Origin: Sipunculus nudus
Taxonomy: Eukaryota > Annelida > Sipuncula > Golfingiida > Sipunculidae
NCBI GenBank assembly: GCA_026874595.1
Contig: CM049309.1
Coordinates: 96,928,723-96,992,722 of the forward strand
Reading direction: 5' to 3'
Length of the DNA: 64,000 nucleotides
Positions within the stretch are counted from its first letter, which is position 1; each line of letters begins with the position of its first letter. Made by a program: the position numbers and the translations under genes. Below the pieces are notes generated by a model, which saw only the letters and a list, made by a program, of their open reading frames with translations, was not told the DNA's origin and made no database searches. Positions 1-64,000 of the stretch are shown piece after piece.

Positions 1-2159
1 TCCAATTTTTTTAAGCAGATCCACTTTTTCCATTAAGAAGTTTTTATCTGTATCATTTTTTTATTTACAGGTTTATAAATTTTTAATTAAAAAACCTGAA
101 AATATAAGTTAAAATATTAGAATTGTTGCAAAAGTTGCAATCATTATATATACAGAGTAAAAAACATTGGGTCATATTATGCATACACATATATTTTATT
201 ATTTTTAAATCATAAATGTTTTAACTGATTTTAAAAGAAAATAATGCCACAACATGGCATTTACAAGAATATTCCTTGAATCACCAATAAAAAGTTTTGC
301 ATATTGGAGTTTTCAGGACATGCTTAATTTTATTCACCAAAATAAAATAAAAGTAAATTTGACAAAATAAAACATCTTTTCAAATAAAGTATACACACTG
401 TTGGTTGAATGAGGGACAAACAATATCATTGTGCTAATTACTATCCCAGTTTTAATTAATTACTGGAATTAATAGTCAATTTCACACCTGGTGAAGTTTT
501 TACTCTTCTGAAGTAAATGTACACTTTAATCATTGTTACCCTGGTGGTTCAATACAAAATCTAAAATGTAGCATGTCCAAGAATAAAATAAAATACAGAA
601 AAATTATAACATTCATCTAGTTTATGCACCAGCTGGGGGGGGGGGGATGAGTGCAGGGCCAGGGGAAGCCTGCTAGTAGTGGCCAAGCTGGGCCAAGGTA
701 AGCTGCCTGGGGTGGGTTACATAATGCAAGTGAAGGCTGTACTACTAGGTGGGCTAGATGTAAACAACACTTGACATGGTGTGTGAAAACATGAATAAAA
801 GCTATTCATTCCAATCAATTTCTTTTGAAAGTTCAGATTTTAAAAGATTAAATCCTTATGCATATATGCTGGGAAAATTAAATCAACAGTGCCAAAGTTG
901 GACAAAATTTAGGGTATTGTTTTTTATTTATGCTAATAACTTGAAAAATTTGCAAAATTCAGATCTAATTTTGGGTAAACAATTGAATTTTGAATAAATA
1001 AAGTTATATTCCTTAAAAAAGGTCTCTAGGTTCAGCAATTCTCATGTGAGTAAATATATTTCCTGATTTTTAAAAAAATTGCATTATGTTTTGGCCCATA
1101 ACTTCAAAATAATACTCAATACTGACCTAATTTTTGGTATGTTCATAGAAAATGTATAAAAGAATGTGAATACTAAATAAGATCAAAAACAGATCAGTGG
1201 TTTTGATATTAGGCAGCCTTGAAGTGTAACAATGGCTTTTTTTTATGGAAAACAGAGTTTTTTCCTTAATATCTCGAAGGAACAAAGTCCTAATGACCCA
1301 ATTTTCGGTATGGTAGGAGATTTTGGGGACATCTAAAATTATGTCAACAGCCTGGGGAGCATAGAGATGTGCACTGAATGACCTACAGTCATCAAAGTGG
1401 ACTGCTTGACAATGTAAGGGAATACAACAAGAGCCTCCAAAAAAATTCAATAACTAGCCTAATTTTGCAGCTTTTATTTTCAAATTTCAGATTTTAACAG
1501 ATTAAATCCTTATGTATACATGGTGTGAAAATTAAATCCACAGTACTTACAGGAAAAAAACATGCCATGGCCAAAGTTGGGCAAAATTTAAGGTACCAAT
1601 TTTATATTTTTGCCAATATTTAAAAAAAATTAACAGATTTTGATCTAATTTTTGGTATACAATTAAATTTTGATTAATTAAAGTTGTATTACTGGAAAAA
1701 AGTCCCTACCTTTAACACTTTGGGTCTTAAGTGACAAAATATCTTCCTGATTTTTTTACAAAGTGCATTATGTTTGGGCCAATAACTTTTTTAAATTATA
1801 TAATACTGACTTAATATCTGGCATGTACATAGGAACTATATAGAGTTATATTTATGGTAAATATGAAGAAAACCAGATGAGTGGTTTTGATATGAGGCAG
1901 TCATGAAGTGTGAAAATAGATTTCTAATAAAAAATTGAGGTTTTTCCTTAATATCTCAAAGGAACGAAGTCCTATTGACCCAATTTTTGGCATGGTAGGA
2001 GATTATGGGGACATCTAACTGTATGCCGAAATTCAGATTCGTAGGTCCAACGGTGTCGAAACGTGCCAGTCTTACGGACGGACATCCAGACGGACAGACG
2101 ACGGACAATGGACCATGACTATAGCTCAGATGACTTATAGTCAGCTGAGCTAAAAAAAA
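1..2159 (+). mobile_element. Family A element, 3' part (5' end outside window)
   Basis: Non-coding repeat whose body matches 58417-60655 almost base for base. Its 3' end carries a GACG/GACA-rich stretch (about 2075-2105) and then an imperfect hairpin at 2123-2151: AGCTCAG pairs with CTGAGCT, GACT pairs with AGTC, loop TAT, followed by an A run. The short reading frames have no recognisable domain. A G run lies near 636-647. Interpreted as a non-autonomous Helentron-like element. The DNA after its A run continues as mid-family B sequence, so this copy may be nested inside a B element that begins to the left of the window. Confidence 0.7.
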
Positions 2160-4552
2160 TTGTAGCTGGCACCACCAGTTTTGTATACAACAAAGCTATC
2201 AGAGATATATACATATGCCCAATTTCAGACTGATATATCAAACCCCTCCTGAGATATAAGCAGGGAAACACTGCGCAAAAAATTGTAGGTGGCACCACCA
2301 GTCTTGTATATGACAAAGCTATTTGATATGTATAAATATGCCCAATTTCAGGCTGATTATATCAAATTCCTCTGTAGAAATAAGGAGGCACATACATTGT
2401 GCAAAAGTCATTGTAGGTGGCGACACCTGTCTTGTGAACAAGAAAGCCATCACAGACAGGCAAATATATCAGGCCAATACATCAGACTTACCTTGAGTCT
2501 GATGCATGGGGCTGACCAGGCTTAGGTGAGAAAGGCAATTGCCCCTAGTGAACTGTGACAAATTGCTAGCTCAGGCTACTGCACTAAGTGAATTCACGAC
2601 CTGCGCCTGGCTAGACTGAGTGAACTTTTGACCTGTACCTGGCTGCACTGAGTGAACTCTTGACCTGTTGCATAATCTGACACAGTGGGCAGTCTGGCAA
2701 TGCTATAATTAGAATGCAGCTACTGCACTGAGTGAACTAGCTAGACTGAGTGAACTTTTGACCTGTACCTAGCTGCACTGAGTGAACTTTTGACCTGTTA
2801 CCTAATCTGATACAGTTGGCAGTCTGCAGAAGCTATAAACAGATCCAGGCTGACCTTTGGCCTGTTGCCAAATCTGAAATTGTAGCCACATCATTGCATT
2901 AGCTCATAGATTGGCTCCACATGCAGCCCTGAGAGGTATGACACCCATGAGGTGATCACATGATACTCATGAGGTGATCACATGCTACCCATAAGGTGAT
3001 CACATGCTGGCCATGAGGTGTTCACATGACACCCATGCAGTGATCACATGCCTTGTGCTTGGCTGCACTGACTGAACTCTTGACCTATATCTGGCTGCAC
3101 TGAATGAACTCTTGATCTGTTGCAAAATCTGAATCAGTTGGCAATTTTTCAACCTATTTAATGATACAGACACAATCTTTGCCTGTTGGTAAATCTGTTT
3201 ACACATACTGAAAGACTTTGGCTAAAATGCTTTTTTTCAAGCTGACATATTCATAAACTTTTTACCAAAAATATCTATAATAATAAAAGATGCAGTTCTT
3301 TCATTGCTAAAGGTCCAATAATTCTGCCAAAAATCATTCAAGTAAACCTGAACAAAGGCCACCTATGAATAATTTTTGTGCAATGTCACAGAAGATATAA
3401 TTGAAACAGCAATTTTGAAGAAGAAAACTATTGCAGTCCTCAGTTTGAAATAGACATAATAATGGCCACAAGACCAACTTCAGCTTTTCACAACTCAACC
3501 AAAAATAAAAAAACTCAATCTATTCTTATATGATTGAAAGAACCATGTCCTAGGATAATTCTTTTGAAAAACTGAACGATTCGACTTGACAGTTTCATCA
3601 TAAACATTATCAGCTGAAAGAGGTAAAAATTATGAGGTTTTTGCTAAAATAAAAACCAGGTCAATGTAGGTGGCAACACGAAATCTGCAACTTCAAATAT
3701 GAGTCATGTGACCAACATTTGCACAATACTTGGTAATGCTAGGTTCTGTCATTTCTGAGATTACTATGTCAGTATGCTTACTTGGCCAAATAACTAAGTT
3801 CAAATTTGTGTAATTCCGCTAAAATTCATCAAATGCAAACCATTTGAACAAACTTGAGAAGGCTTGCCTCTGGGATCATTTCTGTAAAATATTGAACAAT
3901 TTGGCTTGACTGTTTACAAGTAGAAGACTTTTAAAGGGTTTTCAGCCTTTTCCCTATAAAATTTAAGTAAATGCAGATAACAAAAAAATAAGCTGAATCT
4001 CACAATTTCATATGTGACAGATTATTGCATAAAATCTTGGGATGGTAGCTCCTGCTATTCCTGAGAAATTATGGGTTAATATACAGATGACCAATGACCC
4101 CAGTTCAAAAAAAGGTCAAGGCAGGTGCCACCACCAATACCTGAATTTCATATATGACTCACACTGGCATAAAATTTGGTGATGAAAGCTCCCGCCGTTT
4201 CTGAGATTGTCATTTTAGTATGATTTTTAGACAGATGACTAAGTTCAACTTCCTGTAACTCGGCCAAAATTCACCCAAATTTAACCATTTGAACAAACTT
4301 GAGAGAGATGGTATAAGAGATTATTTCTGTGAAATGTTGAACAATTTGGCTTGACAGTTTTGGAGAAGAAGATTTTAAACAATTTTTTAGATTTTTCTCA
4401 ATAAAATCTAAGAAAATGCAGAGTTTTTCAGATGGGTAATTTTTACATTAAATTTCATGATGCTAGCTCCAGTCTTTTTTGAAATAGTATTGGAAACGTA
4501 CAGATGACGGACGCCGCCACACCATCGCATTAGCTCACAAGTTCACTAAAAA
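2160..4552 (+). mobile_element. Family B element, 5' end missing
   Basis: Begins with the B-type text built on GGCACCACCAG, runs through the repeated phrases with TGAGTGAACTCTTGACCTG and the blocks resembling CTTGTAACTCGGCC, and ends with a GACGGACG stretch and a degenerate CACAAGTTCACTAAAAA terminus (about 4536-4552). Compared with the 21786-24051 copy it lacks the first about 200 bases. No coding region is supported. Confidence 0.6.
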
Positions 4553-5886
4553 TTACTACAGATGCATATTGAATGCAAAATTATAATACAGATATATACA
4601 TCTCACATCTCTCTTTATATACCCACAGACAGCTGTATACCTGTGATTGTAAACATTCCCTGGCATTAGGAATATCTAAAATCATAAATCTACATTTTTA
4701 AAAAGATTTTATAAAACATTCTTGTCAATATTAACCAAGGATAACCTGAAATCTAAATGTCTAGAGGCATGATGTAACGTATGCTGATAAACAGGTGCCA
4801 GGCTAGATGTATCTGCTTCACACAGCTAACATATATGGTAAATGACTCAATTTAATCTTTATAATTCAGCCAAAATTCATTCTTTGGAACCATAAAAGAC
4901 AATTACTATAAGAATTATTCAGGGGATTATTCTTGTAAAATATTAAACAAATTGGCCTCAGTGGAGTCAGTCAAAAAACGTTTTACAGGTTTATAACTCA
5001 TATGGGAAAATACAAAAAAGGGCTAAGTTCAGCTTCCCGTAACTCAGCCAAAAAGCACTGAACCAAAACCATTTGAACAAACTTGAATAATCAACATCTG
5101 AGGATAATTAATGTGTGAGATTTAAGAATTTGGCCCAGTGGTTTTTGAGAAGAAGATATTTGTAGCCACTGAGCTAAAATGGGCTGTTATGGCATATGAC
5201 TAAATTCAGCTTCCCATAACTCAGCCAAAAATCACTGAACTGAGACCATTTGAACAAACTTCAGAAAGCACAACCCTAGGATGATTTCTGTGCGATATTA
5301 AACAATTTGGCCATATGGTTTCAGAGAAGAAGTTTTTTGTAGACGTCAGTATGATACGGGCACTGATGACCCCTGTACAAAAAAGGCTGAATCAGGTGGC
5401 GCCACCAATACCTCAATTTCAGATATGACTCATGTGACCAACATTGGCATAAAATTTGGTGATGACAGCTTCAGCCGTTTCTGAGACTGTAATTTTAGTA
5501 TGCTTTTTTGGACACATGACTAAGTTCAACTTCCTCAAACTCGGCCAAAAATCACCGAACTTAAACCATTCGAACAAATTTGAGAAAGGTTGTTCCGGGG
5601 ATCATTTCTGTGAAATATTGGACAATTTGGCTGAACAATTTCAGAGAAGAAGATTTTTAAAGCTTTTTTTAGCTTTTTCCCTATAAAATCTAAGAAAATG
5701 CAGTTAGCCAAAAAATAAGCAAAATCTTTTTTAGATGACTAATTTTTTGCATAAAATTTGGTGATGCTAACTCTTGCCGTTTTCAAGATAGTATGGGTTA
5801 ACGTACAGACAATGGACGACGGATGGACGGACGATGGACGCCGGACGACGCCACACCATTGCATAAGCTCACAGGTTCGCTAAAAA
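4553..5886 (+). mobile_element. Family B element, second 3' half in tandem
   Basis: A further copy of the B 3' half, lacking the 5' end. It contains repeated blocks about opsin-free, domain-free sequence in which phrases such as CTCAGCCAAAAATCACTGAA recur. It ends with a GACGACG-rich stretch and the intact B 3' end CACAGGTTCGCTAAAAA at about 5870-5886. Read as either a tandem insertion or an internal amplification of the B 3' half; the sequence does not decide between these. Confidence 0.55.
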
Positions 5887-6199
5887 TAAAGGTGCGCCAC
5901 CAGTCTGCAGAAACTGATGAATATTCCATGACCAATATCCAGGCAAAGAAACATGGTGATCAATGCATTAGTTGTTCAGATACTTGAGCATTTGTATCAA
6001 ATTTTCCATTATTCAGAGGGGTACTTCGAAGCCCCATAGCTCAGAGGTTTTGGGTAACAGAGGCCTAATTTTAGGGTTCCAAGTAGACTTTTTAAGGGCC
6101 TCCCTGTATGTCAAGAAAGAAGATTCTAGTTTTAGTCATTATGATTTGTGCCCTGTTAACAGATGACCACATCTTTTAAGGTCTCAAAAACAGAGAAAA
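5887..6199 (+). repeat. Family D unit
   Basis: One unit of a repeat recognised by GCGCCACCAGTCTGCAG followed by text including GGTGATCAATGCATTAG. The same unit occurs at 9500-10490 (several times), 24531-25112 and 28787-29080. No gene seen. Confidence 0.6.
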
Positions 6200-6451
6200 A
6201 CAAGGGACCAATGGGTCATACGGCTCAGCTGAATGTGACATATATAATTGTATCACCATTGATGTATGTAGGTCTGTTAGATTTAATTTTTACAGATGTA
6301 ATTTTTTGTATTAATTATGTAGTTGAGCGGAATAGCAATATAGAAGTATCAGTATTTCAAATATGTACAAGAATGTGTGTCTAAAATATTGCATTGGGAA
6401 TGACCAGATGTTGTAAATTGCAGAGGAAGGAAGTGGAGATTTGCAAGTATA
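6200..6451 (+). mobile_element. Family A-type 5' end fragment
   Basis: Starts ACAAGGGACCAATGGGTC (degenerate palindrome) followed by GGCTCAGCTGA, the A-type subterminal motif. Only about 250 bases remain before a family B 5' end begins. Confidence 0.55.
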
Positions 6452-8888
6452 ACAATGCAGACAGGCCTAATGCGAACCTGTACATTTGGAAATACACCAG
6501 ACTTAATGACACAATGATGGACCATTACTTTTCATGTATATGAACAATGCAAGTACTAATCATTTTGAATAAGAACAATTACACAAACATCACTGCTGAA
6601 ATTCTGGCATGGGTGCACCAGTCTTGTATACAACAAAGCTATCAGAGATATACACATATGCCAATTTTCAGACTGATATATCAAACCCCTCCTGAGGAAT
6701 AAGCAGGGACACACATTGTGCAAAAATTATTGTTGGTGGCACCATCAGTCTTGTATACCACAAAGCTATTTGATATGTATAAATATGCCCAATTTCAGGC
6801 TGATATATCTAATTCCTCTGTAGAAATAAGCAGGCACATACACTGTGCAAAATTCAATGTACGTGGCACCACCTGTCTTGTAAATGAGATATTCATCAAA
6901 GACGCATAGACAGGTCAAAATATTAGTCCAATACATCAAACTTCCCCAGAGTTTGATGCACTGGGCTGACAAGGCTTAGGTGAGTAAGGCAGTTGCCCCG
7001 AGTGACCTGTGACAAATTGCTGCCTCAAGCTACCACACTGAGTGAACTCTTGACCTGCACCTGGCTAGACTGAGTGAACTTTTGACCTTACCTGGCTGCA
7101 CTGAGTGAACTCTTGACCTGTTGCATAATCTGACACACTTGGCAGTCTGCCAAAGCTATAAATAGATTCAGCCTGTACTTTGGTGCCAAATATGATGCAG
7201 TCAGCAGTCTGCCAAAGCTATAAATAGAATGCAGCTATTGCACTGAGTGAACTCTTGACCTATACCTGGCTGCACTTCTTCCAATCCTGGCGGTGTGCCA
7301 AAACTATTTATAGAGCTGACATCATCTTGGCTAATGGCCAACATCAAGGCACTGGCAATCTGCCAATGGTAAACCAAGTGCTGCCATCTGTACACAAAAG
7401 TCATCCCTACTTGAAATAACTTTGAAATTTATTTCCCAGTACAAAATGCTTTTCAGCTGACTTTTTATAAAAAAAAAAGAAATCAGGAATATATGTAAAA
7501 TTATTATGGATGCATACTGAATGCAAAATTAAAATACACATATATCTCATTGATGGCAAATTCTTGAATTAAGTTGAGTAGGGATACCAATAATTTATAA
7601 TCCATGTACAGTTGTTTTTATATAGCCACAGAGAACTGAATATCCATGATTGTCTGGTATGATGAATAACTAATATCATAAATCTATTTTTTTTAAAAGC
7701 TTTTAAAAAAACTTTCTTGTCAATATTTACCAAAGATAACCTGAAATCTAAATGTCTAGTGGCATGATGTAATAGATGTTGATAAACTGGTGCAAGGCTA
7801 CATGTAACAGCATAACACAGCTAACATATATGGTAAAATGACTCAATTCAATCTCCATAATTCAGCCAAAAATTATTCATGTGGAACCATGAATGACAAT
7901 TATTATAAGAATTATTGTAGGGATTATTCTTGTAAAATATTTAACAAACTGGCTTCAGTGGCATCAGTCGAAAAACGTTTGCCAGGTTTATAACTCATAT
8001 AGGAAGATACAGCAAACTGGCTAAGTTCAGCTTCCTGTAACTCAGCCAAAAAGCACTGAACCAAAACCTTTTGAACAAACTTGAATAATCAACATCTGAG
8101 GATAATTAATTTGTGAGGTTTAAGAATTTGGCCCAGTGGTTTTTGAGAAGAAGATCTTTGTAGCCACTGAGCTAAAATGGGCTGTTATGGCATATGACTC
8201 ATTTCAGCTTCCCATAACTTAGCCAAAAGTCACTGAAAAGAGACCATTTGAACAAACTTCAGAAAGCACTACCCTAGGATCGTTCCTCGGATATTAAACA
8301 TTTTGGCCATATGGTTTCAGAGAAGAAGTTTTCTGTAGCCCTCAGTGTGATACAGGCACTGATGACCCCGTACAACAAAGGCCGATGCAGGTGGTGCCAC
8401 CAATACCTCAATTTCAGATATGACCTATGTGACCAACATTGGCATAAAATTTGGTGATGATAGCTCCAGCTGTTTCTAAGATTTAAATTTTAATATGCTT
8501 TTTTGCACAGTTAACAAAGATTAGCCTCCTGTAACTCGGCCAAAAATCTTCGAACTGGAACCATTCGAACAAACTTGAGAAAGATTGTTCAAGGTATCAT
8601 TTCTGTAAAATATTGGACAATTTGGCTGGACAGTTTCAGAGAAGAAGGTTTTTAAAGTTTTTTTAGCTTTTTCCCTATAAAATCTAAGAAAATGCAGTTA
8701 GAAAAAAAATAAACAAAATCCGATATAGTTTTTTGGATGACTGAATATTTGCAAAAAATTTGGTGATGCTAGCTACTGCCATTTTTGAGATAGCTATGGT
8801 TAACGTACAGACGACGCACGACGCACGACGTACAACACACGACGGACGCTGCCGCACCATCGCATAACCTCACAGGTTCGCTAAAAAT
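6452..8888 (+). mobile_element. Family B element, nearly full length
   Basis: The 5' end carries AGGCCTAATGCGAACCTG (about 6463-6480, with the opening ACAAGGCCT degraded). The 3' end has an ACGACGCACG stretch (8806-8850) and CACAGGTTCGCTAAAAA at 8871-8887, so GCGAACCTGT and ACAGGTTCGC form subterminal inverted repeats. Internal blocks are shared with 21786-24051. No transposase or other coding potential is visible; interpreted as non-autonomous. Confidence 0.7.
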
Positions 8889-9500
8889 ACATATTTAATA
8901 AATCAAAATAATTATGGAAAAGTAGAAAACTGATATGTTTTGGGAAGCAGTTGCTGCTGAATGGGAGAGGATACAGAATGTCTCAAAAAGTATCTACAGA
9001 GAAGAAATGGTATATTAAGCTATGAGAAGTTGCCATGTTTGATCTGAATTGAAGGATGGGGGATTGTTGCTAATAATATCTTGTGATCTGACCATGTGTT
9101 TTCTAATGTTGAAACTGAAGCATTTAAACAGTTAGTAAAGACAAGATCTATGGTATTTCCATGGTCATTGGTTGGTTCTCTGACTAGTTGTGGACATTTT
9201 AATTAAAGAGTTGACCTAATTGTGTCAATTTGATGTTATATATTATATTAGAAATGTCAATTTTGGTTGAGGTCAACTTGAGAGACTAAAACTTGGAGAA
9301 CAGAGAAGAAGTTACTGATGGGACATGCGGATGACCTATAGCTGATAACAATCTGAAGTGACTGAGTCTGAGTGTGAATTTAGAGAAGAGATGACTCAAA
9401 ATCTGGTGTTGTGTGGTGGTGAAGGGTTACATGGGGACTCAGCTGTTCATGTATATAAATGGTTAAACCAGGAGGTAGTCTTTTGTTTGTTGTTCCTCTG
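8889..9500. other. Intergenic stretch, no feature recognised
   Basis: AT-rich DNA between a B element and D units. I see no open frame with a recognisable domain and no clear element ends. Confidence 0.5.
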
Positions 9501-10493
9501 ACAGCTATTTGATCATGATCAAGGTTTTCAAGGAGACTTTTCATGGACCTATCTGGATGTTAAGTGTTAACGATTTGTGCCCTGTTAACAGATGACAGCA
9601 TCTTTTAAGGTCTCAAAATAGAGAATAAAAATCGTTAAAAAATCGAAAAAATACAGATGACGCCACCAGTCTGCAGAATCTGATAAAACACTCCATGATT
9701 AATTTCCATGGAAAGAATCATGGTGATCAATGCATTAGTTGTTCAGATACTTGAGCTCTTGTATCAAATTTTTCATTATTCTGGGGGGTACTTTGGAGCC
9801 CCATAGCTGGAAGAATATGGGTAACAGAGACCTAATTCAAGGTTTCCAAGAAGACTTTTTATAGACCTCTCAGGATGTATAGTTTGAAGATTCCTGGTCC
9901 ACCGGTAACAATTTGTGCCCTGTTAACAGATGTTAGCATCTTTTGAGGTCTCAAAAACAGAGAAAAAAATTATAAAAATTGAAAAAATACAGATGACGCC
10001 ACCAGTCTGCAGAAACTGATGAAACACTCCATGATCAATTTCAAGACAGAAGATTCTAGGTCCAGTTGTTAGGATTTGGGCCTTGTTAACAGATGATTCC
10101 ATCTTTAAAGGTCTCAAAAATAGAGAAAAAAAATCGTAAAAAATCGAAAAAATACAGGTGGCGCCACCAGTCTGCAGAAACTGATTAAACACTCCATGAT
10201 CGATATCCATGCTAAAAATCTTGGTGATCAATGCATTAGTTGTTCAGATACTTGAGTTTTGTATCAAATATTTCATTATTCTGGGGGGAGTCCCATAGCT
10301 TGAAGAATATATATAACAGAGACCTTATTCCAGGTTTCCAAGGAGATTTTTCATGGACCTCTCTGTATGTAAAGAAATAAGATTCCAGGTCCAGTGGTTA
10401 CAATTTGTGCCTTGTTAACAGAGAGACAGCCGGACGGACTATGGACAAAGAGTGATCGCTATAGCTCAGATGACTTACATTCAGCTGAGCTAA
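9501..10493 (+). mobile_element. Family D element with A-like 3' hairpin
   Basis: Contains D units with GCCACCAGTCTGCAG near 9663, 9998 and 10165, i.e. spacings of about 335 and 167 bases. The 3' end has the A-type hairpin AGCTCAGATGACTTACATTC.. closing with CAGCTGAGCTAAA at 10482-10493. The next base begins the 5' end of an A element, so two elements meet head to tail with no spacer. Confidence 0.6.
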
Positions 10494-10878
10494 ACAAGGG
10501 ACCCATTGGTCACAGCACTCAGCTGTTATATATGATAAAAAATATGATTTGGGAATGAGGCACATGGTGGTTTTGTGTGGTAATAAATATAAGCTTTATT
10601 ATGAGTCGTTTGTGTTTAGCTTATGTATGATTTTGATAGTATCTTTGGAGACAGGGAAGAGGATTGACTTCATTTATTTTATTAACAAATGGAGTGCTAT
10701 TGTCACACAGATTTTGACTTGGCCATATAACTTATAAGCAGCACATATAATAAAAGAGTTTAACTATTTATTAAAATTTAATAATTAATATTATGCCAAT
10801 ATAATTTTTATTTAAAAAAAAAAATAAGAAAATCATATGATTTTTTAAAAATAAAATATAACTGAAATGTTTATTAAA

Positions 10879-13773
10879 ACTAGAATACGGGAAGTCGACA
10901 AGCGACTACGTGTATCCGCCTAAATCAGAGTGGAACGGGTGAAGTGAGGCATGGATTGAGTGGCAAGGGGAAATAGAGTGAAGTGTTGCATATTAGCATG
11001 GATGTCTGCAGCCAAATTGTGTATGTACCGTAAAAGTCGTTGCAGAAGTCGGGACTTGTACTAGGAAATCGAATTCTAAAAACTAGAATTTTCTAGCAAA
11101 GTCGGGGTGCGACTTGTAATACGTATGTATCCCGTTTCAATCAGCGTTCCCGGTACATGGAACGACGTCAGTTGAGCGATAATCGGCGATACCTTTATCC
11201 AGTGCTTTGTGAAACGTCTTTCCCCAATAATTTACACTTTTAATCATCTCTTGGGCCTTATATTTTGTGAAATGACGGAATTTTCATTTTATTAACATTA
11301 AATGCAAATATTAAATTTGCCCAGTTCAAGGCCTACCCGTTGTGACAAGCCGCAATTCAAGTGACTTCCTAATCTGCGTTACTGTAATATCATGAGTCAA
11401 TTTGACGCATATGCCAGTCTGCCGCTCTTTGATGTACATTTTCTTTCCGGTTAACTATATGGGTATGCTTGTCATTAAGAAAAACTCGCGGTTCCATATC
11501 CGTTTATGCATGTAAAGTTGCGTGTCATTCAAGCTTGATCCTCTACAGACACGTCGTGAATTCTTTTGCCTGCCCGGTTGATCGCTGAATACCAGCTGAC
11601 CTTTGAAGCCGTGGAGCGGAAATTCAAGCCCCGGGTCACCCGTGCAATGACCTTTACATCCCCATGTCAACTAAGCCTTCCGTGACTGATATCCACAGTT
11701 AAAAACTCTCATATTAAGAACAGTTAGGTCACTGTCACCATCTCGTGGTTTTCAAACGTTTTGGATAACAAAGTTATAACGTTTTACGTGAGCTGCAAAT
11801 ATATGATTTGCTTCGTGTGTTACCCGTGTCTCTTTCAGGACGATCGTATGCCCGGTCAACAATATGGCGGTTGGCATGCATTACGGTCAATCGTGCGTTG
11901 ACATATTCGTGATTTTTTTTAATGAAGACACATTAATCAATACAATGAAATAACAACATACAGGTATATATTTTATTTACTTAAAATGCCACATACGTAC
12001 CTAAATTCCACGGGAACCGGCATCCTTTGGTGTCATGACGGGTCTAGTTCAACACGGCTGAGTTTGCCATACATCCAAGCAATTTGAATATAATCACTAA
12101 TAACGATGGAAATTTGGTTTTCGAGATAAAAAAATCATTAGTCTCAGTAAATATAATACCTGTAAATTCAATGATTTTTTTTTAACTGACCGGTCAATAA
12201 AGCGTTCATTATCCCCTTGTTGACTGACATATATTTCAGTGATTTCACTTGTACCGTGCATGTGCCGCGCCTAGATGGTAAGTTGTAACAATTAATTCAA
12301 GGGTTACTAAATTCAGTTTTAGAGCCCATTTCAGAAATTAGATGAATAAATTTTAAACTAAATTATTCTTTCCATCTTTCAGTTGTCTTAAGTTGGTTAA
12401 AATCATGCCCAATGCGACGGATTGGGACTTGTCACGCGTACGCAAACTAATCATAGTCTAATGAATCCACCCTACGTTTGACGATCTTTAACGATTTAAA
12501 GAGTTGCTCGATTGTGATAGTATTTTGCCTCAGACTCTTTTAGTTTATTAATACAGTCATTTGACTTGATATTTGCATTCTAATGTTACTTAACCTAGTA
12601 AGAAACGGCAACAATGACATCGTTTCACAGCACAAATTGTAATCCGACGCAGCTGACTTTGGCACTGTACAAATCTTACCTGACAATTAAACCCCGACTT
12701 AATATGTCAAGATTCTGTTGTTATTCCTTAAATATAAGCATTGTATTAAAACTGTCCAATTGTTTTTATGTTTAAATGGTTTTTAATTAGTTTATAAACC
12801 ACATAAGTACTACGGGGAGTTGGTTGTAGTCTTGCATCGCAAAGAATGATACTAAAATTTCATATGTATCAGGTGGTTGGGACGCCTCTGAAGTCTGGGT
12901 GCGACCTATATTATGGACTTTTCCTGAAACTAAACTTGATAAGCTATTCCCCACGGGGATCCTAAAAGTCAGGGTGCGACTTGTAATAAGGATGCGACTT
13001 CTGCAAAGACTTTTACGGAAGGTTGCGCCACCTACCACAAAATCCAGAAAGCCGTCCAAGTTGTATACATATGCAAAATTTAAGGCAGAAAAGTCAAACC
13101 ACTACATGTATATGAGTGATTTTAGCCCGTGGCAGACAAAAAGATGGACGCTGTGCAAAAATGGTTGCAGGTGGCGCCACCAGTTTTGCGTATGAAAAAG
13201 AGCTATGTGAGAACTATACACATGCAAAACTTTGGTGCCACCAAAGAGTGAAGTGTTGCATATTAGCATGGATGTCTGCAGCCAAATTGTGTATGTAGGT
13301 TGCGCCACCTGTCATAAAATCAGAAAAGCTATCCAGGATGTATATGCATGCCGAACTTCAGGTGAATTAATCAAATGACTGCAGAGATATGAGTGATTTC
13401 AACCCAAGGCAGACGAACAGATGGACACTGTGCAAACATGGTTGCAGGTGGCGCCACCATTTTTTGTGTATGTTATAAAGCTCTCCAAGGGCTACATTTG
13501 TGCAAAAAAATTTTCCTGATTGGTCAAACGGTTTCCGAGATATGTGGGTTTATGTGTGGAAACAGACGCACAAACGGATGCAGAGTGCAGAGGAAAGGTC
13601 AGAGGTCAAAACAAAATCGGGGCGCAGCAGTTCACATGTGACCCGAACATAATCCCGGATTTCGTAAAATTCTGCCCAGCGGTTACGGAGGAGTTCCCCG
13701 GACACCTCTGCGGCGGCGGTGGCGGCGGTGGGCTGAAAACATAGTATCCGCAAAACCCTGTTTTGGCGGATAC
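10879..13773 (+). mobile_element. Family C element nested in family A
   Basis: 5' end ACTAGAATACGGG, then a small palindrome (AGTCG, ACAAG, CGACT) and the motif GTATCCGCC at 10912-10920. The 3' end is a hairpin at 13744-13773 in which GTATCCGC and AAAA pair with TTTT and GGCGGATAC; GGCGGATAC (13765-13773) is the exact reverse complement of the 5' motif. The interior has repeated blocks with GGTGGCGCCACC (near 13149 and 13447). A 2-kb inverted-repeat transposon is nested inside. Flanks compared with the unoccupied A copies show no target duplication beyond at most one A. Confidence 0.7.
11028..13018. mobile_element. Inverted-repeat DNA transposon, non-autonomous
   Basis: The left end CCGTAAAAGTCGTTGCAGAA matches the reverse complement of the right end (CCGTAAAAGTCTTTGCAGAA) with one mismatch, and the similarity continues through text containing GCGACTTGTAATA. 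Left flank is TA and right flank AA, consistent with a degraded TA duplication. It interrupts the family C phrase GTATGTAGGTTGC. About 1.99 kb, no transposase frame seen. The CCGTAAAA tip is shared with 61694-63470. Tc1/mariner-pogo assignment is inference from the TA target. Confidence 0.7.
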
Positions 13774-15995
13774 AATAATATTATAGAATATATTCATGAA
13801 TGCATTCATGACTACATTTTGAAAGTATCTGCACTGGTATTCAAATACTTTCATTTTTACCTGAATTCCCATTCTTATGCTATAAAAATTTTTAATGCAG
13901 TACATATTCCTGTTCGTATTCAAATACATTTGCAAAGCATTTGCACCATGTCTAATATTTATTCAGTTTTAGCAAAACAATGATGTTGAGAATCCAGAAT
14001 ATACAAAATTCACAAATTTAAATAATGATCATAAGTACCTGGTTTTATGGCTTTTATTTATATTGAAAAAAATAAATGTAATATATTCACTTTGGACTAC
14101 TTTCACATCAATCTACTCACTACACACAGTAGGAATCTAGATTAATATTATCAACTGCATCTTTGTCTATCATTAATTCCCTTCATATGATCCCTAATGA
14201 TTAGTAATGAATTAATGTGATTTATTTTTTTATGATTAAAATTGAACTGAATAATACCAAAGGTGACTGCATGGTGTTACTTGAAATATTGACATTGACA
14301 TTCTATCTATCCATACAAGATTCTTACATCATCAGTAACTGCAAGTTAATTTACTGTTACTCATCAACTAACAAATTCCTTTTCTATAAATTTTTCTTTA
14401 ATTTGTTATTAAAAACCAATAAAAATTTATTAATTTATTGTTATGTTGTTTTTCAAAACAACTACAAGATGAGTTGGGTTGGACACCTGGATCAACTGTG
14501 GCTGGGCATTAGCTGCCTGGCTGCCCAAGTGTATGCCTCAAGCGTGCATAATTTAATGAAAGGTCAGCAAGGTCAACATACAGGTGACTGTAGAGGGCCT
14601 GGGTCTGACATGGTCTCATAAAAACTTAAATAAAAGCTACAATATTTGGCCAATTTCTTTCAGCTTTCTAAACTACAAAGATGAAATCCTTATGTGTGCA
14701 TGATATGAAAATTAAATCAACAGTGCTCTCAGGAAACAAACGTGCCATAGTCAAGTTGGGCAAAATTTAAAATACTAATTTTATATTTATACTAATAACT
14801 TATAAAATTTGAAAAATTCAGAACTAATTTTGGGTATTCAATTGAATCTTAATTAAATAATGTTACATCCCTGACAAAAATTCTCTAGCATCAGCAATCC
14901 TCTTGTTAAGGGAGTGAATATATTTCTTGATTTTTTAAAAAGTGCATTAGGTTTTGGCCCATAACTTAAAACAATTACGCAATACTGACATCACTTCTGG
15001 CATGTGCATAGCGAACATATAGAAAAATATGTTATGATCAAAGTCAGATCAGTGGTTTTGATATTAGGCAGTCATAAAGTGTAACAATGGGTTTTTAATG
15101 GAAAAATGAAGTTTTTCATTAATATCTCAAAGGAATTAAGTCCTAGTGACCAAATTCTTGGCATGGTAGGGGATTTTGGAGACATCTAACTGTATGCCAA
15201 ATTTAACGAACTTAGAGCTGAAGCTGGGGAGCTGAGCTCTAGCAAACTGCATAACACTAGCTTGATGTAAACAATATGTGACAGTTTTTGATCAACTGGT
15301 TTCAATTTGTAGATGTTAACAGTTGAAATTGTAACAAAAACATGCTTTGAAAATTAAATCTGCAGCAGTTACATGAAAAAAATGTGCCATGGTCAACCTT
15401 GGGCAAAATTTATGGTACCAATTTTATATTTTTGCCAATATTTAAAAAAATTTAACAGATTTTGATCTAATTTTTGGTATACAATTAAATTTTGATTAAT
15501 TAAAGTTGTATTACTGAAAAAAAGTTCCTACCTTCAACACTTTTGGTCTTAAGTGACCAAATATCTTTCCTGATTTTTTTACAAAGTCCATTATGTTTGG
15601 GCCCATAACTTTTTTAAATTAAATAATACTGACTTAATTTCTGGCATCTACATAAGAACTATATAGAGTAATATTTATAGTAAATATGAAGAAAACCAGA
15701 TGAGTGGTTTTGATATTAGGCAGTCCTGAAGTGTGAAAATAGATTTCTAATAAAAAATTGAGGTTTTCCCTTAATATCTCAAAGGAACGAAGTCCTATTG
15801 ACCCAATCTTCGGCATGGTAGGAGATTTTGGGGACATCTAACTGTATGCTGAATTTCAGATTCGTAAGTCCAATGGTGTCAAAACGTGCCAGTCTTACGG
15901 ACGGACATCCGGACGGACAGACAGACAGACGGACGGACGACGGATGATGGACCATGACTACAGCTCAGATGACTTGTAGTCAGCTGAGCTAAAAA

Positions 15996-16929
15996 TCAAG
16001 GAAATCCATGCAAGAATTATTGGGAAACAGGTGCTCCTGTATTTATTTTTATTCAATACAAGCCAACTGTACTGAGCTTTCATAAATAATGGTCATATTT
16101 ATTAAGAAATCTTTGACCCAATGCAAGATTACATTAATATATGTCCCACTGCATTCACTTTAATAGTTCTTGAGATAATATTTTCTAAAGGAATTTAAAG
16201 ATGGCTTCCTGGTGGCCATATTTGATTTCTGACAGGTCAGAAATTGAACAACAAACATCCTCTAAAAGGGACCAAACATTAAAAAAAAATCACAGAAACT
16301 GCACTGGCAAAAGGATTTCTAAGCTGGCTATATGGCAGACATAATGGATTTCTGACAAGTCTGACATTTGATATTTCACATCCTCCAATGAGAAACTAAA
16401 CTTGTGGCAATTGCTCCAAAGAATGTTACAGTTATGAATGCCCAAAACAATTCCAAAGGCATGATCAGGTTGGAGAGCTCTCATATCAGATTTATTGACA
16501 TGCAAATGTAAAAAATGTAAGTCCAATATTTTTTAATTATCACCTTGCTTTTCAATGGGGTCAGCAGGGTAGGTGAACTGCAAAACCTGAAAGAAAAGAA
16601 ATGCTGAAAGCATCACTTAGAGTCTTGTAATCAAATAAATCCATCCAAAATCCAGGTACAGACCCATATATTATCAGAACAAACACTTGCTGGTATATCT
16701 GATGATTTGTATAATATTTTTCAGATATCTAGGAAACTAAGTTTATTGCTATGATTCAATGAAATAAACTGCAAAATGTTACCATCATCTTATAAATTAG
16801 TAGCTAAACCTTAACAATCTCATAGTCTTAATGCCTGGCCAAAGCATTCTGGAAAAAGTGTTTTTGTTATGCACTAATGATATGTCCTTATAACTCCATG
16901 GGCTGATACAAAAGGGAGTCATATATCAC
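15996..16929. other. Unassigned DNA, no feature recognised
   Basis: No open frame longer than about 80 codons has a recognisable domain, and I find no element termini. Possibly single-copy DNA. Confidence 0.45.
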
Positions 16930-17573
16930 AAGTGTCACTGACAACTATGGGCACACAGTGAGATGTATCAGTTGGAGAGTAATGGTTATATATACAAGAG
17001 AAACAGAGATGGTCAACATTATTTTTGTGAACATCCCTGTCCTATGACCTAGGCCTTTTGCCCACATATCAATTGGATTCTTTTTAAAGTGATGGGTAAC
17101 TACTAACCACTTAAAACTGGAGTAATCACTTGGCAACCAATGTGTAAATAACTTTGAACTGCAACCTTTAACCTCCTGACCAGCTGACCCCAATATCAAT
17201 TAGTTATTTCTTCAAGCAAAAAGACCCATAAATATGTTTGAATCAAATTGAGTGATGCATAGATGAGGCATATGTGAAGGACTGAAGGTTTGGGATAAAC
17301 AGTTTAGCTTGAAATATGTTCACAAGCATTTGGAACAATTTAGTATTGTGACCTTGACCTCTGACCTTTTGACCTTAACATCAATAGGGTTCTTCCCCTA
17401 ATGGTTGGTTAGCCATATATGAAAGATAGAAGTTATAGGTTGAAAAGTTTGCCTTAAAATGACTCCATGCAAGAAGTGGGTGCTGTGAACTTGACCTTTG
17501 ACAGGCCTCCCAGCGGCAAGTTTAAAAAAGTAGGACATTTTTGAGAAAATAGTAGGACAAACTAGAATTTTAA
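16930..17573 (+). repeat. Degenerate about 146-bp repeat rich in TGACCT half-sites
   Basis: Related to 24121-24530: phrases such as GTGACCTTGACCTCTGACC (about 17348) and GGTTTGGGAT recur with roughly 146-base spacing but are more diverged. The block ends with a short stretch containing AGTAGGAC repeats (17527-17563) immediately before a family A 5' end. Confidence 0.55.
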
Positions 17574-20220
17574 ACAAGGGACCTATGGGTCACGACGCTC
17601 AGCTATTATATATGATAAAAAAATATTATTTAGAAATGAGGCACATGCTGGTTTTGTGTGGTAATAAATATAAGCTGTATTATGAGTGGTTGTTGTTTAG
17701 CTTATGTATGATTTTGATAGTACCTTTGGAGACAGGGAAGAGGATTGATTTCATTTATTTTACTAACAAATGGAGTACTATTGTCACACAGATTTTGACT
17801 TGGCCATATAACTTATAAGCAGAACATATAATATAAGAGTTGAACTATTTATTAAAAAAAAATTACAAATACTGTCCCAAATATAATTTTTATAAAAAAT
17901 AATAAGAGAATCATATGATTTTTTTAAATGAAATATAACTGATATGATTATTAAAATAATATTAAAGAATATATTCATGAATGCATTCATGAATACATTT
18001 TGAAAGTATTTGCACAAGTATTCATATACTTTTATTTTAACCTGAATTCCTATTCTTTATGCAAGAAATTTTATAATGGAGTACATAATCATATTCGTAT
18101 TTAAAAACAATTACAAAGTATTCGCACCATGTCTGGTATTTATTCAGTTTCACCAACCAATGATGTTGAGAATCCAGAATATACAAAATTCACACATTTA
18201 AATAATGATCATAAGTACCTGGTTTCATGGCTTTTATTTATATTAAAAAATAACTGTAAAAAATTCATTTTGGACTAATTGCACATCAATGTACACACTA
18301 GACACAGTAGGAATCTAGATTAATATTATCAACTGCATCTTTGTCTATCATTAATTTCCTTCATATGATCCCTAATGATTAGTAATGAAAAATATGATTT
18401 ACTTCTTTATCATTAAAATTGAACTGAAAAATGCCATAGGTGACTGCATGGTGTTATTTGGAATACGTGACATTCTACCCATCGATACAAGATTCTTATA
18501 TCATCAGTAACTGCAAGTTAATTTCCTGTTATTATAAACTAACAAATTCCTTTTCTATTTTTCTTTAATTTGTTATTAAAAACCAATAAAAATTTATTAA
18601 TTTATTGTTTATTGTTATGTTGTTGGTTAAAACTACTAGATGAGTTGGGTTGGACACCTGGATCAACTGTGGCTGGCCATAAGCTGCCTGGATTCTGTGT
18701 ATGCCTCGCCTCAAGCGTGCATAATTTGATGAAAGGTCAACAAGGTCAACATACAGGTGACTCAAGAGGGGCTGGAGAGAGCCAAAGTCTGACAGGGTCT
18801 CATAAAAAACATTAATAAAAGCTACAATTTTTGGCCAATTTCTTTCAGCTTTCTAAACTAAAAAGCTGAAATCCTTATGTGTGCATGATATGAAAATTAT
18901 ATCAACAGTGCTCATGGGAAACAAATGTGCCATGGTCACAGTTGGGCAAAATTTAAGGTACTAATTTTATATTTATACTAATAACTTATAAAATTTGAAA
19001 AATTCAGAACTGATTTTGGGTATTCAATTGAATCTTGATTAAATAATGTTACATCCCTGACAAAAAAATCTCTAGCTTCAGCAATGCCCTTGTTAAGGGA
19101 GTAAATAAATTTCTTGATTTTTTACAAAGTGCATTATGTTTGGGCCCATAACTTAAAACAATTACGCAATACTGACATCATTCTGGCATGTGCATAGAGA
19201 ATGAAAAATATGTATATTATTTATGATTAAAGTCAGATCAGTGGTTTTGATATTAGGCAGTCTTGAAGTGTAACAATGGGTTTTTAATGGAAAAATGAAG
19301 TTTTTCATTAATATCTCGAAGGTATTAAGTCCTAGTGACCAAATTCTTGGCATGGTAGGGGATTTTGGAGACATCTAACTGTATGCCGAATTTAAGGAAC
19401 TAAGAACTGAAGCTGGGGAGCTGAGCTCTTGCAAACTGCATAACACTAGCTTGATGTAAACAATATGTTACATGGTGCTTGAAAACTTATTAAAATCTAC
19501 AGTTATTGATCAACTGGTTTCAAATTTTTGGTGTTAACAGTTGAAATGCTAACAAAAACATGCTGTGAAAATTAAATCCACAGTACTTACAGGAAAAAAA
19601 TGTGCCATGGTCAACCTTGGGCAAAATTTAAGGTACCATTTTTTTTTTTTTTTATTAATATTTTAGAAAATTTAAAAGATTTTCATCTAATTTTGGGTAT
19701 ACAATTTAATTTTGATTAATTAAAGTTATATTACTGGAAAAAAGGTCGATAGCTTTAACATTTTTTGTGTTAAGTGATCAAATATCTTTCCTGATTTTTT
19801 ACAAAATGCATTATGTTTGGGCCCATAACTTTTTTAAATTAAATAATACAGACATAATTTCTGGCATGTACATAGGAACTATATAGAGGAATATTTATGG
19901 TAAATATGAGGAAAAACAGATGAGTGGTTTTGATATTAGGCAGTCCTGAAGTGTGAAAATAGGTTTTTAATAAAAAATTGAGGTTTTTCCTTAATTTCTC
20001 AAAGGAACGAAGTTGCAAAGACCCAGTTTTCGGCTTGGTAGGAGATCTTGGGGACATCTAACATTATGCCGAATTTTGGATTCCTAGGTCTTACAGTTTC
20101 AAAACGTGCCACATCTACGGAGGACGGACGGACGGACAGACGGACGGACAGACGGACGGACGACGGACAATGGACCACGACTATAGCTCAGATGACTTAT
20201 AGTCAGCTGAGCTAAAAAAA
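17574..20220 (+). mobile_element. Family A element, uninterrupted
   Basis: 5' end ACAAGGGACCTATGGGTC; the A subterminal motif is degraded (GCTCAGCTAT). The 3' end has a GACGGACGGACAGACGG-type microsatellite (20120-20170) and the hairpin closing CAGCTGAGCTAAAAAAA at about 20204-20220. It provides the empty-site reference for the family C insertion at 10879, since it reads straight through the equivalent position near 17950. About 2.6 kb, non-coding. Confidence 0.75.
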
Positions 20221-20537
20221 ACTCTTAAATACTTATATGAATTAATTCATCAATTTCAAGGATTATTATTCTTTAATTTTATCTTAGAGTTTTATTCATC
20301 ATGATTTTGATGCACAAAAATATGTAGACTACATGTTGTAGAGTTTAAATATATTATGTTGAATAGTTTTTAAAAATATGGTTGTCTTTTAAAGTGTACA
20401 AAAACTAATATCTAACTAAATTTAGCTTATTGAGTGTTATTTAGTAACAAAAGTCATCCTAGATATTTAGTGCTTTTTCTTCTTTGAGTCATTTGCCAGT
20501 GATTTGTTCACAAGTTTCATGTCTTCACTGGCCTTGG
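20221..20537. other. AT-rich spacer, no feature recognised
   Basis: Lies between a family A 3' end and the 3' end of the transposase relic. Nothing coding is visible. Confidence 0.45.
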
Positions 20538-21640
20538 TCATTTTTTTACTTCCTTGTACAATTGTTTGGCATTCCTAAAAGCATGGAGTGTCTTAGGATG
20601 TACTGGCACCTTACTAGGTTCTCCATACATGTTAACAATGTTCTGCACAGTTCTGAGTCCATAAATATAATTTTCCTTTAATCCTGCTCTTGAGGTTGTC
20701 ACAAGAGTTTATTTTGCATGGAAAATCGTCTTTCCACATCAGCCTGTCCATGGATGAGAATCAGGACTGCCTTCACCAGTTTTGCCAAGATTGGGTACTT
20801 TGAGTGTCCAGCATGGTCAACCTGGGCAAGAACTGATTCCCAGTAGGAGTCCATCTGCTTACAAGTAAGTAACAAATAGCTCATCAGATGGGTTTATACC
20901 TTCTTTCTCTATGAAAGTATCCTTTGCAATATCAGCACTAGCATACAACCTCCACTAATCAAGCAAACTGTCAATCTCTTTCCTTGACACCACCATGGGC
21001 AGCTTCTGTACTACCTTCTTAATGCTTTCTGCTGAGTTGGCAACTGTCCTCAGTAACAGATGAAGGCACTGTACATGCTTCAGTAATGAGTTGTCAAAAG
21101 GCAATCTCTCCACAAGGTATGCTGTGATGGTCACTAAGGACTTCCTAGCATCAAGTCTAAAGGCTTCAACATACTTATGTGCCAATCATTTCAGAAAATC
21201 TGATGAAAGTGTTCAACTTTCTAGGCTTAAGCAAATTTTTAGTCCCAGTGAGGTCAAGTTTGATGATAGATTGTCCAGTTGGATCCCAAGCAAATTCTGG
21301 TTTGACAAATCTGCCCATTAGTTTGGTAACCAAGGTCCTATAGTTCATCATATAGAACATGTATTAGTGGACCTTCTGTCTGCATCATGGAAAGGAACTT
21401 TGTGTATATATCCCCAACAGATTTAAGAAGCTGCAGCCTTGTCAGTCATAGGATCCTTAAAACCCACATGTATGATTTTGTAGTAAAATTATTTGTTTCA
21501 AAGGGAATGCTTTTTGGGATAAATGAAAGGAAGTATTCTTTCAGAGAATCCCATTGATCAATAACTAGGCTGGCCGATAACATGCTGGCTGGGGTGCAAG
21601 CACCAATAGAGAAAACCATGACAGAGACTCTCCTGTTATC
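20538..21640 (-). pseudogene. hAT-like transposase or hATC-domain protein relic
   Basis: Read on the minus strand, a protein-like sequence continues through several frames. It opens with a segment containing LVIDQWDSLKEYF (about 21550-21600), then a part with MMQTEGPLIHVLYDEL, then LVTKLMGRFVKPEF and FRLDARKSLVTITAYL, and ends with ILIHGQADVERRFSMQNKLL (20699-20758) and KQLYKEVKK before a stop at 20538-20540. The ADVERRFS region resembles the C-terminal hAT dimerisation domain; assignment is from remembered family character, not a search. Frameshifts occur near 20700 and 20880, with in-frame stops near 20957 and 21350, so it cannot make an intact protein. The N-terminal zinc finger is not seen. 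Confidence 0.6.
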
Positions 21641-21666
21641 TGAGGAAGTGCACTGGGGGAGAGAGT

Positions 21667-21683
21667 GGGGGGGGGGGGGGGGG
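21667..21683 (+). repeat. Poly-G run of 17
   Basis: Seventeen uninterrupted G residues just upstream (in minus-strand sense) of the hAT-like relic. Length may be affected by assembly or polymerase slippage. Confidence 0.85.
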
Positions 21684-21785
21684 CTATGGAATGACACCAT
21701 TGCTGTTTAATGCTTCATAGAAGTTCCAGTTGCTATTATCATTTGAAATGAGAAATAAAATAGCTTTAATCTAAATCTTTTCAAA

Positions 21786-24051
21786 ACAAGGCCTACAGGC
21801 CTAATGCGAACCTGTGCATTGGGAAATACACCAGGTATAATGCTTCAATGCTGGACCATTACTTTTCATGTATATGAACAATGCAGGTACTAAACATTTT
21901 GAATAAGAAACAATTACACTAACATCACTGCTGAAATTCTGGCATGGGTGGACACAACACAAAAATGATTCTAGCTGGCACCACCAGTCTTGTATACAAC
22001 GAAGCTATCAGAGATATACACATATGCCAATTTTCAGACTGATATATCAAACCCCTCCTGAGAAATAAGCAGGGACACACATTGTGCAAAAATTATTGTA
22101 GGTGGCACCACATGTCTTGTATACGACAAAGCTATCCGATATGTATAAATACGCCCAATTTCAGGCTAATATATCAAATTCCTCTGTAGAAATAAGCAGG
22201 CACATACACTGTGCAAAAGTCAATGTACCTGGCACCACCTGTCTTGTAAATGAAAATACCATCAAAGACGCATAGACAAGTCAAAATATCAGTCCAATAC
22301 ATCAGAGTTTGATGCACTGGGCTGACAAGGCTTAGGTGAGTAAGGCAGTTGCCCCCGAGTGACCTGTGACAAATTGCTGCCTCAAGCTACTGCACTGGAG
22401 AACTCTTGACCTGCACCTGGATAGACTGAGTGACTTTTGACCTGTACCTGGCTGCACTGAGTGAACTCTTGACCTGTTGCATAATCTGACACAGCTGGCA
22501 GTCTGCCAAAGCTATAAATAGAATGCAGCTACTGCACTGAGTGAACTCTTGACCTATACCTGGCTGCACTTCTTCCAATCCTGGCGGTGTGCCAAAACTA
22601 TTTATAGAGCTGACATCATCTTGGCTAATGGCCAACATCAAGGCACTTGCAATCTGCCAATGGAAACCAAGTGCTGCCATCTGAAAACAAAAGTGATCCC
22701 TACTTGAAATAACTTTGAAATTTATTTTCCCAGTACAAAATGCTTTTCAGCTGACTTTTAAAAAAAAAAGAAATCAGGAATATATGTAAAATTATTATGG
22801 ATGCATACTGAATGCAAAATTAAAATACAGATATATCTCATTGATGGCAAATTCTTGAATTAAGTTGAGTAGGGATACCAATAATTTATAATCCACGTAC
22901 AGTTGTTTTTATATAGCCACAGAGAACTGAACATGATTGTCTGGTATGATGAATAACTTAAATCATAAATCTAATTTTTTTAAAAGCTTTTAAAAAACTT
23001 TCTTGTCAATATTAACCAAAGATAACCTGAAATCTAAATGTCTAGTGGCATGATGTAATAGATGCTGATAAACTGGTGCCAGGCTAGATGTAACAGCATC
23101 ACACAGCTAACATATATGGTAAAATGACTCAGTTCAATCTCCATAATTCAGCCAAAAAAACATTCATGTTGAACCATTAATGACAATTATTATAAGAATT
23201 ATTGTAGGAATTATTCTTGTAAAATATTTAACAAACTGGCTTCAGTGGCATCAGCCGAAAAACATTTCGCAGGTTTATAACTCATATGGATAAATACAGC
23301 AAAATGGCTATGTTAAGCTTCCCATAACTCGGCCAAAAATCACTGAACCAAAACCATTTGAACAAACTTGAATTATCAACATCTGAGGATAATTAATATG
23401 TGAGATTTAAGAATTTGGCCCAGTGGTTTTTGAGAAGAAGATCTTTGAAGCCACTGAGCTAAAATGGGCTCTTATGGCATATGACTAAATTCAGTTTCCC
23501 ATAACTTAGCCAAAAGTCACTGAAAAGAGACCATTTGAACAAACCTCAGAAAGCACTACCCAAGGATCATTTCTGAGAGATATTAAACATTTTGGCCACA
23601 TGGTCTCAGAGAAGAAGTTTTTTATAGCCCTCAGTGTAATACAGGCACTGATGACCCTGTACAAAAAAGGCCGATGCAGGTGGCGCCACCAAAACCTCAA
23701 TTTCAGATATGACCAATGTGACCAACTGGAACCATTCGAAATAACTTGAGAAAGATTATTCCAGGGATCATTTCTGTGAAATATTGGACAATTTGGCTGG
23801 ACAGTTTCGGAGAAGAAGATTTTTAAAGCTTTTTTAGCTTTTTCCCTATAAAATCTAAGAAAATGCTGTTAGGAAAAAAATAAACAAAATCCCATATAGT
23901 TTTTTGGATGACTGATTATTTGCAAAAAATTTGGTGATGCTAGCTCCTGCTGTTTTTGAGATAGGTATGGTTAATGTACAGACGAGGCACGACAGACGAC
24001 GCACGACGGACGATACCGCACCATCGCATAAGCTCACAGGTTCGCTAAAAA
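21786..24051 (+). mobile_element. Family B element, full length (reference copy)
   Basis: 5' end ACAAGGCCTACAGGCCTAAT, in which AGGCCT is itself a palindrome present twice, followed by GCGAACCTGTG at 21806-21816. The 3' end has a GACGACGCACGACGG stretch (23985-24012) and CACAGGTTCGC at 24035-24045, the exact reverse complement of the 5' motif, then TAAAAA. The interior has GGCACCACC phrases, blocks with TTGACCTG, and a longer segment shared with 6452-8888. It has no coding capacity. The best copy for defining this family. Confidence 0.8.
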
Positions 24052-24266
24052 GTAGGAATATGGTCCAAAAATAGGAAAAGTAGGACATAGTAGGACAGGT
24101 GTTGAAAAAGTAGGAAAAGTAGGATCCCTGGGTGGCCTGCTTTGACCTCAAAATCAACAGGTCTTTTCCCCTGTTGGCAGAGAAGCGATATGTCAGTGCT
24201 GGAAGGTTTGGAATTAAAATTCTCGCTTGAAATGTGTCCACAACATTTTTAAAGAAGTAGATCCTG

Positions 24267-24293
24267 TGACCTTGACCTTTGACCTTGTGACCT
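24267..24293. promoter_or_regulatory. Cluster of four nuclear-receptor-like half-sites
   Basis: Four exact TGACCT half-sites (reverse of AGGTCA) at 24267, 24273, 24280 and 24288, giving spacings of 0, 1 and 2 bases. The middle pair is a perfect DR1, the arrangement bound by RXR/HNF4/PPAR-type receptors. Whether it binds anything here is unknown; it lies in a repeat with no nearby gene. Confidence 0.4.
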
Positions 24294-24412
24294 CAAAATC
24301 TATAGGATTCTTCTCCAACTTGGTAAGTGAGCCATATGTGAAAGATCAAAGGATTGGGATGAAAGGTTTGGCTTAAAATGCATCCAAAAGCTTTTCAAAG
24401 AAGTGGGTCCTG

Positions 24413-24439
24413 TGACCTTGACCTTTGACCTTGTGACCT
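24413..24439. promoter_or_regulatory. Second cluster of four nuclear-receptor-like half-sites
   Basis: Exact repeat of the preceding cluster, 146 bases later, with TGACCT at 24413, 24419, 24426 and 24434. Same DR0/DR1/DR2 spacing. Function not shown. Confidence 0.4.
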
Positions 24440-24530
24440 CAGAATAATTATGGTTCTTCCCTTGTTGGTAGGTGAGCTGTATGTGAAAGATGGTGGGTTT
24501 GGGATGAAACTTTTGGCTATAAGAGTTAAT

Positions 24531-25112
24531 TCTGGGGGGTGCAAACACGCCCCGTAACTCGGAGAATATAGGTCACAGTGACCAAGTTTCAGGTTTCCAG
24601 GAGATCTTTTTAGAACCTCTAAGACTGCATAGGGTTCATGATCCTAGCCCTTAAGGTTACAATTTGTGATGGATGGCCGGACAGACAGATGGAAGAATGA
24701 CATACAAAGACCCATCACTATAGCCCAGCATGACTGAAAGTCAGATGAGCTAAAAAAAAATACAGGTGCGCCACAAATCCTCAGAAACTGATGAAACACT
24801 CCATGATCAATATCCATGCAAAGAATCATGGTGATCAATGCATTAGTTGTTCAGATACTTGAGCTTTTGTATCAAATTTTCCATTATTCGGGGGGTACTT
24901 CTGAGCCCAATAGCTCATAGAATATGGGTAACAGAGTTTTTATTTCAGGTTTCCAAGGAGATTTTTCATGGACTTCTCTGGATGTCAGGTCAGAAATTTC
25001 CAGGACCAGCAGTTATGATTTGTACCTGGTTACCTAACAGACAGACAGATGGACGGAAGCAGACAAAGGGCAATGGCTATAGCTCAGATGACTTTTAGTC
25101 AGCTGAGCTAAA
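24531..25112 (+). mobile_element. Family D element with A-like 3' hairpins
   Basis: Contains the D phrase with GGTGATCAATGCATTAG (24830-24846). One hairpin-like 3' end, lower quality, ends at about 24753 (GATGAGCTAAAAAAA), and a good one at 25081-25112 (AGCTCAGATGACT, TTT, AGTCAGCTGAGCT, then AAAA). So probably two D copies in succession. Non-coding. Confidence 0.55.
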
Positions 25113-25256
25113 AATAAGCTCAATCAGATAAAGTTTGACATGTGACTGATCCCTCCGTAAAATTTTGCACTGTTAGCTCAAACGTTTTTAGAGATAGCAG
25201 AGGGCAGAGGACGGACAACGCCACACCATTGCACAAGTTCAAAGGTATAAATTAGA
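25113..25256 (+). repeat. Family B-like 3' remnant
   Basis: Short stretch with ACGCCACACCATTGCACAAG near 25218-25237, which matches the B 3' end but lacks an intact CACAGGTTCGC. It is cut off where a family E 5' end begins. Confidence 0.4.
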
Positions 25257-25321
25257 ACAAGAGACCCAGGGGTCTAATGTTCACTCTGTGAAATACTGTA
25301 TATTTTGGCAGGTGATTAAAA

Positions 25322-27440
25322 ACAAGGGACCCATGGGTCACGGCACTCAGCTGTTATATATGATAAAAATATGATTTGGAAAAGAGGTACATGCTTGTTT
25401 TGTGTGGTAATAAATATAAGCTTTATTATGAGTTGTTGGTGTTTAGCTTATGCATGATTTTGATAGTATCTTTGGAGACAGGGAAGAGGACTGATTTCAT
25501 TTATTTTATTAACAAATGGAGTGCTATTGTCACACAGATTTTGACTTGGCCATATAACTTATAAGCAGCACATATAATGTAAGAGTTTAACTATTTATTA
25601 AAATTTAATAACAAATATTGTGCCAATATCATTTTTATTAAAAAAATAATAAGAAAATCATATGATTTTTTTAAATAAAATATAACTGAAATGATTATTG
25701 AAATAATATTATAGAATATATATTCATGAATGCATTCATGAATACATTTTGAAAGTATCTGCACTGGTATTCAAATACTTTCATTTTTACCTGAATTCCC
25801 ATTCTTATGCAATAATTTTTTTTAATGCAGTACATGTTCATATTGGTATTCAAATACATTTGCAAAGCATTCGCACCATGTCTAGTATTTATTCAGTTTT
25901 AGCCAAACAATGATGTTGAGAATCCAGAATATACAAAATTCACAAAAAATTCAGATAATGATCATAAGTACCTGGTTTTATGGCTTTTATTTATGTTTAA
26001 AAAAATGTAATTTATTCACTTTGAACTACTTTCACATCAATCTACATACTAGACACAGTAGGAATCTAGATTAATATTATCAACTGCATCTTTGTCTATC
26101 ATTAACTTCCTTCATATGATCCATAATGATAAGTAATGAATAATATGATTTATATAATATAATATGATTAATTATATATTTTATATACTAATAACTTATA
26201 AAATTTGAAAAATTCAGAACTAATTTTTGGTATTCAATTGAATCTTGATGAAATAATGTTACATCCCTGACAAAAAATCTCTAGCTTCAGCAATCCTCTT
26301 GTTAAGGGAGTAAATATATTTCTTGATTTTTTTAAAAAGTGCATTATGTTTGGGCCCATAACTTAAAACAATTACGCAATACTGACATCATTTCTGGCAT
26401 GTGCATAGCGAATGTATAGAAAAATATGTATATTATATATGATCAAAGTCAGATCAGTGGTTTTGATATTAGGCAGTCTTACAGTGGAACAATGGGTTTT
26501 TAAAGGGAAAATGAAGTTTGTCATTAATATTTCGAAGGAATTAAGTCCTAGTGATCAAATTCTTAGCATGGTAGGGAATTTTGGAGACATCTAACTGTAT
26601 GCTAAATTTAAGGAACTTAGAGCTGAAGCTGGGGAGCTGAGCTCGAGCAAACTGCATAACACTAGCTTGATGTAAACTTGATGTGACATGGTGCTTAAAA
26701 ACTTGAATAAAATCTACAGTTTTTGATTAACTGGTTTCAAATTTTTGGTGTTAACAGACAAAATGCTAACAAAAACATGCTGTGAAAATTAAATCCACAG
26801 TACTTACAGGAAAAAAAAGTGCCATGGTCAAACTTGGACAAAATTTAAGGTACCAATTTTCTATTTTTGCCAATATTTAAAAAAATTTAACAGATTTTGA
26901 TCTAATTTTTGGTATACAATTAAATTTTGATCAATTAAAGTTGTATTACTGAAAAAAGTCCCTATCTTTAACACTTTTGGTCTTAAGTGACCAAATATCT
27001 TTCCTGATTTTTTTACAAAGTCCATTATGTTTGGGCCCATAACTTTTTTAAATTAAATAATACTGACTTAATTTCTGGCATGTACATAGGAACTATATAG
27101 AGGAATATTTATGGTAAATATGAAGAAAACCAGATGAGTGGTTTTTATATTAAGCAGTCCTGAAGTGTGAAAATATATTTCTAATAAAAAAATTGAGGTT
27201 TTTTCTTAAATCTCAAAGGAGCGAAGTCCTAGTGACCCAATTTTCGGCATGGTAGGAGATTTTGGGGACATCTATCTGTATGGCCAATTTCAGATTCGTA
27301 GGTCCAATGGTATCAAAACGTGCCAGTCTTACGGACGGACATCCGGACAGACGGACGGACGGCAAGACAGACGGACGGACGACGGACAATGGACCACGAC
27401 TATAGCTTAGATGACTTATAGTCAGCTGAGCTAAAAAAAA
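25322..27440 (+). mobile_element. Family A element nested in family E
   Basis: 5' end ACAAGG followed by the perfect palindrome GACCCATGGGTC (25328-25339) and CACTCAGCTG. The 3' end has a GACGGACGG microsatellite (27332-27395) and the hairpin closing CAGCTGAGCT (27423-27432) with an A run. Shorter than other A copies owing to a deletion near 26150, where a TA-rich junction replaces several hundred bases. Non-coding. Confidence 0.75.
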
Positions 27441-27461
27441 TGTTGCAGGAAGATCAGTCAA

Positions 27462-27481
27462 AGAGTCTCAGAGGAGACTCT
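27462..27481. repeat. Perfect 8-bp-stem hairpin
   Basis: AGAGTCTC (27462-27469), loop AGAG, GAGACTCT (27474-27481). Followed by TGTTTTGGCAGATTATA, which resembles the family C 3' end TGTTTTGGCGGATAC, so it may be a degraded C-type terminus. Confidence 0.6.
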
Positions 27482-27569
27482 GTTTTGGCAGATTATAACA
27501 AATAAATACTCAATGACATATTATGGATAAATGCGGAAAAGACCATTACAGCCTTCTGAAAGTAGCTAA

Positions 27570-28700
27570 ACACAGGTAGCGCCACCTGCAGGTCAAAATT
27601 ATTAAGCAGTCACATGATCAACATTCCTGTGAAATTTGAAACTGAAGGCTGCAGCAGTTCCTTAGATATTTGGTAACAGACAATACATCATGTATGGAAA
27701 CACATCAAGTTGTTAAATTTTACGATCGACAAAATTTGAAGTTCCGTAGAGACGCCATCTTGAGAATGACTTGACTGAATTTATACTCAAATTATTTCCC
27801 TTCCTCTAAGGAACTGTTGACTATGATATGAAGGCCAAAATATTAATACTTAATGACTTATCTACTAAGAAGTGGAAAAGACCATTTTGTCCCGCAGAAA
27901 GTAGGTCAACAAAGATGGCGCCACCTGGAGGTCAAAATCATTTAGCAGTCACATGATCAATATTCCTGTGAAATTTGAAACTGAAGACTGCAGCAGTTCC
28001 TTAGATATTTGGTAACAGACAATACATCATGTATGGAAACACATCAAGTTGTTAAATTTTACGATCGACAAAATTTGAAGTTCCGTATAGACGCCATCTT
28101 GAGAATGACTTGACTGAATTTATACTCAAATTAATCCCCTTACTCTAAGGAACTGTTGACTATGATATGAAGGCCAAAATATTAATACTTTATGAGTTTA
28201 TTTCGGAAGAAGTGGAAAAGACCATTTCATCCCGCAGAAAGTAGGTCAACACAGGTGGCGCCACCTGGAGGTCAAAATCATTGAGCAGTCATATGGTCAA
28301 TATTCCTGTGAAATTTGAAACTGGAGGCTGCAGCCGTTCCTTAGATATTTAGTAACAGACAATACATCCTGTATGGAAACACATCAAGTTGTCATATTTT
28401 GCGATCGACACGATTTGAATTTCCGTAAAGACACCATCTTGAAAATGACCTGACTGAATTTACACACAAATTATTCCCCTTCTTCTAAGGAACTGTTGAC
28501 TATGATATGAAGGCCAAAATATTAATACTTTATGACTTATCTTGGAAGAAATGGAAAAGACCATTTTGTCCCGCAAAAAGTAGGTCATCATAGGTGGCGC
28601 CACCAAAAGCTTATTTTTGCATGTCCATCCCATGATCATTAATTCTGCAAAGTTTCATGAAGGTAGCTGCCTTGGCTGTTGAGATATTTGGTAACAGACG
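27570..28700 (+). repeat. 340-bp tandem repeat, about 3.3 copies
   Basis: Units begin near 27576, 27916, 28256 and 28594, each with a version of GGTGGCGCCACC and followed (in the first three) by TCACATGATCAA or a close variant, then AGTTCCTTAGATATTTGGTA. Spacings of about 340 bases. It forms most of the interior of the family E element. Confidence 0.75.
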
Positions 28701-28786
28701 GTGGACGGTGGACAGTTGACAGTGGACAGTGGACAGTGGACGGCGGACGCTGCGCAATGGCATAAGTTCACAGAGTGAACTAAAAA

Positions 28787-29080
28787 TACAGGTGGTGCAA
28801 CCGGTTTTCGTTAACTGACAATAATAGTCATAGTCAATATTCAAGGCAAAATTTGTAGCAATCCATGCATTAATAATCAAGATACAGGAGCTTTCGTATC
28901 AAATTTTTGGTAATGCTAGGGGTACTTACAAGCCCTATAGCTCAGATAATATAGGTTACAGTGACCTAAAATCAGTGTTCCATGGAGAGGTTTTATTGAC
29001 TTCTCTGGATTTTGGATGCCTGGTCAGTTGACAGACAAGCACAATTCCTACACCTATGTTGACCTTCAGTCAGTTGAGAA
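28787..29080 (+). repeat. Family D fragment, diverged
   Basis: Starts ACAGGTGGTGCAACCGG and includes ATCCATGCATTAATAATC and GGGGTACTTACAAGCC, diverged versions of D phrases. It ends near CAGTCAGTTGAGAAAAA (29061-29077), a decayed A/D-type terminus. Confidence 0.5.
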
Positions 29081-29387
29081 AAAGGAACGATGCTGAATAA
29101 GCTAAATTCAAACAATTTGAAGTTCTTGAAAATGTATAGGCACATTTTTTAGAATTATAAAACCTGTTGAAAACTTCAAGCTTTGTATGTTTGATCCTGT
29201 CCCTGGATATTCCATAAAGTTTAGTTAATTTCTCAACTCAAGGACTTACATTGCATGTAGCTGTAGTGTAGCTTTCGACTGTAATTCACACAGTCATCAT
29301 CAACAGATGCTTGTGGAAAACTTGTTGTTTACTGGATTGACATGACTGTGACACATTTGGCAGTCATCAATTGCTGCAGTAACTAAC
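29081..29387 (-). other. Probable intron downstream of the NXNL exon
   Basis: Begins at the GT of the splice donor (29387, minus strand: CAG|GTTAGT). The first about 87 bases remain open in the exon's frame before a stop at 29300-29302. I do not find the next exon in this interval or confidently anywhere to the left. Confidence 0.5.
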
Positions 29388-29682
29388 CTGACTTGAGGGT
29401 CCCTGAACGGGAGGGCCAACCACTCCCCATGAGCTTCCTTCATGTACTGTGTCATATCAGCTTCATTCTTATCAAACGATATGAAAACAACTTCAAATGG
29501 TGACTGCCTTCTCAGGAGCTCATCATGAAGCTCAGCCAAAAGTGGAACAAACTGTTGACATGGAGGACACCAACTCGCAGAAAAGAGCAGGCCAATGATT
29601 TTATCAGCTAGCACATCCTGACCTTTGAACTTTTCACCCTCTTTATTAATGAGATCAGTCTCCTTGAATAATTCCATGGTTC
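29388..29682 (-). CDS. Nucleoredoxin-like protein (NXNL/RdCVF type), first coding exon
   Basis: Thioredoxin-fold exon. The ATG is at 29675-29677; 96 full codons plus two bases precede the donor CAG|GTTAGT (exon end 29388, phase 2). Five non-coding exon bases precede the ATG after an acceptor with a T-rich tract ending TTTTTCAG, so at least one 5' untranslated exon lies to the right. The translation starts MELFKETDLI and has the redox motif WCPPC at residues 36-40 in LFSASWCPPCQQFVP, then VVFISFDK (63-70), and WLALPF (86-91), all typical of nucleoredoxin/tryparedoxin-like proteins, which reduce disulfides in the cytosol. The start motif and short length fit NXNL1/NXNL2-like proteins; I cannot tell which. 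No frame damage is seen. The rest of the fold must come from a later exon not located here. Confidence 0.82.
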
Positions 29683-29764
29683 CTGAAAAATAAAAAAAAC
29701 AGGTAGGTAGTTTTTTAATTGCATCAGATATATAATATTCAATGATTTTATAGATTACTGTGGA

Positions 29765-32700
29765 GCTGATAGATATCGTTCACAAATACCATAATACAAC
29801 CAATCATTGTGTGTGTAACTGATGTGTATAGTTTACACTTTCCTTATTATAAACAATCAGTCTGTGTGTAGCTGATGTGTAAAGTTCACAAATGCTGTAA
29901 TATAACTAATCAGTATGTGTGTAGATGATGTGTATAGTTCACAAATACCATAATATAACCAATCATTGTGTGTGTAACTGATGTGTATGGTTTACACTTT
30001 CCTTATTATAAACAATCAGTGTGTGTGTAGCTGATGTGTATAGTTCACAAATACCATAATATAACCAATCATTGTGTGTGTAACTGATGTGTATGGTTTA
30101 CACTTTCCTTATTATAAACAATCAGTCTGTGTGTAGCTGGTGTGTAAAGTTTACAAATGCCGTAATATAACCAATCAGTGTGTGTGTAGATGATGTGTAT
30201 AGTTCACAAATACCATAATATAACCAATCATTGTGTGTGTAGATGATGTGTAAAGTTCACAAATACCATAATATAACCAATCAGTGTGTATGTAACTGAT
30301 GTGTATGGTTTACACTTTCCTTATTATAAACAATCAGTGTGTGTGTAGCTGGTGTGTAAAGTTTACAAATGCAGTAATATAACCAATCAGTGTGTGTGTA
30401 GATGATGTGTAAAGTTCACAAATACCATAATATAACCAATCAGTGTGTGTGTAACTGATGTGTAAAGTTCACAAATACCATAATATAACCAATCAGGGTG
30501 TGTGTAACTGATGTGTATGGTTTACACTTTCCTTATTATAAACAATCAGTCTGTGTGTAGCTGGTGTGTAAAGTTTACAAATGCCGTAATATAACCAATC
30601 AGTGTGTGTGTAGATGATGTGTATAGTTCACAAATACCATAATATAACCAATCAGCGTGTGTGTAACTGATGTGTAAAGTTCACAAATACCATAATATAA
30701 CCAATCAGTGTGTGTGTAGATGATGTGTATAGTTCACAAATACCATAATATAACCAATCATTGTGTGTGTAACTGATGTGTATGGTTTACACTTTCCTTA
30801 TTATAAACAATCAGTCTGTGTGTAGCTGGTGTGTAAAGTTTACAAATGCCGTAATATAACCAATCAGTGTGTGTGTAGATGATGTGTAAAATTTACAAAT
30901 ACCGTAATATAACCAATCAGTGTGTGTGTAACTGATGTGTAAAGTTCACAAATACCATAATATTACCAATCAGGGTGTGTGTAACTGATGTGTATGGTTT
31001 ACACTTTCCTTATTATAAACAATCAGTCTGTGTGTAGCTGGTGTGTAAAGTTTACAAATGCCGTAATATAACCAATCAGTGTGTGTGTAGATGATGTGTA
31101 TAGTTCACAAATACCATAACATAACCAATCAGCGTGTGTGTAACTGATGTGTAAAGTTCACAAATACCATAATATAACCAATCAGTGTGTGTGTAACTGA
31201 TGTGTATGGTTTACACTTTCCTTATTATAAACAATCAGTGTGTGTGTAGCTGGTGTGTAAAGTTTACAAATGCTGTAATATAACCAATCAGTGTGTGTGT
31301 AGATGATGTGTAAAGTTCACAAATACCATAATATAACCAATCAGCGTGTGTGTAACTGATGTGTAAAGTTCACAAATACCATAATATAACCAATCAGTGT
31401 GTATGTAACTGATGTGTATGGTTTACACTTTCCTTATTATAAACAATCAGTGTGTGTGTAGCTGGTGTGTAAAGTTTACAAATGCCGTAATATAACCAAT
31501 CAGTGTGTGTGTAGATGATGTGTATAGTTCACAAATACCATAATATAACCAATCAGCTTGTGTGTAACTCATGTGTAAAGTTCACAAATACCATAATATA
31601 ACCAATCATTGTGTGTGTAACTGATGTGTATGGTTTACACTTTCCTTATTATAAACAATCAGTCTGTGTGTAGCTGGTGTGTAAAGTTTACAAATGCCGT
31701 AATATAACCAATCAGTGTGTGTGTAGATGATGTGTATAGTTCACAAATACCATAATATAACAAATCATTGTGTGTGTAGATGATGTGTAAAGTTCACAAA
31801 TACCATAATATAACCAATCAGTGTGTATGTAACTGATGTGTATGGTTTACACTTTCCTTATTATAAACAATCAGTGTGTGTGTAGCTGGTGTGTAAAGTT
31901 TACAAATGCAGTAATATAACCAATCAGTGTGTGTGTAGATGATGTGTAAAGTTCACAAATACCATAATATAACCAATCAGTGTGTGTGTAACTGATGTGT
32001 AAAGTTCACAAATACCATAATATAACCAATCAGGGTGTGTGTAACTGATGTGTATGGTTTACACTTTCCTTATTATAAACAATCAGTCTGTGTGTAGCTG
32101 GTGTGTAAAGTTTACAAATGCCGTAATATAACCAATCACTGTGTGTGTAGATGATGTGTAAAATTCACAAATACCGTAATATAACCAATCAGTGTGTGTG
32201 TAACTGATGTGTAAAGTTCACAAATACCATAATATTACCAATCAGGGTGTGTGTAACTGATGTGTATGGTTTACACTTTCCTTATTATAAACAATCAGTC
32301 TGTGTGTAGCTGGTGTGTAAAGTTTACAAATGCTGTAATATAACCAATCAGTGTGTGTGTAGATGATGTGTATAGTTCACAAATACCATAATATAACCAA
32401 TCAGCGTGTGTGTAACTGATGTGTAAAGTTCACAAATACCATAATATAACCAATCAGTGTGTGTGTAACTGATGTGTATGGTTTACACTTTCCTTATTAT
32501 AAACAATCAGTGTGTGTGTAGCTGGTGTGTAAAGTTTACAAATGCTGTAATATAACCAATCAGTGTGTGTGTAGATGATGTGTAAAGTTCACAAATACCA
32601 TAATATAACCAATCAGCGTGTGTGTAACTGATGTGTAAAGTTCACAAATACCATAATATAACCAATCAGTGTGTATGTAACTGATGTGTATGGTTTACAC

Positions 32701-35457
32701 TTTCCTTATTATAAACAATCAGTGTGTGTGTAGCTGGTGTGTAAAGTTTACAAATGCCGTAATATAACCAATCAGTGTGTGTGTAGATGATGTGTATAGT
32801 TCACAAATACCATAATATAACCAATCAGCTTGTGTGTAACTCATGTGTAAAGTTCACAAATACCATAATATAACCAATCATTGTGTGTGAAACTGATGTG
32901 TATGGTTTACACTTTCCTTATTATAAACAATCAGTGTGTGTGTAGCTGGTGTGTAAAGTTTACAAATGCCGTAATATAACCAATAAGTGTGTGTGTAGAT
33001 GATGTGTATAGTTCACAAATACCATAATATAACCAATCAGTGTGTGTGTAACTGATGTGTAAAGTTCACAAATACCATAATATAACCAATCAGCGTGTGT
33101 GTAACTGATGTGTAAAGTTCACAAATACCATAATATAACCAATCAGTGTGTGTGTAACTGATGTGTATAGTTCACAAATACCATAATATAACCAATCAGT
33201 GTGTGTGTAACTGATGTGTAAAGTTCAGAAATACCATAATATAACCAATCAGTGTGTGTGTAACTGATGTGTAAAGTTCACAAATACCATAATATAACCA
33301 ATCAGCGTGTGTGTAACTGATGTGTAAAGTTCACAAATACCATAATATAACCAATCAGTGTGTGTGTAACTGATGTGTATAGTTCACAAATACCATAATA
33401 TAACCAATCAGCGTGTGTGTAACTGATGTGTAAAGTTCACAAATACCATAATATAACCAATCAGTGTGCGTGTAACTGATGTGTATGGTTTACACTTTCC
33501 TTATTATAAACAATCAGTGTGTGTGTAACTGATGTGTAAAGTTTACAAATGCCGTAATATAACCAATCAGTGTGTGTGTAGATGATGTGTAAAGTTCACA
33601 AATGCCGTAATATAACCAATCAGTGTGTGTGTAGCTGATGTGTAAAGTTCACAAATACCATAATATAACCAATCAGTGTGTGTGTAGCTGATGTGTAAAG
33701 TTCACAAATGCCGTAATATAACCAATCAGTGTGTGTGTAGATGACGTGTAAAGTTCACAAATACCATAATATAACCAATCAGGGTGTGTGTAACTGATGT
33801 GTAAAGTTCACAAATACCTTAATATAACCAATCAGCGTTTGTGTAGATGATGTGTAAAGTTCACAAATACCATAATATAACCAATCAGTGTGTGTGTAGA
33901 TGATGTGTATAGTTCACAAATACCATAATATAACCAATCAGCGTGTGTGTACCTCATATGTAAAGTTCACAAATACCATAATATAACCAATCAGGGTGTG
34001 TGTAACTGATGTGTAAAGTTCACAAATTCCATAATATAACCAATCAGCATGTGTGTAACTGATGTGTAAAGTTCACAAATACCATAATATAACCAATCAT
34101 TGTGTGTGTAACTGATGTGTATGGTTTACACTTTCCTTATTATAAACAATCAGTGTGTGTGTAGCTGATGTGTAAAGTTCACAAATGCTGTATTATTACC
34201 AATCAGTGTGTGTGTAGATGATGTGTATAGTTCACAAATACCATAATATAACCAATCAGCATGTGTGTAACTGATGTGTAAAGTTTACAAATACCATAAT
34301 ATAACCAATCAGCGTGTGTGTAACTCATGTGTAAAGTTCACAAATACCATAATATTACCAATCAGTGTGTATGTAACTGATGTGTAAAGTTCACAAATAC
34401 CATAATATAACCAATCAGTGTGTGTGTAACTGATGTGTAAAGTTCACAAATACCATAATATAACCAATCAGGGTGTGTGTAACTGATGTGTATGGTTTAC
34501 ACTTTCCTTATTATAAACAATCAGTGTGTGTGTAGCTGATGTGTATAGTTCACAAATACCATAATATAACCAATCAGTGTGTGTGTAACTGATGTGTAAA
34601 GTTCACAAATACCATAATATAACCAATCAGCATGTGTGTAACTGACGTGTAAAGTTCACAAATACCTTAATATCACCAATTAGCGTGTGTGTATATGAGG
34701 TGTACAGTCCACAAATACCATTATATAACAAATCAGCGTGTGTGTAGCTGATGTGTATAGTTCACAAATACCATAATATAACCAATCAGCGTGTGTGTAT
34801 ATGAGGTGTACAGCCCACAAATACCATTATATAACAAATCAGCGTGTGTGTAACTGATGTGTAAAGTGCACAAATACCTTTATATAACCAATCAGCGTTT
34901 GTGTAGATGATGTGTATAGTTCACAAATACCTTAATATAATCAATCAGTGTTTGTGCAGATGATGTGTAAAGTTCACAAATGAAATAATATAACCAATCA
35001 GCGTGTGTGTATATGAGGTGTACAGTCCACAAATACCATTATATAACAAATCAGCGTGTGTGTAGCTGATGTGTATAGTTCACAAATACCATAATATAAC
35101 CAATCAGCGTGTGTGTATATGAGGTGTACAGCCCACAAATACCATTATATAACAAATCAGCGTGTGTGTAACTGATGTGTAAAGTGCACAAATACCTTTA
35201 TTTAACCAATCAGCGTTTGTGTAGATGATGTGTATAGTTCACAAATACCTTAATATAATCAATCAGTGTTTGTGCAGATGATGTGTAAAGTTCACAAATG
35301 AAATAATATAACCAATCAGCGTGTGTGTAGATGAGGTGTATTGTCCACAAATACCATTATATAACCAAATTTTCAGTGTATGTGTAGCTGTTGGGAAAAG
35401 TTAACAAATACCATAATTTACCAATCACAGTGTGTGTAGTTGATATGTAAAGTTAGG
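29765..35457. repeat. 53-bp satellite with 212-bp higher-order repeat
   Basis: About 107 units of 53 bases. The commonest form contains ATATAACCAATCAG, GTGTGTGTAACTGATGTG and AAAGTTCACAAATACC. A second form replaces the middle with GGTTTACACTTTCCTTATT. Start positions of GTTTACACTTTCC are 29831, 29990, 30096, 30308, 30520, 30785, 30997, then every 212 bases to 32905, then 33488, 34124 and 34495; every interval is an exact multiple of 53. So four-unit higher-order repeats dominate 30.1-32.9 kb and dissolve to the right, and units beyond 34.7 kb are diverged. It begins about 80 bases outside the NXNL exon acceptor. Confidence 0.95.
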
Positions 35458-35737
35458 TGACTGTCTGAAGAATAAAGATGCACAAGCACACCAGTCAGAA
35501 TTAAGGTCTTAGACCCAACACTTGGCACTCGCTATAGGTGTAAAATTGTTATAGTTGAAAATGCAGATGCCACCAAGCAGAGAGTCTTTCAGCCACCAAA
35601 GTGCCCAAGGGGGTAAGCAATTAAGAGAAGGCTATGAGGAGGCTTGAGAGCAACAACATCAACAGGTACAATGCAGAAACCGATACATCCATTGACAGGC
35701 ACAACAGCTCAGACCAAAAGTTCACACTTACCATAAT
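35458..35737. other. Unassigned DNA after the satellite
   Basis: No coding frame with recognisable content. It could hold the upstream exon or promoter of the nucleoredoxin-like gene, but nothing in the sequence fixes that. Confidence 0.4.
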
Positions 35738-35940
35738 ACAAGAGACCTGCTGGTCACGGCCCTCAGCTGAAATTATTTCTGAGAATATTTGTATGAAATC
35801 CTATTGGTTGTGTTGACTATGTACTTTTATGGACTACATGATAACATACATGCATTCGTAAAAGTTTCAATATTTCAACTATGACTGTAAGATGCATGTA
35901 AATATATCCACTGGGAATTTATGAAACCCTGTAAATTATA
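35738..35940 (+). mobile_element. Family A-type 5' end fragment
   Basis: ACAAGAGACCTGCTGGTCAC followed by GGCCCTCAGCTGA, a diverged A 5' end. Cut off by a family B 5' end. Confidence 0.5.
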
Positions 35941-36330
35941 CAACAAGGCCTACAGGTCTAACGCAAACCTGTGCAATGGGATATACACCAGGTATAATGC
36001 TTCCGTGCTGGACCGTTACTTTTTAAGTACATGTGTGACATGTATATGTACAATTCAAGCACTGTACATTTTGAACCTTGGTGCCTGCACCAATTACACA
36101 AACATCACTGCTGAAATATGTCATAGGTGCGCACAACACAAAAATGACTGTAAGTGGCACCACCAGTCTTACGTACCAGAAAGCCATAAAAGATATATGG
36201 ACATGAAAAATATCAGGCAGAAACGTCAAACCACTGTTAAGTTATGTGCACAGAAGCATGAAATAACTAGAAAACAAGTAGTGGACAAGTGACAACGTGT
36301 ATCTGCCGAAGTCAGAGTGGTATAGGTGAA
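35941..36330 (+). mobile_element. Family B 5' end fragment followed by family C 5' end fragment
   Basis: Starts ACAAGGCCTACAGGTCTAA with diverged GCAAACCTGTG. At about 36265 the text changes to a C-type 5' end (ACTAGAAAACAAGTAG, then GTGTATCTGCCGAAGTC). Neither element's 3' end follows. Confidence 0.5.
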
Positions 36331-36339
36331 GTATGCAGG

Positions 36340-36445
36340 GTTGGGCTGCCCAAAACCTGTTTTCCGCAGAGCAGAGCCTAAAACCTGCCTTCAACTGCCT
36401 AAAATAGGTTATAACCTGCCTAAAACTGCCTAAAACCTTACATAC
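36340..36445. repeat. Short minisatellite of GCCTAAAACC words
   Basis: The words CCTAAAACCTGCC or CCTAAAACTGCC recur about six times. Not seen elsewhere in the window. Confidence 0.6.
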
Positions 36446-36915
36446 CCTCACCTATGACTTGCAGTTAAACTATGTTTTATTATAACACAGCCAAATCCAT
36501 TAAAGAAATATGCTCAACAAATAAAAGTTAGAAACACTTTATTCAAACTAAATAAATTAAACCATGATACAAAAAAAAGCCACAGATGAACACAACACTA
36601 CTTCAGGTTTTCCATATGAACACAGTTCTCTGACAGTTTTAGCTAATATCACCAAATCATTTCCTGAGGACTCCCACTTCCATAACTGCCAGTTTATATA
36701 AGAATGCTCATACCATAAGCTTACAACCAAATACTTTGATTGGCTTTTTGATCACAAGGGATTAAATTTTGTTATATATGTGAAAGAAGTTTTTTTCCAA
36801 TTTAAAAAAGTTGTTCCATTCACATTGATGAATAGTCCTTTATACTGTAGTCTCACTAACATATCATGTATGTTTTGTATGCCTGTAGCTTCTAATGGCA
36901 AAAAGCAAAAGATTG
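36446..36915. other. Unassigned DNA, no feature recognised
   Basis: AT-rich, no coding frame or element end recognised. Confidence 0.4.
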
Positions 36916-36975
36916 ATTTTTAGCTCAGCTGAATGTAAGTCATCTGAGCTATAGTTGTGGTCCATTGTTTTTAAA
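36916..36975 (-). mobile_element. Family A/D 3' end fragment, reversed
   Basis: TTTTTAGCTCAGCTGAAT followed by GTCATCTGAGCTATAGTTG is the A/D 3' hairpin on the opposite strand (36918-36955), with its CTAAAAA end to the left. Only the terminus remains. Confidence 0.6.
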
Positions 36976-37009
36976 TGATAACAGATCTTTTATGCTAGCC
37001 ATAAACTAA

Positions 37010-37202
37010 ACAAGGCCTACTGGCCTAATGCGAACCTGTGCAATGAGATTACACCAGGTATAATGCTTCAATGCTGGACCATTACTTTTCAAGAACATGT
37101 GTAACATGTATATGAACAATGCAAGTACTAAACACTTAGAACAAGAAACAATTAAACAAACATCACTGCTGCAATTCTGGCATGGGTGAACACAACACAA
37201 AA
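37010..37202 (+). mobile_element. Family B 5' end, interrupted by family C
   Basis: ACAAGGCCTACTGGCCTAAT and GCGAACCTGTG (37029-37039), identical in layout to 21786 onward. At the phrase AACACAAAAA (about 37202) the sequence switches to a family C 5' end. Confidence 0.65.
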
Positions 37203-37590
37203 ACTAGAATATGGGTAGTCAACAAGCCACTACATGTATCCGCCAAAATCAGAGTGGAAAAGGTGAAGTGAGGCATGGATTGAGTGGCAAGGAGAAATAG
37301 AGTGAGGTGTGTTGCATAATAGCCTGGATGTCTGCAGCAGAAATGTGTATGTAGGTTGCCCCACCTACCACAAAATCCAGAAAGCTGTCCAAGATGTATA
37401 AACATGCAAATTTTATGCAGATAAGTCAAAGCACTACTGAGATATGAGTGATTTTAGCCCATGGCAGAAAAACAGACGGACGCTGTGCAAAAATGGTGGC
37501 AGGTGGCACCACCAATTTTGTGTATGATTAAGAGCTATGTGAGATCTATACACATGCAAAATTTCAGGGGCATGTCAAACCAGTCCTGAG

Positions 37591-37606
37591 ATATAAGCCT
37601 GAATGT
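37591..37606. repeat. Target-site duplication, left copy
   Basis: ATATAAGCCTGAATGT, identical to 40868-40883. The flanking base differs (G here, C at the other copy), which fixes the length at 16. Confidence 0.9.
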
Positions 37607-37772
37607 TTGTTTGAATGATTTATTGACACAATACATAGTAAGTACATTCACGTGGTATTCTACCTAAGCACATATATAAATATAAACTTGTATCAATAGA
37701 TTGAGCGCAAGCTACTTAAAGCTCATGAAGCTCGCTCCTGAATTCTAAAGTGGTAATTTTCTGATGCATGGC

Positions 37773-37795
37773 GGGGGGGGGGGGGGGGGGGGGGG
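37773..37795 (-). repeat. Run of 23 G (C on the element strand)
   Basis: Lies in the 3' untranslated region of the retrotransposon, about 165 bases past its stop codon. Exact length is prone to sequencing or assembly error. Confidence 0.85.
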
Positions 37796-37957
37796 TGATG
37801 TTAACATATTGGTGACTGAAGTATCATGGAAGATGTGGATAGCATAATGACTATGTTTTTAGTTGTGATTTAGAAAGTGTAAGGTGCCAGTTGAGAGGAG
37901 AGAAAGAGTTTTGGTGGGTGTGGGATGAGTTTGTCAAAATTGTCAAATTATTTTATG

Positions 37958-40866
37958 TTAGAATCTGTTTGAGTTTTCAATAAAGTTTGCTACCGATTCA
38001 AATATTTCCTTGTTTGATTTGTCATCTATTTTTGGGTCACCAAAAAGTAGAACTTTTAATGGGGTATCCCTAGGTAAGTATGTTTTTCTAGTGGAGTTAT
38101 AGAGGTGGCATTGCAGTAGGTAGTGGTTGGGATCTTCTGATGGGTGGCCACATTGACATTTTTTGGTGTCGCTAATATGTCTTGTGTACATATGATAATT
38201 TAGATCACTACATTTCATTCTCATGCGTGCATGGATTATTTGTGATTTTCTGGTTCCCGAGTTGTAGTACGTAGGTGTTTTAGTTCTTAGAGCTGATTTT
38301 TTCAATTGGTAGTTTAATGAGCCACTTGTCAAGCAAGCTTTCTTATCAAGATCCATTTGGTTCCATAATCTGATTGATTTTGGGAGAAAAGAGTTGAAAT
38401 ATAAATCAGTTCTTGCTTGTATTGGAGTAAGGTTGTGTATTACAAATCTGGTTTCGTATATGTTACTATGTGGAGGTGGAAGAAGAATGCGTAGATACTG
38501 CGGACTTTCATTGTTAATCATTTTATGTACAAGGAGGATTTGTTTGTTTTCTCTTCTCTTTTGGAGAGTTTCCCATCCTGATTCAAGATATAAGAGTTCA
38601 TGTGATGTTCCTTTTACCCCTCCCGTTACAATTCTTGCAGCTATCAGTTGTATTTTTTCAAGTGTCTGGTCTTGTTCCTGGGTACAGCTGCTCCATAAGA
38701 TGTTTCCATATTCTAATAGGGGTCTGATATATGAGAAATATATATTTTGTAAGGTTGTTCTATCTAGGAGATATTTTAACTTGCTTAAGATTAGAAGTTT
38801 GTTCATTGCTTTAGCTGCAATGTAGTTTATGTGTTCTTGCCATTTGCAATTATGGCTAAGGATTATTCCTAAATGTTTGTGCATTTTAAGTCTAGTTATT
38901 TTTGTTTTATTTAGGTATAAGTCAGGGAGGTTTACAGGTGCTGTTTTCCTTGAAAAGAGTACCGATTCAGTTTTTCCTGCATTAAAAGTGACTAGCCACT
39001 TCCTTGACCACTGGTAAATCTTTTCAAGGTCAGCATTTAGTATCTGGGCTGCTCGGATGGGATTTTCTATGGCTAGGTATAACATTGTATCGTCCGCAAA
39101 GAGACGAATATTACTTGTGAGTTTTTCTCCCATGTCGTCGATAAAGACTAAGAAGAGTAGGGGTCCTAGGATCGATCCTTGTGGTACCCCTGCCTGTAGG
39201 AATTTCCAATCCGAGGGAGCATTTTCTATAATAACTCGTTGTTGTCTATTTGTTAAATAGTTGTATAACCATCTGTGCAGTTTACCTGTTATTCCTGCTG
39301 AGAGTAGCTTTCTGAGAAGGCCATCTGTCCAGACTTTATCAAAAGCCTTACTTATATCTAGAAAGATTCCTATTCCTTCTTTTCCATTGTCTAAATCATA
39401 GGTGATAGTATTGTACAAGTCTGTTAATTGATACACTGCAGAGTCTCTAGGTAAAAATCCTGATTGGTATGCTGATATAATTCTGTTTTCTTTAAAGAAG
39501 TTAAGCATTCTGGCAAATATAATTTTCTCTATTATTTTACATATACAGCTTGTTAAGGATATGGGTCTGTAGTTTACTGGTTGTTTAGGATCACCACTTT
39601 TAAAGATAGGTGTGACATTTGCCTTTTTCCAGAGGGTAGGTAGTTTTCCTGTGTTAAAGGAAAGTTCGGCGATTTTTTGAATTGGGTATGATAATTCTTT
39701 ATAACAGGTCTTTAGAATGAAGGGATGTATATCATCTGGTCCCTTAGATTTACTTGTATCTAGGGATTTCATAATTGATTCTATATCATTTATTTTGAAT
39801 TGTACTTCTTCTAATTTGTTATTTGTTTTTCTTGGTGTTAAGGGAACATAGTTGCTATTGTGGTTCAGTATTGTTTGTCGTATAAATTGGTTGTTTAACA
39901 GCTCTGCTTTTTCTTTGGGTAGTGTAACATACAATTCATTTCCTTTGTCCAGTGGTGGTAGTGTCTTATGTGTTGTTCCTTTCATAAGGCCGTCTATGGT
40001 TTTCCACCAGTATGTCTTGTTATGAAGATTTTCCTTCAGATCATTTGCTAGTTTTAAAGGATATTTACTTTTGGCTTTTCTGACCTCGGCATTAAATTTG
40101 TTACGTGAATTTTTGTATAATTTCCAATCATTTGTATTTTTGGTTCTCATTGCTTTAGATCTGATTCTTAAGCACTTGCGTTTTATTCATTTTAGTTCAT
40201 GAGTGAACCATTCTTTATTGGTAGTTATGTTTTTAACTGTTTTTACTGGGATGCATTGTTCTGATTTACAGAGGACTGTGGACGTAAATTTTTTGTAAAC
40301 TATGTCGATATATTCTTTTTTGTCTACAATATTATCCCAGTTAATTTTCTGGAGCATGTCTTTCATTTAAATATAGTTTCCTTCTTTATATTTCCAAACT
40401 CTAAAGGGATGGAGTGCTTGGACAGGTTTATTCCAATATAGTTTCATGTATACTGCATTATGGTCGCTGTAGTGTTTGGGGAATGTACCACATTGTGAAA
40501 TTTGATCATTAAAATTGGTTATTATTACATCTAGTAGGGTTTTACTTTTATCACTTATCCTTGTTGGTTCCTTGACATGTTGGATCAGGCCAAGTTCTTG
40601 TAATATGACTTTCAGTTTTGGCTTAGGATTTTCAATTAGTAAATCACTGTTTAGGTCCCCTAGTATGATATGGTTCATTATCGGTATTGAGTTAAGATCA
40701 AAGAAGTAGTCCTTTAACATCTCCCAACTTTCAATGTTTTCATTTGGGGGTTTGTAGATAGTTGTACATATTATTTTTTTGGGTTGATTCAGGATTTCTA
40801 TACTGACACTTTCAATTTTATCATTTTCAAGGTCATGTCTTCTTTTAAATGGCAGATTATTTTTTA
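37958..40866 (-). pseudogene. Endonuclease-reverse transcriptase of the non-LTR element, two stops
   Basis: One reading frame, broken by stops at 40367-40369 and 40187-40189 and missing its N-terminus. The upstream part has APE-type endonuclease motifs: IYKPP (about 40775), ILGDLNSDLL (with the metal-binding Asp and Asn) and YSDHNAV. The open 730-codon part (start of longest open run 40150) holds the reverse transcriptase: NYRPISLT near residue 193, LDISKAFDKVW (264-274), GVPQGSILGP (321-330) and the catalytic FADD (351-354). The C-terminal part has IRPLLEYG and a CxC...H...C cluster in CQCGHPSEDPNHYLLQC. It would nick target DNA and copy its RNA in place. The domain order fits jockey/CR1-type elements; the exact clade is uncertain. 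Not active as read because of the stops and truncation. Confidence 0.9.
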
Positions 40867-40867
40867 C

Positions 40868-40883
40868 ATATAAGCCTGAATGT
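40868..40883. repeat. Target-site duplication, right copy
   Basis: ATATAAGCCTGAATGT, identical to 37591-37606. Confidence 0.9.
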
Positions 40884-41550
40884 CTGCAGCGTATACATAA
40901 ATGTAGGTTGTGCCACCTGCCACAAAATCCAGAAAGCTATCCAAGATGTATAAACATGCAAAATTTTAGGCAGATATGTCAAACCACTGCCGAGATATGG
41001 GTGATTTTATGCCACGGCAAACAAACAGACGGATGCTGTGCAAAAATGATTGCTAGTGGCACCACCAGTTTTGCGTATGATAAAGAGATATGTGAGATCT
41101 ATAAACATGCAAAATTTTTGCCAAATCGGTCAAATGGTTCCTGAGATATGAGCTTGGATATCTGCAGCTTAAATGTGAATGTAGGTGGCACCACCTGTCA
41201 TACAATCACGAAAGCTGTCCAAGATGTATACACATGCAAAATTTCAGGTGGATAAGTCCAACCAATGCAGAGATATGAGTATTTTTATCCCAAGGCAGAT
41301 GAACAGATGGACGCTGAGCAAAAATGGTTGCAGGTGGCGCCACCATTTTCACTGTATGTTATAACGCTTTCCAAGGGCTACATTTGTGCAAAATCTTTAG
41401 CCTTATGGGTCAAACGGTTCCCGAGATATGTGGGTTTATGTGTGGAAACAGACGCACAAATGGACGCTTGGCAGAGAGGAAAGGTCAGAGGTCAACCAAA
41501 AATTAGGGCGCAGCAGTTCACATTTCACCGATAATAATTCCGAATTTTAA

Positions 41551-43357
41551 ACAAGGCCTACAGGCCTAATGCGAACCTGTGCATTGGGAAATACACCAGA
41601 TATAATGCTTCAATGCTGGACCATTACTTTTCATGTATATGAACTATGCAAGTACTAAACATTTTGAATAAGAAACAATTACACAAACATCACTGCTGAA
41701 ATTCTGGCATAGGTGCACACAACACTAAAAAATTGTAGCTGGCACCACCAGTCTTGTATACAACGAAGCTATCAGAGATATATACATAAGCCCAATTTCA
41801 GACTGATATATCCAACCCCTCCTGAGAAAAACGTGTGCAAAAGTCATGGTAGGTGGCGACACCTGTCTTGTGAGCGAGAAAGCCATCAAAGACACATAGA
41901 CAGGTCAAAATATTAGGCCAATACATCAAACTTACCTTGAGTCTGATGCATGGGGCTGACCAGGCTTAGGTGAGAAAGGCTGTTGCCCCGAGTGAACTGT
42001 GACAAATTGCTTGCTCAGACTACTGCACTGAGTGAACTCATGACCTGCACCTGGCTAGACTGAGTGAACTTTTGACCTGTACCTGACTGCACTGAGTGAA
42101 CTCTTGACCTGTTGCATAATCTGACACAGTTGGCAGTCTGCCAAAGCTATAAATAGAATGCAGCTACTGCACTGAGTAAACTCCTGACCCATACCTGGCT
42201 GCACTGAGTGAACTCTTGACCTGTTGCCTAATCTGATACAGTTGGCAGTCTGCCAAAGCTATAAATAGATCCAGACTGACCTCTAGCCTGTTGCCAAATC
42301 TGAAATAGTAGCCACACCATTGCATAAGCTCATGCAGGGGCCCTGCCCTAAGGGGCTTGACACCCATGAAGTGATCACATGGTGCCCATGAGGTGTTCAC
42401 ATGTCACCCATGAGGTGATCACATGCCATGTGCTTGGCTGCACTGATTGAACTCTTGACCTATATCTGGCTGCATTGAATGAGCTCTTGATCTGTTGCCA
42501 AATCTGAAACAGTTGGCAGTTTCTCATCCTATTTAAAGATACAGATTCAATCTTGGCCTGTTGGTATATCTGTTTACACATACTGAAAGACTTTGGTTAA
42601 AATTTCTTTTTTACAAGCCGACATATTCATAAACTTTTTATCAAGATATCTAGAATAATAAAAGATGCAGTACTTTCATTGTTAAAGGTCCAATAATTCT
42701 ACAAAAAATCATTAAAGTAAACTTGAACAAAGGCCACCTAAGAATAATTTTTGTGCAATGTTACAGAAGTTATAACTGAAACAATAATTTTGTAGAAGAA
42801 CCCTATTGCAGTCCTCAGTTTGAGATAGACTAAATTATGGTCATAAGACCAACTTAAGCTTTTCACAACTCAACCAAATATCAACAAACTCAATCTATTC
42901 TGATATGATTAAAAGAACAATGTCCTTGGATAATTCATTTGAAAAATTGGACGATTCAACTTGACAATTTCATCATAAACATTTTAAGCTGAAAGAGGCT
43001 AAAATTTTGAGGTTTTTGCCCATAAAAAAACAGGTCAATGTAGGTGGCACCACAAAATCTGCAACTTCAAATATGAGTAATGTGACCAACATTTGCACAA
43101 TACTTGGTAATGCTAGCTTCTGTCATTTCTGAGATTACTATGTCAGTATGCTTACTTGGCCAAAGGACTAAGTTCAGATTCGTGTAACTCTGCTAAAATT
43201 AATCAAATGCAAACCATTTGAACAAATTTGAGAGGGCTTGCCTCTGGGATCATTTCTGTAAAATATTAAACAATTTGGCTGGACTGTTTACAAGAAGAAG
43301 ACTTTTAAAGGTTTTTTAGCTTTTTCCCTATAAAATCTAAGTAAATACAGATAGCAA
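41551..43357 (+). mobile_element. Family B element, 3' end missing
   Basis: 5' end ACAAGGCCTACAGGCCTAAT and GCGAACCTGTG (41571-41581). The body follows the 2160-4552 copy, including TGAGTGAACTCTTGACCTG phrases and the segment with CAATGTAGGTGGCACCAC. It stops near 43357 where an A-type 5' end begins, so the GACG-rich stretch and CACAGGTTCGC end are absent. Confidence 0.65.
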
Positions 43358-43735
43358 AACTAGTGGCCCATGGGCCATGACGCTCAGCTGAATTCATGGA
43401 ACCTTTAACAATGAGTAAAATGACTCGCAGAGTTCTGAAAATCATACATTTTGCCAAAAGTCCTTGGAAATAAGTTGCGTAACCTTATTCAGGTTTGCTG
43501 AATAGTTTATATCATGTACCCCAAAGGAAGTTAGTATGCTAAAAGCATGTTTTTTTTTATACAAGTTTGGATAGGGAGATCCAACTCTATCACATACAGT
43601 TATTGATGCCTGTGGCTGACAAGTTTGAATATAAATATGATGATAGGAAGTCTGTATTCACAGCACAGAGGTCAGGACCTGTCTCTGTGTAGGGTGAATA
43701 TCTTACTATTATAAGTTCATGTCCTGTGCATTATC
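43358..43735 (+). mobile_element. Family A-type 5' end fragment, variant
   Basis: ACTAGTGGCCCATGGGCCAT carries a perfect palindrome TGGCCCATGGGCCA, followed by GACGCTCAGCTGA with the A subterminal motif GCTCAGCTGA. The remainder, to the hAT insertion, has no recognisable gene. If this element continues beyond the hAT copy I cannot see its 3' end. Confidence 0.5.
43728..43735. repeat. hAT target-site duplication, left copy
   Basis: GCATTATC, identical to 45985-45992. Confidence 0.85.
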
Positions 43736-45984
43736 CAGCAGCGTACCTAGCCTCATTGCCGCCCGGGGCAGTCTTAGAAATTGCCGCCCCTCTAACAAAA
43801 CATTACAAAACTGGATAACATATTGAAACATATCGTTTCAAATATCCTTGTTACAGGCTTGTTTTTGACAAAAACGCATTTATATGGATTCACTGGCAGG
43901 GAATTCTTCCGCCACATATTAAAGAGCAGACATCTCATTGCTAATGTGAATAAAAAGATCGCTGGAGGCTCAAACAAGTATATTTCATTATGAAGTGAAC
44001 AGAAAGGAATAAAACAAATAATTTGTAACTATTAACAGATTACACTGCAGGATACACATATAATGTGGGAAATTGATCTTTCATAATTCATGTAAACACG
44101 ATTCATGATTACTTTATACTCAACTTGGGAAAAAAAAATGATTTGGTGAGTGTTATTCCATTCTCGACACATACAAATACTTTGTCACATCTATATTTCC
44201 ACCTCTTGTTATCGCATATGACAGCAGGTACACCTAATAGAGCTATTGAGATATGCATGGTACTGCTGCATGCAAGTCATTTAGTCTTTACTAAAACAGC
44301 GTAATTCATGAGTTCAGCATATATATGTAGGCAGGGTATGTTTATTTTTTTCACATAAAAAAATCCAATGTTTGGATAAACTGACTTTGTTTAATTAAAA
44401 TATCCTCAAAGTTAAAAGCATACTTCTGTATTTTAACGAGAGTGATGTTAGAGTATAAAGAATCATGGAAAAAGGGCATTTCAGGTTGTTTCAGGCTGAT
44501 TAAATATCCTGGAATTTCGGGAATTCAAGGGTTCAAGAATGGAAGTTCTTAATACTTTCCAAGGAAAGAGCAACACATTTCATCAAAATATTTTTCGCAC
44601 AATATGTACGACAGACACCCCACCCCCACAACTTGGTGCCATTGGTCTTCTGGCAGGGTTTTTCCCTGGTGATTATCAGATGCTGCTAGGGATTTCTGAA
44701 AACGACGACCGCCCTGAAATGCAGGCTTTTTGCATTATTGGTCAGTTTATCGATGGCGTTCTGACATTGCAAGACCACAGATCTAACAATGAATATCTAC
44801 AGATATGTATTTCTTGCCTCTATAGAGATTGTCCGCAAATAATTTTGTTGGTTCCACCGCCAATTTTGTAATCTCTGAAGTTCTTGAAAAAGGACAAAAA
44901 GGCCAAATTTGAACTTTTTGAGGAACCCCTTCTGCCACTGATTATACTTAATCCCAGAAATGCCGCCCCCAAAAATGTAAAATTTGTTCCCTAATCATTC
45001 TGTAGGTTCTACTGTCCAGTTTATACTCCCTGGAATACTAGAACATGGGACAAAAAGGCCGAATTTGTAATTTTTGTGGAACTCCTTATGCCACTGATTA
45101 AACTAAATCCCAGATATGCCCCCCCCCCAAAAAAAAAGTGCGCAAAACATTCATTAATCATTTGGTAGGTTCTTCTGTCCAGTTTCTAATCCCAGGAATC
45201 TTGAACATGGGACAAAAAGGCCACATTTGTAATTTTTGTGGAACTCCTTATGCCACTGATTAAACTAAATCCCAGAAATGACGCCCCTCCCCCCCAAAAA
45301 AGGGTGCAAAACGTTCGCTAATAATTTGGTAGGTTCAACTGTCAAGTTTATAATCCCTGGAATCTTGAACATGAGACAAAAAGGCCAAATTTGTAATTTT
45401 TGTGGTACTCCTTATATGTAACTGATTATACTATATATAAATCCCAGAAATCCGGCCCCCAAAAATGTGCAAATCGTTCGCTAATCATTTGGTAGGTTTT
45501 ACTGTCCAGTTTATAATCCATTAAATACTTGAACATGGGACAAAAAGGCCAAATTTGTAATTTTTGTGGAACTCCTTATGCCACTGATTAAACTAAATCC
45601 CAAAAATGCCGCCCCAAAAATGTGCAAATCGTTCGCTAATCATTTGGTAGTTTCCACTGTCCAGTTTATAATCCCTGGAATACTTGAACATGGGACAAAA
45701 AGGCCAAATTTTTACTTTTTGTGGAACTCCTTATGCCACTGATTAAACTAAATCCTAGAAATGCCGCCTCTAAAAATGTGCAAATTGTTCGCTAATCATT
45801 TGGTAGGTCAAATGTCCAATTTACAATCCCTGGAATACTTGAACATGGGACAAAAAGATCGAATTTGTACTTTTTGTGGAACTCCTTGTGCCACTCATTA
45901 TACTTATTCCCCGAAATGCCGCCCCCCCAAAATGTGCCGCCCGGGGCAGACCGCCCCTGCCGCCCCTCCTTAGGTATGCCACTG
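43736..45984. mobile_element. Non-autonomous hAT element
   Basis: Left end CAGCAGCGTACCTAG and right end (reverse complement) CAGTGGCATACCTAAG, each followed by GC-rich text with GCCCGGGGCAG or its complement. Flanked by the 8-base direct repeat GCATTATC, the duplication length expected for hAT transposition. About 2.25 kb; no transposase frame. Roughly half of it is a tandem repeat (44830-45930). Confidence 0.88.
44830..45930 (+). repeat. About 155-165-bp tandem repeat inside the hAT element, about 7 copies
   Basis: Units share TTTGGTAGGTT, CTGTCCAGTTTATAATCCC, ACATGGGACAAAAAGGCC and CTCCTTATGCCACTGATTA. The GGTAGGTT-type phrase occurs near 44843, 45003, 45163, 45327, 45489, 45645 and 45802. 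Length differences come mainly from a variable run of C followed by A. Confidence 0.8.
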
Positions 45985-45992
45985 GCATTATC
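45985..45992. repeat. hAT target-site duplication, right copy
   Basis: GCATTATC, identical to 43728-43735. Confidence 0.85.
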
Positions 45993-46156
45993 TGCATAAA
46001 TTCTTATTAGAAATTCTCTGTTGTTGATACGTAAAGACATCATATTTTCCACATCAACAGCAATTTTGTTTTGGGCAAGTTTATGTCTGTTAAATCAAAT
46101 CAACACCATTACTAAGAAATTTGAGTTGAATTCCTTGTGAACCAATATAAAAATGA

Positions 46157-47150
46157 TCAACCAAGATGAAACTGGAAAACAATCTTTGGAACAATAGTGA
46201 ACAAAACTTTATGATGAGACCATGTAGCCTCTATTGTTGAGGTTGTAGCATCAGGGAAGTTAGAAAACACCAGATCAATAAGACTGCCATAATCAGTTGT
46301 CTTTTCTGTTATAAGTTGATGACAGTGTAAATGATGAGAAAGATCATTCAAGGCTGACATATTGTTTTGTTTACTAATATCTTTATTAAAATCACCCATT
46401 ACTAACAATGGTTTTTGGATATCAACATGTGTCATAAGCTGGGAAAGCTTTGACCAAAAGTCAGACAGTTTTGACTGAGGGGATCTATACACACTAATCA
46501 GTTGTAAGGAAGAGCTTGGAGTATTTACCAATAATACAGATGCATCAATATTTCCATTAGACTGATGATGGACTTCAGTGAATGGGTAGAAGTCTTTGTG
46601 GATATAGAATGCTAATCCATAGTGTGGTCTTTTTGATGGACATGTTGAACCTGTTGTTTGATGATCATTTCGTATAAGTTGGAAATTTGGTATACAATAT
46701 GAATCATCAGTATCAACAGAACACAAACGAGTTTCAGCCAAAGCAATGATATGGGTATTTAGGATATGACAATCAGAAATCACATCTTTGAAATGCAAAT
46801 GAAGAGATCTTGTGTTATGGTATATTATCTTCAGTGTATTGGTTGGTACAGATGTTGGTGGTAAGAAATTAAGAGCAAGTTTAGCATCATCACGTAGCCT
46901 GGCCATTTCATTTGTTACTTGTGGATCAGTTGATATTTTGTTTTCATCTAAATTCAATACATTCAAGCCATCCATATTTCTTGCCCTGCTCAATGCAACA
47001 TAATGTGCATGCCTCAGTTTTCTGGTTCTTGTCATATCTACAACCACCTGATCAAGTGAACTGCCTTGAGCTTTCCATATTGTTTTTGCTGCACCAATTT
47101 TTAATGGATACTGAGAACGAGTTACTAGTATATGTCTCCTGCCTGTATGG
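46157..47150 (-). pseudogene. Helentron helicase C-terminus fused to APE-type endonuclease
   Basis: A single open frame links the end of the PIF1 helicase to an endonuclease. The helicase part has KAQGSSLDQVVVD (47045-47085) and motif VI, HYVALSRAR. About 45 residues later the endonuclease starts: HNTRSLHLH, LAETRL (metal-binding Glu), VYRSPQS, LLVMGDFNKDIS (Asp and Asn of the active site) and GSLIDLVFSN. The last expected motif, normally Ser-Asp-His, reads Ser-His-His in WSHHKVLF, so the Asp that orients the catalytic His looks lost. Such domains are shared with CR1-type retrotransposons and would nick target DNA. One frame change near 47140 separates this part from the main helicase. Confidence 0.87.
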
Positions 47151-48624
47151 AATGTGCGCTTGGTGAAGAATAGTGGTGTCCATTCTTTGGATATATAGAT
47201 GGAGTGTAAAAGGCGGCATAACTTCTCCTGGTGTCTGAGCCAATGTTTGAATCCTCAAACTGAACCCAAAGAAAGCTTGGCACAGTTTTGCTATGCAGGT
47301 AGTGTATGTGCTTCAATATACAAGAACAACCATTAGTGATTCCATCTTGTACTGCAACATTACAGGTGATATCATATGGTAAACCAACAGCAATTTGAAG
47401 CGTTTTCAGCAGTCCTGCAGTTTTTGATGGATTATCTGGTATTCTTGAAAGTACATCTTTCTTCACATCATCTGTCACATCTGTTATTACTGTGTCAGTT
47501 GCAGTAATTATTACTTTAGTTGTGTTTGTACACTCGAAAATTTGCATATTATGATTGTCGACACATGTATTGTTTGTAAACAAATGAGTAGTTCCTGATG
47601 GATTTGAAGTGTTATCACAAACAAGACAAGATTTTAGGGTTTCAATGTCAACTTTTGTGTGTTGTCCTTCACGTAGCCTGTTCAAAAGTTCTGCAAAATC
47701 ACGATCATTTTTTTGCCTCATGATTTCAGTAAGCTCATACATATGAAAAGTGTCTACCCACAGGTTGAGTGCAAGAGGTCCATAGTTTTCAGACAAGTTC
47801 TTGAAAATCCAGTTGTCCATTGCTGGTTGAAGTTGGAAGAGGTCTCCAATAACAATTACATGGATACCACCAAATGGTTCTTTGTTGCCTTTAATTTCTT
47901 TGAGCCGCAAATTAATGAAACTGAACATGCAATTTCCTACCATGCTTATTTCATCAATCATTAATACATGAAGGTGCCTATACTGTGTTCGGAGTGTATT
48001 CAGGATGTCAGATGACAATTTTCTGTATTCAAATCCTTTATTTGGATCGATTCGGAAAGCATTATGTACTGTGGATCCTTGAACATTGTAAGCAGCCTTT
48101 CCTGTAGGTGCAGTGATAAGTATCTTGCACTCCAATGGATTTTCACCTTCATTCCCACTTAAGTGACGATGTAATGCTTGATAGAGAGCTCTGAGCAAAA
48201 CTGATTTACCAACACCAGCCCCACCAGTAAGGAATAGGTGTAAAGGCTTAGTAAAACATTTTACATGTTTGATGTGTTTGAAGACAGTGAGTTGTTTCTC
48301 ATTTAGACCCTGTACTAACTGTCTGTATTCTACATCAGGTATTCTACCAGGCAATGTAAGTGGTTCTTGTGCAGTGGTTCTTGGTGGCAGTCCAAGATCA
48401 GTTGTCAAATCATAGTTTCTCAGATGATCTGACCTTTCTGGGTCAAAAAAAGCATATTCTTCACTGGAAACTGGCTGTTGAATTGAATCTTCCTTCTCTG
48501 CATGTTCTGTTGTAGGAGCTATTTGTGCATATTCAGTTTCATGGTCATATTCAGCTTGGTCCTGTGCTTCTTGTAAAACATCTGCTTTGTGCTCATACTG
48601 TTTTCTTTTAAATTCAATTTGTAT
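47125..48624 (-). pseudogene. Helentron PIF1-type helicase domain
   Basis: Superfamily 1B helicase that would unwind DNA during rolling-circle transposition. The frame is open from the insertion boundary near 48624; counting from the first TTG/ATG-type codon (48408), motif I GGAGVGKS is at 62-69, Ia TAPTGKAA at 99-106, II IDEIS at 151-155, III GDLFQLQP at 188-195 and IV EIMRQKND at 228-235. The segment upstream of 48408 is an acidic linker joining Rep to helicase. It terminates at 47125 after a single-base frame change, and the remaining motifs continue in the next frame. All core motifs look intact. Confidence 0.92.
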
Positions 48625-49433
48625 TTTTTAGCGAACCTGTGAGCTTATGCGATGGCGCAGCGTTGTCCGTCCATCGTCAGCCGTCCGCCGTCCAGGGCTG
48701 GCTTTCCACCATCCATGGCTGTAAGTCAGAAACTGTCTGAGCTAGCAGCTCCAAATTACATGTAAGAATTTGTCACATGTGAAACTTGGTGCCCTGGAGC
48801 TTATTATTGGGTATCTGCATTAATTTAGATTTTATAGAGAAAAAGCTTAAAAACCTTTAAAATCTTCTCTGAAACTGTCCAGCCAAATTGTCCAATATTT
48901 CACAGAAATGATCCCTGGAACAATCTCTCTCAAGTTTGTTCGAATGGTTCCAGTTCGGAGATTTTTGGCTGAGTTACAGGAGGTTGAACTTAGTCATCTG
49001 TCCAAAAAAGCACACTAAAATTAAAATCTCAGAAATGGCTAGAGCTATAATGACCAAATTTTATACCAATGTTTGTCACGTCATATCTGATTTTGAGGTA
49101 TTGGTGGCGCCACCTACATTGATGTGTTTTTTACAAGCGAAAATGTAATTTTAAACTCTTCTAGCTTGTACACTGATTTATGATGAAACTGTTCAGCTGA
49201 TTGGTTTAAACTTTACAAGAATTATTCTATGGTAGAGTTCTGCCAGTTTTATAAGAATAGATTGGGTAAATACAGTTTTAAAAAAGCATTGTAGCCAATT
49301 GAAAAAGGCTTTCTGTATTTGAAAACAGATTTGACTTCATGCAGCCAAGTCAAGAGGTCACTCAGTACAAACAGGTGGGGTCCAGACATCACCATGGCAA
49401 CTGACCTGGCTCTGGTGGGGTATCTAGACAATG

Positions 49434-49451
49434 TGTCTAGACGTCTAGACA
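49434..49451. repeat. Perfect 18-bp palindrome
   Basis: TGTCTAGACGTCTAGACA. Two further TCTAGAC words flank it (49422 and 49456), all within 50 bases. Confidence 0.85.
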
Positions 49452-49739
49452 CAGCGTCTAGACATCTGGACACAATGTTTAGATGCAGAATTCCCAGATT
49501 ATTGGAACTATATCTTTCAACTGTTTGAAAAAACTTGGTTTGCATTTTAAGCGAATCGGGTTTATCATCAGGTCACATGTGAACTGCTGCGCCTTCATTT
49601 TTGGTTGACCTCTGACCTTTCTTGCTGCCCAGTGTCCATTTGTGCGTCTGTTTCCACACATAAACCCACATATCTCGGGAACCGTTTGACCGATCAGGCT
49701 AAAAATGCAGAAATGCTTTTGCACAAATGTAGCCCTTTG

Positions 49740-50770
49740 ATAGCTTTATAACATACACTAAAAATGGTAGCGCCACCTGCAACCATTTTTGCACAGCCTC
49801 CATCTGTTCATCTGCCTTGGGATAATATTACTCATATCTCAGCAGTGGTTTGACATATCCACCTAAAATTTTGCAGGTTTATACATCCTGGACAGCTTTC
49901 TCGATTTTATGACAGGTGGCGCCACCTACATTCACATTTACTCTGTAGACATCCAAGCTCATATCTCAGGAACCGTTTGACCGATTGGGCCAAAATTTTG
50001 CATGTGTATAGATCTTACATAGCTCTTCATCATAGGCAAAACTGGTGGTGCCACCTGCAACCACTTATGCACAGCGTTCATCTGTTCATCTGCCTTTGGA
50101 TAAAATCACTCATATCTCAGCAGTGGTTTGACTTATCCACCTGAAATTTTGCAGTTTTATACATCCTGTACAGGTTTCTCGATTTTATGACAGGTGTTGC
50201 CACCTACATTCACATTTACTCTGCAGACATCCAAGCTCATATCTAGGGAACCGTTTGACCAATCAGGCCAAAATTTTGCATATGTACAGATCTCACATAG
50301 CTCTTCATCATAGGCAAAACTGGTGGTGCCACCTGCAACCATTTATGCACAGCGTCCATCTGTTCATCTGCCTTAGGTTAAAATCACTTATATCTCAGCA
50401 GTGGTTTGACTTATCCACCTGAAATTTTGCAGTTTTATACATCATGGACAGGTTACTCGATTTTTTGACAGGTGGTGCCACCTACATTCACATTTACTCT
50501 GCAGACATCTAAGCTCATATCTCGGGAACCGTTTGACCGATTAGGCCAAAATTTTGCATGTGTATAGATCTCACATAGCTCTTCATTATAGGCAAAACTG
50601 GTGGCGCCACCTGCAACCACTTATGCACAGCATCCATCTGTTGATCTGCCTTGGGATAAAATCACTCATATCTCGGCAGTGGTTTGACTTATCCTCCTGA
50701 AATTTTGCAGGTTTATACATCCTGGACAAGTTCTCGATTTTATGACAGGTGGCACCACCTACATTCACGT
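49740..50770 (-). repeat. Family C internal repeat of about 278 bp with GGTGGCGCCACC
   Basis: Versions of the palindrome GGTGGCGCCACC occur near 49767, 49917, 50046, 50192, 50322, 50472, 50602 and 50748. Spacings alternate between about 150 and 128-130 bases, making a two-part unit of about 278 bases repeated nearly four times. The alternate halves share AAAATCACTCATATCTC and AACCGTTTGACCGAT. Confidence 0.75.
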
Positions 50771-51062
50771 TTAAGCTGCAGACATCCATGCTAATATGCA
50801 ACACACCACGCTCTATTCCCCTTGCCACTTAATCCATGCCTCACTTCACCCGTCCGACTCTGATTTATGCAGATACACACAGTGGTTTGTCGACTACCCA
50901 TATTCTGGTTTTAAAATTTTCTAGTCCGAAACCTGCAGATCAGAAACGTCCATTTTGCTGAAATCATAATGACTAAGGTAGATATGCAGGACTTAGGAGG
51001 ATCAATATTAAATTTAAAAAATAAACCTCCATTCATACTCCTAAACTTTGCACAGGTTCGCA

Positions 51063-51839
51063 TTAGGCCTGTAGGCCTTGTTTCTTGTTATATTGTTCTG
51101 CATATGTGAGTGAACCATTCAAAAGGTCTTTGGTTTCATCTCTCCATGATGTGAACAACAGCAGCCTTTCACGAAAGCAGTTTTCTGGGTCTATTTTCTC
51201 AGTATAACGAACATATCTTAGAACTCTTGGAACTTGTCTGCGAGTGTATGTTGTACCATTTGGTAAGGTGATACTGAGCTTTTCTTCTGTGTTTATATTA
51301 GCAATTGCTTCATTTTGATCAGTGATGGTGTTATCATCAGTGTTGTCATGGAATGCATCATCTGCTCTTTCTAAGGGGTATTTAATATTAATCTGTGATG
51401 CACAATCAGCAAGACACCAATTTTCAAATGCTCTTGGTCTCTTTGAGTATCTGTCAATGATATTATTTGCTGCTATGTCTGTCGAATCATGTGGGAGATG
51501 CTCAAGTTGTTCTTTACTCTTGAGTAGAAAAGTTCTTTCATCTGGAGGGGCAGTTGGTACAAATATTACATCCCTGGTGGTTCTTGTCATTGGAAGTTGT
51601 AATACCAGATATGCTGCTTCCTGAGCACTTATTTCCACAGCATTCAAAAACTTGTTTCGCATATCTCTCACCTGCTGTCTTAGAGTTTTAGCCCCTTTTC
51701 TAGCTTCTTTGCAAGCAGCATCTAACAAAGCACTCATTCCCCTTTGACTTTTGCTGACATAGGAAACTATGTATGTTGCACATGCATAAGGATCAAGAGT
51801 AAACTGAAGGTCATGGTTAGCTTTCCATCCAGTAAACAA
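51063..51839 (-). pseudogene. Helentron Rep, catalytic tyrosine segment
   Basis: Second part of the HUH nickase. DLQFTLDPYACATY is followed by IVSYVSKSQRGMS; the two tyrosines at residues 23 and 27 of the open run match the Y2 pair that cleaves and joins single strands. Downstream, ENWCLADCASQINIKYP and RQVPRVLRYVRY fit the Rep-helicase linker of Helentrons. The last few residues before the stop (51063) come from the inserted B element. The preceding part is in another frame, so it is not a start of translation. Confidence 0.87.
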
Positions 51840-51931
51840 AAGTCATGTATCCATTGGTTTTTATTTCAGATGGTGACCTTCTAAGGAATACTTTTGGACC
51901 TTTAATGGATGTACGCAATGCCATGTAGTAG

Positions 51932-52414
51932 TCATCTAGAGAGAGAGTTCAAGAAATCATGAAAGGACAGGTCATTGTCAACATTTAAGCTTGCAAGTGC
52001 CTGAGAGATCCTGTGGTAGTTCTGTTTGTGTTTTTCATCAACTTCTGTGTCATGAGGTGCAAGGATTTTAGTTTGTGGCATGGGTGGCAATGGAAAGTTA
52101 AAACGACAAATTGGCTTTCCATTCTTTCTACAAGACCTGGAGTGTCTGTGTATTTGTAGATCTATCAGATCTTGATAGTCTGCATCATTTTTGCAGCAGG
52201 TCACATGCTCATCAATGTATTTGGTGACAGTATCTTCTTCATGTTGACCATATATGGGTGCATCATCAATCCACATAAGCATGTGAGTATGTGGAGAGCC
52301 ACGTTGCTGAAATTCAACTCTGTAAAAGAAATCTTTCAGCTTTCCAAGAGGTGAATGTGCACTTTTTAAGATGGTGTGAATGAAGGAATGAACTCTGATC
52401 AAAATATCGCACAC
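51932..52414 (-). pseudogene. Helentron Rep, HUH motif segment
   Basis: Contains VEFQQRGSPHTHMLMW, where His-Thr-His at residues 42-44 is the metal-binding HUH motif of rolling-circle nickases, and KPICRFNFPLPPMP, a Helitron-conserved stretch. The frame changes at the left end at a CTCTCTCTCT run (about 51936-51946), after which a sensible reading continues in another frame, suggesting slippage in the microsatellite. Confidence 0.88.
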
Positions 52415-52685
52415 AGGTTACAGGATCTGCTTTAACCAAGCGTGTTTTATTTACCCAATCCATTTGTCTAATATCATCACTTGAATATGATCTGCCATCA
52501 ATCAGTTTTCCAAGCATGACCAGCAGGTCTTCCCAATGTGTGTCTGCAGCAGATAGAGATTTAAACCATGTTGGCAATCCTAGTTGTCTAATCATTGCAA
52601 AGAGATCTTTTTTACGTGCTTCAAAGTATGTAGGGGAGCCTCGTATGGATCTTAAAATCCTGTAGCCCTCATCCAACCTAGTCAA
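52314..52685 (-). pseudogene. Helentron Helitron_like_N domain segment
   Basis: The run with YRILRSIRGSPTYFEARKK, LFAMIRQLGLPTWFKSLSAA and DTHWEDLLVMLGKLIDG is typical of the domain that precedes the Rep motifs. The frame is lost near 52400 and resumes in the overlapping HUH segment. The role within the transposase is not well defined. Confidence 0.85.
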
Positions 52686-52737
52686 CTCATGAACTCTGCT
52701 TTCATTCAGGACATCCTGGACGGAATACTTTTTCCCT

Positions 52738-53290
52738 TTAGTTTTGATTCGACAAAATTGCTAGGCTAACCTTTTCTGTAATTTGTTCTATTTGTAATTT
52801 CTTCATTTTATAGAAAAGATTTGGAACATTTGCAGCAACTCTGCGATCAAGTGCTCGTAGTTCCCATTTGCAAATGTCGCTGTAATAAACAGAAATTTTT
52901 CTTTCAGCATTATCTAATCTCCTTTGCCCACAGAAAATTGACGGAAATGACATATATTCTGAATCTTTGTCTTGAAACAGACTCAAAGGCTTCTGTCCTT
53001 CACCAGGGGCTACAGATATTATGTCATTCCCTGTGAGTTCAGTATCATCAAGCATGGTATCTAGAATTCCTCCTTGTTCATCTTCGTGTATTTCTTCAAA
53101 ATTGTCATCATCAGATAGACTATCATCCACGGAATTGTCAGTTGTGCCAAGAGGTTCATGCTCTTGAGATTTTTTGAAAGTCTGAAGCCAATTGCTATTT
53201 ATTGTAATGTTTGCATCTTTATACAACTGACTATGTCTCATCAAGTAGTGTAGTGCACTCAGAATTACAGCTGGGCTTACATTTTGAGTG
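52738..53290 (-). pseudogene. Helentron linker segment, acidic
   Basis: The reading begins near 53290 with VSPAVILSALHYLMRHSQ and continues through INSNWLQTFKKS, then an Asp/Glu-rich stretch. It ends with VPNLFYKMKKLQIEQI, which leads towards Helitron_like_N. The frame changes on both sides. I know no specific function for this stretch. Confidence 0.7.
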
Positions 53291-53294
53291 CACT

Positions 53295-54020
53295 CTACAT
53301 TTTTGTACTCAAGTTTACGGTTTTAAACTTATTGGTACAGTAGCGGTGGAGTCTGACGTACGTGGCAACATATCCACAGTCGTTTCTACTCACAATCTGA
53401 GTAGGAACGTTGACCAGTGATCCCTTCAGTGACAACTGTGAACCTCTAGGTAATTCTCGTAACTGCATGAATGGTTTGCGTAATGCAACAAGCCTTTCCT
53501 CTAGGGGACACAAGCGCAATTCAGGTGGCTTATCAGGAAACTGCATTCCATTAAACACAGAAAGTTTTGGTGTCTTGTGGCATTTGAGAGCATCAAGACA
53601 AGTTGTGCATAACCACTGTTTATTGTCCACTGATTTTACATCCGTAATGTGTGTAGCTAGGAAAGTGGAATCTAGTTTGTCTGGCCAGCTATCAGAATTC
53701 TTTACCGAGTGTTTGAACCATGGCTGATTACAGCAACAACAAGCATATATGGGACCTTCAGATATTGAAGTATGAAATTTCTGGATACATTCTTTGAGAT
53801 CTGCACCCTGTTTTCTCTTCAGATTAACTTCTTTTTCATTTTGTCTGTATGATTCATCAGTTCTTTTTTGTGCTCTTGTAGCTGTGTTTCTCATGGTCTC
53901 AGTTCTCTTATGTAATGGAACAGCTCTTTTCCTCCTTTTGGCCAGTCTCTCAGTTTCTCTGAAAAAATCATCTTCAGATCTTTTTCTTTTTTTACCAGTT
54001 GATTCTCTGACACGTTCCAT
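53295..54020 (-). pseudogene. Helentron Cys-cluster and DUF6570-like segment
   Basis: Starts in the charged region, then has ACCCCNQPWF (Cys 94-97) and WLCTTCLDALKCH (Cys 138 and 141), which look like a zinc-binding module. The stretch LCPLEERLVALRKPFMQLRE and LPRGSQLSLKGSLVNVP is characteristic of the DUF6570-type domain found in Helitron proteins. It runs out of frame at 53295. DNA-binding is likely but inferred. Confidence 0.8.
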
Positions 54021-54440
54021 TTGCCGATAGATTTCATTTTGTCTGGCGGTTTGCTTCTGTTGTTTCTCAGCTTCTTTCTCATGTGCCTTTCGAACTTGGT
54101 CTTTTCTTATCTTCTGATTGTATGCTTTCTCTGCAGAACGTTCTTTTTGTCTGTAAGTTACATTTTGTCTGGCAGTTTGCTTCTGATGTTTCTCGGCCTT
54201 TCTTTCTTTTTGTCTGTATGTTTCGTTTTGTCTGGCAGTTTGCTTCTGTTGTTTCTCAGCTTCTCTCTCTTGTGCCCTTCAAACTTGATCTTTTCTAATC
54301 TTTTGATTATATACTTTTTCTGCAGAACGTTCTTTTTGTCTGTACGTTTCATTAAGTCTAGCAGCTTGCTTCTGTTGTTTCTCAGCCTTTCTTTCTTTTT
54401 GTCTACAAGTTTCATTTTGTCTTGATAACAGTTTTCTTTG
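54000..54440 (-). repeat. Coding tandem repeat, about 20 residues, Lys/Arg/Glu/Gln-rich
   Basis: About six copies of a motif like ARQNETYRQKERKAEKQQKQ, at the DNA level phrases such as TTTTTGTCTGTA and CAGCTTGCTTCTGTTGTTTC in + strand order. The frame shifts within the array (near 54280 and 54090). Coiled-coil or nucleic-acid contact is plausible from the composition only. Confidence 0.75.
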
Positions 54441-55378
54441 TTGATCTTTTAGGCATTCTATATCCCTTTGAGCTGGATTCATTCTTTTCTGTCGCATATA
54501 CTCTTTCAAATATACTTTTCTGTTCATTTTTAGTTGCTGATCTTTAAAGTATTCTTGGATCAAGTGAACACCATCTTGAGAATCATTTTCATGTTCAGGT
54601 CTGCTTTTATTTACCGTGTCCATGATCTCTGTTGTTGACTGGGCTGCAAGCTTTAGCTGATCATCTGAATTGGTAGACTGTTTACTTTGGCGTTTCAGTC
54701 CAAGTTTAAATGCTTCAGTGGCGACTTGGTTTATTCTGAAATATGTCACTTCAAACATAGTTGCATTCATCACATTTGCATAGTTTGATATATACTGAAA
54801 GAATTCCGACTGCAATTCAAATGCAAGAAGAACTGATGTGCCACAGGGTGTAGGATACCCAAGATGATTTCTGCTGTGTGGATCAAACACACAGTAACAA
54901 TTCTGCTGATATGAAACTGCAATCGCGTTTCTTCCAACTATAATAAGCCCACATTTCTTGGAAGTGATTTCTGCCAAAGCATCCTGGTAAAACATATAGG
55001 GTGCTTGCACATCAGAATGATTAAGAAACCACCGGTGATCAAGGTTGGTTTTATCTTGAAATTATGATCAAGGGATTGTATGTACTCTGGTATTTCATCC
55101 CAAGCCATGTATCCTTTATCTGGTATATCTGACATCAATGTTCTGTACAAATGATCACCTTCAATTAATATTGTGTCCATATCATTTGTTTGCCATTCAA
55201 CAACATCGTGCAGGGTGGCATAAAGGGGAGCAACAAGTGAATTAGGCACACACTGTTTGCCAACTGACTCTGATGGAAACTGAGGATCGCCTTGGTGAAA
55301 AGTGCCTTTAACAATCTTACTGATAGATACAGCCGGGACAGGTATAGCTGAAGCCATAGCTGGGCAGATAAGTTTCAA
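54279..55378 (-). pseudogene. Helentron C76/tegument-protease-like cysteine peptidase
   Basis: Two overlapping minus-strand frames together make a peptidase-like domain. The first part (from 55378) has VGKQCVPNSLVAPLYA with a candidate catalytic Cys (43) after Gln, and DTILIEGDHLYRTL. After a frame change near 55020 the second part reads QAPYMFYQDALAEI, CGLIIVGRNAIAVSY and CYCVFDPHSRN, with a candidate Asp-His pair in DPHSR. This arrangement resembles the papain-like deubiquitinase fold of peptidase family C76. It is known in several transposon and viral proteins; here it is part of the transposon. Recognition is by motif only. It precedes the charged repeat array. Confidence 0.7.
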
Positions 55379-55611
55379 GTTTACAAAAATCTGATAAAAT
55401 CTTTAAAAAAAAATTGTACTGGATGAGAGAAAGTCAGGCACAGGATCTAGATTATTTAATGGACCTGGTTATGAAAATGAAAAAAAAATGAGTATAGCTA
55501 TAAAGATACAGGAATATGGTGAAGATGCCTCTGTTCAACAGAGTTCATAAAATGGAAATAAATGACAAACTCAAAACTCTATAATCAGGCTATAATATCA
55601 TCAGGTTTATT
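55379..55611. other. Helentron upstream flank, no feature recognised
   Basis: AT-rich; would contain the 5' part of the Helentron, but no palindrome plus subterminal motif of the A, B, C or E kinds is seen in the expected orientation. Confidence 0.4.
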
Positions 55612-55770
55612 TTTGCACTGGTTTTATTTTCTCGTTTTTTTATCTGGTTTTGATCTCTTTTTTTTATCTGGTTTTGATCTCGTTTTTTTTATCTGGTTTT
55701 GATCTCGTTTTTTTCTGGTTTTGATCTAGTTTTTTAATCTGGTTATCTTTGATCTGGTTTTCTTTGATCT
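55612..55770. repeat. Minisatellite of TTTTATCTGGTTTTGATCTC words
   Basis: The word TATCTGGTTTTGATCTCGTT and variants recur about seven times with a spacing of 18-26 bases. Confidence 0.75.
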
Positions 55771-55929
55771 AGTGATCTTGTTTGTGAAATATTTGATGTG
55801 GATTTGTTCTGGATTTTTTCTTGGCAGGTACCTGAAAACATAAAGAAAAAGATTACAGTATTGAAAATATTTATTATCAACTGAATACAAAAGTAAGAGA
55901 TAAAATAACAAGTGCATGCATAATATGAA

Positions 55930-56480
55930 AGTCGTGTATCTGGTAACCTCTGACCTCATTGAATATGCATGAATTTTGTTGGGAATATATATCAGGTGAG
56001 AAACTCTATTGGTAAATATGTATGACAAGTTTCATGAAAATCCATAGTCGCCACTGTGCCACCAAAGTGAGGTGATCTCTGACCTCATTAAATGTGCATG
56101 GATTTTGCTGGAAATTGAAGAAATTGAGATATTTTATGTATTAATAATCCTGATGAGTTTGATCCATATCCTTCATATTCTTTGTAAGTTATTGCAGCGA
56201 CACCTCCAAGTGGCCTGTTCAGAGCAGCCTGGTAACCTCTGACCTCATTAAATAAGCATGAAATCTGCTGAGAGATTAATTGGGGTGAGGAACTGTATTG
56301 GTAAATATGTACGAGTTTCATGAAAATCTACAGGATATTTGTGAAGTCACCAAAGTGCCTCCAAAGTGTGGTGACCTCTGGCCTCATTAAATATGCATGG
56401 ACTTTACTGAAATCAAACTTAGGCGAGATATTTTAGTGATTAATATTTCTGTTGAATTGTATCAAAATCCAACATATTCC
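55930..56480. repeat. Dimeric tandem repeat of about 289 bp
   Basis: The phrase CTCTGACCTCATTAAAT (or a variant) occurs near 55949, 56088, 56238 and 56377; spacings 139, 150 and 139 bases. Alternate halves share GGTAAATATGTA, GTTTCATGAAAATC and CACCAAAGTG. About two copies of the dimer. Confidence 0.65.
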
Positions 56481-57500
56481 TCACAATACACTGGTAAAAG
56501 TGCAGTACAAGAGACCTGCCCAAAAAAAAATGACTTCCCTACCAATGCTAGTGATTGTTTGTATTATTTCTTGCTCCAGCATGGAGCTTACTTGATGATT
56601 CAATCAACATCCACAAATTTCTATGAGACTGACATAAAAATAAGACATCAAACTTGATTTGAAAGAAAAATTAAGAGAGAGTAATGACAGTTTGCAGTAT
56701 AGGGGATTCTTAATATTCCTCATGAATAATTAATCAGCTAGCGAAAGCGAGGCTAACTGGGAATAACAGGGAGCACGTGCTCACTCACCATGGCTATGTA
56801 TAGCAACACAGACCTGTCAGTTGTTCCATTTATTCACTTCAAATTTGTGGATGCTTACAAACAAATTTTGTTAAAAGCATCTGGAAAGAAGTATAAATCC
56901 AAAGGAATCTGCTGCTATGAGCACAATGTGAACCCGACTTGTAAGGAAGGTACTTTCCAGTGACTCTAAACATAATAAAGTTAAAGACCCTTGGGCTCAC
57001 ATCTACTTGGCTCTATGGTCTATGATAGCTATGAATCAAACCACAGGATACCATTAATTGCCCGAGGTCAATTAAAATATCAAGATATTCAAGTGTCGGG
57101 CACAGGTGCTGACTGATACACATTCCAGACGGCACAGAATGAGGTGGTCTGTGCATGGTTCCTCTGATTGTGTACATTAATTCTAAGTTTCTTGTTTCAT
57201 GTACAGTAGGCACCGAGAGACACACACACACCAAAACACTTTCGGCAGTACGCTGCTTATACTGCCATTATGAAGTCATTAATTTAATAAAGACTAATAA
57301 AGCATAAATGAAACATGTCTGCTTCTGTGATTTTTAAAAGTGTTCTGAAATGAAATTATGAAATGTTTTCTATTCACAAGCCTATTAAAAATATAGATGT
57401 AGGTATGCTGTATCTGGCACCAACAGAAAATACACTGTATTTTAGTGGCATAACCAACACATAGCTGTCAAGTGAAACACTATGTCACTGGTCATTTAAA
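56481..57500. other. Unassigned DNA
   Basis: A short stretch ACAAGAGACCTGCC (56517-56530) resembles an element 5' end but no subterminal motif follows. Otherwise no coding region or element boundary recognised. Confidence 0.4.
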
Positions 57501-60500
57501 ACAAGGGACCCATGGGTCACGGCGCTCAGCTGATCGTGATTGGACTATAAATGTTTCTCCACTGTGATACTATATCGAGTCGATAAAGCTTATGAATATC
57601 ATGTACATGTGAGGCTATTATAAAGGAATGTAATGTAATATGTGAGTAAATGATAAATGAAATTACCTGACTGATGGATTAATAGAGTCAAATAAAGTGG
57701 TTTATTTTTTATTTATTTAGGAGGGGTTGAAAATTGTGATATATTTGAGCAAATATGAATGCAATGACAGCAGTAATAAGCAGTAGTAGAATGATGATAA
57801 GGCTATTTGTTGAAGGATCTAAAGTGTATGGTAGTCTGCAAGCGTTCAATTTGACAGATATGATGTTATGATTAACTATGCTGATGAAGTGATTTATGAA
57901 TATGTGACTGTATGACACAATATCTCTTTAGTCTGGACAAGGTACATTATTGTGATGCCCACTATGTCTACATATTACACAATATTGACATAATTTCTGG
58001 CATGTACATAGGTACCTATGGACAAATAGTTATACAAAATATTAAAGTATGAATATATCTGATTCATCTTGTTCTTGCTTACTGAGGCTGACTTTGGGAT
58101 GGGGTTCGGAGAAGGGAAAAGTGAGGGCAGCACGAAGGTGGATGTAGAAATATTCTATTGTAATGTTTTTCATTTATATAAGAATATGAAAAGCTAAGAG
58201 GAAAGGGGCCCTCCTACTTGGTTATAGTAAAGTTCTAAATATATGATTGCAAACTAATACTCTGACAAGACTGTCATGAAGAAAACCAGTAAAAGTTTTG
58301 AGATACTGTGTTGCATACGAAAATTTATAGTTGGACAGGCAAGTGGACAGAATGGACTAATACCTTTATTTCACTTTCAAGAGAATAATGCATTTAAGTT
58401 TAAATATAATCCTATATTTTTAAGCAGATCCACTTTTTCCATTAAGAAATTTTTATCTGAATCATTTTTTTTATTTACAGGTTTATAAATTTTTAATTAA
58501 AAAACCTGAAGATAAAAGTTAAAATATTAGAATTGTTGCAAAAGTTGCAATCATTATATATACATAGTAAAAAACATTGGGTCATATTATGCATACACAT
58601 ATATTTTATTATTTTTAAATCATAAATGTTTAAACTGATTTTAAAAGAAAATAATGCCACAACATGGCATCTACAAGAATATTCCTTGAATCACTATTAA
58701 AAAGTTTTGCACATTGGAGTTTTCAGGACATGCTTAATTTTATTCACCAAAATAAAATAAAAGTAAATTTGATAAAATAAAACATCTTTTCAAATAAAGT
58801 ATACACACAGTTGGTTGAATGAGGGACAAACAATATCATTGTGCTAATTACTATCCCAGTTTTAATTAATAGTCAAATTAATAGTCAATTTCACACCTGG
58901 TGAAGATTTTACTCTTCTGAAGTAAGGAATTACTTATCTCATGAACATCCACACTTTCACAGCAATACACCACTTTGTGGACACAATTAAATGTACACTT
59001 TAATCATTGTAACCCTGGTGGTACAATACAAAATCTAAAATGTAGCATGTCCAAGAATAAAATAAAATACAGAAAAATTATAACATTCATCTAGTTTATG
59101 CACCAGCTGGGGGGGGGATAAGTGCAGGGCAAAGGGGAAGCCTGCTAGTAGTTGCCAAGCTGGGCCAAGGTAAGCTGCCTGGGGTGGGTTACATAATGCA
59201 AGTGAAGGCTGTACTACTAGGTGGGCTAGATGTAAACAACACTTGACATGTTGTATGAAAACATGAATAAAAGCTATTCATTCCAATCTATTTCTTTTGA
59301 ATGTTCAGATTTTAAAAGATTAAATCCTTATGCATATATGCTGGGAAAATTAAATCAACAGTGCCAAAGTTGGACAAAATTTAAGGTATTGATTTTTTAT
59401 TTATGCTAATAACTTGAAAAATTTGCAAAATTCAGATCTAATTTTGGGTAAACAATTGAATCTTGATTAAATAAAGTTATATTCCTGAAAAAAAGTCTCT
59501 AGGTTCAGCAATTCTCATGTTAGGTGAGTAAATATATTTCCTGATTTTTTTAAAAAATTGCATTATGTTTTGGCCCATAACTTCAAAATAATACCCAATA
59601 CTGACCTAATTTTTGGTATGTTCATAGAAAATGTATAAAAGAATGTGATTACTAAATAGGATCAAAAACAGATCAGTGGTTTTGATATTAGGCAGCCTTG
59701 AAGTGTAACAATGGCTTTTTTTATGGAAAACAGAGTTTTTTTCCTTAATATCTCGAAGGAACAAAGTCCTAATGACCCAATTTTCAGTATGGTAGGAGAT
59801 TTTGGGGACATCTAAAATTAAGTCAACAGCCTGGGGAGCATAGAGATGTGCACTGAATGACCTACAGTCATCAAAGTGGACTGCCTGACAATGTAAGTGA
59901 ATACAACAAGAGCCTCCAAAAAAATTCAATAACTAGCCTAATTTTGCAGCTTTTATTTTCAAATTTCAGATTTTTACAGATAAAATCCTTATGTATACAT
60001 GCTGTGAAAATTAAACCCACAGTACTTACAAGAAAAAAACGTGCCATGGCCAAAGTTGGGCAAAATTTAAGGTACCAATTTTATATTTTTGCCAATATTT
60101 AAAAAAATTTAACAAATTTTGATCTAATTTTTGGTATACAATTAAATTTTTATTAATTAAAGTTGTATTACTGAAAAAAAAGTACCTACCTTTAACACTT
60201 TTGGTCTTAAGTGACCAAATATCTTCCTGATTTTTTTAAAAAGTCCATTATTTTTGGGCCCATAACTTTTTTAAATTATATAATACTGACTTAATATCTG
60301 GCATGTACATAGGAACTATATAGAGGAATATTTATGGTAAATATGAAGAAAACCAGATGAGTGGTTTCGATATTAGGCAGTCCTGAAGTGTGAAAATAGA
60401 TTTCTAATAAAAAATTGAGGTTTTTCCTTAATATCTCAAAGGAACTAGGTCCTATTGACCCAATTTTTGGCATGGTAGGAGATTATGGGGACATCTAACT

Positions 60501-60660
60501 GTATGCCGAAATTCAGATTCGTAGGTCCAACGGTGTCGAAACGTGCCAGTCTTACGGACGGACATCCAGACGGACGGACAGACGGACAGACAGACGGACG
60601 GACGACGGACAATGGACCATGACTATAGCTCAGATGACTTATAGTCAGCTGAGCTAAAAA
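57501..60660 (+). mobile_element. Family A element, full length, long subtype (reference copy)
   Basis: 5' end ACAAGG plus the perfect palindrome GACCCATGGGTC (57507-57518) and GCTCAGCTGA at 57524-57533. The 3' end has a GACGGACGGACAGACGG microsatellite (60555-60607) and a hairpin ending TCAGCTGAGC (60645-60654), the exact reverse complement of the 5' motif, then TAAAAA. The part from 58417 on matches 10-2151, with an extra about 66 bases near 58926-58990. Non-coding; about 3.15 kb. Confidence 0.8.
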
Positions 60661-61693
60661 TATATCGCTCCTCATTAGATAGTGATATGGTGAGTTCCTG
60701 GGCATGGCAAGGATTATATTAGTGCATGGGCAGAAACAGAATTTTATAAATGACACCTTTTTCCCACAAGACTTTACATAATTTGAGAAAAAAATATATA
60801 AATATGTAAGGTATGAATTATGGAATAATATATTCATTTTAATTAATGCTCAACACTTCACCAGCTCCACACCTTTTAACTCAGGTTAGTTTCTTCAAAA
60901 ATTCTTTATAAATCGAATATGAAAAGTAATGTGTCATATACTAAAACTTCATATTTGTTGTGAATAAAGAGTTAAAATATACTGACGGCGTGTCCTACAG
61001 CTGTGTGACATAAACTGTATTGACAAACAATGGAAACGGTGACACAAGAATTGCATGAGTTAAATATTCTTTAAAATGCAGTGGGTCTAGGCTGGTCATG
61101 TGGGGATATATCTATAATTGTTTCGCAATCATGTAATTTAAGGGCCTTAAAGCTATCCAAAGATGCCATCTTAGAGGGCCTCAAGTAAAAATGAGATAAA
61201 ATGATGACATGATGATAAGTTTTGGTAATATAAAATGTAAGCCCCTTCAACCAATTGAGACATACCAATGTATCTATTATCTATAAACCAGTAAGGGGAT
61301 CAATGCTTGGCTGGTAAAAACTATATGCAGATCTTTGCTAAATGTCACCATCAAGTTAAATATGTTGGTAGTCTTCTGTCATTATTTATTTATGTTATTT
61401 ATTTATTTTAATAAAGTACAATTAATTGCATGTGTATGGACACAGATTTTGTGAAACAGCACAGTATTTTAAAATATCTTGACACGTACATAATAAAGGT
61501 AAGGCAAAACCAAATGAGGGCATGGACTGTAAAAATGATATTTTAATATGTGCCTTTATAAATTGATACAGATCATTAAAAATCATTGTTCTAAAATGGT
61601 TGTTCATTTACTTAATTCTATGAACAAATATAACAAACCAGGAACATATGAACACACAATCACAAAGAGTCCCTCGTCCAGATGTATGAATTA
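60661..61693. other. Unassigned DNA, no feature recognised
   Basis: No recognisable coding sequence. Possibly single-copy DNA; ends at the TA flanking the next transposon. Confidence 0.45.
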
Positions 61694-63470
61694 CCGTAAA
61701 ATCTCCACTTAAAACCGCACTTCCGATTAAAACCGCACCCAGACTTCGCCGAAATTCCAGGTGAGACACTGCGAGGGGCTCAAATACTGAAAACCTCCCT
61801 TTAAAACCGCACCAACTTTCGCTACGGAATGATTTGACAAAAGACACAATAAAGCTTTCATCTAGAAATGAACACGCGAAGGTTGCGGCTCGGCCATTCC
61901 TGTCCACTTTAAAATTCCTTGGGCATTTTATTCAAACACATCATAAGACTTTTTTGCAGGGACACTCAAGCATGAAGTTTGGGAAGACGCAAGGGCCGGT
62001 GAACCTCTGCCTGTTTATACAGATTTTATATTCCGTGCCGTATTCTTGTTTGCTACTGATTTGTCATTATATTTTGGAAAAAAATATTCTGCTGATCCAT
62101 TTCAAGTCACTGTATATTTTAATTCTAGAAGTAATATTTTGAAATCTTAATTTTTAATGAAAATTCCATTTTCTAGAATTACTCGGAAGATTCAAATCAT
62201 TTTCATACCGGTTACTTCGGTATTATCATCGTCACATCGTACGTTGACATCGCTCCATGTTACAATTTGCTGGTTCGTTTGAAAACATCGCTGGTCACCT
62301 TAACTAAATAACAAATTAACTGAAGTTACCTTGTCGAGATACGCACGTATAGGAAACATGACGCTTGAAAACGAGTGATTTTAAGGTAAAATTAAAGTGG
62401 TCAGTCGGGGTAAGCAAGTTTTTTTCCTGAAGAAACTTTCCGTGTGGGGAGCCATTTTGTCAAGGCAGTGTTCGCGCAAGGCACGCTGGGACGAAATAGG
62501 TGGCTGTTCTGTTTACCACCCACCGAGAGTGCCCTAGAAGATGATTTGAGGAAACTGGAGACATTCCACATGACAATTAAAATCTTATATTTCGTCTGAA
62601 AATGTTGAATTCGTTAAGAAATAAATATATTCTTATCAAATACGCATATAACATTCCACTTAGACAGTGTTTGTCCACTTTAAATGTTGATTAGAAGAAT
62701 ATGTATTATCCTAATAAACGGTGATACACGGGGAACGATGTCTGCTCTGGGTTTTCCCTCCAGCCGGCCAGCAGCCGCTTGTGTAACCAGTGGTAACGGG
62801 CCTTGTTGGCTCAGCGAGCAAAGGTTACGCAGTTCATTGTTTCAGATTCTGAGACAGTTTCAAGCGCAAGGATTGCAAAGTTTTAAAAGTGAGTCTTGTT
62901 CACATACTAAAACAATATTTAGCTGAATTTCGTGGTCATTCGAATAAAGTACTATATCTCCCTTAGATTACTTAAAGTTTCCTTTTCATAAACGCACTAT
63001 TTGATTTTACACGATTTTTTTCCGACAAGGGTTTGAAGTTCTCCAGTTTACTCTGAAGCTTTTTATGCGGCGGTATCCAGAGTCCTTGATACCGCCGCAT
63101 TTAATGCAGTAAGGCTGCTGTGTGTTACAGCAGGGTTGTTGTAAACGTATTATTTGGTAACAATTACCAAGATTTTATAACAAGTTATATATCACACGAA
63201 AACTAGTCAGCAATATTTTAATTTATAAATAACAAATAATCGTAAATAATACATTAACACACGGCTCCCATGCATGCGAGACTGCTGCTAAGAACGGCCT
63301 TCGAAAGTTGCAATATTATCGCCCACTTGCCGCCTCAAAAACGATGACTGTCAGGAAGATTTTCAGGAAACCCTTCTAGTATAAACCGCACAGTGCTTTC
63401 AGGAAATCAACCTGATTTCAAGATTTTGAATTTCTTGATTAAACCGCGGTTTTAAGTGGAGATTTTACGG
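61694..63470. mobile_element. Inverted-repeat DNA transposon with TA duplication, non-autonomous
   Basis: Left end CCGTAAAATCTCCACTTAAA and right end is its exact reverse complement; the inverted repeat extends through AACCGC (25 bases). Flanks are TA on both sides (61692-61693 and 63471-63472). Subterminal words AAAACCGCAC recur three times at the left. About 1.78 kb; the interior is unrelated to 11028-13018 and shows no transposase. The TA target is that of the Tc1/mariner-pogo group, so the assignment is inference. Confidence 0.85.
63065..63100. repeat. Perfect 13-bp-stem hairpin inside the TA-flanked transposon
   Basis: ATGCGGCGGTATC (63065-63077), 10-base loop, GATACCGCCGCAT (63088-63100). 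Confidence 0.8.
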
Positions 63471-64000
63471 TAATTAGTAATTTCCACTGTTTCTTTCTAC
63501 CTGGATCACTTATGAAAACTAATGAAAAATCAAGTCTGATGTCCAATTAGTAAATGAGTAGCATGAAGGAACAGAAAAGGCTGTGACACGACCTGCCATG
63601 CTGAGCTTAACTGTATCAGCACATGTGTAACTGCTGTGACAAGTGAGCACGTGTCTTTGTTATTCCCCACTGGCCTCGCTTTGGCCTCTGGTATGTGTGG
63701 CATGCATAGAATTTAAGAGTCCCCTATGTCACCTTAAATGCACGTTTACTGATACATCTTTTCCTTTTATAGTGCATGTGTGTCTTTATTTCAGTAAAAT
63801 CTTCAATCAATTATTCTATCACTGCATCACTGCCATCAGGCAACATGAGTCCACAAAGCCAATTACCAAGTTAAGCCGTTTGTAAATCCTGATTATCACC
63901 CAAAATTGTTTCACTTGTATTTTAAGCAATCAAAGAATTTCTTCAAAATCAAATGAACAAAATCAAGTGTGGAAGTGGTTCCCGCTGTATCCAATAGACT
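63471..64000. other. Unassigned DNA, no feature recognised
   Basis: No recognisable gene or element terminus. Confidence 0.4.

Follow-up and report, generated by a model that had tools for sequence, protein, structure and literature searches.

The repeated elements in the window, by which we mean the whole stretch of 64,000 nucleotides analysed from Sipunculus nudus, are very probably non-autonomous Helentrons (HINEs), together with a Helentron of the autonomous type and a probable deletion derivative of a Helentron. We favour this reading because of matched subterminal repeats (subTIRs), 5' hairpins in A, A2, C and E (not clearly in B), a palindrome at the opposite end, insertion into A/T runs without target-site duplication (TSD), and coding remnants that carry A-type ends. 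An earlier note on this DNA had recognised the HINE layout, and termini, insertion sites and coding remnants support it, but the orientation given there was back to front with respect to the literature, in which the layout of Helitron2, Helentron and HINE elements has been published (PMC3627910, PMC4067079, PMC7492417, each as far as its available text goes). The anatomy, the matched pairs, the nested insertions and the lack of duplications are direct observations in the window, which contains one complete copy each of C and E. The elements are as follows.

57501 to 60660, minus strand: A_d, complete A-class HINE; in the published orientation its 5' end (T run and subTIR) is at 60660 and its 3' end (palindrome) at 57501; 10-nt subTIR pair GCTCAGCTGA, palindrome GACCCATGGGTC, GACG-rich tract at 60555-60608
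10494 to 15995, minus strand: A_a, A-class HINE with C1 (10879-13773) inside, seen by self-alignment and empty-site paralogues
17574 to 20218, minus strand: A_b, A-class HINE
25322 to 27437, minus strand: A_c, A-class HINE nested in E
1 to 2156, minus strand: A_e, A-class HINE truncated at the edge of the window, with 95-96% identity to A_d
6200 to 10493, minus strand: A2, A-class element with a 14-nt subTIR pair GCTCAGCTGAATGT and B2 (6452-8887) inside; its matched ends suggest one single element
9032 to 9487, minus strand: EEP endonuclease remnant of Helentron type, inside A2 and in sense with its ends, found by tblastn
43359 to 55402, minus strand: broken autonomous-type Helentron with N-terminal part, Rep, PIF1 helicase and endonuclease; putative 3' end at 43359, no 5' end located within the window
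48625 to 51081, plus strand: B element that interrupts the coding region of the Helentron and contains C-type sequence (about 49544-50914)
21786 to 24051, minus strand: B1, complete B HINE with an 11-nt subTIR pair GCGAACCTGTG
6452 to 8887, minus strand: B2, B HINE nested in A2, with a 10-nt subTIR pair
41551 to 43358, minus strand: B copy truncated by an A-type end at 43359
10879 to 13773, minus strand: C1, complete C element inside A_a; 9-nt subTIR pair GTATCCGCC, 5' terminal hairpin
37203 to 41547, minus strand: C2, C copy containing a non-LTR retrotransposon (37958-40936)
25257 to 28786, minus strand: E, complete element with A_c inside; 14-nt subTIR pair GTTCACTCTGTGAA, palindrome GACCCAGGGGTC
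36917 to 37009, plus strand: A2-type 5' end fragment in opposite orientation, TTTTTAGCTCAGCTGAATGT

Read in the published direction, the elements start with a T run, AG and the subterminal repeat in all cases except C, which begins directly with the repeat. Next come a microsatellite-like tract and central repeats. At the far end stand the subterminal repeat's complement, a short palindrome and the letters CTTGT or CTAGT (for B2 ATTGT, and for one copy of C CTGGT). The small palindromes announced by the earlier note do exist, but two were swapped between families: GACCCAGGGGTC at 25263 belongs to E, and AGTCG/CGACT belongs to C (the C end printed at 10912), not to E. In A, TCAGCTGA is palindromic in itself. 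The CTAAAAA terminus, also proposed there, follows 14 of the 16 T-run ends, a count for which the search patterns of the non-C ends already included CTAA; C at 13773 lacks it, as does the end at 10493, where the next element cuts in. Immediately outside the palindrome an A is found at all 16 distinct ends, with at least two A in 13 of these. The GACG-like microsatellite placed before the motif in A, B and E can be seen (GACG-rich tracts above threshold lie at six places, five adjoining A ends and one a B end, and a tandem tract of GACGGTG type lies in E at 28697-28749), but it does not set C apart, where a GGC-rich tract precedes the motif in one copy.

Within the window, the motif at one end of A, B, C and E has its reverse complement at the other, as had been claimed. 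Within a class the longest perfect terminal complement has 8-14 nt; between different classes it never exceeds 7 nt. For 50-bp ends the within-class value is 10 nt in A_d, 11 in B1 and in the copy labelled Bminus, 10 in B2, 9 in C1, 14 in E and 14 in the A sub-class A2. Among 20,000 random pairs of 50-mers drawn from the window, such lengths were attained by 1.3% (9 nt), 0.36% (10 nt), 0.1% (11 nt) and 0.005% (14 nt, one pair). The claim of an exact complement is too broad for A_a, A_b and A_c, which retain only an 8-nt core that 4.7% of random pairs also reach, so that the A-class pair attains 10 nt in one of the four complete A copies (A_d). The arrangement of subTIRs, with the 5' copy near its end and the 3' copy upstream of the palindrome, is present in B, C, E, A2 and A_d, and as the 8-nt core in the other three A copies.

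In A, A2, C and E the subterminal repeat folds back on the bases after it as the 5' hairpin. Compared with 2,000 random 45-mers under DNA folding parameters, this hairpin gave p values of 0.002 in A_d, A_a, A_b and C, 0.0115 in A2, 0.04 in E and 0.06 in A_c; the B copies, with 0.096, 0.136 and 0.197, have no strong hairpin. The palindrome near the 3' end is present by sequence, with a mismatch in some copies, and its folding energies are mostly unremarkable (p 0.0175-0.46 in the ten complete copies, 0.115 at the Helentron end). Covariation in the palindrome stem is modest: over 13 ends, C left out, 89.1% of cells were paired against 84.0% after shuffling, and 32 of 500 shuffles scored as high. 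The covariation score was equalled in 17 of 500 shuffles and the number of cells changed on both sides in 18, the number of pairs changed on both sides in 233 and that of further pair types in 396.

Of the 32 predicted ends, 28 lie within 8 bp of self-alignment endpoints in the window, for which random sites gave a mean of 2.73 and a maximum of 10. The flanks of all ten complete copies share at most 2 nt, bar AAA in A_c, and thus agree with the earlier expectation that TSDs would be lacking, A runs apart; the insertions lie in T-rich or TT (A/T run) sites. The insertion of C1 into A_a has two empty-site paralogues, at 17952-17956 and 25702-25703. As a side observation, 4 of 16 T-run junctions are located directly upstream of a palindrome-like site (up to 4 mismatches), as are 50 of 1,312 A runs (up to 3 mismatches); a junction hot spot beside the palindrome is a lead only, the comparison being post hoc and its mismatch thresholds uneven. 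A resemblance of the shared GGTGGCRCCACC palindrome to CTCF sites was considered and rejected, as three matches (up to 2 mismatches to the CTCF consensus) compare with a shuffled mean of 1.95 and a maximum of 8.

Judged from sequence, one of the four motif pairs, that of A, appears tied to Helentron coding sequence, and autonomous elements of this kind could have mobilised that family. The broken Helentron contains the Pfam domains Helitron_like_N, PIF1 and Exo_endo_phos_2, and its coding part occupies 46157-55402 on the minus strand, where Rep, PIF1 helicase and C-terminal endonuclease share one reading direction, split over several frames and with the B insertion inside. The Rep motif EFQQRGSPHTH agrees with the Helentron signature given in the available text of PMC4067079. 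Downstream, at 43359, lies an A-type terminus that has 27 of 35 bases in common with the 3' end of A2. The endonuclease remnant of A2, which contains several stops, matches the Helentron endonuclease ORF in tblastn (36% identity over 161 columns), with E values of 1.9e-21 against the window and 2.4e-23 against the A2 part. The retrotransposon endonuclease gave a best E of 0.079 against the A2 part, at another place, and is itself distantly similar to that of the Helentron (23%, E 3.8e-6 when three proteins were compared). A2 is probably a deletion derivative of a Helentron. Across the window, tblastn with the Helentron ORFs (E up to 0.01) had A2 as its only extra match, so that Helentron coding sequence was not seen in any B, C or E element.

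The terminus at 43359 could instead be the corner of a truncated A-type HINE that merely adjoins the Helentron as an element of its own, which we consider improbable. It is true that a search of 55400-64000 for the 5' end of the Helentron returned no A-type end except that of A_d, so that its own pair is half seen. However, 43392-43737 and 45990-46157 are free of self-alignments at E up to 1e-5, so the corner and the coding region are not separated by any known body of A or A2, and A2 repeats the order seen at 43359, namely endonuclease, untranslated stretch and the same terminus. Joining A_d and the Helentron into one element (43359-60660) was rejected, because A_d already forms a complete A copy, 5' and 3' ends included. 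The remainder of the B copy cut at 43359 was not found in 55403-64000, where the best match (E 2.3e-4) fell in the A_d microsatellite.

Comparable elements are described in the accessible portions of several papers. The Cg_HINE of Crassostrea gigas (PMC7492417) has, as here, a 5' subTIR with an inverted repeat, a GTCY-type microsatellite, central tandem repeats, a 3' subTIR followed by a palindrome, T-rich insertion sites without TSD, and several unrelated or partly related families per genome; the Pearl elements of bivalves (CvA, CvE, DTC84 and MgE; PMC7492417, PMC5139131) likewise place central tandem repeats in a HINE-like frame, both being likened by description. Oyster HINEs are abundant (PMC7492417) but in that text unlinked to autonomous Helentrons, and the screen in the C. 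gigas assembly paper gave, in the part available, no evidence of autonomous copies (PMC7992393). In contrast, the window offers what appears to be a concrete Helentron link for one HINE motif class, a lead for mollusc genomes that does not settle the case of C. gigas. The Helentrons and HINEs described from mite, Culex and Drosophila (PMC4067079) share with ours the Rep-helicase-endonuclease protein, subTIRs, 3' palindrome, TT target and non-autonomous derivatives, yet there the HINEs and their partners show 84-99.9% identity, whereas here only short ends are common with the Helentron of the window. The Helitron2 group with asymmetric terminal inverted repeats (ATIRs; PMC3627910) again shows a 5' ATIR that forms a hairpin with the following bases and a 3' ATIR directly before the 3' hairpin; it stems from a green alga and other species, while several classes are nested here in one window. 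The same text reports compensatory changes between two related elements and proposes ATIR pairing as a stop signal.

Searches outside the window say little about relatives: in viral contigs the helicase ORF fitted a peptide pattern in four stretches, none confirmed, and three end patterns had no match, and in prokaryotic contigs one end pattern had no match and the endonuclease ORF 19 stretches, none confirmed. Scans of the window with Rfam (gathering threshold) and for tRNAs found nothing, and terminal motif strings in a literature text search gave no match on repeats by title.

The families are not unrelated, as had been supposed, since the ends of B and E are homologous and so are the central repeats of B and C. 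That unrelated MITEs or satellites converged on similar ends is extremely unlikely: A is indeed apart, its ends resembling those of B and E with a z of only about 3 and A_d matching C once (112 bp, E 0.004) besides having a 76-bp end in common with A2, but the homology of B/E and A/A2 ends, the lack of TSDs at complete copies and the Helentron remnants that accompany A-class ends all speak against it. Following the papers cited above, a Helentron protein would nick at the T run and a single strand would be peeled off by rolling-circle replication; on arrival at the second end, pairing between the two subterminal repeats would, together with the 3' palindrome, signal termination, and the strand would be inserted in a TT site without TSD. 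Each family may have its own motif because a copy needs mutually matching ends.

The earlier note had read the family-specific motifs as distinct transposase specificities. That each family was moved by its own transposase reading its particular motif seems to us unlikely, even though the four motif classes show no cross-match and, given the distance between the endonucleases, more than one Helentron lineage may have left remnants in the window. Both A-class elements with coding remnants carry the same motif while their endonucleases are 36% identical (a divergence to which decay of the remnants adds), B and E have common terminal sequence outside the motif, and the coding matches end with A2. 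Pairing between ends accounts for the data no less well. The subTIRs of B and E differ at six positions, and each element has the same form at both its ends, consistent with ends that have to pair with each other and with no change of transposase. We tentatively suggest, with more doubt than conviction, that the subterminal repeat could act as a self-matching lock rather than a transposase word, such that a joint change of both ends would create a new mobilisation group served by the same machinery, B and E being the two sides of one such switch; symmetric changes in the palindromes of A, B, E and the Helentron would express the same tendency as the mirrored B/E changes. B and E together thus offer a pair of families suited to probing whether ends pair with each other.

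In each of four repeat families (A, B, C and E), a motif at the palindrome end has its reverse complement at the far end, as an earlier note had claimed; the motifs lie where they had been placed, and both ends of each family were located. That note also described an ACAAG or ACTAG start ahead of the palindrome and, at the far end, often a GACG microsatellite preceding the motif and CTAAAAA following it; it read the whole as the design of non-autonomous Helentrons and supposed a distinct transposase specificity for every family. The palindromes of two families had been interchanged there: E is the family with GACCCAGGGGTC (at 25263), and C the one with AGTCG/CGACT. Matching was measured as the longest perfect complement between 50-bp ends, against 20,000 random pairs of 50-mers, of which 4.7% attain 8 nt, 1.3% 9 nt, 0.36% 10 nt, 0.1% 11 nt and 0.005% 14 nt. 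The complement spans 14 nt in E and in A2 (an element of an A sub-class), 11 nt in the B copies B1 and Bminus, 10 nt in B2 and 9 nt in C1, with C and E represented by one complete copy apiece. Of the four complete A copies, A_d alone has a strong motif pair (10 nt); A_a, A_b and A_c show 8 nt apiece. When seven palindrome ends were crossed with six T-run ends (those opposite the palindromes), complements within a class amounted to 8-14 nt (A class), 11 nt (B/B), 9 nt (C/C) and 14 nt (E/E), and none between classes exceeded 7 nt.

Most predicted termini coincide with breakpoints of self-alignments in the window. For 28 of the 32 (13/16 palindrome ends, 15/16 T-run ends), a self-alignment 150 bp or longer has an endpoint no more than 8 bp away; alignments that began in the satellite (29.7-35.5 kb) or in the array (44.7-46.0 kb) had been excluded beforehand. 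Random sites gave a mean of 2.73 and a maximum of 10 (2,000 draws). Target-site duplications, which would have spoken against the proposed design, were not seen: the flanks of ten complete copies are alike over at most 2 nt, except for AAA in A_c, and over at most 1 nt after trimming of A-runs. C1 is inserted in A_a at 10879/13773, and the empty site is present in two further A copies. The listed element intervals, insertions counted in, span 46,895 of the 64,000 bases.

The terminal design is that described for non-autonomous Helentrons (HINEs), but its direction had been drawn as the reverse complement of the published one. In the available text of the sources, a subterminal inverted repeat (subTIR), its IR and a microsatellite stand 5', and a second subTIR and the palindrome 3' (PMC4067079, PMC7492417, PMC3627910). 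Read in this direction, the majority of copies lie on the minus strand, as do the genes of the Helentron, a broken coding element at 43359-55402. This element and A2 are laid out as follows:

55402 to 46157, minus strand: Helentron open frames, with profile matches
10493 to 6200 (published direction), minus strand: A2, with matched ends (14/14 nt)
6452-8887: B insertion in A2
9487-9032, minus strand: endonuclease remnant in A2, matching the Helentron endonuclease ORF

The Helentron frames match the Pfam profiles Helitron_like_N (E 2.6e-9), PIF1 (4.7e-24) and, C-terminally, Exo_endo_phos_2 (6.8e-7). The most N-terminal frame, which may be OTU-like, reaches 21.8 bits with Herpes_teg_N, under the cut-off of 25. 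The Rep motif, EFQQRGSPHTH, carries the S that marks Helentrons in the available part of PMC4067079. The element is split over several frames and interrupted by a B element placed between two of them, a site of which no empty copy was seen; the 5' end of the Helentron was searched for within the window and not found. At 43359 its putative 3' end reads, palindrome first, ACTAGTGGCCCATGGGCCATGACGCTCAGCTGAAT, which is the A-class motif with a palindrome altered symmetrically at two positions. This end shares 27 of 35 bases with that of A2, and 12 nt of its motif are complementary to the T-run end of A2. No self-alignment of the window reaches the stretches between this end and the coding region, the tandem array excepted.

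The remnant in A2 contains stops and aligns with residues 207-365 of the 365 of the Helentron endonuclease ORF (36%, E 2.4e-23). The endonuclease of a nearby retrotransposon, used as query, gave no match to the remnant and at best E 0.079 elsewhere in the A2 part. The two endonucleases are distantly alike (23%, E 3.8e-6), but a search of the whole window with the Helentron ORF at E 0.01 gave no hit in the retrotransposon. A-class ends thus enclose one Helentron-type coding sequence and trail another. We read A2 as one element on account of its matched ends; an empty paralogue of the site taken by its B insertion was not seen.

The view that the four families are unrelated does not stand. Over the first 45 nt of the T-run end, alignment of B with E yields scores of 16 to 22, where shuffled sequences average near -9.7 (z 6.8, 7.3 and 8.1 for three B copies), and A and A2 have 76 bp in common there (81.6%); likeness is weaker between A and E (z 3.1) and A and B (z 3.0). 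The central repeats of B and C align over about 250 bp (62%, E 9e-16). The central repeats of B, C, E and A2 have the 12-bp palindrome GGTGGCRCCACC in common: 42 sites at up to two mismatches lie between 2165 and 50759, compared with a mean of 0.4 and a maximum of 3 in 20 shuffles; none of the sites listed at this threshold falls in the A copies proper. Four of 16 T-run junctions stand immediately before a similar site.

The terminal palindromes of A, A2, E and B and of the Helentron end align as a single 5-bp stem with a 2-nt loop (13 ends, 11 distinct, C omitted), in which two of five pairs are altered on both sides. In this register 89.1% of cells are paired, against at most 54.5% in slid versions. 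Covariation exceeds chance only mildly: out of 500 shuffles, 32 attained the paired fraction, 17 the covariation score, 18 the cells altered on both sides, 233 the number of pairs so altered and 396 the number of pair types.

For the asymmetric terminal inverted repeats (ATIRs), the available text of PMC3627910 proposes a 5' hairpin and an end of replication by pairing of both ATIRs. Here, the 5' subterminal repeat would fold as a hairpin, and pairing between the two end repeats would stop replication. The window data agree with this idea: under DNA parameters, the 5' hairpins of A_d, A_a, A_b and C (p 0.002), A2 (0.0115) and E (0.04) stand apart from random 45-mers, that of A_c does so less (0.06), and those of three B copies are unremarkable (p 0.096-0.197). 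When one B copy was compared with the single E copy, their subTIRs differed at six alignment positions, and each keeps its own form at both ends. A need for matching ends may explain why motifs differ between families, with no new transposase for each.

Already on record are the layout itself, HINEs of oysters that contain tandem repeats, the nesting of such elements and compensatory changes between related ones (PMC7492417, PMC3627910, available portions). The repeat types suggest a mollusc as the host. As far as the accessible text goes, the Cg_HINE authors were unable to relate their elements to autonomous Helentrons (PMC7492417), and the paper on the C. gigas assembly states that no evidence of autonomous copies emerged (PMC7992393). 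None of the titles and abstract openings searched, a scope outside which most subscription papers and Repbase fall, announces a link between HINEs and an autonomous Helentron.

Several neighbouring elements accompany these families. The 3' part of the Helentron holds, at about 43737-45985, a probable non-autonomous element that contains a 155-bp tandem array and has GCATTATC at either side; no inverted repeat of at least 15 bp was found there, and from its 8-bp repeat we would guess it to be hAT-like. A non-LTR retrotransposon with RT and endonuclease (37958-40936, minus) lies within a C copy, and an element at 61689-63475 has 30-bp perfect inverted repeats (AATTACCGTAAAATCTCCACTTAAAACCGC) spaced 1,727 bp apart. 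The satellite at 29778-35454 comprises about 107 copies of 53-bp units and is adjoined by a thioredoxin-like open frame (29300-29779, minus).
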